Source: Adlercreutzia sp. ZJ473
GTDB lineage: Bacteria; Actinomycetota; Coriobacteriia; Coriobacteriales; Eggerthellaceae
Assembly (NCBI RefSeq): GCF_013185065.1
Contig: NZ_JAAVTO010000017.1
Span: 1-43,585 of the forward strand
Direction: 5' to 3'
DNA: 43,585 bases
Position numbers and translations under genes: made by a program. The notes under the pieces were generated by a model. That model was given only the letters and a program-made list of their open reading frames with translations. It was not told the origin of the DNA and did not search any database. Below, one piece after another: positions 1 through 43,585 of the stretch; position 1 is the first letter of the stretch, and the number at the start of each line of letters is the position of its first letter.

Positions 1-301
1 GCTGGCCGAGCCGGCGGGCGCGACAGCCGGCGGGGCCCCCGAGCCGGCGGGCGCGACGCTGGGCGCGCGCGACCTTTTGAGCGTGGTCGAGGGGCTCGAC
101 CCGCTGGCGATCGTGGCCGCCGACGCCGAGGCTGCCGCGCTGCTCGGGCGCGCCTACCGCTGCGAGCTCGCGCTCGACGCCGCCACGCGCGTCATGGGCC
201 GCACGGTGGTGGCCTTTCGCCGCTTCGAAGACCTGCTCGAAACCCCGGATGAGAAGCAGAAAGCGTGGGCTCTGCTGAAAAAGATGCCCAAACTGGGATA
301 A
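1..301 (+). CDS. C-terminal fragment of an unidentified protein
   Basis: The frame is open from the window edge to the TAA at 299-301, so this is the last ~100 codons of a gene that begins upstream. The first 25 or so residues are an Ala/Gly/Pro linker in which the 17-bp block at 8-24 is repeated at 41-57. The rest is a compact acidic/Ala-rich region ending in a charged helix (…KAWALLKKMPKLG). I do not recognise the family. It precedes the phosphohexomutase gene in the same direction with about 60 bp between them, so the two could share a transcript. An internal TTG at 77 gives a shorter reading frame, but there is no reason to start there. Confidence 0.55.
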   Translation, partial: LAEPAGATAGGAPEPAGATLGARDLLSVVEGLDPLAIVAADAEAAALLGRAYRCELALDAATRVMGRTVVAFRRFEDLLETPDEKQKAWALLKKMPKLG

Positions 302-361
302 TATGGGCTTCACCTGCGGCAGCGCCGCGGCGTGCACGCTCTTGATCGGAAAGGACCCCTC

Positions 362-2098
362 ATGGAAGACATGATGAAGCTGCTCGACCTGTGGATCGCC
401 AAGGCGGACGACCCCGTCGTGCAGGAGCAACTCCAGCAGCTCAAAGCCGGTGACGAGACCGCCGTGCGCGACGCCTTCTACCAGGACCTCGCCTTCGGGA
501 CGGGCGGGCTGCGCGGCATCGTCGGCGCAGGCCCCAACCGCATGAACGTCTACACGGTCGCGAAGGCCACGCAGGGCCTGGCGAACTACCTCAACGCGAG
601 CTTCGACGCGCCCAGCGTCGCCATCGCGCGCGACAGCCGCAACATGGGCGAGACGTTCGTGCAGGTGGCGGCTGGCGTCTTGGCCGCCAACGGCATCCAC
701 TCGCACTTGTACCCGCGCATCGAGCCCACCCCCGCGCTCAGCTTCGCCGTGCGCGACCTGGGCTGCGCGGCGGGCATCTGCATGACCGCGAGCCACAACC
801 CCGCGCCCTACAACGGCTACAAGGCGTACGGCCCCGACGGCTGCCAGATCACCACGCAGGCGGCACACGACATCCAGGCGGCCATCAACGCCGTGGACAT
901 CTTCGACGACGTGAAGCGCATGCCGTTCGACCAGGCCCTCGCCGAGGGCTGGGCCAGCTACACCGACGAGGGCACGCTCGACCGCTTCGTCGACGCCGTG
1001 TTCGCGCAGTCGCTCGAGGAGCCGGGCGCGAACGCCGACGCCGGCTTCAAGGTGGTCTACACGCCGCTCAACGGCACGGGCCTCGAGTGCGTGACGCGCA
1101 TCCTCGAGCGCGTGGGCGTGACCGACGTGACGCTCGTGGAGGAGCAGACCGCGCCCGACGGCAACTTCCCCACCTGCCCCTACCCCAACCCCGAGATCCG
1201 CGAGGCGCTCGAGCGCGGGCTGGCGCTGTGCGAGGACGTCCGCCCCGACCTGCTGCTGGCCACCGACCCCGACGCCGACCGCGTGGGCGTGGCGGCGCTG
1301 CATGACGGCGAGTATCACCTGATCAGCGGCAACGAGATGGGCATCCTGCTGCTCGACTACATCTGCCGCACGCGCGCCGCGCGCGGCGAGGACCTCTCGC
1401 GCGCCGTGGCGCTGACCACCATCGTGTCAACCGCCATGGTCGACGCGCTGGCCGCCGAGCACGGCTTCCAGCTGCGCCGCACGCTCACGGGCTTCAAGTA
1501 CATCGGCGAGCAGATCGGCCTGCTCGAGGCCGCGGGCACGCCCGAGCGCTTCATCTTCGGCTTCGAGGAGAGCTACGGCTACCTCTCCGGCACGCACGTG
1601 CGCGACAAGGACGCCGTGAACGCCAGCATGCTCATCTGCCAGATGGCGCGCGACTGGAAGGCGCGCGGCGTTGACCTGGTGGAGGCCATGGACGCGCTCT
1701 ACCGCAAGCACGGGTACCACCGCAACGCCACCATCAGCCTGGAGTATCCCGGCGCCGCCGGCGCGGAGAAGATGGCGGGCATCATGAGCGGGCTCTCCGC
1801 GAACGCGCCGCAGGAGGTGGCGGGGCTGCGCGTGACCGCGTGCGTCGACTACCAGAAGGGCGTGGCCATGCCGTACGTGGGCTCGGCGGGCGCCGACGGC
1901 GAGGCCGACGCGCCGCAGACGCTCCCCGCGGCGGGCGTGTTCGAGATGCAGCTCGAGGGCGGCAGCAAGCTCATCGTGCGCCCGAGCGGCACCGAGCCGA
2001 AGATCAAGGCGTACCTGTTCGCCGCCTGCCCCACCCCCGAGGAGGCCGCCGACCTGCTGGCGAAGATGGACGAGGCCGCCCGCGCGATCCTGGCATAG
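362..2098 (+). CDS. pgm: Phospho-sugar mutase (phosphoglucomutase/phosphomannomutase)
   Basis: Alpha-D-phosphohexomutase of about 578 residues, the usual size for the PgcA-type branch. It interconverts hexose 1- and 6-phosphates, feeding glycogen and cell-surface sugar synthesis in the cytoplasm. All four active-site loops are visible: the phosphoserine loop TASHNPAPYNG (Ser about residue 143), the metal loop DPDADRVG, the sugar loop GFEESYGYLSG, and the C-terminal phosphate loop RPSGTEPKIKAY. I chose the ATG at 362 because GGAAAGGA lies just upstream; an in-frame ATG at 332 would add ten residues without a ribosome site. A strong terminator follows at 2209-2252. Whether the main substrate is glucose- or mannose-phosphate cannot be read from sequence alone. 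Confidence 0.93.
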   Translation: MEDMMKLLDLWIAKADDPVVQEQLQQLKAGDETAVRDAFYQDLAFGTGGLRGIVGAGPNRMNVYTVAKATQGLANYLNASFDAPSVAIARDSRNMGETFVQVAAGVLAANGIHSHLYPRIEPTPALSFAVRDLGCAAGICMTASHNPAPYNGYKAYGPDGCQITTQAAHDIQAAINAVDIFDDVKRMPFDQALAEGWASYTDEGTLDRFVDAVFAQSLEEPGANADAGFKVVYTPLNGTGLECVTRILERVGVTDVTLVEEQTAPDGNFPTCPYPNPEIREALERGLALCEDVRPDLLLATDPDADRVGVAALHDGEYHLISGNEMGILLLDYICRTRAARGEDLSRAVALTTIVSTAMVDALAAEHGFQLRRTLTGFKYIGEQIGLLEAAGTPERFIFGFEESYGYLSGTHVRDKDAVNASMLICQMARDWKARGVDLVEAMDALYRKHGYHRNATISLEYPGAAGAEKMAGIMSGLSANAPQEVAGLRVTACVDYQKGVAMPYVGSAGADGEADAPQTLPAAGVFEMQLEGGSKLIVRPSGTEPKIKAYLFAACPTPEEAADLLAKMDEAARAILA

Positions 2099-2208
2099 GC
2101 GCGCTCGGGCAGCGCGCGAACGCCCAGCGCAGAAGAATCCGGCGCACGAGGCTCTGGCTCTTCGTGCTCGTTTCGCGCCCACAACACTGCCCGCGCTTGA
2201 GAGCACCG

Positions 2209-2252
2209 GGCCCCGCGAAGACTCGCATCCCGCGATCTTCGCGGGGCCTTTT
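2209..2252 (+). terminator. Intrinsic terminator after the phosphohexomutase gene
   Basis: A perfect 12-bp stem (2209-2220 with 2237-2248, GGCCCCGCGAAG) and a 16-base loop are followed directly by TTTT. It ends the plus-strand unit containing the phosphohexomutase. Confidence 0.85.
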
Positions 2253-2499
2253 CGCAACGGAACGGATTTGTGAAGAACTTGTAAATACAGGCTAACTTTT
2301 AATGACAACGTCTTGTGCTGCGCTGAAAGTTACTCTAAGATAACTTTTGTCGAAAGGGAAGGGCGCCGGAGAGCAGAGGCCCGAGCGAGACGTCGCGAAG
2401 GGCGCGAAGCTCGAGGGAGCCCGAACCGATCGCAACTCCTCCTCTCTTTGCTTTACAGGGCGGCAAGCATTCCTCGTCTTGCTTCGCCGCAAACAAGGC

Positions 2500-2530
2500 G
2501 AGCCCGCAGGATCCCCCTCCTTGCGGGCTC
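2500..2530. terminator. GC-rich hairpin, possible terminator
   Basis: GAGCCCGCA (2500-2508) pairs with TGCGGGCTC (2522-2530), and imperfect flanking ACAAG/CTTGT extends it. There is no proper T-run on either side, so it may be a structural repeat rather than a terminator. Confidence 0.3.
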
Positions 2531-2566
2531 AACTTGTCTTTGCTTCCGCAACGGCCCCAAGTGGTG

Positions 2567-2622
2567 GGCTTCATGCAGCGGCCCTCCAAGCGGGAGGCTT
2601 CATGCAGCGGCCCTCCAAGCGG
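2567..2622. repeat. 27-bp tandem repeat, two copies plus a diverged third
   Basis: The 27-bp unit beginning GGCTTCATGCAGC is present exactly at 2567-2593 and 2596-2622 (period 29). A diverged partial copy lies at about 2541-2562. It has no coding sense in any convincing gene. Confidence 0.8.
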
Positions 2623-2783
2623 TGGACTCTTCCACTTTCCTCGAGGCTGTTTCGCAAAACACGTATTCGGAAAGCGCTCGAAAGGCTCGAGCCCTTCGAG
2701 CAAGAACCTCCGTGCTTGTCTATGACCCTCAGCGCTTTCTTCTTGAACTCCGGACTGTGCATGCGTTCTTCCTTTCCACGCAA
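2571..2783 (-). pseudogene. Possible remnant of an IS3-type transposase OrfA
   Basis: A minus-strand frame reads MHSPEFKKKALRVIDKHGG at its start, which resembles the first helix of IS3-family OrfA proteins (a basic …EFK..AL.LI..HG pattern). After about 20 residues the resemblance stops and the frame runs into the 27-bp tandem repeat. No OrfB, terminal inverted repeats or target duplication are visible. This is a weak call based on a short motif; it may be chance. Confidence 0.2.
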
Positions 2784-2886
2784 TCACGTGTCCAGGAAAT
2801 CGTCCAGAACCTCCATAGAGGCAGAGAAGCGCGTCTGCGATTAACCGATTGCGCAAGCGATGCCTCGTGGGCTCGCCTCTCGCCTT

Positions 2887-3252
2887 CTAGCGCTCCCAGG
2901 GCCAGCGAAGCTTGGTGGTCGCCTTCTGCGACTTCTTCTTGTAATGCGGGTTGTGCTTGAGGAACACGTGGTTGCACCAGCGCGTGACCAGAAGGCCCAC
3001 GACGCCCACCGCCACGCAGCTCGCCGCCAGGTCAAGCACGCCGCTGTTGTTTTCGAAGAGCGCGTAGAGCGACGCCAGGCCGAAGAACACCGTGATCGCG
3101 CCGCACAGCCACGTGAACGTCGTGATGAGGGCTTCCTTCGCGCGCGCCGGCGAGTGCCGGTACGTGACCACCAGGTAGATCACCGCCGCGATCACCGCCA
3201 TGGCCAGGAGAAGCGGAACCATGCGCGACAGCCGCGCCATCAAACCCAGCAT
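2887..3252 (-). CDS. Small integral membrane protein, function unknown
   Basis: 121 residues with three to four predicted membrane segments: about residues 10-29, 43-64 and 72-90, followed by a basic cytoplasmic tail (HYKKKSQKATTKLRWPWER). GGAGAGGCGAGG precedes the ATG at 3252; an internal ATG at 3237 is also possible. I do not recognise the family. It lies downstream of ispE on the same strand, with 325 bp containing the parS site between them, so it is probably a separate unit. Confidence 0.7.
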   Translation of the reverse strand: MLGLMARLSRMVPLLLAMAVIAAVIYLVVTYRHSPARAKEALITTFTWLCGAITVFFGLASLYALFENNSGVLDLAASCVAVGVVGLLVTRWCNHVFLKHNPHYKKKSQKATTKLRWPWER

Positions 3253-3576
3253 CCTCGCCTCTCCTTCCGCGTCTTGCGCGCCCTGCGTGTTTCACGCCCT
3301 GCGTCACGCCTCGTACGCTGCGTTCCGCGCGCCCATCTCATGTCGTCGTACTGCGTTTCGCGCGCCCGCGTGATAGCGGCCACGCCACGCCTCACGTGCC
3401 GCACCTCACGTTGCCGAGTTGCCCACACCGCGTCTTACGTTGCCGTCCCTGCGCGCCCTGCGGGTCACGTCACGCGCTGCGCTGCGCGTTACCGCTCGAA
3501 CATATCACACTCTTGCCGCTCGCCGCGTCACGCGGGAGTGTTTCACGTGAAACATTTCCGCCACGCGAGCCGCCCG
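3253..3576. other. Intergenic region carrying parS
   Basis: 324 bp without a supported gene. It is rich in CACG/GCGC words and contains the parS site at 3539-3554, immediately beyond the ispE stop. I see no promoter strong enough to call here. Confidence 0.5.
3539..3554. other. parS: parS centromere site (ParB binding)
   Basis: TGTTTCACGTGAAACA is a perfect 16-bp palindrome and matches the consensus parS bound by chromosomal ParB (Spo0J) proteins in Bacillus, Streptomyces and most bacteria. It sits in the gap between the small membrane-protein gene and ispE, not inside a coding sequence. No parA or parB gene is in the window. Chromosomal parS sites usually cluster near the origin, so this window may lie in the origin-proximal part of the chromosome; that last point is inference. 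Confidence 0.9.
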
Positions 3577-4629
3577 TTACCGGCGGGGCAGCTTCGCAGA
3601 ACGCAACGACGAGAACGTCGTGGCACGCGCCCACCATCCGCGCGCCTGCGCGACGGCGGCCACGGCGCAGGCCGCCGCGAAGTCCTCCGTGACGGCGAAC
3701 GTGGTGGCCCCGCTTCCGCACAGGAGCACCTCGCCTGCGCGCACGCCGGGCTGCGCCTCAAGCCAGGCGCGCACCTCAGCGAGCTCAGGGGAGAGCCCCT
3801 CCGAGACGGGCGCCAGGTTGTTCACGAGCGGAACCTCCGCCGCGCTTGCGGCGGCGAGCGCCTGCTCGGAGAGGCGCGCGGGAACGAGCTGCGGGTCCTC
3901 GTCAAACGCATGGTACGCCGCCGCCGTGGAGACGCCCGCAGGCGGCTTCACCAGGACGACCGGGTCCTTCCGCGGGGAAAGCGCATGGTCGAACAGCTCG
4001 CCTGCGCCCGTGAACAGCGCGCATCCGCCGTGGAGGAAGAACGCCACGTCGGCACCGAGGCTGCGCGCCACGTCGGCCACCGCGGCATCGTCGGGCGCAA
4101 GCCCCCAGAGGCAGGCCATCGCCACCAGCGCGGTAGCTGCGTTCGACGAGCCGCCTCCCAGACCGCCCTCGTGGGGGATGTTCTTCTCGAGGCGAACGGA
4201 GACCTGCTCGCGCTGCGTGCGGCCGAGCGCGCAGGCCAGCGCGTCGATCGCCTTGAAGATGATGTTCTCGCGCGCGGGGATGCGCAGCGGCTCTGACCCC
4301 GCGGCCGCGGTCTTGTCGGTCAGGTCGATGCTCACGAGCACGTTCTGCTCGGGCCCGCCGACGGCGAGGTGGTCCTTCCCCTCCATGTCCTCGAACGCCT
4401 CCCCGTCCGCAGGAGCGCAGCGCACGTACATCACGTCGTGCAGGGCCACCGCGTGCATGACGTTCACCACGTCGTGGTAGCCGTCTGGCCGACGCGCGCC
4501 CACGCCCAGAAACAGGTTCACCTTCGCAGGCGAGACCAGCTTGATCGACCCCGCTCCCAAAAACGTGTCGGCCGACCACTGGGCGTCGCGGGCAATCGCG
4601 AGCATGTCAACTTTCGGCGTTTCGCTCAC
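3577..4629 (-). CDS. ispE: 4-(cytidine 5'-diphospho)-2-C-methyl-D-erythritol kinase
   Basis: GHMP-family kinase of the methylerythritol phosphate route to isoprenoids. It phosphorylates CDP-methylerythritol at the 2-hydroxyl using ATP. The N-terminal substrate motif PAKVNLFLGVGARRPDGYHD and the ATP loop HEGGLGGGSSNAATA (about residues 145-160) are diagnostic, and LLCGSGATTFAV near the C-terminus fits the third GHMP motif. At 350 residues it is longer than the typical ~290, with about 30 extra N-terminal residues. The start is GTG at 4629 with GGAGG eight bases upstream; it overlaps the tadA stop in a GTGA junction, so the two genes are probably translationally coupled. Confidence 0.93.
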   Translation of the reverse strand: MSETPKVDMLAIARDAQWSADTFLGAGSIKLVSPAKVNLFLGVGARRPDGYHDVVNVMHAVALHDVMYVRCAPADGEAFEDMEGKDHLAVGGPEQNVLVSIDLTDKTAAAGSEPLRIPARENIIFKAIDALACALGRTQREQVSVRLEKNIPHEGGLGGGSSNAATALVAMACLWGLAPDDAAVADVARSLGADVAFFLHGGCALFTGAGELFDHALSPRKDPVVLVKPPAGVSTAAAYHAFDEDPQLVPARLSEQALAAASAAEVPLVNNLAPVSEGLSPELAEVRAWLEAQPGVRAGEVLLCGSGATTFAVTEDFAAACAVAAVAQARGWWARATTFSSLRSAKLPRR

Positions 4630-5153
4630 TTCTTCTTCCTCCTGCTTGCAAAGAAATCACGCAGCATGCCGACGCACTCGTCTCGCAAGACGCCCGGCGT
4701 TACCGCGAACTGGTGGTTAAGTCGCTCATCGGCGTGAACGGAGTACAGCGTGCCGAGCGCGCCGGCCTTCTGGTCAGGCGCTCCGTACACGCAGCGGCTG
4801 ACGCGCGCCTGGTGCATGAGGCCCGCGCACATGATGCACGGCTCGAGCGTCACGTACACCGTGCAGTCCGTGAGCCGCCACGCGTCGAGCACGCGCGCCG
4901 CCTCGCGCAGGGCGAGAAGCTCCGCATGGCCGGCGGGATCGCGCGTCGTCTCGCGCAGGTTGTGGGCGCGCGCGATGACGCGCGGCTCGGCGATGGGACG
5001 GCGCGTGCCGCGGTCGACGGGCTCGTGCACCACCACCGCGCCGATGGGGACCTCGCCCGCGTCCGCCGCCGCGCGCGCCTCCTCGAGCGCGAGCCGCATG
5101 TAAGCCGCGTCCGCCGCGGCGTCGATCCTGCTTGTGTTCTCCTGGTTAGCCAT
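4626..5153 (-). CDS. tadA: tRNA-specific adenosine deaminase
   Basis: 175 residues. Deaminates A34 to inosine in the wobble position of tRNA-Arg(ACG). The zinc-dependent cytidine deaminase fold is shown by GHAELLAL (zinc His and the catalytic Glu) and PCIMCAGLM (the PCxxC zinc cysteines). The reading frame stays open to 5315, but I place the start at ATG 5153 because homologues begin near here and because a TATAAT box lies six bases before it, which would make a leaderless message. A 12-residue basic-charged insert (VDRGTRRPIAEP) follows the GAVVV strand. The gene overlaps ispE by four bases. Its substrate tRNA-Arg(ACG) is encoded at 9583-9659. Confidence 0.92.
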   Translation of the reverse strand: MANQENTSRIDAAADAAYMRLALEEARAAADAGEVPIGAVVVHEPVDRGTRRPIAEPRVIARAHNLRETTRDPAGHAELLALREAARVLDAWRLTDCTVYVTLEPCIMCAGLMHQARVSRCVYGAPDQKAGALGTLYSVHADERLNHQFAVTPGVLRDECVGMLRDFFASRRKKK

Positions 5154-5187
5154 GAGGTGATTATATCCGTTCGCGCGGGGCTTACAG
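5154..5187 (-). promoter_or_regulatory. Leaderless promoter of tadA-ispE
   Basis: TATAAT (minus strand, 5165-5160) is separated from the tadA ATG by just CACCTC. Transcription starts 6-8 bases after a -10 box, so the first transcribed base should be at or next to the A of ATG. There is no ribosome-binding sequence. A weak -35 (CTGTAA, 5187-5182) is 16 bp upstream. Confidence 0.65.
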
Positions 5188-5374
5188 GGCGCAAGCGCGA
5201 GCCAGACGCGCGGCGCAGCCGAAGCGCCGCTGTTGCCCGAGGCGCTCTGGCGCAAGCGCGGCAGGCAACGCCCTCGATGGAGTGACGGCACGAAGGGCTT
5301 GCGGGCCAAGCGCAAGGCGCAGCGTCCGAGGCATCGCGAGACGTTGCGAGAATGTGGTATCCTGTAACGCGCAC

Positions 5375-5462
5375 GGAGGCGTGGCCGAGTGGTTGAAGGC
5401 GGCAGTCTTGAAAACTGTTGTGCCGCGAGGTACCGTGGGTTCGAATCCTACCGCCTCCGCCA
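5375..5462 (+). tRNA. tRNA-Ser(TGA)
   Basis: Acceptor strands GGAGGCG (5375-5381) and CGCCTCC (5452-5458) pair, followed by discriminator G and an encoded CCA at 5460-5462. The anticodon loop CTTGAAA gives anticodon TGA, and the long variable arm (about TTGTGCCGCGAGGTACC) is typical of serine tRNAs. The T-loop GGTTCGAATCC is present. Confidence 0.96.
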
Positions 5463-5473
5463 TGTGCGACCTC

Positions 5474-5501
5474 AGGGCCCCGACGATGGGGCCCTTCTCG
5501 T
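5474..5501 (+). terminator. Terminator after tRNA-Ser
   Basis: AGGGCCCC (5474-5481) pairs with GGGGCCCT (5488-5495), six-base loop, then TCTCGTT. It lies 11 bases after the tRNA CCA end. Confidence 0.7.
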
Positions 5502-5557
5502 TGCGAAATACCTCTCAGAGGGTCCTAGACAAGGGCGAGCGCCGTCAAGAACCGCCG

Positions 5558-5665
5558 CACCCGCTGAGAGAGTAGCGGACGCCCCAGGCAGAAACACCCG
5601 CTGAGAGAACAGCGAACGCTCAGGCGGAAGCACCCGGGCACCCCAGGCAGAAGCGCCCGGGCGCC
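5558..5665. repeat. Degenerate tandem repeat, period about 37 bp
   Basis: Copy 1 (5558-5594) and copy 2 (5595-5630) begin with CACCCGCTGAGAGA and end in CAGGCRGAAR. A shortened third copy beginning CACCCGGGCACC starts at 5631. The array ends just before the zeta toxin stop codon. Confidence 0.65.
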
Positions 5666-5674
5666 GCGCAAACG

Positions 5675-6448
5675 TCAGGGACGCTTCTTCAGCTTCGCCA
5701 GCTCCTCCTCCAGGTGGGCGTAGTGCTCCTTCTCCTCCCTCGTCCAAGGGCCGAACAGCACCTCCCGCAGCGCCTCGCTGGCCGTGCGCGTCTCGCCCTC
5801 CACGGGATACAGGCGCTCACGCGAGCGCGCGTACAGGCAGACCTCGTCGAACAGGCCCGTCTGCTCCAAGGCGCTGAGGTTGCCCACGATGTCGCGAACG
5901 ATCTTGTCATGGTGCCTCGGATCGGTCGCGCGGGGGACCGTGCCCGCGATGCGCATGAGCTCGTAGCGAACCTGGCAGCTGACCAGCGAGATCTCAGGCT
6001 TCACTGCCATGAGCGCCAGCGAGACGCCGTAGCCGCGCGCGCGGAGCAGCGTGGCCGTCCTGACGGGGACCTCCGAGGTGCGCAGCGTCCCCTCGATGAT
6101 GAGGTTGTACCCCGCAAGCGAGAACTCGTCGATCAGGGCTTCTGTCATCTTTCCCGCCCATGCGGCAGTGTACGCCACTGCCTCAGGACCGTAAGCCTGG
6201 TCAAGCTCGCGATAGTGCGGGTGGAAAGACCGATACTCGTCGCCGTTTATGATGATGACGTTCCTCCTGAACGCATCGCGATAGATGCTGTGCAGCGTCG
6301 TCTTGCCTGCGCCACTCTGCCCGCCAAGCAAAACTGCACGCGGCCTCTTGGGAATCGACAAGCTGGAAGAGCTGGATCGATCCGCTACCAACGTCTGGAG
6401 CTCACCTTCGAACTCTTCTTGCGTGAAGCGCGCGAGAGCGGCGGTCAT
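5675..6448 (-). CDS. Zeta-toxin family kinase (PezT-like)
   Basis: 257 residues. Zeta/PezT toxins phosphorylate UDP-N-acetylglucosamine and so poison peptidoglycan synthesis. The P-loop GGQSGAGKTT (about residues 40-49), the catalytic-region INGDEYRSFHPHY and the LIIEGTLRTSEV strand with its following substrate-binding Arg are all present, so it looks intact. The open frame continues to 6571, but the ATG at 6448 overlaps the antitoxin stop by one base (TGATG), the normal coupling for such pairs, so I start there. The adjacent HTH protein supports a type II toxin-antitoxin role. Confidence 0.88.
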   Translation of the reverse strand: MTAALARFTQEEFEGELQTLVADRSSSSSLSIPKRPRAVLLGGQSGAGKTTLHSIYRDAFRRNVIIINGDEYRSFHPHYRELDQAYGPEAVAYTAAWAGKMTEALIDEFSLAGYNLIIEGTLRTSEVPVRTATLLRARGYGVSLALMAVKPEISLVSCQVRYELMRIAGTVPRATDPRHHDKIVRDIVGNLSALEQTGLFDEVCLYARSRERLYPVEGETRTASEALREVLFGPWTREEKEHYAHLEEELAKLKKRP

Positions 6449-7017
6449 CAGGCGGCCCTCACGCTGCTCTTCGCGACGAATCGCGCGAGCCCTTCGATCT
6501 GCCCGCGAATCTCCGCAAGCTTGACCGGGTTTTCGTTTTCCTTGTCCGTGATAGAGTCCTTCGCGATCCAAAGCTGCCTCGCGACGTCTTCGTAAACCGT
6601 TTCACGAACCTCGTCTCCCGCCTCGCGGGCGGCGCGACGAAGCCTCGAGAGATCCCCGAGAATCTCAGCCGCCTGCTCGTTCAGGATCTCCTGCGTGAGG
6701 GTGATCTCGTAGATGTCGTTGATGTCCATGACTTCACCGTCCTCGTCAAACATGACCTCGGAATAGATGATCCGCTCGGTCCGCTCGCGCTGGTCCTGCG
6801 TGATGCGGCTGCCGTCACGCTCGAGGCAGTCAAGCATGAACGCCGGGATGTTGGCCGCGCGGATGAGGTTGGCGTTCGCGCGCGTGGGCTTCTGCCCGTT
6901 CTCGTAGCGCACGATGCTGGCCTCGCCGATGCCGAGAACGCGCGCGAACGCCTGCTGGGTCAGGCCGTACCTGCCGCGAATGCGCTTGATGTCCTGCGGG
7001 GTGAGCTCGTCTCCCAT
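6448..7017 (-). CDS. XRE-family antitoxin of the zeta toxin (PezA-like)
   Basis: 189 residues. The N-terminal helix-turn-helix is of the XRE type (LTQQAFARVLGIGEASIVRY, about residues 18-37), followed by a helical C-terminal half that would bind the toxin. PezA antitoxins have this same order and similar size. AAGGAAGC precedes the ATG at 7017. A perfect CTATCATTTGATAG palindrome and a related site lie immediately upstream (7031-7066), so the pair is likely self-repressing. The C-terminal region does not match a family I can name with certainty, and a HigA- or MqsA-like label is a fair alternative. Confidence 0.82.
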   Translation of the reverse strand: MGDELTPQDIKRIRGRYGLTQQAFARVLGIGEASIVRYENGQKPTRANANLIRAANIPAFMLDCLERDGSRITQDQRERTERIIYSEVMFDEDGEVMDINDIYEITLTQEILNEQAAEILGDLSRLRRAAREAGDEVRETVYEDVARQLWIAKDSITDKENENPVKLAEIRGQIEGLARFVAKSSVRAA

Positions 7018-7030
7018 GGCTTCCTTCTTT

Positions 7031-7066
7031 CTATCATTTGATAGGTTACGCTATGTCCTATGATAG
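7031..7066 (-). promoter_or_regulatory. Operator of the zeta toxin-antitoxin pair
   Basis: CTATCATTTGATAG (7031-7044) is a perfect palindrome; a second site CTATGTCCTATGATAG (7051-7066) repeats the TGATAG half. The two centres are about 20 bp apart, two helical turns, as expected for cooperative binding by an XRE dimer. They cover the likely -10 of the antitoxin promoter. Confidence 0.7.
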
Positions 7067-7080
7067 CACCTTGGGAAACG

Positions 7081-7101
7081 AAAAAGGAGCCCGCAGGCTC
7101 C
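7081..7101 (-). terminator. Terminator of the Cys-rich protein gene
   Basis: Read on the minus strand: GGAGCC, loop TGCG, GGCTCC, then TTTTT (7085-7081). It lies between the stop of the gene at 7322 and the zeta antitoxin promoter and keeps the two units apart. Confidence 0.75.
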
Positions 7102-7321
7102 TCCTCAAAGTATTTTCGCGCCAGCTTCACATACGGATGGGAGGCAGACGAAACGGCAAACAGAACAGCAAGCGGAACGGCGAGGCGCCGCGCTCGCAGC
7201 GCGCCCCGCGCTGCACGATGACGGGCGCCGCCGCGCCCACGGCTCGCCAGCGCCGCGCGGACGACGGGCCTCTCCCTCGCCGCCTCCCGCCCAGCGCCCC
7301 GCGCAAAGCCCTCGTCGCGCC

Positions 7322-7570
7322 CTACAGATCCTCGACCAGCAGCGCGTCCGAGTACTCGATGCCGTCGCGCTCGCACTGGAGCTGCTTGCGCCGGCGCATG
7401 CACACCGACGCCACGCCGCCGGCCGGGTTCAGGAAGTAGCTCTTGTAGCCGCAGTTTCCGTAGCCGCTGCACGAAAGGCACTTGATCTCCTTGAGCTCGA
7501 AGCCGTCGAGCACCGCATCCGTCAGCGTCCTGACCTTGCCTCCTGCCGGAGTCTTCGGCGCATCTGCCAT
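7322..7570 (-). CDS. Small cysteine-rich protein, function unknown
   Basis: 82 residues with CLSCSGYGNC in the middle and two further cysteines (VCMRRRKQLQC) about 20 residues on. The spacing suggests a bound zinc ion or a small iron-sulfur site, but I do not recognise the family. The ATG at 7570 is preceded by GAGGGG at good spacing; an upstream in-frame start at 7666 has none. It is monocistronic: a minus-strand terminator follows at 7081-7101. Confidence 0.7.
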   Translation of the reverse strand: MADAPKTPAGGKVRTLTDAVLDGFELKEIKCLSCSGYGNCGYKSYFLNPAGGVASVCMRRRKQLQCERDGIEYSDALLVEDL

Positions 7571-7890
7571 GTCAATCCCCTCACACTCAGGTTGTTTCTC
7601 GCTGCGGGGTATTATAGCGCGCTCGAGGGAGACGAGGGAGAACGTGGCGGCAAATGCGCCCGCCACCGCAGGTCAGACGCCCGCGGAACAGCCGAACGGG
7701 AGGCGGCGGGGAGAGCGAAGGCCACGAGAGCGCGGGAAGCGCGCCGACGCCCCAGCGCCCGCCTGACGCACCAAGCGCGCCGCCGCTCCACCGCCCGCTT
7801 GGCGGCAGGGCGGCGCGCCAACGCATTCGCACCAGCGCATTCGCACCAGCGCATCCGCGTCGGCGCATCCACTTACCGCTCGCGTTCCGC
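7571..7890. repeat. Gene-free region with a 14-bp tandem repeat
   Basis: Between the citrate synthase stop and the Cys-rich gene start. The unit GCATTCGCACCAGC is repeated at 7823-7870 (two exact copies, one variant and a partial fourth), followed by two copies of CTTACCGCTCG 18 bp apart. I see no gene here. Confidence 0.65.
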
Positions 7891-9318
7891 TTACCGCTCG
7901 GCGATGGGCTTGTACTCCCGGCGCGTCGTGTGGGTGTTCTTGTACGCGGGGCGGATGATGCGCTTGCCCGCGCCGATCTCCTCGAAGCGGTGCGCCGCCC
8001 AGCCCGCCATGCGCGCGCAGGCGAACAGCGGCGTGTAGAGGTCCTCGGGAATGCCCATCATGGAGTACACGAAGCCCGAGTACATGTCCACGTTCGCGCA
8101 CATCGTCTTCTTCGTGCCGCGCTCGCGCACGAGCACCTCGGGCGTCAAGCGCTCGATCGCGCACAGAAGCTCGTACTCGGCCTCGTACTCCGTGCCGCGA
8201 GCGAGCTGCTCGGCGAAGCGCTTGCAGATCACCGCGCGCGGGTCGGACAGCGTGTACACCGCGTGCCCCATGCCGTACACGAGGCCCGTCTTGTCGTACG
8301 CCTGCTTGTTCACGATGCGCGCGAGGTAGGCCGCCACCTCGTCGTCGTTGTCCCAATGCTCGACGTTCTCCTTGATCTCGGCCTGCATGGCGCGCACCTG
8401 GTGGTTCGCGCCGCCGTGGCGGTGCCCCTTGAGCGAGCCGATGGCCGCCGCGTACGCCGAGTACGGGTCGGTGTCGGCCGAGGACAGCACGCGCGTGGTG
8501 AAGGTGGAGTTGTTGCCGCCGCCGTGCTCCGCGTGCAGGCACAGCATGATGTCGAGCATGCGCGCCTCCTCGCCGGTGAACTGCCGGTCGGAGCGCAGCA
8601 TGGACAGGATGGTCTCGGCGCTCGACTGCCCCGGGATGAAGCGGTGCATGATCATGGACTCGTGCTCGTAGCGGGCGCGCTTGGAGTAGTACGTGAGCAC
8701 CATGATGCGTGGCAGGCGGCTGATCAGCGACAGCGCCGTGTGGATCTCGTGGCTGGGCGTGCGGTCCTCGGCGTGCTCGTCGTAGGCGTACAGCTGCAGC
8801 ACCGAGCGCGCGAGCACGTTCATGATGTCGGGCGGCGTGTCGCGCATGAGCATGGAGCCCGTGAAGCCGTCGGGAAGCTCGCGCTGCGAGTCGATCACCT
8901 CGATGAAGCTCTTGAGCTGCGCCTGCGTGGGCAGCTCGCCCATGAGCAGCAGGTAGCACAGCTCTTCGTAGCGGAAGCGCTGGCCGGAGATGTGCTCGCC
9001 CAGAAGGTCGTACAGCTCGTAGCCGCGCAGGCGCAGCGAGCCCTCGTCGGGGCGGCGCTCGCCGTCGCTTATCACGTAGCCGTGCACGTTGGAGATGTTC
9101 GTCATGCCCACCAGCACGCCCGTGCCGTCGGCGTTGCGCAGGCCGCGCTTGACGTCGTAGCGCTCGTAGAAGCTCGGGTCGATGCGGTTGACGTCGCGGA
9201 AGTTGTCGTACAGGCGCACGCGGCGCGCCTCTTCCTCGCTGATCTCGATGGGCTCGACCTCGTCAACGCTCGCAGGGTTCACCACGCGAATGGGCGTCTC
9301 GTCAATAAGCAGCGCCAC
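7891..9318 (-). CDS. gltA: Citrate synthase
   Basis: 475 residues. Condenses acetyl-CoA with oxaloacetate to make citrate. The catalytic region is intact: LCLHAEHGGGNNST (first active His, about residue 260), GHRHGGANH (about 298), GMGHAVYTLSDPRA (second His, about 347) and VDMYSGFV (catalytic Asp, about 409). The start is GTG at 9318 behind a strong AAAGGAGG. In an anaerobic coriobacterium it probably serves the oxidative branch to 2-oxoglutarate and glutamate rather than a full cycle; this is inference. Methylcitrate synthase activity cannot be excluded, but no propionate genes are nearby. Confidence 0.93.
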   Translation of the reverse strand: MALLIDETPIRVVNPASVDEVEPIEISEEEARRVRLYDNFRDVNRIDPSFYERYDVKRGLRNADGTGVLVGMTNISNVHGYVISDGERRPDEGSLRLRGYELYDLLGEHISGQRFRYEELCYLLLMGELPTQAQLKSFIEVIDSQRELPDGFTGSMLMRDTPPDIMNVLARSVLQLYAYDEHAEDRTPSHEIHTALSLISRLPRIMVLTYYSKRARYEHESMIMHRFIPGQSSAETILSMLRSDRQFTGEEARMLDIMLCLHAEHGGGNNSTFTTRVLSSADTDPYSAYAAAIGSLKGHRHGGANHQVRAMQAEIKENVEHWDNDDEVAAYLARIVNKQAYDKTGLVYGMGHAVYTLSDPRAVICKRFAEQLARGTEYEAEYELLCAIERLTPEVLVRERGTKKTMCANVDMYSGFVYSMMGIPEDLYTPLFACARMAGWAAHRFEEIGAGKRIIRPAYKNTHTTRREYKPIAER

Positions 9319-9345
9319 GGCGGCCTCCTTTCGTCTTTTCTCGCA

Positions 9346-9374
9346 ATTCTACCGAAGCACGGGGCGGCCTTGCG
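9346..9374 (-). promoter_or_regulatory. Probable citrate synthase promoter
   Basis: TAGAAT (minus strand, 9351-9346) lies about 27 bases before the GTG start and upstream of the AAAGGAGG site. The -35 region is poor (GCAAGG at 16 bp). Confidence 0.4.
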
Positions 9375-9533
9375 CCAACCCATAACTTGCGCAGCAAAAA
9401 ACCAGCTTGGCGTAACGCGGCCGAAACGTTTCCGCAGACGGGGAGAAGCGGGCGCGCGTAAACCGCCGCCTCCGACCCACGCCCGCCGACACTCAACGGT
9501 AACGAATGCGAGGAAATCTTCACAAAATAACGG

Positions 9534-9562
9534 TTGACTTACCCACAGGGGGATGTTTTAAT
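9534..9562 (+). promoter_or_regulatory. Promoter of tRNA-Arg
   Basis: TTGACT (9534-9539), 17-bp spacer, TTTAAT (9557-9562): a near-consensus vegetative promoter 20 bp before the tRNA. Confidence 0.85.
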
Positions 9563-9582
9563 ACTCCTTGCTGTTCGGAAGT

Positions 9583-9659
9583 GCGCCGTTACCTCAGCTG
9601 GATAGAGGGACTGACTACGAATCAGTACGTCGGGGGTTCGAATCCCTCACGGCGCACCA
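9583..9659 (+). tRNA. tRNA-Arg(ACG)
   Basis: Acceptor GCGCCGT/ACGGCGC, D-arm CCTC…GAGG, anticodon stem-loop CTGACTACGAATCAG with anticodon ACG, T-arm with GGTTCGAATCC, discriminator A and an encoded CCA (9657-9659). The A at position 34 is the target of TadA, which is encoded at 4626-5153. Confidence 0.97.
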
Positions 9660-9675
9660 CTTTTTCAGCAAGCAG

Positions 9676-9714
9676 AACCCGCAACGACTGACATTCAGCA
9701 CGTGCGGTTTTTTT
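9676..9714 (+). terminator. Terminator after tRNA-Arg
   Basis: AACCCGCA pairs with TGCGGTT (one bulged C), with inner CTG/CAG pairing, and runs into a seven-T tract. Confidence 0.65.
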
Positions 9715-9776
9715 GTATCTGAACGAGAAGGAGTCGTACTTGAAGGTTCGAAAATCGAAGCCTCACAGTATGTAAC

Positions 9777-9813
9777 CTTCCGACTTCCCTCCCTTCGCGT
9801 CGGCAGTCGGAAG
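9777..9813 (+). other. Inverted repeat in the leader of the MgtE-like gene
   Basis: CTTCCGACT (9777-9785) and AGTCGGAAG (9805-9813) form a perfect 9-bp stem with a 19-base loop, 72 bases before the ATG of the PRC-barrel/MgtE_N protein. It could be a regulatory RNA element or a protein-binding site. I do not recognise it as an M-box or ykoK-type magnesium riboswitch. Confidence 0.4.
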
Positions 9814-9885
9814 ACGACTGCGGCGACATGACCTGCGCCAGCGCGCGCAAGACTCATGCCATTCAACACGTAAGGGACTTATCAC

Positions 9886-11253
9886 ATGCTCTATCTGTCG
9901 CAAATGGCGGGAAAGCCCGTCGTTGACCAGTCAGGCGAGAAGATCGGCACGATCTCCGACCTGGCCATCTCAACGGGCGAGGTGTTTCCGCGCATCACGA
10001 GCCTAGCCTTCCAGGGGCCGGGCAGAGTGCCGTTCATGATCTCGTGGCGCAAGTACGTCGACAAGTTCGACGAGGACGGCATCACGCTCTCCGTCGACGC
10101 GCACGACATCCGCTTCAGCTACCTGCAGCCCAACGAGGTGCTGCTCGCGCGCGACCTGCTCGACCGCCAGATCGTGGACACGCAGGGCATGAAGGTCGTG
10201 CGCGTGAACGACCTCAAGCTGTCGCAGTCGGGCACGCAGCTGCGCCTGCTCGGCGCCGAGGTGGGCGTGCGCGGCATCCTGCGCGGCCTGCACCCGCTCA
10301 TCGAGCGCGGCGTGGTGGCGGTGGCGAAGCTGTTCAAGAAGCGCATCGACGAGCAGATCATCGCGTGGAACTACATGGACCTGCTCGACCGCGACCTCTC
10401 CAAGGTGCAGCTGTCCGTCACGCACCGCCGCCTCGACGAGCTGCACCCCGCCGACGTGGCCGACATCCTCGAGCAGCTCGACCCCCAGCAGCGCGCCGCC
10501 GTGTTCGAGCACCTCGACGACGCGCGCGCCACCGAGGCCATCTCCGAGATGGAAGACGAGCTGCAGGCCGAGTTCATCGACGACCTGGACGACGCGCGCG
10601 CCGCCCGCCTCATCGGCGACATGGACCCCGACGACGCAGCCGACATCGTGCGCGACCTCCCCTATGAGAAGGCCGAGACGCTGCTGCGCCTCATGGGCAT
10701 GGAGGACGCCACCGAGATCCGCCGCCTGCTCGGCTACAAGGACGGCACCGCCGGCGGCATGATGACCACGCAGTACGTGGCCTGCCCCGTCGACACCACG
10801 GTGCGCGGGGCCATCGAGGCGCTGCGCGAGCTGCCCGAGGACCATCCCACCGTGCACTACGTGTACGTGACCGACGACTACGACAAGCTCGTGGGCGTGC
10901 TGTCGCTGCGCACGCTGGTGCTCACCGACGACGACACGCCCCTGCGCGACGTCATGTACGACGAGATCATCTCGTGCGGTCCGAGCGAGACCGAGGAGGA
11001 CGTCGCGGCCGACATCTTCAAGTACGACATCCCGGCCATGCCCGTGGTGGACGAGCGCGGCGCGCTGCTCGGCATCGTCACCACCGAGGACGCGTGGGAC
11101 GCCATCGAGGACGACGTGTCGAGCGAGAAGACGCAGGCGAGCCTGCTCAAGGGGATGGGCATCGCGCTCGCGGCCCTCCTGTTCCTGACGCTCTACACGC
11201 TCACGCTCATCCAGATACTCGACGCGACCGGCTTCCGCGGCTTCGGGGCGTGA
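9886..11253 (+). CDS. PRC-barrel / MgtE_N / CBS domain protein
   Basis: 455 residues. Two PRC-barrel-like halves fill roughly residues 1-160. An MgtE intracellular N-domain follows (LHPADVADILEQLDPQQRAA onward, about 184-275), then a CBS pair (about 280-415) and a single membrane helix near the C-terminus (about 424-446). It lacks the five-helix Mg2+ channel of true MgtE, so it cannot transport by itself. In MgtE, the N and CBS domains bind Mg2+ and close the pore. The gene is four bases upstream of the NRAMP-related transporter, so it most likely senses Mg2+ and controls that partner; this is inference. AAGGGA precedes the ATG. Confidence 0.88.
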   Translation: MLYLSQMAGKPVVDQSGEKIGTISDLAISTGEVFPRITSLAFQGPGRVPFMISWRKYVDKFDEDGITLSVDAHDIRFSYLQPNEVLLARDLLDRQIVDTQGMKVVRVNDLKLSQSGTQLRLLGAEVGVRGILRGLHPLIERGVVAVAKLFKKRIDEQIIAWNYMDLLDRDLSKVQLSVTHRRLDELHPADVADILEQLDPQQRAAVFEHLDDARATEAISEMEDELQAEFIDDLDDARAARLIGDMDPDDAADIVRDLPYEKAETLLRLMGMEDATEIRRLLGYKDGTAGGMMTTQYVACPVDTTVRGAIEALRELPEDHPTVHYVYVTDDYDKLVGVLSLRTLVLTDDDTPLRDVMYDEIISCGPSETEEDVAADIFKYDIPAMPVVDERGALLGIVTTEDAWDAIEDDVSSEKTQASLLKGMGIALAALLFLTLYTLTLIQILDATGFRGFGA

Positions 11254-11257
11254 TCGC

Positions 11258-12640
11258 ATGACGTTCAGCGGGAAGAAGCTCGGGCGCCTCTCCGACATAG
11301 CGCGCAAGCCGAAGGCGACGCCGGCCGAGCTCAGCAAGGAGGCGGCCGCGGGCACGGGTGCGGGTGCGAGCAGCGCAGGCGCGGGCGGCGCGGAGCAGGC
11401 GCCGGCTGAGAAGTCCAAGAGCAAGCTCTGGCTCGTTCTGGCGGCCATGGGCCCCGGCATCATCACGGCCATGGCCGGCAACGACGCCGGCGGCATCTCC
11501 ACCTACTCCACGGCCGGCGCCACCTTCGGCTTCGGCACGCTGTGGGTCATCCCCATCATGTGCGTGCTGCTCATCGTGGTGGAGATCACCGCGGGGAAGA
11601 TGGGCGCCGTCACGGGCAAGGGGTTCGCCGCGCTCATCCGCGAGCGCTTCGGCATCCGCCTGACCGCGCTCGCCATGCTGGCGCTGCTCGTGGGCAACGT
11701 GGCCACCACGTTCTCCGAGTTCGCGGGCATCGCAAGCGGCATGGAGATGTTCGGCGTGTCGAAGTACGTCTCGGTGCCGGTGGCGGCGTTCGCCGTGTGG
11801 CTCCTGGTGGTGGGCGGCTCGTACAAGCGCGTGCAGAACGTGTTCCTGGCGTTGTCGCTCGTGTTCGTCACCTACATCGTGGCGGCGTTCATGGCGCAGC
11901 CGAACTGGGAGGAGGCCGCGCTGGCCACGGTGGTCCCGCACCTGCAGGGCCAGGCGAGCTTCATCTCGCTCGTCATCGCCATGGTCGGCACCACCATCGC
12001 ACCGTGGATGATGTTCTTCTCGCAGAGCAACGTGGTGGAGAAGGGCCTCACGCCGAAGGACCTGTTCTCGCAGCGCGTCGACGCGGTGTCGGGCACCATC
12101 GCAGCGTGCCTGGTGGCGTGGTTCATCATCGTGACCACGGGCGCGGTGCTCTTCCCCGCCGGAATCCAGATCGACAGCGCCGCCGACGCCGCCCGCGCGC
12201 TCGCCCCCTTCGCCGGCCAGTACGCCGAGGCGCTGTTCGCCATCGGGCTCGTGGCCGCGTCGTTTCTGGCGGCCTGCGTGCTGCCGCTCACCACGGCGTT
12301 CGTGATCTGCGAGGCGTTCGGCTGGGAGGCCGGCGTGTCGTTCAAGTGGAAGGAAGCGCCGCTGTTCAAGAGCATCTTCACGTTCGTGATCGCGTTCTCC
12401 GCGCTCGTGGTGCTCATCCCGAACATCAACCTGCTGTCGGTGATGCTCACCGCGCAGTTCGTCAACGGCGTGATCCTGCCGGTGCTGCTGGCGTTCATGG
12501 CGATCATCGCCGCCGACAAGCACGTCATGGGCGAGTTCCGCTCGAAGCTGGTGTCGAAGGTGCTGCTGTGGGCCACCGTCGTCGTCGTGGCCGCCCTCAC
12601 CGTGGCCCTCTTCGTGATGCAGCTTCTGGGGATGGCGTAA
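11258..12640 (+). CDS. NRAMP-related divalent-metal (probably Mg2+) transporter
   Basis: 460 residues: an Ala/Gly-rich cytoplasmic N-terminus of about 60 residues, then the SLC11/NRAMP fold with about 11 helices. In classical NRAMPs the metal site is DPGN in helix 1 and MPH(N) in helix 6. Here helix 1 reads AGNDAGG (Asp kept, Asn replaced by Gly) and helix 6 reads TTIAPWMM (Met replaced by Ala, His by Trp). Loss of that Met is the mark of NRMT proteins, the Mg2+-selective NRAMP branch characterised from Eggerthella lenta. I therefore favour Mg2+ (with Mn2+ possible) over an iron or manganese importer. It is co-transcribed with the MgtE_N/CBS protein. Confidence 0.88.
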   Translation: MTFSGKKLGRLSDIARKPKATPAELSKEAAAGTGAGASSAGAGGAEQAPAEKSKSKLWLVLAAMGPGIITAMAGNDAGGISTYSTAGATFGFGTLWVIPIMCVLLIVVEITAGKMGAVTGKGFAALIRERFGIRLTALAMLALLVGNVATTFSEFAGIASGMEMFGVSKYVSVPVAAFAVWLLVVGGSYKRVQNVFLALSLVFVTYIVAAFMAQPNWEEAALATVVPHLQGQASFISLVIAMVGTTIAPWMMFFSQSNVVEKGLTPKDLFSQRVDAVSGTIAACLVAWFIIVTTGAVLFPAGIQIDSAADAARALAPFAGQYAEALFAIGLVAASFLAACVLPLTTAFVICEAFGWEAGVSFKWKEAPLFKSIFTFVIAFSALVVLIPNINLLSVMLTAQFVNGVILPVLLAFMAIIAADKHVMGEFRSKLVSKVLLWATVVVVAALTVALFVMQLLGMA

Positions 12641-12645
12641 GGGGG

Positions 12646-12663
12646 CGCGAGCAAAAGCTCGCG
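12646..12663. terminator. Hairpin between convergent genes
   Basis: CGCGAGC, AAAA loop, GCTCGCG, six bases after the transporter stop and facing the end of the Rrf2 gene. There is no T-run, so termination would be weak. Confidence 0.35.
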
Positions 12664-12744
12664 GGGATAAGTCGCAGGGCGCAGACTTGACGCAGGGCGC
12701 AGCGCGAGCGGACGCGCGCGGCAACAGGACGCGCCCCCTCCCCC

Positions 12745-13137
12745 TTATTCGAACAGCTGGTCGAGGGTCATGCCCTCGAAGTAGGCGACGTAGCTCTCGA
12801 GCACGCGCTCGTAGGCGCGGCGCACGTCGGGCGCGATCGCGGCGTTCGCGCGCTGGTCGCGACGCATGCGCGTGGAGTCCTTCGCATCCTCGTCGAGCGC
12901 CTCGATCACCTGCAGAAGCGTGATCTCAGAAGGGTCCTTCGCCAGGCGGTAGCCGCCGTTCTTGCCCGGGCGCGCCTCGATGATCCCCGCGTTGCGGAGA
13001 AGCTGCGCGAGCTGGATGAGGTAGTCGCGCGGAATGGACATGTCCTGCGCGATGTCGCGCGACGAGCAGGTTCCCCCCTGCGCGGCAAGGTACAGAACGG
13101 CGCGCAGCCCGTAGTCTGTCGAGGCCTTGAGTTGCAC
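12745..13137 (-). CDS. Rrf2-family transcriptional regulator
   Basis: 130 residues with the typical start MQLKASTDYGLRAVLYLAAQ, the HTH region SSRDIAQDMSIPRDYLIQLA and the wing KNGGYRLAKDPSEITLLQVI. The three cysteines that hold the Fe-S cluster in IscR/NsrR are absent (the region after about residue 90 reads KDSTRMRRDQRANAA), so it is not a classical Fe-S sensor. GTG start at 13137 with TAGGAGGG upstream. Downstream of the symporter gene on the same strand but 200 bp away; the target is unknown. An AACG/CGTT dyad at 13149-13160 may be its own operator. Confidence 0.85.
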   Translation of the reverse strand: MQLKASTDYGLRAVLYLAAQGGTCSSRDIAQDMSIPRDYLIQLAQLLRNAGIIEARPGKNGGYRLAKDPSEITLLQVIEALDEDAKDSTRMRRDQRANAAIAPDVRRAYERVLESYVAYFEGMTLDQLFE

Positions 13138-13148
13138 AGCACCCTCCT

Positions 13149-13160
13149 AACGTAAGCGTT
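13149..13160 (-). promoter_or_regulatory. Possible Rrf2 autoregulatory dyad
   Basis: AACG-TAAG-CGTT dyad beginning 12 bp before the GTG start and overlapping the ribosome-binding region. Short, so it may be chance. Confidence 0.25.
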
Positions 13161-13345
13161 TGGAAAGACTGTACCTGAGAAGAGCCCCGCAGCCGGCTGC
13201 GCGCCGCAGGTGTTTCTAAGTTGTAAGCAAGGGCGCAGTTCGCGAAGGGCAGGCGCGGGCTAGGGCGGGCGCCGCATTCGCGCCTGCCGCCCGAGCCCGC
13301 CGCCCGCGGACGCCCACTGCCCGCAGGCTCCCTCTTCGCTTCGCG

Positions 13346-14896
13346 CTAGCTCGCGGCCGTCTCCGCCTCGAGCTCGCGCTCGTACTCGCGGTCGGTCGCG
13401 CCCTTCACGCTCGGCGGCTTCACGTCGAACGGGACGCTCGGCGTCACCAAGCTCACCAGCGGCACCACCGCCAGCGACAGCAGCATGCACAGCGCGCCGC
13501 AGTTGATGGGGCTCGCGATGAGCGGCGTGCCTGCGAAGCCCATGCCCATGTTGACGGCCGTGAGGCCCACGCCGATGACGAACGAGCACCACACCGACGC
13601 CTTCGAGATGCGCCCGGAGTACAGGCCCCACAGGAAGGGGCCGAGGAACGAGCCGGCCAGCGCGCCCCACGAGTAGCCCATGAGCTGGGCGATGAACACG
13701 ATGCTCGAGTGGTACTGCAGGAGGGCGATGGCCGCCGACAGCACGATGAACACCACGAGCAGGCCGCGCATGCACACGAGCTGCCTCTTCTCGGACATGT
13801 CCTTCACCACGTTGCCCTTGATGAGGTCGATGGTCAGCGTCGAGGACGACGTGAGCACCAGCGACGACAGCGTCGACATGGACGCCGACAGCACGAGCAC
13901 GATCACCAGGCCGATCAGCACGTCAGGCAGCGTGGAGAGCATGGTGGGGATGATGGAGTCGTAGATGGGCGTGCCGTTGGCGGCGTACTCGATCTGGTCG
14001 GCGTACAGGCGCCCGAAGCCGCCGAGGAAGTACGAGCCGCCGGCCACCACGAACGCGAACAGCGTGGAGATGATGGCGCCCTGCTTCACCGCCGGGCCGC
14101 TCTTGATGGCGTAGAACTTCTGCACCATCTGCGGCAGGCCCCACGTGCCGAGCGAGGTCAGGATGACCACGCCGATGAGGTTGAACAGGTCTGGCCCGAA
14201 GAAGCTGATGAACGCGCCTTGCATGTCGGTTCCCGGCGCCTCGATCTGCGAGAGCGAGATGACCGCCTCGGAGAAGCCGCCGTTGCTCATGATGACCGCC
14301 ACGATGACCGCCGTGATGCCCAGGAGCATGACGATGCCTTGGATGAAGTCGTTCATGACCGTGGCCATGTAGCCGCCGACCACCACGTACACGCAGGTCA
14401 CGATGGCCATGCCGATCACGCACACGTCATAGGGCAGGTTGAACGCCATGCCGAACAGACGCGACAGGCCGTTGTACACGCTCGCGGTGTAGGGGATGAG
14501 GAAGACGAAGATGATGGCCGCGGCCGCGATGCGCAGGGCCTTCGACTGGTAGCGCTTGCCGAAGAACTCCGGCATGGTCTGCGCGCCGAGGCGGTGCGTC
14601 ATCTCGCGCGTGCGGGGGCCGAGCACCCACCATGCCAGAAGCGAGCCGAGGATCGCGTTGCCGATGCCCGCCCACGTGGCCGCCAGGCCGTACTTGAAGC
14701 CGAACTGCCCCGCGTAGCCGACGAACACGACGGCCGAGAAGTAGCTGGTGCCGTATGCGAACGCGCTCATCCACGGGCCGACGTTGCGCCCGCCGAGCAC
14801 GAACCCGTCCACCGTCGAGGTGGTCTTGCGGCAATACAGGCCCACGCCCACCGCGATCGCGATAAACACGAGGACCAGGAGGATCTTTACTGCCAT
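13346..14896 (-). CDS. Sodium:solute symporter (SSS family)
   Basis: 516 residues, about 13 membrane helices, LeuT-like SSS fold. The start MAVKILLVLVFIAIAVGVGL, the FVLGGRNVGPWMSAFAYGTS loop after helix 1 and the GGYMATVMNDFIQGIVMLLG helix are typical of the pantothenate/proline/solute symporters; the Na+-binding serines near VLSASMSTLSSLVLTSSSTL are present. The true substrate cannot be told from sequence. ATG at 14896 has GAAGGAAAG upstream; the longer open frame to 15013 has no start support. The gene lies downstream of a leader ORF and intrinsic terminator with no promoter in between, so its expression probably depends on read-through. The Tyr/Trp codons of that leader hint at an aromatic substrate, which is inference only. 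Confidence 0.88.
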   Translation of the reverse strand: MAVKILLVLVFIAIAVGVGLYCRKTTSTVDGFVLGGRNVGPWMSAFAYGTSYFSAVVFVGYAGQFGFKYGLAATWAGIGNAILGSLLAWWVLGPRTREMTHRLGAQTMPEFFGKRYQSKALRIAAAAIIFVFLIPYTASVYNGLSRLFGMAFNLPYDVCVIGMAIVTCVYVVVGGYMATVMNDFIQGIVMLLGITAVIVAVIMSNGGFSEAVISLSQIEAPGTDMQGAFISFFGPDLFNLIGVVILTSLGTWGLPQMVQKFYAIKSGPAVKQGAIISTLFAFVVAGGSYFLGGFGRLYADQIEYAANGTPIYDSIIPTMLSTLPDVLIGLVIVLVLSASMSTLSSLVLTSSSTLTIDLIKGNVVKDMSEKRQLVCMRGLLVVFIVLSAAIALLQYHSSIVFIAQLMGYSWGALAGSFLGPFLWGLYSGRISKASVWCSFVIGVGLTAVNMGMGFAGTPLIASPINCGALCMLLSLAVVPLVSLVTPSVPFDVKPPSVKGATDREYERELEAETAAS

Positions 14897-14992
14897 TGAC
14901 TTTCCTTCTTCTTGTGCGCGCCGCGTGGCGGCGCATGGTCGAACAGGTCTTTCTTGGGAAGGCGCACACGACCTCTGCCCCGAAACGAGTGC

Positions 14993-15026
14993 AAAAAAAT
15001 AGCACCGGGGCAAAACCCGTGTGCTA
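14993..15026 (-). terminator. Attenuator terminator upstream of the symporter
   Basis: On the minus strand the stem TAGCAC(A)CGGG / CCCGGTGCTA, with one bulged A, is followed by seven Ts (14999-14993). Its first three bases are the TAG stop codon of the leader ORF. The symporter start is 97 bp further on. This is a strong terminator placed inside the presumed leader of the symporter message. Confidence 0.85.
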
Positions 15027-15206
15027 CCAATATCGATAGTATCGCTGGGAGATCTGGGCGCAGGACGACTTCTGAGCGAAGTGCTCGCTCATGATGGCCT
15101 GCTCAGCTTCGCCGGTACACTTCTGCGCGAAGTGCTGCGTCATGATGGCGCATCCGTCGACGCTCGCAATGCCGGTATGTCCTTTCAGGGAAAACATGTC
15201 GTTCAC
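15024..15206 (-). CDS. 60-residue leader peptide with Tyr/Trp-rich end
   Basis: The frame starts at GTG 15206, six bases after a TAATAT -10 box, so the message would be leaderless; an ATG at 15197 is an alternative. The peptide contains two copies of a motif, AIMTQHFAQK and AIMSEHFAQK, 17 residues apart, and four cysteines-spaced segments including SSCAQISQ. It ends RYYRYW-stop. Each repeat contains an ACTTC/GAAGT hairpin in the RNA. The stop codon is the base of an intrinsic terminator, and the SSS symporter follows. This is the layout of a ribosome-mediated attenuator. I do not recognise the peptide as a known family; a secreted signal peptide or bacteriocin-like role is the less likely alternative. 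Confidence 0.6.
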   Translation of the reverse strand: MNDMFSLKGHTGIASVDGCAIMTQHFAQKCTGEAEQAIMSEHFAQKSSCAQISQRYYRYW

Positions 15207-15212
15207 TTTACC

Positions 15213-15241
15213 ATATTAAAGCGCTCCGCGGGAGAAGAAAA
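15213..15241 (-). promoter_or_regulatory. Promoter of the leader ORF/symporter unit
   Basis: TAATAT (15218-15213 on the minus strand) with a weak TTTTCT at 17 bp. Only GGTAAA separates the -10 from the GTG start codon. Confidence 0.55.
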
Positions 15242-15266
15242 TGCGAAGCGCTGACGTGCTTCGCAT
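15241..15266. other. Hairpin just upstream of the leader promoter
   Basis: ATGCGAAGC (15241-15249) pairs with GCTTCGCAT (15258-15266); on the minus strand it is followed by TTTTCTTCT. It may be a terminator isolating the promoter from the repeat region, or part of the interspersed repeat family. Confidence 0.4.
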
Positions 15267-15272
15267 CCCCTG

Positions 15273-15398
15273 TGTCATCCTGAGCGCAGCGCCCGCAGGG
15301 CGCGGAGTCGAAGGACCTGGTCGCAAGCCAAGTGGACATGCGGGCGCGCCGCGCCCGGAACCAGATCCTTCGACTCGCTTCGCTCGCTCAGGATGACA
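15273..15398. repeat. 126-bp interspersed inverted-repeat element
   Basis: The outer arms are TGTCATCCTGAGCG (15273-15286) and CGCTCAGGATGACA (15385-15398). A second pair, GAGTCGAAGGAcCTGG (15305-15320) and CCAGaTCCTTCGACTC (15361-15376), lies inside, with a CGGGCGCG/CGCGCCCG palindrome in the centre. Half copies occur at 16873-16929 and 36752-36805, with end fragments at about 15415, 17226, 17250 and 36866. It codes for nothing and looks like a REP/MITE-type repeat. Confidence 0.85.
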
Positions 15399-15494
15399 TG
15401 AGAGACGATGCTCTCTCTCGGGATGACACGAGGGAGGGCATCGTAGCGAAGGGGGTCATAGAGAACTATTCGAAATCTCGATCTCCGCGTTCTA

Positions 15495-15525
15495 TTGTTT
15501 CTGGTTATCTGATAACCTGAAACAA
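15495..15525. promoter_or_regulatory. 31-bp near-perfect palindrome, likely operator of the Fic gene
   Basis: TTGTTTCtGGTTATC (15495-15509) and GATAACCtGAAACAA (15511-15525) mirror each other with one mismatch around a central T. No T-run follows on either strand, so it is not a terminator. It begins 56 bp before the Fic ribosome-binding region, a normal place for an operator. Confidence 0.7.
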
Positions 15526-15580
15526 GCAGGGATCTTCTTTCAGGTTGTCGGCAGAGATGTTGTCGGCGAAGGAGCTCGAC

Positions 15581-16813
15581 ATGGGAACCCTTCACGAGGA
15601 AATGTGGCTCAGCGAAGGACGCGGGCGGACGCGCGCAGAGCGGCGCAGCGGCGCCTACTCCTACTATGTCCCGACGCCCCTCTCCAAGCTCAAGGTCCTG
15701 CTCGAGCCTGACGTCGTGGGTGATGTCAGCCGTGCTGAGATCGCCATCGCAAGGCTCAACGAGCAGGCGCTGGCCCTCCACAGCTCCGAGGGAATAGCCC
15801 GGCTGCTCCTCCGAGCCGAAGCGGTGTCCTCGTCTCACATCGAAGGCCTGAGCATCGGGACCCGGCGCCTGCTCAGAGCGGAGATGAAGAGAAGCGGCGT
15901 CATGATAAAGAGCGACAGCAACGCCGCCGAGGTGGTGGGCAACATCCACGCGATGGAGAAGGCCATCGCGGCGGCGCAAAGCGAGCAGAAGGTGACCGTC
16001 GGCACCATCCTCGACGTCCATCGCAAGCTCTGCGAGAACACGCGCATCGAGAAGTTCGGAGGCATGGTAAGAACCACGCAGAACTGGGTCGGGGGAAACG
16101 GGTACAACCCCCTCGACGCCGAGTACGTTCCCCCTGCCCCCGCGCACGTCGAAGCCTTGCTGAAGGACATCGCCTGCTTCTGCAACGACGAGACAACCTC
16201 CCCCCTCGTGCAGGCAGCTCTCGTGCACGCCCAGTTCGAGACCGTGCACCCCTTCGTCGACGGCAACGGGAGAACGGGACGAGCGCTCATCCACCTGGTG
16301 CTTCGTCGGCGCGGGCTGACGCCGAACCTCGTTCCTCCCCTGTCGCTCGTCATGGCCACGCAGGCGAAAAGCTACGTCAAGGGCCTCACCGACTATCGCT
16401 TCTTGGACGATGAGGACCCTGCCGTCGCACAGAGCGGCATCAACGAGTGGGTGTCGTTCTTTGCCGGAGCCTGCCTGACCGCCTGCGAGGAAGCCGAGGC
16501 GTTCGAAAAGAGCGCCCGAAGGCTGCAAGACGCGTGGAGGGAAAGGCTCGGATCAGTCAGGAAAGGGTCGGCGCTTGACGCGCTCCTTTCCGAGATGGTG
16601 GGAATGCCGCTCTTCACCATCGAAACGGCCAGCACCTCCCTGCACCGTGCGTTTAGCGCAACTTCCGCGGCAGTCGAGCGGTGCGTCGAGGCTGGCATTG
16701 TGAAGCCCGTGGGGAGCCAAAAGCGAAACCGCGTTTTCGAAGCGCCCGAGGCCATCGACGAGTTCAACGTGTTCGAGCGGAGGCTCGCGAGCCCTTCAAG
16801 TGCGAAGCGCTGA
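15581..16813 (+). CDS. Fic/DOC domain protein with winged-helix C-terminus
   Basis: 410 residues. Fic enzymes transfer AMP (or another group) from a nucleotide to a target hydroxyl. The active loop HPFVDGNGRTGR (about residues 223-234) is complete. An N-terminal inhibition motif SSSHIEGL (about 84-91) matches the (S/T)xxxE(G/N) pattern, so this is a class II, self-inhibited Fic. The last 90 residues look like a winged helix (LDALLSEMVGMPLFTIETAS…), common in this subfamily. The ATG at 15581 has AAGGAG six bases upstream; earlier TTG and ATG codons (15545, 15557) lack this. A 31-bp palindrome just upstream may be its operator, possibly bound by the protein's own winged helix. It stands alone, without an antitoxin gene. 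Confidence 0.9.
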   Translation: MGTLHEEMWLSEGRGRTRAERRSGAYSYYVPTPLSKLKVLLEPDVVGDVSRAEIAIARLNEQALALHSSEGIARLLLRAEAVSSSHIEGLSIGTRRLLRAEMKRSGVMIKSDSNAAEVVGNIHAMEKAIAAAQSEQKVTVGTILDVHRKLCENTRIEKFGGMVRTTQNWVGGNGYNPLDAEYVPPAPAHVEALLKDIACFCNDETTSPLVQAALVHAQFETVHPFVDGNGRTGRALIHLVLRRRGLTPNLVPPLSLVMATQAKSYVKGLTDYRFLDDEDPAVAQSGINEWVSFFAGACLTACEEAEAFEKSARRLQDAWRERLGSVRKGSALDALLSEMVGMPLFTIETASTSLHRAFSATSAAVERCVEAGIVKPVGSQKRNRVFEAPEAIDEFNVFERRLASPSSAKR

Positions 16814-16872
16814 CGCGCTTGCTTTTGACGCCATGGGGCTTGGATGCTCCCGTATGCACAGCTCGCTTGCGA

Positions 16873-16929
16873 CCAGATCTTTCGACTGACTCCGCGCCTT
16901 TCGGACGCTCCGCCTAGGATGGCATGAGG
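16873..16929. repeat. Half copy of the interspersed repeat
   Basis: Starts CCAGATCTTTCGACT and ends CCTAGGATGGCATGAG, matching the right half of the 15273-15398 element with substitutions. Immediately downstream of the Fic gene. Confidence 0.65.
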
Positions 16930-17010
16930 TGCCTGGCACTCGTGAACTCAAGCGCTTCGCTCAGTGACACGGGGCCTGAGGTGCTCCGCCCGTCGATCGT
17001 CGACGACGTT

Positions 17011-17227
17011 ACCGACAACGGTGCTTTTCCATCCACCCCTCAGGTGATCCTGGATGCAAAGAGGCCGTTATCGGCGATTTCCTGGGGAAAGTGGATGCGA
17101 AAGCGCCGTTGTCGGTGGTTTTCGGGGCTCGTATCGCCGATAACGAGCATTTTCCATCCAGCTTTCCAGAATGGTGGATGGAAAAGGGGCGTTATCGGTG
17201 TGCAGGATGGAAAGAAGGCGTTGTCGC
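17011..17227. repeat. Cluster of six ~25-bp repeats in alternating orientation
   Basis: The unit reads CCGAYAACG, about four bases, TTT, then CATCCA. Forward copies lie at 17011-17036 and 17137-17160, inverted copies at 17051-17074, 17091-17116, 17175-17198 and a diverged one at 17204-17227. Copies facing each other can form hairpins with 20-bp arms. The whole gap 16814-17402 contains no believable gene; a 160-codon plus-strand frame here is made of the repeats. Fragments of the ATGACA repeat follow at 17226-17290. Confidence 0.75.
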
Positions 17228-17327
17228 TCGCTCGGGATGACACGAGGAGGGGAGCCTCGCTCGGAATGACGCGAGGGAGGACATCTTGGCGAAGAGGCGC
17301 ACGAAAGATACGTGAGGAAGGCGTCTG

Positions 17328-17364
17328 CTCAAAACGCGAAGAAGGCGCCGGGCTTGGCGCCTTC
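17328..17364 (-). terminator. Terminator of the PaaK-type ligase gene
   Basis: A perfect 9-bp stem GAAGGCGCC/GGCGCCTTC (17341-17364) with a six-base loop; on the minus strand TTCGCGTTTT follows. About 40 bp after the ligase stop codon. Confidence 0.7.
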
Positions 17365-17402
17365 CTCGCGCTCATATCCCTCGCGTTCGACACGATCTTC
17401 TT

Positions 17403-18638
17403 TTAGTAGCGGGAGTCGAAGATTCGCTTGGTCTTCTTCTCTGAGCGCGGGAGCTCGCCCATGGGGACGCCCTTCGCGTCAGGGGTGCAGCCGAGCTTCG
17501 CCTTGAAGATCATGGCGAGCTCCTCTTCGCAGCGCGCCTTCTCCTCGCCTTCGAGCGGCGTCTCGAACAGGACCGTGAGCACGTCCTTGCCCGAGATGTT
17601 CTCGATCATCACCTGGTACTCGGAGCTGGTGCCGTTGGTGATCTGGATGACCTCCTCCACCTGGGCGGGGAACATGTTGCAGCCCTTGACCTTGAACATG
17701 TCGTCGGTGCGGCCCGTCAGCGTGGCGATGCGCGGGTGGCGGCTGCCGCAGGCGCACTCGCCCGGGACGATGTGCGTCAGGTCGTGCGTGCGGTAGCGGA
17801 TGAGCGGCGCGCCCTCCTTCTGCAGCGTGGTGAGCACGAGCTCGCCTTCCTCGCCGTCAGGCAGGACCTCGCCCGTGTTCGGGTCGACCACCTCGATGTA
17901 GACGTAGTCGTCCCAGATGTGCATGCCCGAGTGCTCGTCGCAGCTGATGCCGATGCCGGGGCCATAGATCTCGGTGAGGCCGTAGATGTCGTAGATCTCG
18001 ATGCCGAGCTCGTTCTGGATGCGGCTGCGCATCTTCTCGCCCCAGCGCTCGGAGCCGATGACGCCCTTGCGCAGCTTCAGGCGGCTGCGGATGCCGCGCT
18101 TCTGGATCTCCTCGGCCAGGAGCAGCGCGTATGAGCTGGTGGCGCCGATGACCGTGGAGCCGAGGTCCTCCATCATCTTGAGCTGCTTGTCGGTGTTGCC
18201 GGGGCCCATGGGGATGGCCATGGCGCCGAGGCGCTCGGCGCCGAGCTGGAAGCCGATGCCCGCGGTCCACAGGCCGTAACCCGGCGTGATCTGGATGCGG
18301 TCGGCGTTGGTGACGCCCGCCATCTCATAGCAGCGCGCGAACTGGATGGCCCAGTCGTCGACGTCCTTCTGGGTGTAGGGGATGATGACCGGCGTGCCCG
18401 TGGTGCCCGATGAGCTGTGGATGCGCACCACCTTCTCGTCCGGCACGGCCTGCAGCCCCAGCGGGTAGGCGGCGCGTAGGTCGTCCTTCTCGGAGAAGGG
18501 CAGCTTCTCGAAGTCGGCCTGGGTCTTGACGTCGCCCATGTCGATGCCTTCGAACTTCTTGGCGTAGAAGGGGCTGCGCTCCTTCAAGTTGGCGAGCTGC
18601 TTCTTCAGCATGTCGAGCTGTGCGGGGGTCATTTCCAT
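17403..18638 (-). CDS. paaK: Phenylacetate-CoA ligase family protein
   Basis: 411 residues. Adenylate-forming enzyme of the PaaK type: activates an aryl- or other carboxylic acid with ATP and joins it to CoA. The P-loop SSSGTTGTPVIIPYT (about residues 74-88) and the IYGLTEIYGPGIGISC motif (about 215-230) are clear, as is the C-terminal PRSEKKTKRIFDSRY. It is slightly shorter than PaaK of E. coli (~437). The start is ATG 18638 (MEMTPAQLDMLKKQL), with AGAAAGAGA upstream. The natural acid is uncertain; iorAB, 20 kb away, also produces or uses aryl-acyl-CoA, which makes an aromatic acid reasonable. A leaderless 22-codon ORF and a long hairpin precede it in the same transcript. Confidence 0.88.
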   Translation of the reverse strand: MEMTPAQLDMLKKQLANLKERSPFYAKKFEGIDMGDVKTQADFEKLPFSEKDDLRAAYPLGLQAVPDEKVVRIHSSSGTTGTPVIIPYTQKDVDDWAIQFARCYEMAGVTNADRIQITPGYGLWTAGIGFQLGAERLGAMAIPMGPGNTDKQLKMMEDLGSTVIGATSSYALLLAEEIQKRGIRSRLKLRKGVIGSERWGEKMRSRIQNELGIEIYDIYGLTEIYGPGIGISCDEHSGMHIWDDYVYIEVVDPNTGEVLPDGEEGELVLTTLQKEGAPLIRYRTHDLTHIVPGECACGSRHPRIATLTGRTDDMFKVKGCNMFPAQVEEVIQITNGTSSEYQVMIENISGKDVLTVLFETPLEGEEKARCEEELAMIFKAKLGCTPDAKGVPMGELPRSEKKTKRIFDSRY

Positions 18639-18765
18639 GATGGTCTCTTTCTGTGGAGGCCGCGGCGGACATGGGCGCGCGGCGGCTTGACGAACGGAAC
18701 GCGGCGGCAACGCGGGACGTGCGCTGGAGCGAGCAGATGCGAAGCCGACCGGAGAAATGCGCGGC

Positions 18766-18816
18766 GCTTCAAACCCGGCGCACGCCGCGCCGAAGCGCAG
18801 CCCGCGGGCTTGAAGC
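18766..18816 (-). other. Stable hairpin in the paaK leader, abutting the upstream ORF stop
   Basis: On the minus strand GCTTCAAGCCCG (18816-18805) pairs with CGGGTTTGAAGC (18777-18766), 12 bp including one G-U pair, with further GC-rich pairing possible inside the loop. The first base of the stem is the last base of the TAG stop of the upstream ORF. No T-run follows, so it is not a plain terminator. Confidence 0.55.
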
Positions 18817-18884
18817 TAAAGCCATCGCCCAGCCAACGCGTTGCGCGCGGCGAGCAGAGAAGAGATGTCGTCCATCAGAAGCAT
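18816..18884 (-). CDS. 22-codon leaderless upstream ORF before paaK
   Basis: The ATG at 18884 stands seven bases after a TACAAT -10 box, with no room for a ribosome-binding site. The peptide starts MLLMDDISSLLAARN and ends GRWL-stop. It is far too short for a protein domain; it could be a regulatory leader peptide whose translation affects the hairpin directly behind its stop. It may equally be unused sequence after a real promoter. Confidence 0.4.
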   Translation of the reverse strand: MLLMDDISSLLAARNALAGRWL

Positions 18885-18891
18885 GTTCGCT

Positions 18892-18919
18892 ATTGTACGC
18901 TAAAGCACCCGCGACGCAA
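18892..18919 (-). promoter_or_regulatory. Promoter of the paaK transcript
   Basis: TTGCGT (18919-18914, minus strand), 16-bp spacer, TACAAT (18897-18892). The expected start base is the A of the ATG at 18884 or adjacent to it. Confidence 0.6.
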
Positions 18920-18939
18920 CCGGTCGCGAGTGCTTTTTC
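18904..18939 (+). terminator. Terminator-like hairpin overlapping the paaK promoter
   Basis: AGCACCCGCGAC (18904-18915) pairs with GTCGCGAGTGCT (18923-18934), one mismatch, followed on the plus strand by TTTTT. No plus-strand gene ends nearby; on the minus strand it could end the winged-helix gene message, though with a shorter T-run. Confidence 0.55.
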
Positions 18940-19117
18940 GGCAAGAAATTGCTGGGAGGATGATCAGCAGGCGCATGCAGAAGCGGAACCGTTTCCCGAC
19001 GTCGAAGTCTGGGCGTGTTCCGCCTGCAGCTGAATCTTAACACAGAAGCCCTGCCCTGAGAGCGCCCAGACCCCTTCGCAAGAGACGGCCATAACCAGCT
19101 CTTCGCGTGCCGTCGCG

Positions 19118-19393
19118 CTACTGCCCGCCTTGGTGCTGCACGATGCGGTAGGCGTTGCCTACTTGAGCTCCGTTATTGTCGTGGCAGGCTATGACCTCCA
19201 CGAGGCCCTCCTTGCGAAAACGCACGATGGCGCGATCGACGGTCTTCTCGCTGCAGCCCACAGCATGGGCGATGTCGTTCTTGGTGCACCGCGCCACGCC
19301 GTCAAACACCGACAGCTCGGCAATACGTCCGAGGATTCGCTGCTGGGAGTATGTCAGGCGTTTGGCGCATCCTCCCTCGTTCTTTGGAGCCAT
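19118..19393 (-). CDS. Small winged-helix DNA-binding protein
   Basis: 91 residues. A helix-turn-helix is visible in NDIAHAVGCSEKTVDRAIVR (about residues 36-55) followed by a wing (FRKEGLVEVIACHDNN). It is the shape of a MarR/GntR-type wHTH without any effector domain. I chose ATG 19393 with GGAGGGGG about ten bases upstream; a TTG at 19429 would add 12 residues. It is the first gene beyond the distal end of the fibre locus, on the same strand, and its upstream region carries both a C11 tract and a 21-bp motif also found upstream of the fibre operon, so it may regulate that locus; this is inference. Confidence 0.7.
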   Translation of the reverse strand: MAPKNEGGCAKRLTYSQQRILGRIAELSVFDGVARCTKNDIAHAVGCSEKTVDRAIVRFRKEGLVEVIACHDNNGAQVGNAYRIVQHQGGQ

Positions 19394-19557
19394 GCTACCG
19401 CAACCCCCTCCGTCGACGGCAAGCGCCAAGGGCGCTCGTCCCGCGGGTCAACGCGAAGAGGCCGGCCTCCTTGCTGTCAACGGCGAACGCCTGCGATGCG
19501 GAGATGGGGAAGAGGCGGTCGCACATGCGAGCACAAGGGCCGTTTTTCATTTTGAAG

Positions 19558-19568
19558 CCCCCCCCCCC
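19558..19568. repeat. 11-base poly-C tract
   Basis: Eleven consecutive C (poly-G on the minus strand), about 165 bp upstream of the winged-helix gene start. Tracts of this length are prone to slippage in replication or sequencing. Confidence 0.9.
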
Positions 19569-19761
19569 GCAGATTTTTCCGACTTTCCAACGGTTCCATC
19601 TCCCTGCTCCCATCCTTTCTAGCTAGCTCCAGTAACTCGCTTTTGGGCCAAACCTCGTGCATACTACTGCAAGCAACCGCAAGTGTTTCAATGCTTTTGT
19701 AAATGATGTATTTTCTGCGCTAAGCGGAAATTCCCCTTGATTTATTGCACATCCTATGATT

Positions 19762-19782
19762 TTTTGTCACCCCTCCCCCAAG
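19762..19782. repeat. 21-bp direct repeat, distal copy
   Basis: TTTTGTCACCCCTCCCCCAA plus G is identical at 19762-19782 and 36654-36674, in the same orientation, flanking the 16.9-kb fibre locus. The bases GATT precede both copies (with one extra A at the right copy). Confidence 0.85.
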
Positions 19783-19882
19783 CCAACCACCTCAGTATGC
19801 TGCTTGGCAGCGCGCTACGGGAGGGCTTCACTCCTGCTCTGCTGATGCCTGGAAAAGCCATGCTGCGCAGCCCCGTCAGATC

Positions 19883-20410
19883 TCAAGCCTGCGCCCGCAG
19901 GCGGGCGGCCAGCACGTTGAACAGCACGCCGCACACGGCGAAGGCAAGCAGGTACACCTTGCCCACCGTCGTGGTGAGCACGGCCAGGATGTCGCCCAGG
20001 GCGGGAACGGAAAGCACCATGAGCCCCTGGTAGTTGGCGTACGGCACGCGCTCGAGGTCCACGTCGGCGTTGGCGTCGCCCTTGGTCTCAAGAGCGCCTT
20101 CCACCACGTTGTTGGAGGTCACGCGATGCACCACCGTGCTGTCCTCGTGGGCGAAGGCGATCACGTCGCCCGCGACCGCGTCAGCGGGATCGCCCGCCGC
20201 CACGAACACGGCGCTGCCCACCGGGATGGTCGGCTCCATGGATCCCGACTCGATGCGCATGACCTGGACGCCAACTGTGCGCGGCAAGACGGCGGGCAGC
20301 AGCAGCGCTATCACGCTTACCAGTATGAGTATGCCGGCGCAGTTGCACGCGGCAGCCGCAATGCGACGGCCGCGCGCCTTCGACGCCGATGATCGCCCGC
20401 TGCGCACCAT
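19883..20410 (-). CDS. sipW: SipW-type (ER-type) signal peptidase I
   Basis: About 176 residues. The catalytic Ser sits in RIESGSMEPTIPVGS (about residue 57) and the partner base is a His in VVHRV (about 94) rather than the Lys of ordinary bacterial signal peptidases; this Ser/His pair defines the SipW/archaeal/ER type. One membrane helix lies before the active site (LILVSVIALLLPAVL) and one or two at the C-terminus. In Bacillus, SipW processes the biofilm fibre protein TasA. It is the last gene of the fibre locus and lies directly behind TasA-like genes. Start ATG 20410 or the adjacent GTG, with GGAGG close upstream. Confidence 0.87.
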   Translation of the reverse strand: MVRSGRSSASKARGRRIAAAACNCAGILILVSVIALLLPAVLPRTVGVQVMRIESGSMEPTIPVGSAVFVAAGDPADAVAGDVIAFAHEDSTVVHRVTSNNVVEGALETKGDANADVDLERVPYANYQGLMVLSVPALGDILAVLTTTVGKVYLLAFAVCGVLFNVLAARLRAQA

Positions 20411-20429
20411 CGCCTCCGCAGATCGCACG

Positions 20430-21503
20430 CTATCCCTTGCGATTAGCGTCGCGCGACCGCCTGCGCATGACGACGAAGCGCCACGCGACGACGCCGACGA
20501 TCGCAAGCACCAGGCAGGCAACTGCGATGCCCACCGGCGAGGCGAGGCCCCACAGCACCTGCGACTTCCCGTCGGCGGCGTTCGCAGCAAGCGGAACGGC
20601 GCTGTCATCGATGGAGGCGATCTCGGCGGGCGCGTCGGACAGGGGCACGCCGTCTGAGGGGATGTCGGTCGTGGGAGCCGGGTTCTGCTCGACAGCGCCG
20701 TCCTGGCCGTCCTGGCCGGCGGCATCCGTCGCGCCCGTCCCAGCGCCCGCAGCGCCCGCTGCGCCAGCGGCACCAGCCGCACCAGCACCAGCGCCGGCCG
20801 CGCCTCCCTCGCCCTCGCCCGCAGCCACAGGTGTGTACACGAACGTAAACGCGTTCTTCGACTCATCTTCCGAGAGGGTGCCGCTCAAGTTGTACGCCTG
20901 GGGCCGATAGCCCTCGATGTAGCGGTACGCCACCACCGGGCGGTCACCCACGTTGCCCTCGTAGCGCTGCGCGGGCGCGAGCTCGCGCCCGCTCTCGTCC
21001 ACGTAGGTCACCGTGTAGTACGTGACCGAGCCCTTCATGCCATAGGCGACCACCAGGTCAACGTCCTCGTCAACGATGAAGGACGACGTGTTCGCCACGG
21101 CGAGCGCCGTGTCGTTGTCGCGCCCGGCGAGCTTGATCCCCTTCACATAGTACTTGCTGTTGTCGGAAACGCGCACCATCTCAGGATGGAAGCTCCACCG
21201 CGCACCTGCGGGGATGTTCGCGTATATCTTGCAGCCCTCGCCATCGACCATGCCCTGGTTGCCGGCGAACACGCGCACCGTGTACGTGTAGTCCGCCTTG
21301 CCGTTCGCAACGCCAGCAGCGTCGACGGCGTCGGCGGCATGGGCGACGCCGGGGCACAGCGCCCCGCACAGAGCCAGCGCCGCGAGGAGGGCGCCCGCCG
21401 CAGCCAGCAAGGTCATCCGAGCACCCGCCAAGGCGCCCCCGCGCAGACGGCGCGAAGCCGCGCCTGCTCCGTTAACTCGGTCAGCTCCGCTAACGCCTCG
21501 CAT
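20430..21503 (-). CDS. MucBP-like secreted protein with C-terminal membrane anchor
   Basis: 357 residues. A basic N-terminus and long hydrophobic stretch (MTLLAAAGALLAALALCGAL…AHA) form a signal peptide. A MucBP-like repeat follows (TYYTVTYVDESGRELAPAQR, about 160-230), then an Ala/Gly linker, and a C-terminal helix with a basic tail (WRFVVMRRRSR). There is no LPXTG, so it stays in the membrane by its own helix. It could be the basal or anchoring part of the fibre, or bind mucin; MucBP domains are mostly found on surface proteins of gut bacteria. It overlaps the LPQTG gene by 14 bases and lies 20 bases before sipW. Confidence 0.75.
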   Translation of the reverse strand: MRGVSGADRVNGAGAASRRLRGGALAGARMTLLAAAGALLAALALCGALCPGVAHAADAVDAAGVANGKADYTYTVRVFAGNQGMVDGEGCKIYANIPAGARWSFHPEMVRVSDNSKYYVKGIKLAGRDNDTALAVANTSSFIVDEDVDLVVAYGMKGSVTYYTVTYVDESGRELAPAQRYEGNVGDRPVVAYRYIEGYRPQAYNLSGTLSEDESKNAFTFVYTPVAAGEGEGGAAGAGAGAAGAAGAAGAAGAGTGATDAAGQDGQDGAVEQNPAPTTDIPSDGVPLSDAPAEIASIDDSAVPLAANAADGKSQVLWGLASPVGIAVACLVLAIVGVVAWRFVVMRRRSRDANRKG

Positions 21504-22434
21504 GCTCGCCTTCCTTTCCCGCCGTCTCCTGCTCGCGCCTCCAGTATCGCCCGAGCAGCGCCATCACGAACAGCATCGCGCCGACTACGCCCGCAAGGAC
21601 CAGAAGCAGGATCATGTTCGTGCGATCACCCGTCTGCGGAAGCATCGATCCCAGAGGGCCGCTTGACCCCGGCGGGTCAAGCGACACCGACGGCGAGCCG
21701 GGCGTTGCCGGCGAGCCGGGCGTCGCCGCCAGCTCCACCGCGAACTTCATCTTGATGTCGGCCAGCGTGTCCTGGTAGGCGTTGTTGTTCGTCTCCCCGT
21801 CAAGGGACACCTGCAGCGTGACCAGGCCCTGCTCGTCCGACTTCAGCGTGTCGAGCATCAGGAAGCCCTCAAGCGAGCTGGTGGCCTCGTGAAGGCCCTC
21901 GCCCGAGCTGCCCACGGACTCGCCGCCCACCTGGTCGCTGCTGAACAGCGTCTTCTCCTGGCCGGACGGCCCCTTGTACGTGAGCACGTAGCCGTAGCCG
22001 CCGCCGTGCGCCACCGACACGGACGCCTCCAGCGACCTGATGACCTCGTTGGCGAGGTACCAGTCGGTGGTGGCCGCGTGGTCGTTCTTGATGGTCACGG
22101 CCACGGTGTTGACGTCACCCGGCTGCATGTCGGACACCGCGTCAGCGAAGTTCATGTTCTCGGGCGCGTGGACCATCTTCTCGTCAGGCGTGAAGGTCAC
22201 GCTCCAGTCGGTGCGCCCGTTGTACTCGACAGCGTGCGCCGCACCCGTTGGCAGCGCGGCCGTCACGCAAGCAGCGCACAGGGCGAACGTCGCCAGCGCC
22301 GCCAGCATCAGGAAGCCCATCGCCGCGCGAGCGCCCTGCCGCACGCCCTGCCGTGCGCGCATGCCAGCGCACGCACATGCCAGCACGCTGCCGCAAGCTC
22401 CCGCGCGAGCGCCCTTCTCTCTCCTCAGTCCCAT
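21490..22434 (-). CDS. LPQTG-anchored secreted protein
   Basis: About 314 residues. A long signal region ending …TGAAHA, one beta-rich domain (WSVTFTPDEKMVHAPENMNF … PGDVNTVAVTIKNDHAATTD), a short GSP-rich linker, and the cell-wall sorting signal LPQTGDRTN followed by a hydrophobic helix and a basic tail. The PGDVNTVAVTIKND pattern resembles the TasA/camelysin-type sandwich, where such a strand precedes the strand-donor region. Start chosen at ATG 22434, eight bases after AGGAGG; a TTG at 22440 is too close to it. Substrate for a sortase, most likely the one at 25085-26191 or a housekeeping enzyme elsewhere. Confidence 0.8.
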   Translation of the reverse strand: MGLRREKGARAGACGSVLACACAGMRARQGVRQGARAAMGFLMLAALATFALCAACVTAALPTGAAHAVEYNGRTDWSVTFTPDEKMVHAPENMNFADAVSDMQPGDVNTVAVTIKNDHAATTDWYLANEVIRSLEASVSVAHGGGYGYVLTYKGPSGQEKTLFSSDQVGGESVGSSGEGLHEATSSLEGFLMLDTLKSDEQGLVTLQVSLDGETNNNAYQDTLADIKMKFAVELAATPGSPATPGSPSVSLDPPGSSGPLGSMLPQTGDRTNMILLLVLAGVVGAMLFVMALLGRYWRREQETAGKEGEHARR

Positions 22435-22447
22435 AGTCAAAGCCTCC

Positions 22448-23281
22448 TTAGCCCAGGCTCAGCCGGTCGCCCGACACGACCACGTCCGCACCCCAGGCGC
22501 TCTTCGCGGCATCCTGGGCGTTGTGGTCCTGCACCGCCTCCACGCAGGCTTCCACGCAGAAGGTCAGGCCGTCGTAGTCGTACGTGGTGGTGATGACGGT
22601 GCCCTCGCCCGTTGCGCTCTCGGTCTGGGTCACGCGGCTGCTCACCGCCTTGTCGATGGTCAGCGCATCGGCGAACAGCGGCGCCACCTCACCAGGGGCG
22701 AGCAGGCGCGAGCAGTACAGCACCGTGCGCTCGGCGGTCGAGGCCGCCTCGTCCACCAGCCACGCGTCGCCGACGTTCACCAGGTTCAGGTCGATCAGGC
22801 TGGGAGAGACGTCCGTGCGCTTGGCACCCTGCTCGTCCACCCAGTACCGCGTCACGGTCACGCGCACGAACTGGCTGATCGAGCCCGTGTTCTGCACCGT
22901 CAGGCGCTCGTCGTAGGCAACGCCGGGCACGAGGCGGTCGCCAGGCGCGATCATGTGCTCGAGCAGCCGGCCCTCGGCGCCGCGGTACAGGTAGTCGCCC
23001 GTCTCGTCAGGCTCGACGAACGGCACCTGGTCGGGCAGCTTCGTGTTGGTCTCGTCCCAGTTGTTCTCGGAGAGGTAGTCGCGCCACGCCACGGGCACAT
23101 CGTTCTCCAGCAGCGAGACGCCGATGTTCTTCATCTCAACGTGGGTCATGTAGTCCTCGGAGAAGTAGGTGAGCGCCGCCTGCGCCGAGCCCACCCCGGA
23201 TATGCCGAGCAGCAGCACCGCTGCCACGAACAGCGCCAGGGTCACCTTCTGCTTGGCGAGGACGTCCTTCAAGCGCTCCAT
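22448..23281 (-). CDS. TasA-like SipW-dependent secreted protein
   Basis: 277 residues. The signal helix LALFVAAVLLLGISGVGSAQ is followed at once by AALTYFSED, the AxxYFS/T pattern seen at SipW-dependent cleavage sites. A conserved middle strand (VPGVAYDERLTVQNTGSISQ FVRVTV) matches what is seen in TasA/camelysin-type proteins. There is no LPXTG and no other membrane helix. Two cysteines near the end may form a disulfide. ATG at 23281 overlaps the previous stop (TGATG) with GGGAGGTGAG upstream. A minor fibre subunit or assembly factor is the likely role. Confidence 0.72.
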   Translation of the reverse strand: MERLKDVLAKQKVTLALFVAAVLLLGISGVGSAQAALTYFSEDYMTHVEMKNIGVSLLENDVPVAWRDYLSENNWDETNTKLPDQVPFVEPDETGDYLYRGAEGRLLEHMIAPGDRLVPGVAYDERLTVQNTGSISQFVRVTVTRYWVDEQGAKRTDVSPSLIDLNLVNVGDAWLVDEAASTAERTVLYCSRLLAPGEVAPLFADALTIDKAVSSRVTQTESATGEGTVITTTYDYDGLTFCVEACVEAVQDHNAQDAAKSAWGADVVVSGDRLSLG

Positions 23282-23898
23282 CAGCGCTCACCTCCCTCGG
23301 ATGCGTCGCCCGCGCTTCCGGTCTCGAGCTTCACGGACCAGTCGGCGCGCTCAGGCTCCACCGCGATGCCGTCGGGCTGGTACTGCGCGGGCGTGGTCTC
23401 GTAGATCACCACCACGTTGAACGCGTCCCCTGGCTGCGGAGCCGCCCCCGTGCCCATATCCGACGTGGGCACGTCTCGAATCATCAGGTCAAGCGCTGGC
23501 GTAGTGGCCCCGGGGTCCAAGATCCCGTTGAAGTAGTAATACCCGTCAGCGGCGAGGCTCCAGTTGGTGGCGCCGCCGGGCTCGCTGTACGTGATGGGGT
23601 ACTTTTCCGGGCCATAGGCCCTCACGCGCACGTACACCGCCTCGTCAGACGCGGCATCGCTCTGCACGGTGACCGACTTCGTCCAGTTCGCGAACTCCTC
23701 CTCCACCGTGGTGGTGTCGCCCAGCTCGAGCGTGTACCCGCCCTTCGCCTGGCAGTACGTGGTGAAGTACGCGCTCGCCGCGCCCACTCCCGCAACCGCG
23801 ATACACATGACGGCCACGGCGAACAGCGCAGCCACCCCGGCGAAGCGCGCCTTCCCGCAAGCCTGCGCGCTCGGCCTCTCGCACGATAACGCCTTCAC
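23281..23898 (-). CDS. TasA-like SipW-dependent secreted protein
   Basis: 205 residues. Signal helix (LFAVAVMCIAVAGVGAA) then SAYFTTYCQAKGGYTLELGD, the typical junction for SipW processing. The rest is beta-rich (FANWTKSVTVQSDAASDEAV, PGDAFNVVVIYETTPAQY). No sorting signal. Starts with GTG at 23898 after GGGGGAG. Overlaps the next gene by one base. Together with that gene and sipW it makes a set similar in logic to tapA-sipW-tasA in Bacillus, though the proteins themselves are clearly diverged. Confidence 0.72.
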   Translation of the reverse strand: MKALSCERPSAQACGKARFAGVAALFAVAVMCIAVAGVGAASAYFTTYCQAKGGYTLELGDTTTVEEEFANWTKSVTVQSDAASDEAVYVRVRAYGPEKYPITYSEPGGATNWSLAADGYYYFNGILDPGATTPALDLMIRDVPTSDMGTGAAPQPGDAFNVVVIYETTPAQYQPDGIAVEPERADWSVKLETGSAGDASEGGER

Positions 23899-23913
23899 AA
23901 CTCCCCCTTCCCG

Positions 23914-25095
23914 CTAGTCCTCAGACGCCGGAGCGCCATGACTGTAGGCGGGGGAAAGCTCCCAGCCGCCTTTGCCGTATGCAAAGCTGTTGGTCACCGA
24001 CCCGCCGTGCACCTTGGTGTTGTCGTTGGTGTTGGCGAAGCTCACCTGCGCCACCTCGTCGGCCGCTATGACCGCCGTTCCCTCGGAAGCGCCCGCCACC
24101 TGGTAGGACGCGCCCGAGTACACCTCGCGCACCGTCACGGTGGCACCCACCGGAATCTTGTTCTCGATCAGGGCGCTCTTGCGGCCCGGCTGGTTGAACG
24201 TGATGGAAACCACGTCGTCGTAGACCTTCTTGCCGCTGACGTCGACGGCCTGCACGCTGAACACGAACGTGGCCGCGCTGTCGACGCCGGTGCCGTCGGT
24301 CTCGAAGCGGTCGAGCGCCTTCACGATCTCAAGCGAGCCCATGCGCGGGCTGACCTGCGGCTTGAGCATCGTATGGGCGCTGTAGCGCCAGTCGGCCCCG
24401 CTGGCGGTGGTGAGCGCCTGCCCCGCAGCCGCCTCGCGCGTGGGCAGCGACATGAGCACCGGCTCGAAGGCGCACTCCCTCAGCGCCGAGTACGCCACCG
24501 TGGCCGTCTTGCCATCTGGAAGCGTAGTGGCGTAGTCGTCTGCGGAAAGATTGGCCCCGTGCGCTACCAGCAGGTACAGGCCGCTGGGAAGCTGCAGGAA
24601 GTCAGCCTCGCACGCTGCGCCCTCGCCGCCCGCCGCGATCATGTCGGCATGAGGCGCGCTTGCGAGCGTGGGCTCAGGCGAGCGCAGGTCGGCGAGCGCG
24701 GCGGTCAGAGCCGCTTGCGCGAAGGCCTGCGAAGCCTGCGTGGCCGCGGCGCTGTCCTTCGACTCCATGGCCTTGTTCAGCGCCGCAACGTCAAGGTTTG
24801 CGAAAGGCCCGCCCTCGACCGGCGCGTAGGCGTAGGCGTCGTAGCCCTGCACCTGCTCGGCGCGCGCCACCAGGTAGGCGTCCACCTGGATGCCGGCGTC
24901 GGAGCCCGTGAAGGATTGGGGATCCTCCAGAGCGGCCGTCACCTTGAGGCTGCTGTCCTTGGACAGGTCGAGACTGGGCTGAGCCGCAGACGCCAGGCCC
25001 GCCGCAGCCAGCAGGCACAGCGCAGATGCGGCCGCGGCCGCCAAGCAGGCAAGCCACCTGCCCTTCCACGTGGCAGCAGAAGCGTTACCTTTCAT
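23914..25095 (-). CDS. DUF5979/Cna-like secreted surface protein
   Basis: 393 residues. Signal peptide ends around ASAAQPSLDLS. Residues ~40-240 form an unrecognised N-terminal domain, and ~255-370 match the Cna-B/DUF5979 type of beta domain (SLEIVKALDRFETDGTGVDS … TVTVREVYSGASYQVAGAS; Lys and Glu suitable for an isopeptide bond). It ends SHGAPASED without any LPXTG or membrane helix, so it is either released, held by a partner, or a pilus part joined in another way. ATG 25095 has AAGGAGGG six bases upstream; a TTG-type start at 25128 is less likely. It overlaps the sortase gene end by 11 bases. Confidence 0.75.
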   Translation of the reverse strand: MKGNASAATWKGRWLACLAAAAASALCLLAAAGLASAAQPSLDLSKDSSLKVTAALEDPQSFTGSDAGIQVDAYLVARAEQVQGYDAYAYAPVEGGPFANLDVAALNKAMESKDSAAATQASQAFAQAALTAALADLRSPEPTLASAPHADMIAAGGEGAACEADFLQLPSGLYLLVAHGANLSADDYATTLPDGKTATVAYSALRECAFEPVLMSLPTREAAAGQALTTASGADWRYSAHTMLKPQVSPRMGSLEIVKALDRFETDGTGVDSAATFVFSVQAVDVSGKKVYDDVVSITFNQPGRKSALIENKIPVGATVTVREVYSGASYQVAGASEGTAVIAADEVAQVSFANTNDNTKVHGGSVTNSFAYGKGGWELSPAYSHGAPASED

Positions 25096-26191
25096 GGTCT
25101 TCCCTCCTTGCGTCGGGGTTGTCAGCATTTGGATGCTCGAGTTCGGGCGCGATCGACACCGCGCGCTGGTCTTCCTCGGTCAGGCGCGCGGGCTTGCGGC
25201 GACTTGCCACCAAGAGCCCCACGAGCGCCAGAAGCAGGATCGGCACGGCCACGGCAGGCGCCATGATGTGGATGGGTACGCGCCGCGCGTCGCTTTCGCC
25301 GACCAGGTCATCGGGAATGCCGTCTACCCGGTGCCCGCGCACCAGCAGCCGGTGCGTATTTATGCCATACGGTGTGCAAGTTTGCAGGGTGACGAACTCG
25401 GTGCCATCTTCAGACGCAAGCGCCTCAAGCTGCCCAGGCTCCACGATGAGCACCTGGTCAACCTGGTAGAACATCTCATTTTCCAGAACGGTTATGCTGA
25501 AATAGTCGCCTTCGTGAATTTCATCCAAGTAGGTGAACAGCACCGCCGAGGGAAGCCCACGATGCGCAGATACCACCGGGTGCGTGCCTGCATCGCCTGT
25601 CGGGAGGTGCGAGCCCTCCAAATGACCCGCCGACGTTTGCAGCGTACCCTCTTCGGTGCCGTGGTAGATGGGCAGCCTCACGTCAATTTTGTCGACCGTT
25701 ACGTACCCAATCAACCCGTCGCCCGTCACGTTGAGGGCCTGCTCGTATTCCCCGTTGATGCTGGGAGCGCCGCTTAAGCGATCGGGCAGCGCGTCCAGCT
25801 GCGCGTTGTAGTCCCGCGCTTGGGCAACTAAAGTTGCCTTTTCTTCCTCAGTGAGTGCAGCCACGACTTCCTGGTATCCTTCGATGGCACGCGTAGCGTG
25901 CATTGAGTTCCACCAGTCGCTTACCGCCGGATAGCAGAAAATGCCGATGCCCGCGATGAGCACCAGCGCGATGATGACGCTGGAAAGCGATACGCGCCGC
26001 TTCTTCTTGGGAGGCTTGCTGTTTGTAGCAGTAGCAGCATCAGAGATCATATCGTCAGAGGAACTATCAGGCGCCAACGTGCTTTGGCCACCAGCTACAT
26101 AAGCCGAAGCGGCTGCGCCTTGCGCACTAGGCGCAGAAACAGACACAGGTGCGCCTTCGCTTTCAGATGATATGTTCTTTCGCTTAAACAC
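25085..26191 (-). CDS. Class C-type sortase (pilus polymerase)
   Basis: 368 residues. Sortases of this class cut LPXTG pilin signals and join subunits into a covalent fibre. A cytoplasmic N-terminal region of ~75 residues is unusually long. A first membrane helix (VSLSSVIIALVLIAGIGIFC), the catalytic His in VVSAHRGLPSAVLFTYLDEI (about 210), the catalytic Cys in TLQTCTPYGINTHRLLVRGH (about 270) with its Arg (about 282), and a C-terminal helix with basic tail complete the enzyme. The C-terminal helix and the SAHRG signature support class C. The start is GTG at 26191. It lies between the major pilin and the DUF5979-like gene. Confidence 0.88.
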   Translation of the reverse strand: MFKRKNISSESEGAPVSVSAPSAQGAAASAYVAGGQSTLAPDSSSDDMISDAATATNSKPPKKKRRVSLSSVIIALVLIAGIGIFCYPAVSDWWNSMHATRAIEGYQEVVAALTEEEKATLVAQARDYNAQLDALPDRLSGAPSINGEYEQALNVTGDGLIGYVTVDKIDVRLPIYHGTEEGTLQTSAGHLEGSHLPTGDAGTHPVVSAHRGLPSAVLFTYLDEIHEGDYFSITVLENEMFYQVDQVLIVEPGQLEALASEDGTEFVTLQTCTPYGINTHRLLVRGHRVDGIPDDLVGESDARRVPIHIMAPAVAVPILLLALVGLLVASRRKPARLTEEDQRAVSIAPELEHPNADNPDARREDHER

Positions 26192-26321
26192 GGTGAAGAA
26201 CAGCCGCTCCTTGCGACACGGTGGTTGGTCCTATGCGTATGTTTCGTTGGTTGATTTAGCCGGAGCAATAAGCTCCGTTGCTCGCCGCGCGCCAACGTGA
26301 AGGCATCAACCGACGCGGCAA

Positions 26322-26348
26322 GACGGGAGCGGCAGACCCGCTCCCGTC
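26322..26348 (-). terminator. Hairpin between pilin and sortase genes
   Basis: A perfect 11-bp stem GACGGGAGCGG/CCGCTCCCGTC with a 5-base loop, about 35 bp after the pilin stop. The T-run is only TT, so it is probably a partial terminator or RNA stabiliser that lets the pilin outproduce the downstream genes. Confidence 0.55.
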
Positions 26349-26382
26349 CGTAGCTTGCGGAGGAACCGCAAAGAGGGAGGTG

Positions 26383-27864
26383 CTACGCCGTATGCTTAGC
26401 AGAACGACGCTTGATGATGAAGGCAGCCAGAGCGCCCACAATCAGAATCCCGCCACCCACATAGAAGATCGTGGTACCGATACCACCAGTGGAGGGAAGC
26501 AGGGCGCCTGTATCGTTGGCAACGTTTTCCGTCTTGGTCAGAGGCGTGAGATCCGAACTCGTTACAGCGCTATCACCATTGATAGTTACCTCAACACCTT
26601 GATCCAACTTGTTATAGCCATTAGGAGCTTGGGTTTCTTCAAGCGTATACGTGCCATCCTTAAGACCAGGGAATTCAACTTTACCATCGCGTTGGGTTGT
26701 CTTGGATGTAGCGTTTTCTAGACTAACCCACTCAACCTTGGCCGGATTGCCACCAGAAGCCGCTGTGTACTTGTAGTATAAATTATTGGAATTCTTCAAC
26801 ACAAACGTGGCATAAGCAAGTGTCTTCCCCGTATTGCCAGTTTCATGCTTGTTCACAACAATCTTGGCAGAATATACCTTCTCTTCGTCAGTCAAAGTTC
26901 CGTGTTGGGTGCTATCCGAAGGATCGTTGCTGTAGCTCAACGTTGCATGGTTGTTATCAGTCTTGGCAACAGCATTGTCGTTAACGGTAGCAGAGTAGGT
27001 AATGAAGATGTACTCGCCAGCCATACCAGCCGTATTCATTTCCACTGGCTTGAAATTGACTCGAAAAGCAACATCCTCGTTTCCATTAAACGATTTAGCG
27101 CCCGTGGTTATTTTCGTATAGTAGCTATCGCCCAACTCGCTGTCGGCTTCAGTCAGCACATCATCTTCAGAAATGTAGATTTTGATACTGCTCTCATTAA
27201 ACGTGAGACCTTCGGTCATTTTGTCGGTAATCACATAATCGAAAGTATTATATGCAGACGTATTGGGGACTTGACCCTCAATGGTATATTTGACCTCCTG
27301 GCCAACCTCTACGCCGTCAGTATCACCTACATTGTCAGTTTTATCAAACGGAATCTCGTTCTTATCTTTTATGACTGCCTTAGGATTAGTGGAGTCAACT
27401 GTAATAACTGCGCCACTGTCCGTAGTTACAACATAGTAACCATACTCAAGACCTTCGAAAATTAAAGGAGTGGTTTCGCATTTTACTTTAGGTTGTACCG
27501 GAGTCAAGTTAGCTACAGCGTAGGCTTTTATAGCAGCTATGGCATCCGGGCTCAAAGAATTGCTCACCGCACTGATGTTACCTGCGCTGTCTTTCACAAA
27601 ATAGCTATCCAGAGCCTCCGGAATATCTCCGGTATAGGCGATAGAATCGGACTTACCATCGTCGTTACTATCCGCAGCAACTGTAGCACTAAATAGCTTA
27701 TACACAGAGTAGGTTTTATCAACTTTTGCGTTCTCGATAGTGATAGACGCCTTGTCGGATGCGGCGATGCCAACCGTCTGCGCTACAGCTGCGGAGGGCA
27801 CGAGCAGGGCCGCCATGAGCACAGCCAGTGCTAAGCTTGTTAGTTTTTTTAACGCGGATTTCAT
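26383..27864 (-). CDS. Major pilin, SpaA-type, LPSTGG
   Basis: 493 residues. Signal peptide to about residue 30 (…SAAVAQ), FimA-like D1 domain, a central CnaA-type isopeptide domain, a CnaB domain with its E-box YTLEETQAPNGYNKL (about 425), and the sorting signal LPSTGGIGTT with a helix and KRR tail. In Gram-positive pili the sortase links each LPXTG to the Lys of the next subunit; a candidate pilin-motif Lys lies in the D1 domain region. The gene is visibly more AT-rich than its surroundings (for example 26750-27700) and uses codons unlike the neighbours. Start ATG 27864 with AAGGGA upstream. Confidence 0.88.
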   Translation of the reverse strand: MKSALKKLTSLALAVLMAALLVPSAAVAQTVGIAASDKASITIENAKVDKTYSVYKLFSATVAADSNDDGKSDSIAYTGDIPEALDSYFVKDSAGNISAVSNSLSPDAIAAIKAYAVANLTPVQPKVKCETTPLIFEGLEYGYYVVTTDSGAVITVDSTNPKAVIKDKNEIPFDKTDNVGDTDGVEVGQEVKYTIEGQVPNTSAYNTFDYVITDKMTEGLTFNESSIKIYISEDDVLTEADSELGDSYYTKITTGAKSFNGNEDVAFRVNFKPVEMNTAGMAGEYIFITYSATVNDNAVAKTDNNHATLSYSNDPSDSTQHGTLTDEEKVYSAKIVVNKHETGNTGKTLAYATFVLKNSNNLYYKYTAASGGNPAKVEWVSLENATSKTTQRDGKVEFPGLKDGTYTLEETQAPNGYNKLDQGVEVTINGDSAVTSSDLTPLTKTENVANDTGALLPSTGGIGTTIFYVGGGILIVGALAAFIIKRRSAKHTA

Positions 27865-28131
27865 CTCTTTCCCTTCAATCGTAGTTCGGTGCCGAAGCAC
27901 CCCTTCCTTCGCCGCTTGCGCGGCTTGTCTCATCTTAGGGAGATGCCCCTTCCTCTCGTTCCCTATAATTCCTCCTTTCGCGTTCGTTTCTTATTCTTCA
28001 TCTATCTCACGCCAAGGATTTTCACCTGGTCAATTGCTTTCTTTCTGCCCGCGACGTGCGGAATACTCGTCGCAGACCTCCCGCTTTACGCCCGTCGTAA
28101 CCCTTGTGCGTTGCGCCTGTTGGAGCCTCGC

Positions 28132-28746
28132 CTAACTCACCGGGCCGAAGCGGTTCAGCGGCCAGACGCGGAGAGCGAGCTTGCCCACCATGTCATCGGG
28201 CGACACACACCCGATCTGGCTGCTGCGGCTGTCCACGCTCGTTTGGCGATGGTCGCCCATCACGAAGTGCTTGCCGTCGGGCACCTGGAACGGCAGCTTG
28301 ATGTCGCACGTTCCGAGCGCCTTGTCGGTCACGTAGGGCTCGTCCAGCTCCTCCCCGTTCACCGACACGTTGCCGTCCTTGTCAATGTCCACCCAGTCGC
28401 CCGGGCCCGCGATCACGCGTTTCACCAGCACGTTGTTGTTGTGGTAAAACGCCACCACGTCACCCTGCTGCAGGTCGCTCACGCCCAGCGTCATCACCAC
28501 GTCGCCGTCTTCCAGCGTGTCGGTCATGGACGAGCCGCTGATCACCAGCGTGGGCAGCATCAGCACCGCCGCGAGCACCGCCACCGCCGCCACCACCACC
28601 AGGCCCAGGATCGTGCTGGTCGTGATGCGGCGCTTGGTCTGCCGGCGTCGCTCGCGCTCGAGCTCGGCTTTCACCGATTCGGTGTTCACGAACACCGTCT
28701 GGCACGTGATCTCAGCCGGGGTCACCGCCTGTCCGTCATCGCTCAC
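28132..28746 (-). CDS. lepB: Signal peptidase I (Ser/Lys type)
   Basis: 204 residues. One N-terminal helix (TTSTILGLVVVAAVAVLAAV) then the active Ser in VISGSSMTDTLEDGD (about 70), the general base Lys in NVLVKRVIAGPGDWV (about 108), and GDHRQTSVDSR box E, so this is an ordinary bacterial type I enzyme. Pilus loci in actinobacteria and streptococci often contain one; it presumably processes the pilin and adhesin precursors. GTG start overlapping the upstream stop (GTGA). It makes the locus one with two signal peptidases of different catalytic type. Confidence 0.88.
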   Translation of the reverse strand: MSDDGQAVTPAEITCQTVFVNTESVKAELERERRRQTKRRITTSTILGLVVVAAVAVLAAVLMLPTLVISGSSMTDTLEDGDVVMTLGVSDLQQGDVVAFYHNNNVLVKRVIAGPGDWVDIDKDGNVSVNGEELDEPYVTDKALGTCDIKLPFQVPDGKHFVMGDHRQTSVDSRSSQIGCVSPDDMVGKLALRVWPLNRFGPVS

Positions 28747-29894
28747 GCATCAGCCGCCTTTAGGTTGTCAGCGGGCGAGACAGGGGACGGTGCGTCCCTG
28801 TCCTGGCTGCCGTCAGCCGCTTGCACGGGTGCTTTCGCGGGGGTTTCCGCTTCGTGATCGCTGCTGACCGCGGCCCACGCTGCCGCACCTCGCCCGCCTT
28901 CGGACGAGGTGGCCGCTGTCGCACGGGCAGGCTGGCCGTCGAGATCCCCGCACACCTCCTGCAAGCTGGCGATATACCAGTCCGCCGTGGCGTTGAACGC
29001 CTCGAGTGCGCTGCGCACGCCCTTGGCCGCGTTCGCGATGATCCGCGCGTGTCTTTGCTCTTCTTCCTTCGACACCTCCAGTTCATCCAGTCGCGCCTGC
29101 ATCAGCGCGATGCGCTTGTCCTTATCATCAAGGCGCCCCTTCAGGCGCTCGATTTGCTCGTCCTTGGCGTCGAGCTTCTCACGCAGCCGCGCGTTGAGGC
29201 TGGTGCAGCGCTCGAACTCGTCCGCAACGTCGCGCAGGTAGTCCTGCAGGCGCTCGGCGTCCTTGCTTTGCGTCAGCAGCAGCTGCAGCAGGTCTTCGCG
29301 GCTGAGCCGCGAGAGGTCGCGCGACTTCGTGACGATGACGCTCTCCAGGGAGGGAGCGCTCATGGCCTGCTCGGCTGCGAGATCGGCCGACTGGTTGGCG
29401 AGCTGGTTAGCCGGCTGGTCAGCGAGCTGATCGCCGTCCGACCATTCGGCCGCTGGTTGCACCGGCTGATCAACATCAGACCGCTCAGCTGCCGACTGCG
29501 CGTCAGATATTGAGAAGTCGCTCGCCTGAGCCTCAGCCACGGGAAGGGCGGCTGAGGACTCCGCGTCGGTCGGCTGCAGCCCAGCCTCTTGCGCGTCAAC
29601 TACTGACGTATCGTCCGTCTGAACACCGGTTGTCTGCGCATCAGCCTCTCCGGCATCGGGCGAATTGACTCCCGCTGGCTGCGGCTCAGCCTCTTGCGAT
29701 CCATCTGATCCCTCTCCAGTTGCTTGGGTGTCGGCCGATCTATGTTCAGTCGCCTGCTCTTCAACCACCTGCTGTTCACCTGCTTGTGGCTCAGTTACTT
29801 GCAAGTCGATCGTTTGCACATAGTCCGTCTCGGCCTCAGCCGACTGTTGCTCAACCGCTTTGTCCGTCTTACGCTTCCTGTCGAACAAACCCAT
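28743..29894 (-). CDS. Acidic coiled-coil cytoplasmic protein, function unknown
   Basis: 383 residues with no signal peptide or membrane helix. Residues ~15-190 are a low-complexity Ala/Glu/Gln/Asp tract (for example QQVVEEQATEHRSADTQATG). Residues ~205-290 form a predicted coiled coil with heptads (LNARLREKLDAKDEQIERLK). A short conserved-looking segment follows (ALEAFNATADWYIASLQEVC). It lies between the adhesin and the signal peptidase, overlapping the latter by four bases, with a good GGAGGTGAGG site before ATG 29894. I do not recognise it. A cytoplasmic scaffold or organiser of pilus assembly is a possibility. Confidence 0.7.
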   Translation of the reverse strand: MGLFDRKRKTDKAVEQQSAEAETDYVQTIDLQVTEPQAGEQQVVEEQATEHRSADTQATGEGSDGSQEAEPQPAGVNSPDAGEADAQTTGVQTDDTSVVDAQEAGLQPTDAESSAALPVAEAQASDFSISDAQSAAERSDVDQPVQPAAEWSDGDQLADQPANQLANQSADLAAEQAMSAPSLESVIVTKSRDLSRLSREDLLQLLLTQSKDAERLQDYLRDVADEFERCTSLNARLREKLDAKDEQIERLKGRLDDKDKRIALMQARLDELEVSKEEEQRHARIIANAAKGVRSALEAFNATADWYIASLQEVCGDLDGQPARATAATSSEGGRGAAAWAAVSSDHEAETPAKAPVQAADGSQDRDAPSPVSPADNLKAADA

Positions 29895-30020
29895 GAGTTC
29901 CTCACCTCCGTTCCCTGTTTTCCGTGCTTTTGCCTGTGCGTTTTGCCGAAATCGGCATGGCTATCGCTGGCACCCGAGTTTCGAGTGCATACGTTTGTAT
30001 GCTTTTTCATTGGATTTGCG

Positions 30021-33000
30021 CTAGACGCGCACGCCTCGTCGTCGCTTCGCCGCCAACCCCGCGCCCGCGCACGTCATAAGCGCCGCGCCGACACCAAGAA
30101 AGGCGCCTACGCCCCCGCCACCAGTTTCGGGCAGCTCGAAGCCTCTCGTGTTCACGACCTTCAACAAGGGCACTGTCTTTTCGACGCCATTAGCTTCTTC
30201 GATGGTGGCCTTTCCATCTAAAACCTTTGCAAGTTTTTCGTTTGAGTCCTTAAAAGTTTCGCAGTCGACAATCTTACAGGTAGTACCCATGATCTCACCG
30301 TTACTACCAGTGCCATGCTTGAGCTCAATAGAAATTGGTTGGGTCAGCATTGTGTATCCAGCAGGTGCCTGTTTCTCAATCAGCCAATATTTTCCGGCAG
30401 GAAGCATATCGGTGGGAACCAAGTCTTTAAACTCGATTCGCCCAGTATTAGAGTCAGAAACCATATCTTCTATGTTCACCTTCACATACTTCTTAAGCTC
30501 AGACAGACCCGCGACTGAATCGCCCGTCTCGCCTTCCAAAGCTTCCCGATACAGATCAAACGCGGCACCCGGAAGCACGGAAGGTTTCTCCTTGCTGTCA
30601 TCCGTCTTCTCTAGCACGAAGTCACAACTTGTCGCCTGGATGACAGGGTTATCGTATTCAACCGTTGTCAAATCGACGTCATCACTCTTTTTGTATTTCA
30701 GCGTTGCTTTGGCGTTTGAATAGAAGCCGGACTGTTCAGAACTGGTATTGTTGTCACGATAATCTGTCCCTTTATCACCTTTCACTTCAGCACCGTTTTT
30801 GAGATACTTATCACCGCTGTCGGCAAACTCGATATACGCCTTATCGCTAGCCTTCACATTAAAGGAAAGCGTGTATGTGCAACTCGGATCCAATTGGTAT
30901 TCACTATTAAACGTAGCGGTTACTCTCTTTGTCCGGTTTCCCTTACTATCCGTTACGTCTTCGGCCTTGACGCTTTCTACAATAGGAACCCCTTTGCTCA
31001 ATTGGGCAGAATTGGTATATTCACCCTGCTCACTCACTTCGCAAGGCCAAAGGGTAATGGGTTCTTGATCCGCCTTGCTCATGGTCACCTTAATGTCTGG
31101 CTGATCCATGTAATAGTCCACATAAGTACTCAAGGTGTCCTCTATTATCAGATTGCTCACCTTGGAGCATTTGACAAACTTTCTCAGAGCACTTTCTAGC
31201 TCGCTTGCATTACTAGCGGGGAGATAGGCTCCGTGACCGTTTGTCGCCATATATTGCAATGTTGCAGGATCAAGGGACTCCAAACCCTGTAGTAATCCAC
31301 TGTCGGGAATAATGCCGATGGTATAAGCGTGAACGTCTTTAGTAGCATCATCTTTTAGAAACACATCTCTGATGTACTTTTGGGTATTTGTTTTACTAGG
31401 TTCTGTGACTTCTGAACTCGCGTATCCCCAACCGCCTCCTTGCCTAATTCCTTCATTATCGTAATAGATTGTCGGAACCCCATCGGAAAGGAAGATCATC
31501 ACTTTCTCGTTACTTGATGTGCTAGAGAACAAATCTTTTGCTTTCATCAGAGCGGCACAATAGTTGGTATAACCCGCTGGATAAAGGCCCTTTGCTTTCA
31601 CATTCACGAATCCAAGATCATCAGAGTTGCCCTTACCAGAGAACCATCCGTCTGGATCGCAGTTGGCACCAAGAGGCTCTACGTTATCTAGGTATTGGTA
31701 GTCATTCCCGCCCGTAGATCCAAAGAAGCCCACTACTGCAACCCTGTTCTCTTCATTCATCTTCAAAAAGTTATAGATGAGACCCCCTTCCTTGAGTTGA
31801 GGGTTTGCTTCGTAAGCTCCTTTATCAGAGGTCCCGTTTAGTATTTCTCGAACTACCTCATCGCGACATCGTATTTTCAGTCGCTTATTTTCTCGTAATA
31901 CTTCCAGCGGTTTACCCATACTATCCGATTCGTCCACCACAATTACGAGATCAACAGCGCTTTCTTTGCCTTTTACAGCCGCGTCAAGATAGAGACGGTA
32001 AAGGTCAGTTTTATCGATAGGATTCCCTTTGTCGTCTTTTGCGTCATCCAATTCGGTGTCGTTATTCCCCTTGCCATCTCGGAAAGCGTCAATGGTCTTA
32101 TGGTACGAAACTGCAGCGTCAGGATCAGGATCTAAACTTGGAGAATCACTGCCCGAATTAACCTGCACTACGGGGTGGGGATACGCCACGGTCTGTTCTT
32201 CTCCACCTTTCGTGTAGGTAAGCGTTGCCGTCTTGTTTGAATCGAAACCAGGCTGGCCAGAGCTGGTGACATTTCCTTCATAGTCTGTGTTACTGTCGCC
32301 AACGCTAGGATCCACATTCGGCTCTACAGATTCGTCGCCGTATTTATTCTCCGCTTTGGGGTGCGTTTCTGCATAGGCTTTATATGCGGCGTAGGCGTGT
32401 TGGGTTGTCTTCACGTTGAAAGACAGAGTGACAGTCGCTCCGGGCCGTGGCGCATACGCAGAGTCAAAGTTGGCCGTGACGGTTTTGCCTGAGATTACCA
32501 ACGGTTGCCTTGAGTCCAAAATACCGGCACCTTCTGGTGTAATTTGACCATCATCGTAAAGTGTCTTCTTGACGCCACCGGCTTCCGTCAAGGTAATTTT
32601 GAAATCAGGGGCTGTCGAATGAAACTCGACGTAGTCACTTAAAGTATCCGCAACTGTCAGATCAGAGTACACAGTGTCGAACATCACCTCGTTAAGATCT
32701 TTCTTCAAGTCCGCTGTGGTAGTAGTGTTGTAGGATTTCCCACCACCGGAGGTCGCCATTCCTTCCAAACGGCTAATTGCATTAGCGATTGCTTCATCTG
32801 AATCCTTTTTTGAACTATCGAGAATACCTATCGTATTAATGATGACATCAGGATGATGCTCTCTGAGTTTATCGAAATACTCATCGGTAATATTACTCGT
32901 ATTGAACGTATCATCGTATTGTCCATCACCACCCCGAAAATAGGCATCCTCCCATAAGTTTGTACCTTTCGTGATATTGCACGTAGGCTGGCCATCGGAT

Positions 33001-36000
33001 ATGAAGAGAACAACTTGCTTATGAGCGCTATCTGCACTGTCCAATAACTTATCTGCTTGCAAGAAACCTGCGCTGTAGTTTGTTGCATTTGCATATATTC
33101 CCTTTATGCCAACATATTGCGGCTCTTTCGTCCAAGGCACAAGGATTTCAGCATCATGCTGCCCGTTATCACCAACCACCGCATTTGCTGTCGGGGAGGT
33201 AATTGAGTTTTCGTCAAAACCGGCTTCCTCGTTATAGTTTTCACTGGTTACATTTTTGACATCACTATATGCAAAGGGCTTGCTTCCCTGAAAACCTATC
33301 ACTGCTACTCGGTTCTCGTTGTTCGCTTGCAAAAATTGATAAATCAAGCCGAACTGCTGGTTATCCGACCAGAGAGCCTCGTCGCTAGATAAATCCTGCT
33401 CATGGGAATCCCATGTATAATTGCGTTCTTCGGCATAAGCACCATTTAAGATAAGACGAACCGCTTCATCACGATAAATCATTTCGCCTTCGTAATTCTC
33501 CATGTCTTTCCCATCTGGTGAGCCATAGTTATAATGCATACTGCCTGACTGATCCACGACAATCAGAAGATCGACGGGCGTTGCTTCTGCGCTCAATTGC
33601 GCATCAAGATAGAGACGATAGAGATCTTTTTTCTGATTCTCGTTAGCTATGTTGTCCAAATTTGTATCGGGGTTGTCCACACCATCGCGGAATGCATCAA
33701 TGGTCTTAAGCGCAGTTATCGACGGCTCACTGCCAGAAACATCGCGTGCATTAATCTGCGTTCGGTTCGCATCGCCCGCATTCAAGACTTGCGGCTTCAT
33801 GAACACTTCGGAGAAGCTATCCAAAGTAAAGCTAACGTCTTGTCCATTGTCGTTGTTGGTAGTTTCTGCCTGCACCGTTTCCAGCTCGTCGCCAAAATGG
33901 ACGATTTCATAGGTTATATCCTGCTGCTGACCATCGCAGCTGATGGTCACCTTAACCGGCGCAGCGGGTTCCACTTCCTTATCGCCCACATAGAAGCCCA
34001 CGTCAAACAGACGAATTCCATCAGCGGGGCCAGCTTCCCAACCGTATTGCGCGGCCGCCTCGGCGTAGCGATCCTGATAGTGCTGGGAATCTTTTGCGTA
34101 TTCAGTAGCCCGCAGCTCGGCGTTTTCGGGAAGCTGCGCCTCGGGGCCGTAGACCGCCTTCACGGTGTAGCCTTCACCCTCGAAGGTTTGGGTGATTTGG
34201 TTATCGTTCTGGCCTTGAGTTTCGCCTGCAGCCATTCGGGCTTCTACTATCTTTTGCAGGGCTTCCGCGTTTTCTGGGACTTCTGCATAACCCAGGATGC
34301 TCGCATCGGCGCGCTCGTATTCGATGCTTTGCACCTTGTCGGCGTGGCTTTCCGCATCTTCCACATCGCCCTGGATCACGCGGATGCGATCGGGGTTGTT
34401 CTGGTCGGCGGGCAGCAGTTCTTCCACAATGCCCACGTGGTCGGCCAAGGCCGTAACTTCCGCATAGGCGGCCGCCACCTTATCCGCATCCTCTTCCTTG
34501 GCGAAGAACACCACGTCGCCCGGTTTGGGCGTGTATTCGCTCTCTACGGGATGATACAGCCCATACTCTTCGCTCTGCAGCGCCTCCAGCCATTCGGAGC
34601 ACGTCAACTCGACCGGATACTCATCCGCGCCGGCATAGTGCAGGCAGAAGGCCACGAACGGCACGCTCCAGTCTGCATAGGGGTCCCCAGCCCACTCGCC
34701 ATAGCGGGTGTAGCCCTTGGTGACGCCGCTCTCGTCCGCAACGCAGTTTTGCTGGCTCTCGGCGTAGTCGACCTGCGACTGCGCGACGGCCACCACGTCA
34801 TTCGGCCAGCTGTTCGTCAGCTCGCTCGGCAGGGTCTTCTTCCAGTCCTCCTCCGTCTCGACGTCGGCATTGGCGTCGGCGACGGCATCGGGCTGGCTGG
34901 AGCCCTCGGAGCTCGCGGCATCAGCGCTGGGAGCGGAATCGGGGTCGGGAGCGTCAGCCTGGACCGCGGGCTGACTTTCAGCTTCGCTTGCAGCCAGGCG
35001 GGCGGCGTCCATGAGGTCCTGCAGCGCCTGCTTGCTCTCCGGGACTTCCGCATAGCCCAGGATGTGCTTGTCGGCGCGATCGTAGTTAGCGCGCTGCACC
35101 TTGTCAGCGTGCTTCGTCTTGTCTTCGAGGTCGCCTTGTATCACGCGGATGCGCGCGGGGTTGCCCTTGTCGTCGGCGGGCAGCACTTCTTCCACGATGC
35201 CCACGCTGCTGGCCAGGGCCGATACGCCGGCATAGGCGTCCTCGGCCTGCGCTTGCGCCTGCGCCGCTTGCGTCGCTTGCTCGTCCTGCGCGGCGGCTTC
35301 CGCGCCTTGCGACGCCTCCGCATCCTGCGCCGCCGCAGCGTCGGCCTGCGCCTGCGCCTGTGCCTGCACTTGCGCCAGAGCCTCGGCGGCCTGCGTGCGC
35401 GCAGTCGCCACCTTTTCCGCATCCTTGTCCGAACCCAGAAACACCAGGTCGCCTGGCTTCGGCTCATATCCGCCCTCCACAGGATGGTACAGCCCGTACT
35501 CATTCCCTTGGAGCTTCTTCGCCCATTCGGGGCACGTCATCTCAACCGGGTAGCCGTCCGCCTTGGCATAGTGCAGGCAGAAGGCCGCGAACGGCGCGCT
35601 CCAGTCAGCGTAGGGGGTGTCGGCCCACGCGCCGTAGCGGGTGTAGCCCTGCGGGTCGCCGTTCGCGCCCGCGACGCGGTTGAGCTGGCTCTCGGTGTAG
35701 TCGAGCTGAGACTGCGCGACGGCCACCACGTCCTTCGACCAGTCGCCGGTCAGGTTGCTGGGCAGGGTTGCCTCCCAGTCTTTCGCCGTCTCGACGTCGG
35801 CGTCGGCGTTGTCATAGCAGCTTTGGCTGTGAGTGTGCTCGGGGGTGGTGCAGGTGAGGGTCTTCTCGTAGCACGCGTCGGTATGGGTGTGGCCTGGGGT
35901 TTCGGGCTTTTCGCAGACGAGGGTCTGCGTGGACTGGGCAGGCTGGGTCGACTGGGCGGCGGGCTGGGCCGACGCTCCCTGCGCAGCTCCAGAGGCAGCC

Positions 36001-36434
36001 GCAGACGACTTCGCCTGCTCGGCTGCTTGCGCTGACGCCTGGGCCTGGGGCTTTTCGGATTGAGGCTTCTCGCCCTGCGCAGCCGCAGAGGCTTTGTCCT
36101 TGGACGCTGCCGAAGACGCCTGCGCGGCGCTCGAGGCCGCTGCGTCTTTGGCCGCCGGCGCGGGCGTCGACGACACCGCGTAGCAGCCGTTCGCTATCGA
36201 GTGCGTGTGAGCTTCCAGCTCTTCCTGCCCGCACTTCAGCGTCTTCTCGTAGCAGGCGTCGGCGTGGGCGTGATCGACGAACCCGCAAGTGGGGTCCCCC
36301 GTCATGGCAATGCCCGTGTTCTTCAGCGCCCAGAACACGCCCAAGACGACAAAGACCGCAGCGAACACCGCCACGGTAAGCGCGATTCTCTGCAGTTTTC
36401 TATTCTCGCGAGCAGCCTCCAGATAAGCCCGCAT
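30021..36434 (-). CDS. Giant multidomain LPETG adhesin (likely pilus tip)
   Basis: About 2137 residues. In order: a membrane/signal helix (~15-40); Cys/His repeats of the pattern HxHxxxCYEKTLxC (~45-85 and ~175-205); an Ala/Lys/Gln linker; two CHAP-like modules (~215-330 and ~528-645, each with YADWS[AV]PF.AFCLHY); two vWA domains with MIDAS motifs VDQSGSM (~960) and VDESDSM (~1500), each followed by a CnaA-like domain; a CnaB domain with E-box WLIEKQAPAGYTM (~1936-2030); and LPETGGGG with helix and KRRRG tail. Tip pilins of Spa/Rrg type share the vWA-Cna-LPXTG plan. In both CHAP-like modules the catalytic Cys position (W-C-A in active ones) is Ser. Start ATG 36434 behind AAGGTGG; GTG 36470 lacks one. 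Confidence 0.85.
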   Translation of the reverse strand: MRAYLEAARENRKLQRIALTVAVFAAVFVVLGVFWALKNTGIAMTGDPTCGFVDHAHADACYEKTLKCGQEELEAHTHSIANGCYAVSSTPAPAAKDAAASSAAQASSAASKDKASAAAQGEKPQSEKPQAQASAQAAEQAKSSAAASGAAQGASAQPAAQSTQPAQSTQTLVCEKPETPGHTHTDACYEKTLTCTTPEHTHSQSCYDNADADVETAKDWEATLPSNLTGDWSKDVVAVAQSQLDYTESQLNRVAGANGDPQGYTRYGAWADTPYADWSAPFAAFCLHYAKADGYPVEMTCPEWAKKLQGNEYGLYHPVEGGYEPKPGDLVFLGSDKDAEKVATARTQAAEALAQVQAQAQAQADAAAAQDAEASQGAEAAAQDEQATQAAQAQAQAEDAYAGVSALASSVGIVEEVLPADDKGNPARIRVIQGDLEDKTKHADKVQRANYDRADKHILGYAEVPESKQALQDLMDAARLAASEAESQPAVQADAPDPDSAPSADAASSEGSSQPDAVADANADVETEEDWKKTLPSELTNSWPNDVVAVAQSQVDYAESQQNCVADESGVTKGYTRYGEWAGDPYADWSVPFVAFCLHYAGADEYPVELTCSEWLEALQSEEYGLYHPVESEYTPKPGDVVFFAKEEDADKVAAAYAEVTALADHVGIVEELLPADQNNPDRIRVIQGDVEDAESHADKVQSIEYERADASILGYAEVPENAEALQKIVEARMAAGETQGQNDNQITQTFEGEGYTVKAVYGPEAQLPENAELRATEYAKDSQHYQDRYAEAAAQYGWEAGPADGIRLFDVGFYVGDKEVEPAAPVKVTISCDGQQQDITYEIVHFGDELETVQAETTNNDNGQDVSFTLDSFSEVFMKPQVLNAGDANRTQINARDVSGSEPSITALKTIDAFRDGVDNPDTNLDNIANENQKKDLYRLYLDAQLSAEATPVDLLIVVDQSGSMHYNYGSPDGKDMENYEGEMIYRDEAVRLILNGAYAEERNYTWDSHEQDLSSDEALWSDNQQFGLIYQFLQANNENRVAVIGFQGSKPFAYSDVKNVTSENYNEEAGFDENSITSPTANAVVGDNGQHDAEILVPWTKEPQYVGIKGIYANATNYSAGFLQADKLLDSADSAHKQVVLFISDGQPTCNITKGTNLWEDAYFRGGDGQYDDTFNTSNITDEYFDKLREHHPDVIINTIGILDSSKKDSDEAIANAISRLEGMATSGGGKSYNTTTTADLKKDLNEVMFDTVYSDLTVADTLSDYVEFHSTAPDFKITLTEAGGVKKTLYDDGQITPEGAGILDSRQPLVISGKTVTANFDSAYAPRPGATVTLSFNVKTTQHAYAAYKAYAETHPKAENKYGDESVEPNVDPSVGDSNTDYEGNVTSSGQPGFDSNKTATLTYTKGGEEQTVAYPHPVVQVNSGSDSPSLDPDPDAAVSYHKTIDAFRDGKGNNDTELDDAKDDKGNPIDKTDLYRLYLDAAVKGKESAVDLVIVVDESDSMGKPLEVLRENKRLKIRCRDEVVREILNGTSDKGAYEANPQLKEGGLIYNFLKMNEENRVAVVGFFGSTGGNDYQYLDNVEPLGANCDPDGWFSGKGNSDDLGFVNVKAKGLYPAGYTNYCAALMKAKDLFSSTSSNEKVMIFLSDGVPTIYYDNEGIRQGGGWGYASSEVTEPSKTNTQKYIRDVFLKDDATKDVHAYTIGIIPDSGLLQGLESLDPATLQYMATNGHGAYLPASNASELESALRKFVKCSKVSNLIIEDTLSTYVDYYMDQPDIKVTMSKADQEPITLWPCEVSEQGEYTNSAQLSKGVPIVESVKAEDVTDSKGNRTKRVTATFNSEYQLDPSCTYTLSFNVKASDKAYIEFADSGDKYLKNGAEVKGDKGTDYRDNNTSSEQSGFYSNAKATLKYKKSDDVDLTTVEYDNPVIQATSCDFVLEKTDDSKEKPSVLPGAAFDLYREALEGETGDSVAGLSELKKYVKVNIEDMVSDSNTGRIEFKDLVPTDMLPAGKYWLIEKQAPAGYTMLTQPISIELKHGTGSNGEIMGTTCKIVDCETFKDSNEKLAKVLDGKATIEEANGVEKTVPLLKVVNTRGFELPETGGGGVGAFLGVGAALMTCAGAGLAAKRRRGVRV

Positions 36435-36581
36435 AGTACCCAACCACCTTCGTACTCCGTGCCAGCGCACCTGCGACCAAGGAGTACAGATGCACTTGCG
36501 CGCTGTCTCGCATGCGCAACGCGGCTCGGTTCGCCGCGAAACGCTGCTTGACCAGCATGTCCAGTGTTATCAGCACAGATG

Positions 36582-36610
36582 ATTGTAAATTAGACGTTAC
36601 TCCAAGTCCA
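36582..36610 (-). promoter_or_regulatory. Probable promoter of the fibre operon
   Basis: TGGACT (36610-36605, minus strand), 17-bp spacer, TACAAT (36587-36582), about 145 bp before the adhesin start. Upstream lie two G-rich tandem motifs (GGGGGAGGGGTGACAAAATA and GGGGGAGGGGGTACAATTAC, 36621-36671), one being the 21-bp repeat. Confidence 0.5.
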
Positions 36611-36653
36611 CATGTGGGGAGTAATTGTACCCCCTCCCCCATTATGGGGATTA

Positions 36654-36674
36654 TTTTGTCACCCCTCCCCCAAG
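36654..36674. repeat. 21-bp direct repeat, proximal copy
   Basis: Identical to 19762-19782, upstream of the fibre operon promoter. A degenerate third version sits immediately next to it (36621-36645). Confidence 0.85.
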
Positions 36675-36751
36675 AGGAGGAGCGGAGACCCGGATTGAAG
36701 ACGCGGCTGAGGGCGTGAGGGACGGAGGATGCGGGCGGATGGGAGGCAGGG

Positions 36752-36884
36752 ACTAGATCCTTCGACTCCGTGCCCTGCGGGTGCTCCGCTTAGGATGACA
36801 TGAGGGAGATTGCTCGCCGGGGTGGCAGAGAGACTTGCTTGCCTGGGACGACATAGGGGTCGTTCGCTCAGCATGACATAGGGG
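36752..36884. repeat. Half copy and fragments of the interspersed repeat
   Basis: CTAGATCCTTCGACTCC … GCTTAGGATGACATGAGG (36752-36805) matches the right half of the element at 15273-15398. Two more ACATAGGG-ended fragments (about 36844-36859 and 36866-36884) follow. Confidence 0.7.
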
Positions 36885-36932
36885 GGTCTGACCGTATTCC
36901 CGCCGCGTTTTGCGCGTGCTAGAATCGCTCGT

Positions 36933-37174
36933 GTACCAGCAAAGTCCGCGCGGGCGGCGCTTCCGAGAAAGGAGCGTTGCCATGGTGAAAATTCTTCATG
37001 CCGCTGCTGCGGTCGCCACAATAGCGAACTTCCTCTTGGAAGCTCGGCAAGAAGTTAGAGCCACGCGAACGGATGGCGAGGGAAGAATGTGTGGGGCCAG
37101 GGCTAACCGACCCCGCCATTTCAACAGAACCTGCGCCGCCCGGCCCCTTTAGACATGACGGGCTTTGCTGGTAC
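36933..37174. repeat. Pair of 15-bp inverted repeats flanking a tiny ORF
   Basis: GTACCAGCAAAGTCC (36933-36947) and GGGCTTTGCTGGTAC (37160-37174) match in inverse orientation at 14 of 15 positions. The 240-bp unit they enclose contains the possible small gene at 36982-37152. I see no target duplication. Confidence 0.6.
36982..37152 (+). CDS. Possible 56-residue protein, function unknown
   Basis: ATG at 36982 is preceded by AAAGGAG at seven bases and by an extended -10 (TGCTAGAAT, 36917-36925). The peptide starts MVKILHAAAAVATIANFLLE, a possible hydrophobic helix, and becomes basic with two cysteines. I do not recognise it; the second half looks compositional. The start signals are the main support. 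Confidence 0.4.
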   Translation: MVKILHAAAAVATIANFLLEARQEVRATRTDGEGRMCGARANRPRHFNRTCAARPL

Positions 37175-37453
37175 GCCTCTATTATAGCAGCGCTGAGCCT
37201 CCGTGGGAATGCGTCGCGGCCCTGTCTTTTCGCGTGTTGCCTTCGACTGCGAGAGCGAGGTGAGCAAAACTAGAGCCAATCCCAGCAGGATCGGCCCTTA
37301 CAAAACCTCTTCGGTTTTTCACGTGCAATTATGCTCGCAAGCTCAGCTCATCTTGCCAACGACATTCGCCAGAAACGGCAGGTCTTTCGCATAGTTTTTG
37401 TTTACATGTTTACATTTCTGATATACACTGCTGGCAGGCGGAAAGGAGGGCGC
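37153..37453. other. Intergenic region before the RHH/PIN pair
   Basis: It holds the right end of the 15-bp inverted repeat, a weak AAAACC/GGTTTT hairpin with T-run at 37302-37319, and the TA promoter at 37395-37426. No gene seen. Confidence 0.5.
37398..37426 (+). promoter_or_regulatory. Promoter and possible operator of the RHH/PIN pair
   Basis: TTGTTT (37398-37403) about 18 bp before TATACA (37422-37427), with a direct repeat TTTACATG-TTTACATT (37401-37416) inside the spacer. This AT-rich island in GC-rich DNA is where a ribbon-helix-helix antitoxin would be expected to bind. Confidence 0.5.
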
Positions 37454-37735
37454 ATGGCGAGCAGGACGTTCTCAAGTCGCGTCGAGGAGGACAAGCTGCG
37501 CTTTGCCGACTCCGTCGCGCGGCGCGAGCACGGCATGTCCTTCGGGCAATACTGCGGGACGCTGGTGGTGGACTACATCTGCGAGACGGGCGAGCTGCCG
37601 CCCACGCCGCGGGCGCCGAAGCCCCGGCGGGGGATCGAGACCATGAAGGCGCTCACCGCCAAGCACGGCGAGAGCGAGGTGAGCCGCATGAGCGATGCCC
37701 AGATCAAGGAGCTGCTGGCGGCGCGCTATGAGTGA
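37454..37735 (+). CDS. RHH-type antitoxin
   Basis: 93 residues. The start MASRTFSSRVEEDKLRFADS has the beta-strand plus helix of a ribbon-helix-helix domain, followed by SFGQYCGTLVVDYICETGEL and a Pro-rich linker, then a helix (VSRMSDAQIKELLAARYE) that would wrap the toxin. AAAGGAGGG precedes ATG 37454; the longer open frame to 37331 has no start support. It overlaps the PIN gene by eight bases. RelB/VapB labels are possible, but I would only call it RHH-like. Confidence 0.78.
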   Translation: MASRTFSSRVEEDKLRFADSVARREHGMSFGQYCGTLVVDYICETGELPPTPRAPKPRRGIETMKALTAKHGESEVSRMSDAQIKELLAARYE

Positions 37736-38144
37736 CAAGCTCCTCATGGACACGAACGTCATGCTCGACCTGGCCATGGCGCGCCATCCCAACTTCGACG
37801 CAGCCGTCGCCATCGCCGAGGCCGTCGCCGACTGCGAGGTGTCCGCCTGCGTGTGCGCCACCTCGCTCAAGGACCTCTACTACGTCCTCACGAAGCACAT
37901 GGGGGAGGCCGACGCGCGCCTCTACGTCCAAGCCGTCATGGAGGACTTCGAGGTGTGCCCCGTTGACCTTGTGACATGTCAGACCGCCATAGCCTCGAAC
38001 GAGCCCGACTTCGAGGACGGCATCGTGCGCGCCTGCGCCGAGGCCGCCCAAGTCGACTTCATCATCTCGCGCGACGAGAAGGCGTTCGCCCGCTCCCGCA
38101 TCAAGCGCCTCAGCGCCCAGGAGTACGTGGAGCATTTCCTCTAG
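37728..38144 (+). CDS. PIN-domain toxin (VapC-like ribonuclease)
   Basis: 138 residues. PIN domains are Mg2+-dependent RNases; VapC toxins cut tRNA or rRNA. The first acidic residue is in LMDTNVMLDLA (Asp ~7), the middle acid in CATSLKDLYYVL region, and the last in EPDFEDGIVRACAEAAQVDF followed by ISRDEKAF. ATG 37728 overlaps the antitoxin stop. This is a normal type II pair by gene order and overlap. A GC-rich, native-like composition suggests it is not a very recent arrival. Confidence 0.85.
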   Translation: MSDKLLMDTNVMLDLAMARHPNFDAAVAIAEAVADCEVSACVCATSLKDLYYVLTKHMGEADARLYVQAVMEDFEVCPVDLVTCQTAIASNEPDFEDGIVRACAEAAQVDFIISRDEKAFARSRIKRLSAQEYVEHFL

Positions 38145-38226
38145 GCTGGCAGCCTGTTTGCATCCTCCGCAATCTGGCGAGCAGCTTTCAGCTGCGCGAT
38201 TATGACGTTGGCGGCACGCCCGCTCG

Positions 38227-38832
38227 TTAACGTACGGAAAGAGTTGCGAGGGTCTTGTCCACAGCTTGCAGGTTCATCTCCACGAAGCGCGGCTTCACGC
38301 AGGCGGCGAGCGCGCCTTTCAGCTCCTCGACCGTGACGGGGATGTGGTCCTGCGCGATGGCGCAGGTCAGAAGCACGGTGTTGAGCGCCTTGCGGTTGCC
38401 CGCCTGCTCCGTGAGGGCTGCGTCGTCAACGGGCACGAGCACCTGGCGCGCGCCGAGGGCGCCTTTGATGCCGCGCAGCACGTCCGCCGCTCGATAGGGC
38501 TCCTTCGACAGCGCCGCCGTCACCGGCTGCACCGGCGTGGTGGCCGTGACCAGCACGCCGTCAGGCGCGAGGAAGGGCAGCACGCGGGCCGCCTCGCCGG
38601 GCTCGAACGCGATCACGAGGTCAGCCGTGCCGCGCGTGAGCAGCGGCGCGTGCACCTGCTCGCCGTCGCTGCCCATGCGCACGTGCGAGATCACGCTGCC
38701 GCCGCGCTGCGCCATGCCGATCGTCTCGGCCGTGCGCACCTGCCAGCCCTTGCTCTGCGCCGCCTGCGCGAGCACCTTGGCGGCGAGCACCGTGCCCTGG
38801 CCGCCCACGCCCGTCAGCAACACGTTGATCAT
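38227..38832 (-). CDS. iorB: Indolepyruvate:ferredoxin oxidoreductase, beta subunit
   Basis: 201 residues, gamma-type domain of the 2-oxoacid:ferredoxin oxidoreductases. The start MINVLLTGVGGQGTVLAAKV and the ETIGMAQRGGSVISHVRMG motif are diagnostic. With IorA it oxidatively decarboxylates aryl pyruvates (from Trp, Phe, Tyr) to aryl-acetyl-CoA, reducing ferredoxin. It overlaps the iorA end by four bases (ATGA). Confidence 0.93.
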   Translation of the reverse strand: MINVLLTGVGGQGTVLAAKVLAQAAQSKGWQVRTAETIGMAQRGGSVISHVRMGSDGEQVHAPLLTRGTADLVIAFEPGEAARVLPFLAPDGVLVTATTPVQPVTAALSKEPYRAADVLRGIKGALGARQVLVPVDDAALTEQAGNRKALNTVLLTCAIAQDHIPVTVEELKGALAACVKPRFVEMNLQAVDKTLATLSVR

Positions 38833-41138
38833 CGGGCGCCTCCTTCCGCTACCGCGCTTGGCGCGCCCTGCGATCCTGCCGACGCCTTCGCGCCTTCTGT
38901 TGCCGCCAGCTCCTTCGCGCCTTCCGTTGTCGCCGGCGTCGCTTCCTCATTCGCCCCGTTCGCCGCCGCCACCGTAATCGCCTCGAAGGGGCACACCTGC
39001 GTGCACAGCGCGCAGCCGTTGCAGAGGCTCGCGTCCACGAACGCCTGACCGCGGCCCTTGCTGCGCGGACCCTGCGCGTCGGCGTCGAACCCGATGCCCG
39101 GGCAGCCGATCTCGGTGATGCACTTCTTGCAGCCCGTGCACGCATCGGCGCTGATGAGCACCGCGGACTCGGGCTTCTTCAGCTGGATGCACGGCGAGCG
39201 GAAGATGATGGCCGACGGCCCCTCGAAGTCGATGGCCTCGCGCGCCGCGCCGAGCGACTCCTCCAAGTTCAGCGGGTCGGCGAACGTGATGCACTCCACG
39301 CCCATGGCCCGCAGCATGCCCTCGATGCTCACCGGCTTGCGCTTGGGGCCCATGAGCGTGACGCCCGTGCCGGGGTGCGGCTGCGAGCCGGTCATGGCCG
39401 TGGTGGCGTTGTCGAGCACCGCCACCGTGATGTCGTGGCCGTTGTACACCGCGTTCACGATGCCCGTGAGCCCGCTCGCGAAGAACGTGGAGTCGCCCAC
39501 GAACGCCACCTGCTTCTTGTGCGGCTCGGCCACGGCGAAGCCCTGCGCCATGGTGATGCCCGCGCCCATGCACAGGCAGGTGTCCACGGCGTCGAGCGGC
39601 TTGGCGTTGCCGAGCGTGTAGCAGCCGATGTCGCCGCACAGCACCGCGTCGCGCTTGCCGAGCGCGCGCTTCACCGCGTAGAAGCTGCCGCGATGCGGGC
39701 AGCCCGCGCACAGCACGGGCGGGCGCACCGGCAGCGGCCCCTCGTAGCGCGAGGACGCAACCTCCGCGCACGCCTTCTCGACCAAAGGCGCGAGAAATGC
39801 GCGCTCTGATACCGCGCATGCGCCGTTTTTCCCCTCCGAGGCGGAAGACGCATCCTCGCCCAAATTCTGACCTGCGGTTTTGCCGAGCGTCGTGCCCGTC
39901 GCGACGCCGCTGCGCGCCTCTCCGGTATCAGATCGCGTGTTTCTCGACGCTTCGCCCAAGAAACCGCGCATGTCGAAGAAGCGCGCGATGCGCAGGGCGA
40001 CGTCCTCGGTGGTGTTCTCGCCGCGGCCGCGCGCGTCGCCCGTGAGCTTGCCGAGCACGCGCACCGGCAGCCGGCGCGCGCCCGCGAGCCTGAGCAGCTC
40101 GTCCTCGAGCACGTAGTCGAGCTCCTCGAGCACGAGCACGACGTCAAGCCCCTCGGCGAAGCGCGCCACGGCGTCGGCCGGGAAGGGGTAGGGCGTGCCC
40201 ACCTGCATGAAGCGGTACGCGGGGACGACGGCGCCGGCGGCGCGCGCCTCGCGCTCGATGATCGCGAGCGCCTCGCGCGCGTACGCCGCCGACACGCCGC
40301 CTGCGAGGATGCCGAGCCGCGGGGCGGGGGCGGGGGCCGCAGGTGAGCCGCTGGCGGGAGCCTGCGAGCCGCTAGTGGCCGCGGCCCCAGCCGCGGCCAC
40401 GCCGTCTCCCGCGCTCACGCCGCCCCCCTCGACCACGACGTTGAACGCCGCGAACGTCGGATCCTCCGCGAAGTCGCGGGCGATCTCGCGCAAGCGCTCG
40501 TTGATCTCGCCGTGCGCCTCGAAGCTGCGCCGCGGGAAGATGACCCACTTCGGGTCCTTCGCAAAGCCGTCCTCAGGAACGGGGCGCGCCTCGGTCTCGT
40601 CGGCTACGTCGAAGAACGTCGACGCATGGCAGATGCGCGTGGTGGGACGCACGATCACCGGCGTGTGGTAGCGCTCGGACAGCTCGAAGGCCGCCTTCAT
40701 CATGGCGAAGCCCTCGTCGGGCGTGGAGGGGTCGAGCACCGGCACCTTCGCGAAGGCGGCGAAGCGACGCGTGTCCTGCTCGGTCTGCGAGGAGATGGGG
40801 CCGGGGTCGTCGGCCACGAACAGCACCGTGCCGCCGCGCACGCCCACGTAGTTGAGCGACATGAGCGCGTCGCTCGCCACGTTGAGGCCCACCTGCTTGC
40901 ACGTGAACAGCACGCGCGCGCCGCAGTACGCCGCGCCCGCCGCCACCTCGAGGGCCGCCTTCTCGTTGGTCGACCACTCCACGTGCACGCCGCGCGCCGC
41001 GCCCGCCGCGCGCCGCTTCGCCACCGTCTCGATGACCTCCGACGACGGCGTTCCCGGATAGCCCGCCACCACGCGCACGCCCGCCTCGAGCGCCGCGTGG
41101 GCGAACGCTTCGTTCCCCATCAACAGCTTCTTCGTCAT
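38829..41138 (-). CDS. iorA: Indolepyruvate:ferredoxin oxidoreductase, alpha subunit
   Basis: 769 residues, clearly longer than the usual ~600-640. The N-terminal pyrimidine domain (LLMGNEAFAHAALEAGVRVV, GYPGTPSSEVIE), the TPP-binding core (CAGCPHRGSFYAVKRAL, GDIGCYTLGNAKPLDAVDTC, FVGDSTFFASG), and two 4Fe-4S motifs at the end (CTGCKKCITEIGCPG and CNGCALCTQVCP) are intact. The extra length lies in two low-complexity inserts, about residues 235-275 (Ala/Gly/Pro/Ser) and ~395-450 (Ser/Thr/Gly), and in a C-terminal tail with ATEGAK repeats. It catalyses thiamine-dependent decarboxylation; electrons pass to ferredoxin. ATG 41138, GGAAAGCGG upstream. Confidence 0.93.
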   Translation of the reverse strand: MTKKLLMGNEAFAHAALEAGVRVVAGYPGTPSSEVIETVAKRRAAGAARGVHVEWSTNEKAALEVAAGAAYCGARVLFTCKQVGLNVASDALMSLNYVGVRGGTVLFVADDPGPISSQTEQDTRRFAAFAKVPVLDPSTPDEGFAMMKAAFELSERYHTPVIVRPTTRICHASTFFDVADETEARPVPEDGFAKDPKWVIFPRRSFEAHGEINERLREIARDFAEDPTFAAFNVVVEGGGVSAGDGVAAAGAAATSGSQAPASGSPAAPAPAPRLGILAGGVSAAYAREALAIIEREARAAGAVVPAYRFMQVGTPYPFPADAVARFAEGLDVVLVLEELDYVLEDELLRLAGARRLPVRVLGKLTGDARGRGENTTEDVALRIARFFDMRGFLGEASRNTRSDTGEARSGVATGTTLGKTAGQNLGEDASSASEGKNGACAVSERAFLAPLVEKACAEVASSRYEGPLPVRPPVLCAGCPHRGSFYAVKRALGKRDAVLCGDIGCYTLGNAKPLDAVDTCLCMGAGITMAQGFAVAEPHKKQVAFVGDSTFFASGLTGIVNAVYNGHDITVAVLDNATTAMTGSQPHPGTGVTLMGPKRKPVSIEGMLRAMGVECITFADPLNLEESLGAAREAIDFEGPSAIIFRSPCIQLKKPESAVLISADACTGCKKCITEIGCPGIGFDADAQGPRSKGRGQAFVDASLCNGCALCTQVCPFEAITVAAANGANEEATPATTEGAKELAATEGAKASAGSQGAPSAVAEGGAR

Positions 41139-41251
41139 TCCGCTTTCCTTCGCATCTTGCGCGACCCCTCGCGCCCTTTCGCACCGTTTGCCAAGCCGCC
41201 GGGCCGAGCGTCGACGGCCTACCAGGCCCCGACAGCTCCATCAACAACCCC

Positions 41252-41479
41252 GTGCAAAATAATCTCGGCAAATTGGCAGAAATCTTCAGATCTTTGTCGA
41301 TTTCCGGCAACCAGACAGGGGTCTTTCTGCCTGTTCGCACGTCAGCCGCATGTGCCTATGGTTCTGACCTGCCTTTTTGCATTTTCTCATAATCAAGAGC
41401 TCGCGCAGAAGCTCCCAAAGGACCTCAATATTGACAAATATCTGAAGATTTCTGCCAAAATCGCCTCGGAAATCTGCAC
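41252..41479. repeat. 228-bp element with 50-bp inverted arms
   Basis: Left arm 41252-41301 and right arm 41430-41479. The inner 29 bases of the arms (TTGGCAGAAATCTTCAGATN…) match almost exactly in inverse orientation; the outer parts match loosely, and both ends carry GTGCA. The middle 128 bp contain no gene. It fills most of the 378-bp gap between iorA and purE, is AT-rich, and looks like a MITE or a large RNA hairpin. Confidence 0.75.
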
Positions 41480-41517
41480 GGCCTGCCTCTGTGGTTGAAA
41501 ATGCCTTCTTGGCGCCC

Positions 41518-41988
41518 TTACGCCTCGGCCATGGCGCGCTTGAAGTCGATGATCTTCTGCTGCATGGCCGCGTCGCCCGCGCCCATCATCTGCACGGCCA
41601 GGATGGCGGCGTTCTTCGCGCCGTTGATGGCCACGGTGGCCACCGGCACGCCCGAGGGCATCTGCACCATGGAGAGCAGCGAGTCGAGTCCGCCCAGGTC
41701 AGAGGTCTTCATGGGCACGGCGATCACCGGCAGCGGCGTGAACGCGGCCACCACGCCGCCGAGGTGCGCGGCCTTGCCCGCCGCCGCCACGATCACCTTC
41801 ATGCCGCGCTCGTGCGCGCCGGACGCCCACGCGTGCACGACCTCGGGCTTGCGGTGCGCGCTCGCCACCTTCACCTCGTACGGCACGCCGAACGCCTTGA
41901 GCTGCTCCATGCACGGCTCCATCGCGGCCATGTCCGACTGCGACCCCATGATGATGCCGACCAGCGGCGTCTCCTGAACCTCCGACAT
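41518..41988 (-). CDS. purE: N5-carboxyaminoimidazole ribonucleotide mutase
   Basis: 156 residues, class I PurE. Moves the carboxyl group in step 6 of purine synthesis. The [18 protein letters not shown] start, VASAHRKPE, the [20 protein letters not shown] loop, and [11 protein letters not shown] are all present. GAAGGAGGAACG precedes ATG 41988. No purK follows in this window. Its first ~290 bases are also covered by the read-through frame of the upstream membrane protein. Confidence 0.95.
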
Positions 41989-43585
41989 CGTTCCTCCTTC
42001 GCGCGTCTGCCGGCGACCCCGCCGGCGAATTTGCCATCGGAGACCATGGTAGCGCATTTGCGGGCGCAGGCGCGGCGGGGCGGGGCCTGCGCGCCACGTC
42101 AGCCCGCAAAAGCACCGCCATCATGCACACGAGGAGCGGCGCGCCGTCGAAGAGGGGCACGCAGTAGCGCGCGTCGAACACGGGCGCGATCACGCAGAAC
42201 CCCAGCAGCACGATCGCCGGGACGAGCAGCACGCCGCAGCGCAGGCGCCGGCGCCACATGACGAACAGCAGCGCCGCCGGCAGCCAGAGCACGTACACCA
42301 CCACCAGAAGCGGCAGGTCGAGCACGGGCACGTGGGCGATGGCGTCGTAGGCGTCGGCCATGCCGTTGCGCAGCCAGTCGAGCTCGTCGGGATTCCACAG
42401 CATGTAGCGGTCGTCGGGGCCCATGTGCGTGTCCACCGTGACCATGCGGATGTTGGCCGGCGCGACCGGCGCGGTGTAGAACCCCGCGAGCGACATGAGC
42501 GCGCCCAGATACGCATCGGGGTGGCGCATCCCCTGGGCCGCCCACGTCTGCAGGTAGCGCACGATGTCGGCCGTCGACGCGTCCAGGTTGTAGCGGTACT
42601 TCACCTCATCTTGGAAGTCGAACGTGAACTGACTGGGGAGGTTGTCGTACTCGAGCAGCGCGTCGATGGCCTCGCGCTCCTCGTCGGTCACGTCGTAGCC
42701 GTAGTAGGTCACGTAGTACGCCGTCTGCTGGAAGAGCGGCCCGAGCACCTCCTGCTTGCCGCCCGGCGCCACGTTGAGCAGCGGAAACACCAGCATCGGC
42801 AGCAGCGCGCCCATGACCGCCACGCAGAGGAGCGCCTGCGCGACGAGCGGCTGCCAATGCGCGCGGTACACCCACGCCGCCGCGAGCGCCGTGGGCACCA
42901 CCACGTACAGGCCCGTCTTCTTCGTGAGGCACAGCAGCAGCGCCACGAGCGCGAACAGCACCACGGTCCGCGTGCGCTCGAGCGCCTCGCCGCGCGTGCG
43001 CACCACCTCGAACAGCGTGATGAGGTACGGGATGTAGAACAGCCCGAACAGGCTGTCCTTCACCATGCACAGCGCCCACGTGGACACGAACGGCATCAGG
43101 CAGAGAAACGCGTACGCCGCGAAGCACAGCGCGAGCGGGCAGCGCCGCGCGCGCAGGTAGGCCACCGCCGCGGTGAACGCCACCACGTGCGCGGCGCCCT
43201 GCAGGCACACGAACGTGAACACGCCCGCCATCCAGTTGCCCGTGAGCGCGTCGGAGGCCATGCCGAACGCGCCGTAGATCAGCGTGTCGAAGAGGGGATG
43301 GTGATCGCAGAAGTAAGCGTCGGTAAGCGTGTTGTCGTAGCACTCCGCATACGGGATGATGGCGATGGGGTGGTTCTCGGGGTAGCACTGGAAGATCTGG
43401 TAGTAGGTGTCCCAGTAGGTGCCGCCCGGGTAGTTCGCGATGAGCCAGGGAAGCCAGAACAGCGCCATGACCAGCGAGAACAGCGCGATGCTGCGCGGGC
43501 GCCACGCGGGGGTGAGCCGCGCGAGGAGCGGCGAGCGCGGGGGCGCGGGGGCGGCGGGGGCTGCTGCCGGCTCGGGGGCGGGGGC
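41699..43585 (-). CDS. DUF6020-like multi-pass membrane protein, 5' end outside window
   Basis: The frame is open from the window edge (position 43585) to a stop at 41701-41699. Real protein-like sequence runs from an Ala/Pro-rich cytoplasmic start through about 11 membrane helices, with [20 protein letters not shown] as the conserved loop motif of this family, to about residue 500 of the visible frame ([19 protein letters not shown], near 42105). The last ~130 codons, from about 42090 to 41699, are Arg/Gly/His-rich and equal a shifted reading of purE, so the natural stop is missing or a frameshift is present near 42000-42100. A start could be the ATG at 43468 or further out. DUF6020 proteins have a GT-C-like build, and their role is unknown. 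Confidence 0.65.

Follow-up and report, generated by a model that had tools for sequence, protein, structure and literature searches.

Whether a sortase-assembled pilus and a set of SipW-processed surface proteins encoded side by side serve one structure, and what would join them, is the question raised by a locus of Adlercreutzia sp. ZJ473, analyzed here within a window of 43,585 nucleotides (the whole stretch of DNA considered, positions 1 to 43,585 of contig NZ_JAAVTO010000017.1). The eleven tightly spaced genes of the initial annotation (g1 to g11, 19883 to 36434, all read from the minus strand) were confirmed. According to these coordinates, g1 and g2 are separated by 126 bp, g2 and g3 overlap by 4 bp, and 267 and 191 bp lie between g3 and g4 and between g4 and g5, respectively; in the middle, g5 and g6 overlap by 11 bp, g6 and g7 are 15 bp apart and g7 and g8 overlap by 1 bp, while at the distal end g8-g9 are spaced by 13 bp, g9-g10 overlap by 14 bp and g10-g11 are spaced by 1 bp. 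No gap separates the two proposed halves, the junction between the class C sortase gene (SrtC, g5) and g6 being an overlap. This latter gene, the link between the halves, had gone undiscussed in the initial annotation. Promoter and terminator scans of the locus yielded nothing decisive. We favor, with a probability of roughly 0.55, a covalent sortase pilus built on a separately processed surface dock, in which g6 acts as a base pilin without a sorting signal.

The classical sortase pilus announced for the first half was borne out by family matches. The LPXTG tip adhesin g1 (30021..36434) carries a VWA domain, two stretches of DUF7604, a SpaA domain, a CHAP domain and an LPETG anchor, and is followed by g2 (28743..29894), a coiled-coil-like protein in which a signal peptide is not evident and whose relatives occurred in 19 of the 47 further loci that have a class C sortase alongside. 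The backbone pilin g4 (26383..27864) belongs to the known SpaH/EbpB family (NF033902, 114 bits, cut-off 95) and bears an LPSTG signal, and the class C sortase g5 (25085..26191) scored 238.6 bits against NF033745 (cut-off 160). Alternative upstream starts are possible for g1 (GTG at 36470) and g4 (ATG at 27933). The canonical pilin motif with its linking lysine was not found in g4 by motif scan; among 42 backbone pilins scanned the strict pattern was present in one, and some had a ..DKN segment.

In the second half (S half), g7 (S1, 23281..23898) and g8 (S2, 22448..23281, with a VQDHNAQDA..SAWG motif) encode beta-rich secreted proteins with SipW-type signal junctions; the junctions SAYFTTY and ALTYFSE, the LPQTG protein and the Ser/His SipW peptidase reported earlier could all be read from the sequence. 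A secreted domain, LPQTGD, a transmembrane segment (TM) and a basic tail make up g9 (21490..22434; a TTG start is possible at 22440), and g10 (20430..21503) has a MucBP domain, a C-terminal TM and a VPLA motif. The last gene, g11 (19883..20428), has an uncertain start, probably near 20428 rather than 20866; its product is a dedicated SipW-type peptidase by TIGR02228 (73.6 bits, cut-off 51.85) and scored 55.6 bits against the Bacillus SipW equivalog, below the cut-off of 190. The Ser/His pair of g11 (SGSMEP, VVHRV) and the Ser/Lys pair (SGSSM, VLVKRV) of g3 (28132..28746; type I signal peptidase, TIGR02227, 118 bits) are presumably the catalytic ones. Of the 47 loci in which a class C sortase lies alongside, the Ser/Lys peptidase was detected in 26, vs. 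1 of the 14 encoding giant proteins (described below), in stretches of differing length, a distribution compatible with two peptidases serving different clients.

An LPQTG protein within a pilus operon could be read as an ordinary LPXTG base pilin, with S1, S2, g6 and g10 as accessory matrix or chaperone proteins, and the initial annotation had seen in this subunit the anchor of a fibre. The proline of the sorting motif was, however, kept in only 9 of 68 g9 proteins, and the LPQTG of g9 is therefore, by this count, a lineage detail; the base-pilin role, against which also stands the presence of g9 in genomes without a class C sortase, appears very improbable.

The order g6-S1-S2-g9-g10 recurred in Coriobacteriia and Clostridia (two phyla), in about 70 loci altogether and mostly behind a class C sortase, and such recurrence indicates that the neighbourhood of both halves is not a matter of chance. 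Co-conservation, proposed earlier as a check, was thus found, the halves forming one conserved locus type in Coriobacteriia and Clostridia. The Clostridia survey covered the family to which genome G353 (locus L016) belongs, by inference Lachnospiraceae, from which the best 40 of 67 S2 places were fetched besides L016, 26 weaker ones being left out. Where named, the Clostridia loci belonged to Lachnospiraceae: of six, four carried that name and one was Pseudobutyrivibrio (Lachnospiraceae). In wider samples the S2 profile was rare, with matches in 3 of 398 genomes from the phylum to which G353 belongs (G353 included) and in 2 of 296 of the window's phylum (its own genome included), and one tblastn search found no S2 on plasmids.

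A class C sortase was detected in 162 of 347 genomes (149 over the cut-off) and S2 in 25; S2 without a class C sortase was found in eight genomes of the window's order (the weak G087 left out) and in G350 and G352. Independent occurrence of the halves had been named in the initial annotation as evidence against its hybrid and, since genomes lacking a class C sortase can have the S half with no pilus half, an obligate hybrid is not supported. The same observation would suit two separate structures that are merely co-transcribed, the sortase pilus on the one hand and, with g6 included, a biofilm set dependent on SipW on the other, as would the scarcity of the S set among genomes with a class C sortase (16 of 162 with S2) and the finding that BsaA polymers of Clostridium perfringens can do without the sortase encoded next to sipW-bsaA, as described in PMC7395162. 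Such a separation is nonetheless quite unlikely given the tight SrtC-g6 spacing (median 17 nt, at least 100 nt in 4 of 46, vs. a pilin-SrtC median of 147.5 nt, at least 100 nt in 36 of 44, with starts set by a simple rule), a pilin-like motif of g6 seen mainly in pilus context, and the correlation between SrtC and S2 distances (Mantel r 0.68 for 33 Clostridia loci and 0.89 for 15 Coriobacteriia loci, species tree uncontrolled).

The reading of the S half as a dock draws on the partner of S1. The gene directly upstream of S1 encoded the C-terminal Ig domain of g6 in 70 of 70 rows, i.e., 68 of 68 distinct genes, two rows repeating genes in the overlapping stretches L096 to L098; 39 of the 68 came from loci outside profile building. 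The rows are those in which the upstream gene was found, two more (L022 and L095) having been dropped for a missing S1 call; L019, the same locus as L010, was left out of the counts, and L008 and L041, with SipW and BsaA-like proteins and the module absent, were uncounted. In 14 whole genomes, chosen for having S2 and some of them contributing rows to the profiles, 19 strong tail-domain matches paired with 19 S1 matches at the same places, and the pairing held in genomes with two and four copies. A G-x-G-V-x-N-x-F tail is usual in the upstream protein, which in pilus loci is a short g6 with a pilin-motif-like lysine and, where no class C sortase lies alongside, is in most cases a giant one devoid of the pilin-like motif and ending in the g6-type tail domain. 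Two giants with no adjacent sortase found, L083 and L073, the latter probably truncated at the start of its contig, showed a loose motif. One giant, which combines FctA, Cna_B, DUF7601 and DUF5979 domains, resembles a pilus stalk made of a single chain; pilus-type Pfam domains were not found in those of L007 and L037. On the S1+S2+g9 tree, giant and pilus cargo were exchanged in at least 4 to 6 changes, depending on the handling of unclear rows. Since, in genomes with no class C sortase, a giant with the same C-terminal domain mostly replaces the pilus, the S half is suggested to be a dock rather than a fibre decorated by the pilin.

The pilus would meet this dock in g6 (23914..25095), composed of an N domain, a pilin-like lysine, a DUF5979 Ig domain and a C-terminal tail; neither LPXTG nor TM was found in its sequence. 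The pilin-motif-like segment (24361..24390, residues 236-245, located by alignment) reads WRYSAHTMLK, with a W to K spacing of +9; the canonical motif is given as WXXXVXVYPKN in PMC5536039, and the window's segment lacks the strict form (hydrophobic at +4 and +6). In an alignment of 54 short g6 proteins, from which multi-module loci were left out, the lysine was conserved in 53 and the tryptophan in 51. K259, E324 and N355, an isopeptide-type triad associated with the DUF5979/CnaB-like domain (24031..24339), were each invariant (54/54), as was N369 of the C-terminal tail (23962..24006, G..VxNxF..W). W-x8-K preceded the Ig domain in 34 of 48 short proteins with an adjacent sortase (repeats removed), 20 of which 48 had the strict motif, as well as in 4 of 7 short proteins without an adjacent sortase and 2 of 14 giants (short with sortase vs. 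giants, one-sided Fisher p 2.2e-4, the loci not being phylogenetically independent). The SpaH/EbpB pilin family matched 4 of 21 g6 proteins (best 3.8e-8), that of the window not among them, and a PDB search with the g6 profile gave a pilin fragment as its best match (0.013), which is not credible. Because the basal pilins listed in PMC5536039 have LPXTG-like signals, g6 would be an exception among them, and the assignment of the locus to the class C sortase pili rests on the other features described; a base pilin is also optional, some sortase pili doing without one according to the same source.

A TasA-like fold of the S proteins, as initially proposed, was not confirmed. The structure models of S1 and S2 were of low confidence (pLDDT 61.6 and 65.6) and their folds give nothing in favor of a dock that works by strand exchange; Foldseek and VIA-align returned generic beta sandwiches (cohesin-like, pilin Ig domains, MSP, adaptin ear), none of the Foldseek matches reaching E 0.001 and no Z reaching 8. 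TasA ranked 25th in Foldseek with the S2 model (E 0.014, prob 0.77) and was not among the 50 matches listed for S1, nor among the 50 listed by VIA-align for either model, which excludes nothing. PDB sequence searches gave nothing credible with S2 alone (best E 0.88) or with profiles (S2 0.14; S1 0.018, antibody chains; g9 0.56). Profile comparison gave probabilities of 88.8% for S1-S2 and 93.9% for S1-g9, partly over signal-peptide regions, and 2.2% for S2-g9; no conclusion is based on these values. The nearest named family, weakly pointed to, appears to be BsaA: at E up to 0.1, TIGR04090 matched 24 of 31 S2 members (best 1.7e-8) and 18 of 31 S1 members (best 7.5e-7), and the SipW-signal model TIGR04088 matched 15 of 31 S1 proteins, with no match in the window's genome. 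Together with the donor-strand polymerisation of TasA through its N-terminus, as described in PMC9674648, and the TasA match of S2, these hits would agree with S1 and S2 polymerising by N-terminal donor strands into a g9-anchored matrix fibre decorated or capped by the pilus. We consider such a fibre rather unlikely, as the window's S1 and S2 (17 and 20.3 bits) fall below the BsaA cut-off of 60, the fold is no more specific than a generic beta sandwich, each module has one S1 and one S2, and a free matrix fibre needs no strict partner with a shared C-terminal domain.

In the favored pilus-on-dock reading, the class C sortase g5 would join the tip g1 and the backbone pilin g4, both probably processed by the Ser/Lys peptidase g3 or a general peptidase, and transfer of the chain to K245 in the pilin-like motif of g6 would end assembly. 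SipW (g11) would free S1 and S2, whose platform may hold the Ig domain and tail of g6, while g10, a membrane protein, and g9, which has a TM and may have a sortase signal, would fix the platform to the cell, perhaps with wall attachment via g9. In related pilus-free loci a giant with the same C-terminal domain would take the place of g6. More tentatively, S1-S2-g9-g10-SipW may be a general surface-docking system replacing LPXTG anchoring, in which TasA/BsaA-like subunits freed by SipW capture a strand of the cargo tail (alternating V-x-N-x-F-x-Y) by strand complementation; a non-covalent base would then carry a covalent sortase pilus or a giant single-chain adhesin, the cargo having been exchanged several times and entire loci having passed between phyla.

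Among described systems, the three-component SpaA-type pilus SpaCBA of L. rhamnosus, as presented in PMC5536039, shares with the window a tip, an LPXTG backbone pilin, a class C sortase and a smaller Ig-domain protein with a lysine in a pilin-like motif, a candidate terminator of the polymer; it differs in that the window's candidate base pilin lacks LPXTG and TM and is directly followed by five further conserved genes, SipW included. C. perfringens sipW-bsaABCRSD resembles the window in its SipW-type peptidase, a secreted protein of the BsaA kind and a nearby sortase gene, and departs from it in the dispensability of that sortase for the biofilm polymer and in the BsaA scores; the available part of PMC7395162 describes neither a tail protein nor coupled pilus genes. 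SipW processing, beta-sandwich subunits and an accessory anchor or starter protein are shared with B. subtilis tapA-sipW-tasA, which, as far as PMC9674648 and PMC10151520 present it, has TapA alongside its TasA fibre and lacks a sortase pilus. B. cereus CapP-TasA-CalY, likewise a multi-component filament system, with TasA/CalY subunits and an accessory protein located at the wall, is described as sortase-independent in PMC13082335. The gene set of the window was not found described in the open PMC literature, subscription journals and preprints lying outside this scope. If true, the proposed arrangement would give Gram-positive gut bacteria a second means of keeping a sortase pilus attached to the cell and would assign a role to a gene set recurrent in Coriobacteriia and Clostridia. 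It would link the field of sortase pili to that of SipW/TasA-type matrix proteins. The chain that it predicts is unusual, a covalent isopeptide polymer above and possibly a strand-complemented assembly below.

The locus comprises eleven genes, all on the minus strand, from g1 (36434) to g11 (19883). The class C sortase pilus named in the initial annotation was confirmed by family matches for the tip (g1), the signal peptidase I (g3), the backbone pilin (g4) and the class C sortase (g5, SrtC), and by the same matches it is an ordinary pilus of its class whose base differs. The SipW-type elements were also all present, namely the junctions SAYFTTY in g7 (here S1) and ALTYFSE in g8 (S2) past a hydrophobic signal, the LPQTG protein g9, where LPQTGD is followed by a TM helix and a basic C-terminal end, and the peptidase g11, SipW-type by family match; g10 carries a MucBP domain and a TM helix. 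The proposal of two halves held as to the two gene sets but not as to their separation, since g5 overlaps g6 by 11 bp, and by coordinates gaps of 126 to 267 bp occur at other places in the locus.

The C-terminal domain of g6 (23914-25095) was found in the gene directly before S1 in all 70 rows having an upstream gene (68 distinct genes, 39 from loci outside profile building; two rows without an S1 call were dropped). Short g6 proteins and giants, the long proteins preceding S1 in other loci, align at their C-termini through a DUF5979-like Ig domain, and most carry a tail like G-x-G-[VI]-x-N-x-[FY]; a looser text search returned a tail-type string near the end of 65 of the 68 sequences and a close variant in the other three. 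An LPXTG-type string is absent from the C-terminal end of every giant and of the window's g6. Three short proteins (L065, L068, L075) were flagged for such a string, but no membrane segment follows it at their ends. Across 14 whole genomes, picked for having S2 and some of them sources of profile rows, yet in which extra hits elsewhere would have appeared, 19 strong tail-domain hits and 19 S1 hits fell in the same places, two- and four-copy genomes included; a twentieth, weak hit of the tail-domain profile (G144, E 2e-7) leaves the tail itself uncovered. Of all the evidence, this one-to-one pairing points most strongly to joint action of S1 and the tail protein, and we assign a probability of about 0.9 to the S genes forming one functional unit with the tail protein.

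Two architectures share this unit. Type I comprises tip, pilin, one or two class C sortases, short g6, S1, S2, g9, g10 and often SipW; in type II a giant (observed lengths 1,009 to 3,635 aa, some truncated) is followed by S1, S2, g9, g10 and sometimes SipW. The 69 distinct proteins upstream of S1, the window's counted, were 48 short ones with an adjacent sortase, 14 giants without and seven short ones without; among the last, L020 has a sortase several kb downstream and L045 and L065 lie close to contig ends. SipW occurred in the fetched stretches of 38/47, 8/14 and 4/7 of these classes, respectively (window not counted). Co-conservation of the two halves, a check proposed in the initial annotation, was partial: within the window's taxonomic order, a class C sortase accompanied S2 in 16 of 25 genomes but was missing from nine, which, G087 apart, have giants or, in the case of G262, a protein truncated where the contig stops. 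It was also absent from G350 and G352 (loci L013 and L015), and giant loci occur as well in genomes with a pilus-type locus, e.g., G366 and G583. The L013 giant (2,718 aa searched) contains FctA, Cna_B, DUF7601 and DUF5979 domains, amounting to a pilus-like stalk in a single chain; the giants of L007 and L037 gave no such Pfam matches. The open frame of the L015 giant (contig C249) reaches 6047 aa, far beyond the locus piece.

All 54 short g6 proteins compared share K259, E324 and N355 (window numbering), a combination typical of the autocatalytic isopeptide bonds of CnaB-type domains. Just ahead of the Ig domain, W236 (51/54) and K245 (53/54) are spaced as in the canonical pilin motif WXXXVXVYPKN (excerpted text of PMC5536039); one g6 protein has WNYNVKIYPK, and the window's segment WRYSAHTMLK has the loose form only. 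With repeats removed, the loose spacing was found in 34/48 short proteins with an adjacent sortase, 4/7 short ones without and 2/14 giants, and the strict form in 20/48, 3/7 and 1/14. The SpaH/EbpB pilin family was matched by 4 of 21 g6 proteins (best 3.8e-8), the window's giving no match to it. With gene starts set by a simple rule, the median gap from SrtC to g6 was 17 nt (46 loci), as compared to 147.5 nt from LPXTG pilin to sortase (44 loci). Basal pilins described in the same excerpt carry LPXTG-type signals, other pili lacking a basal pilin (PMC5536039). We regard g6 as a good candidate for the base pilin, and a putative docking of its tail on the platform of S1, S2 and g9 as somewhat probable; predicted docking by strand complementation is a tentative proposal.

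The motif [QKR]T[GS]D lies close to the C-terminal TM helix in 63 of 68 g9 proteins and the proline is kept in only nine of the 68, thus the LPQTG of the window is one version of a degenerate signal, through which wall anchoring is possible. Some sortase was present in 17/17 genomes tested, so g9 may remain wall-linked in type II. In Clostridium perfringens the sortase gene near sipW-bsaABCRSD is dispensable for BsaA polymers (PMC7395162).

At E up to 0.1 the BsaA family was matched by 18/31 S1 (best 7.5e-7) and 24/31 S2 proteins (best 1.7e-8), and the SipW-signal model by 15/31 S1; the window's S1 and S2 score far under the BsaA cut-off, and the SipW-signal model had no match in the window's genome. 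In structure comparison of the models (mean pLDDT 65.6 for S1, 61.6 for S2), TasA stood at rank 25 for S2 (E 0.014) and was absent among the 50 matches listed for S1. Distant kinship to BsaA/TasA-type proteins is plausible, though unproven. Since the N-terminal strand of TasA completes the next subunit (PMC9674648, in part) and TapA donates its N terminus to TasA (PMC10151520, in part), donor-strand exchange by S1 and S2 is a hypothesis by analogy.

Several other features of the window deserve mention. The gene g2 (28743-29894), by appearance a coiled-coil protein, overlaps that of the Ser/Lys peptidase g3; the two occur together in pilus-type loci of both phyla, g2 in 19/47. In the N-terminal part of the tip protein g1 (34400-36434), residues 597-685 match the CHAP domain (Pfam E 1.9e-6), and there is, by eye, an earlier CHAP-similar segment, which seems unusual on a pilus tip. 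IDDSAVPLA precedes the TM helix of g10 (20430-21503, C-terminal part), and a loose VPLA-like pattern occurs in 35/69 g10 proteins. Two overlapping plus-strand ORFs at 37331-38144, a small protein and, by eye, a PIN-domain-toxin lookalike, are possibly a toxin-antitoxin pair. GC content falls to 45-51% at 26000-28000 and at 30000-34000 (the pilin gene and a large part of the tip gene) against ~60-70% across the bulk of the window; it looks as though exchange of the exposed pilus genes were later than that of the putative dock (S1, S2, g9 and g10).

The window's genome is placed near Adlercreutzia (Actinomycetota, Coriobacteriia, Eggerthellaceae), its S2 being 93% identical to a protein of Adlercreutzia sp. 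ZJ176. Scanning genome contigs for S2 yielded eight loci, of which two belong to Adlercreutzia and six to Clostridia; among the latter, four carry the title Lachnospiraceae and one Pseudobutyrivibrio. The order pilin, class C sortase, g6, S1, S2, g9 recurred in 4/6 Clostridia loci, one being a 5 kb contig that shows nothing beyond these genes, and a giant replaces the pilus genes in 2/6; the signal peptidase precedes the tip in the longer of those four pilus loci and follows it in the window. In the taxonomic order of the window S2 was found in 25/347 genomes and 11/116 genera, including a weak match in G087, which has another arrangement; in the family of G353 (genome of L016), probably Lachnospiraceae, 49/397 genomes matched, many weakly. 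Because wider samples gave S2 in only 3/398 genomes of the phylum of G353 and 2/296 of the window's phylum (centre genome counted in each), the module is concentrated in two groups within the samples surveyed. Loci L008 (G013) and L041 (G087) combine SipW with proteins resembling S2 or BsaA, and in neither was a tail protein found beside that set; one L008 protein, with matches to S2 as well as g9, has a C-terminal PKTGD signal. Judging from listings, no description of the window's gene set was found in the open PMC literature.

Distances of SrtC and S2 were correlated (r 0.68 in 33 Clostridia loci, 0.89 in 15 Coriobacteriia loci; 0/500 permutations as high, species history uncontrolled). In the S1+S2+g9 tree, quickly built and with some long branches, the Adlercreutzia clade falls within a starred group (SH-aLRT 95) made up of 20 Clostridia and 6 Coriobacteriia rows, a placement suggestive of transfer of the module between phyla. 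On this tree (67 loci) giant and pilus cargo require six changes if all short proteins are treated as pilus, five once unclear rows are removed (61 labelled) and four if L097 and L073 are also dropped; the upstream partner was therefore swapped several times, with the dock retained.
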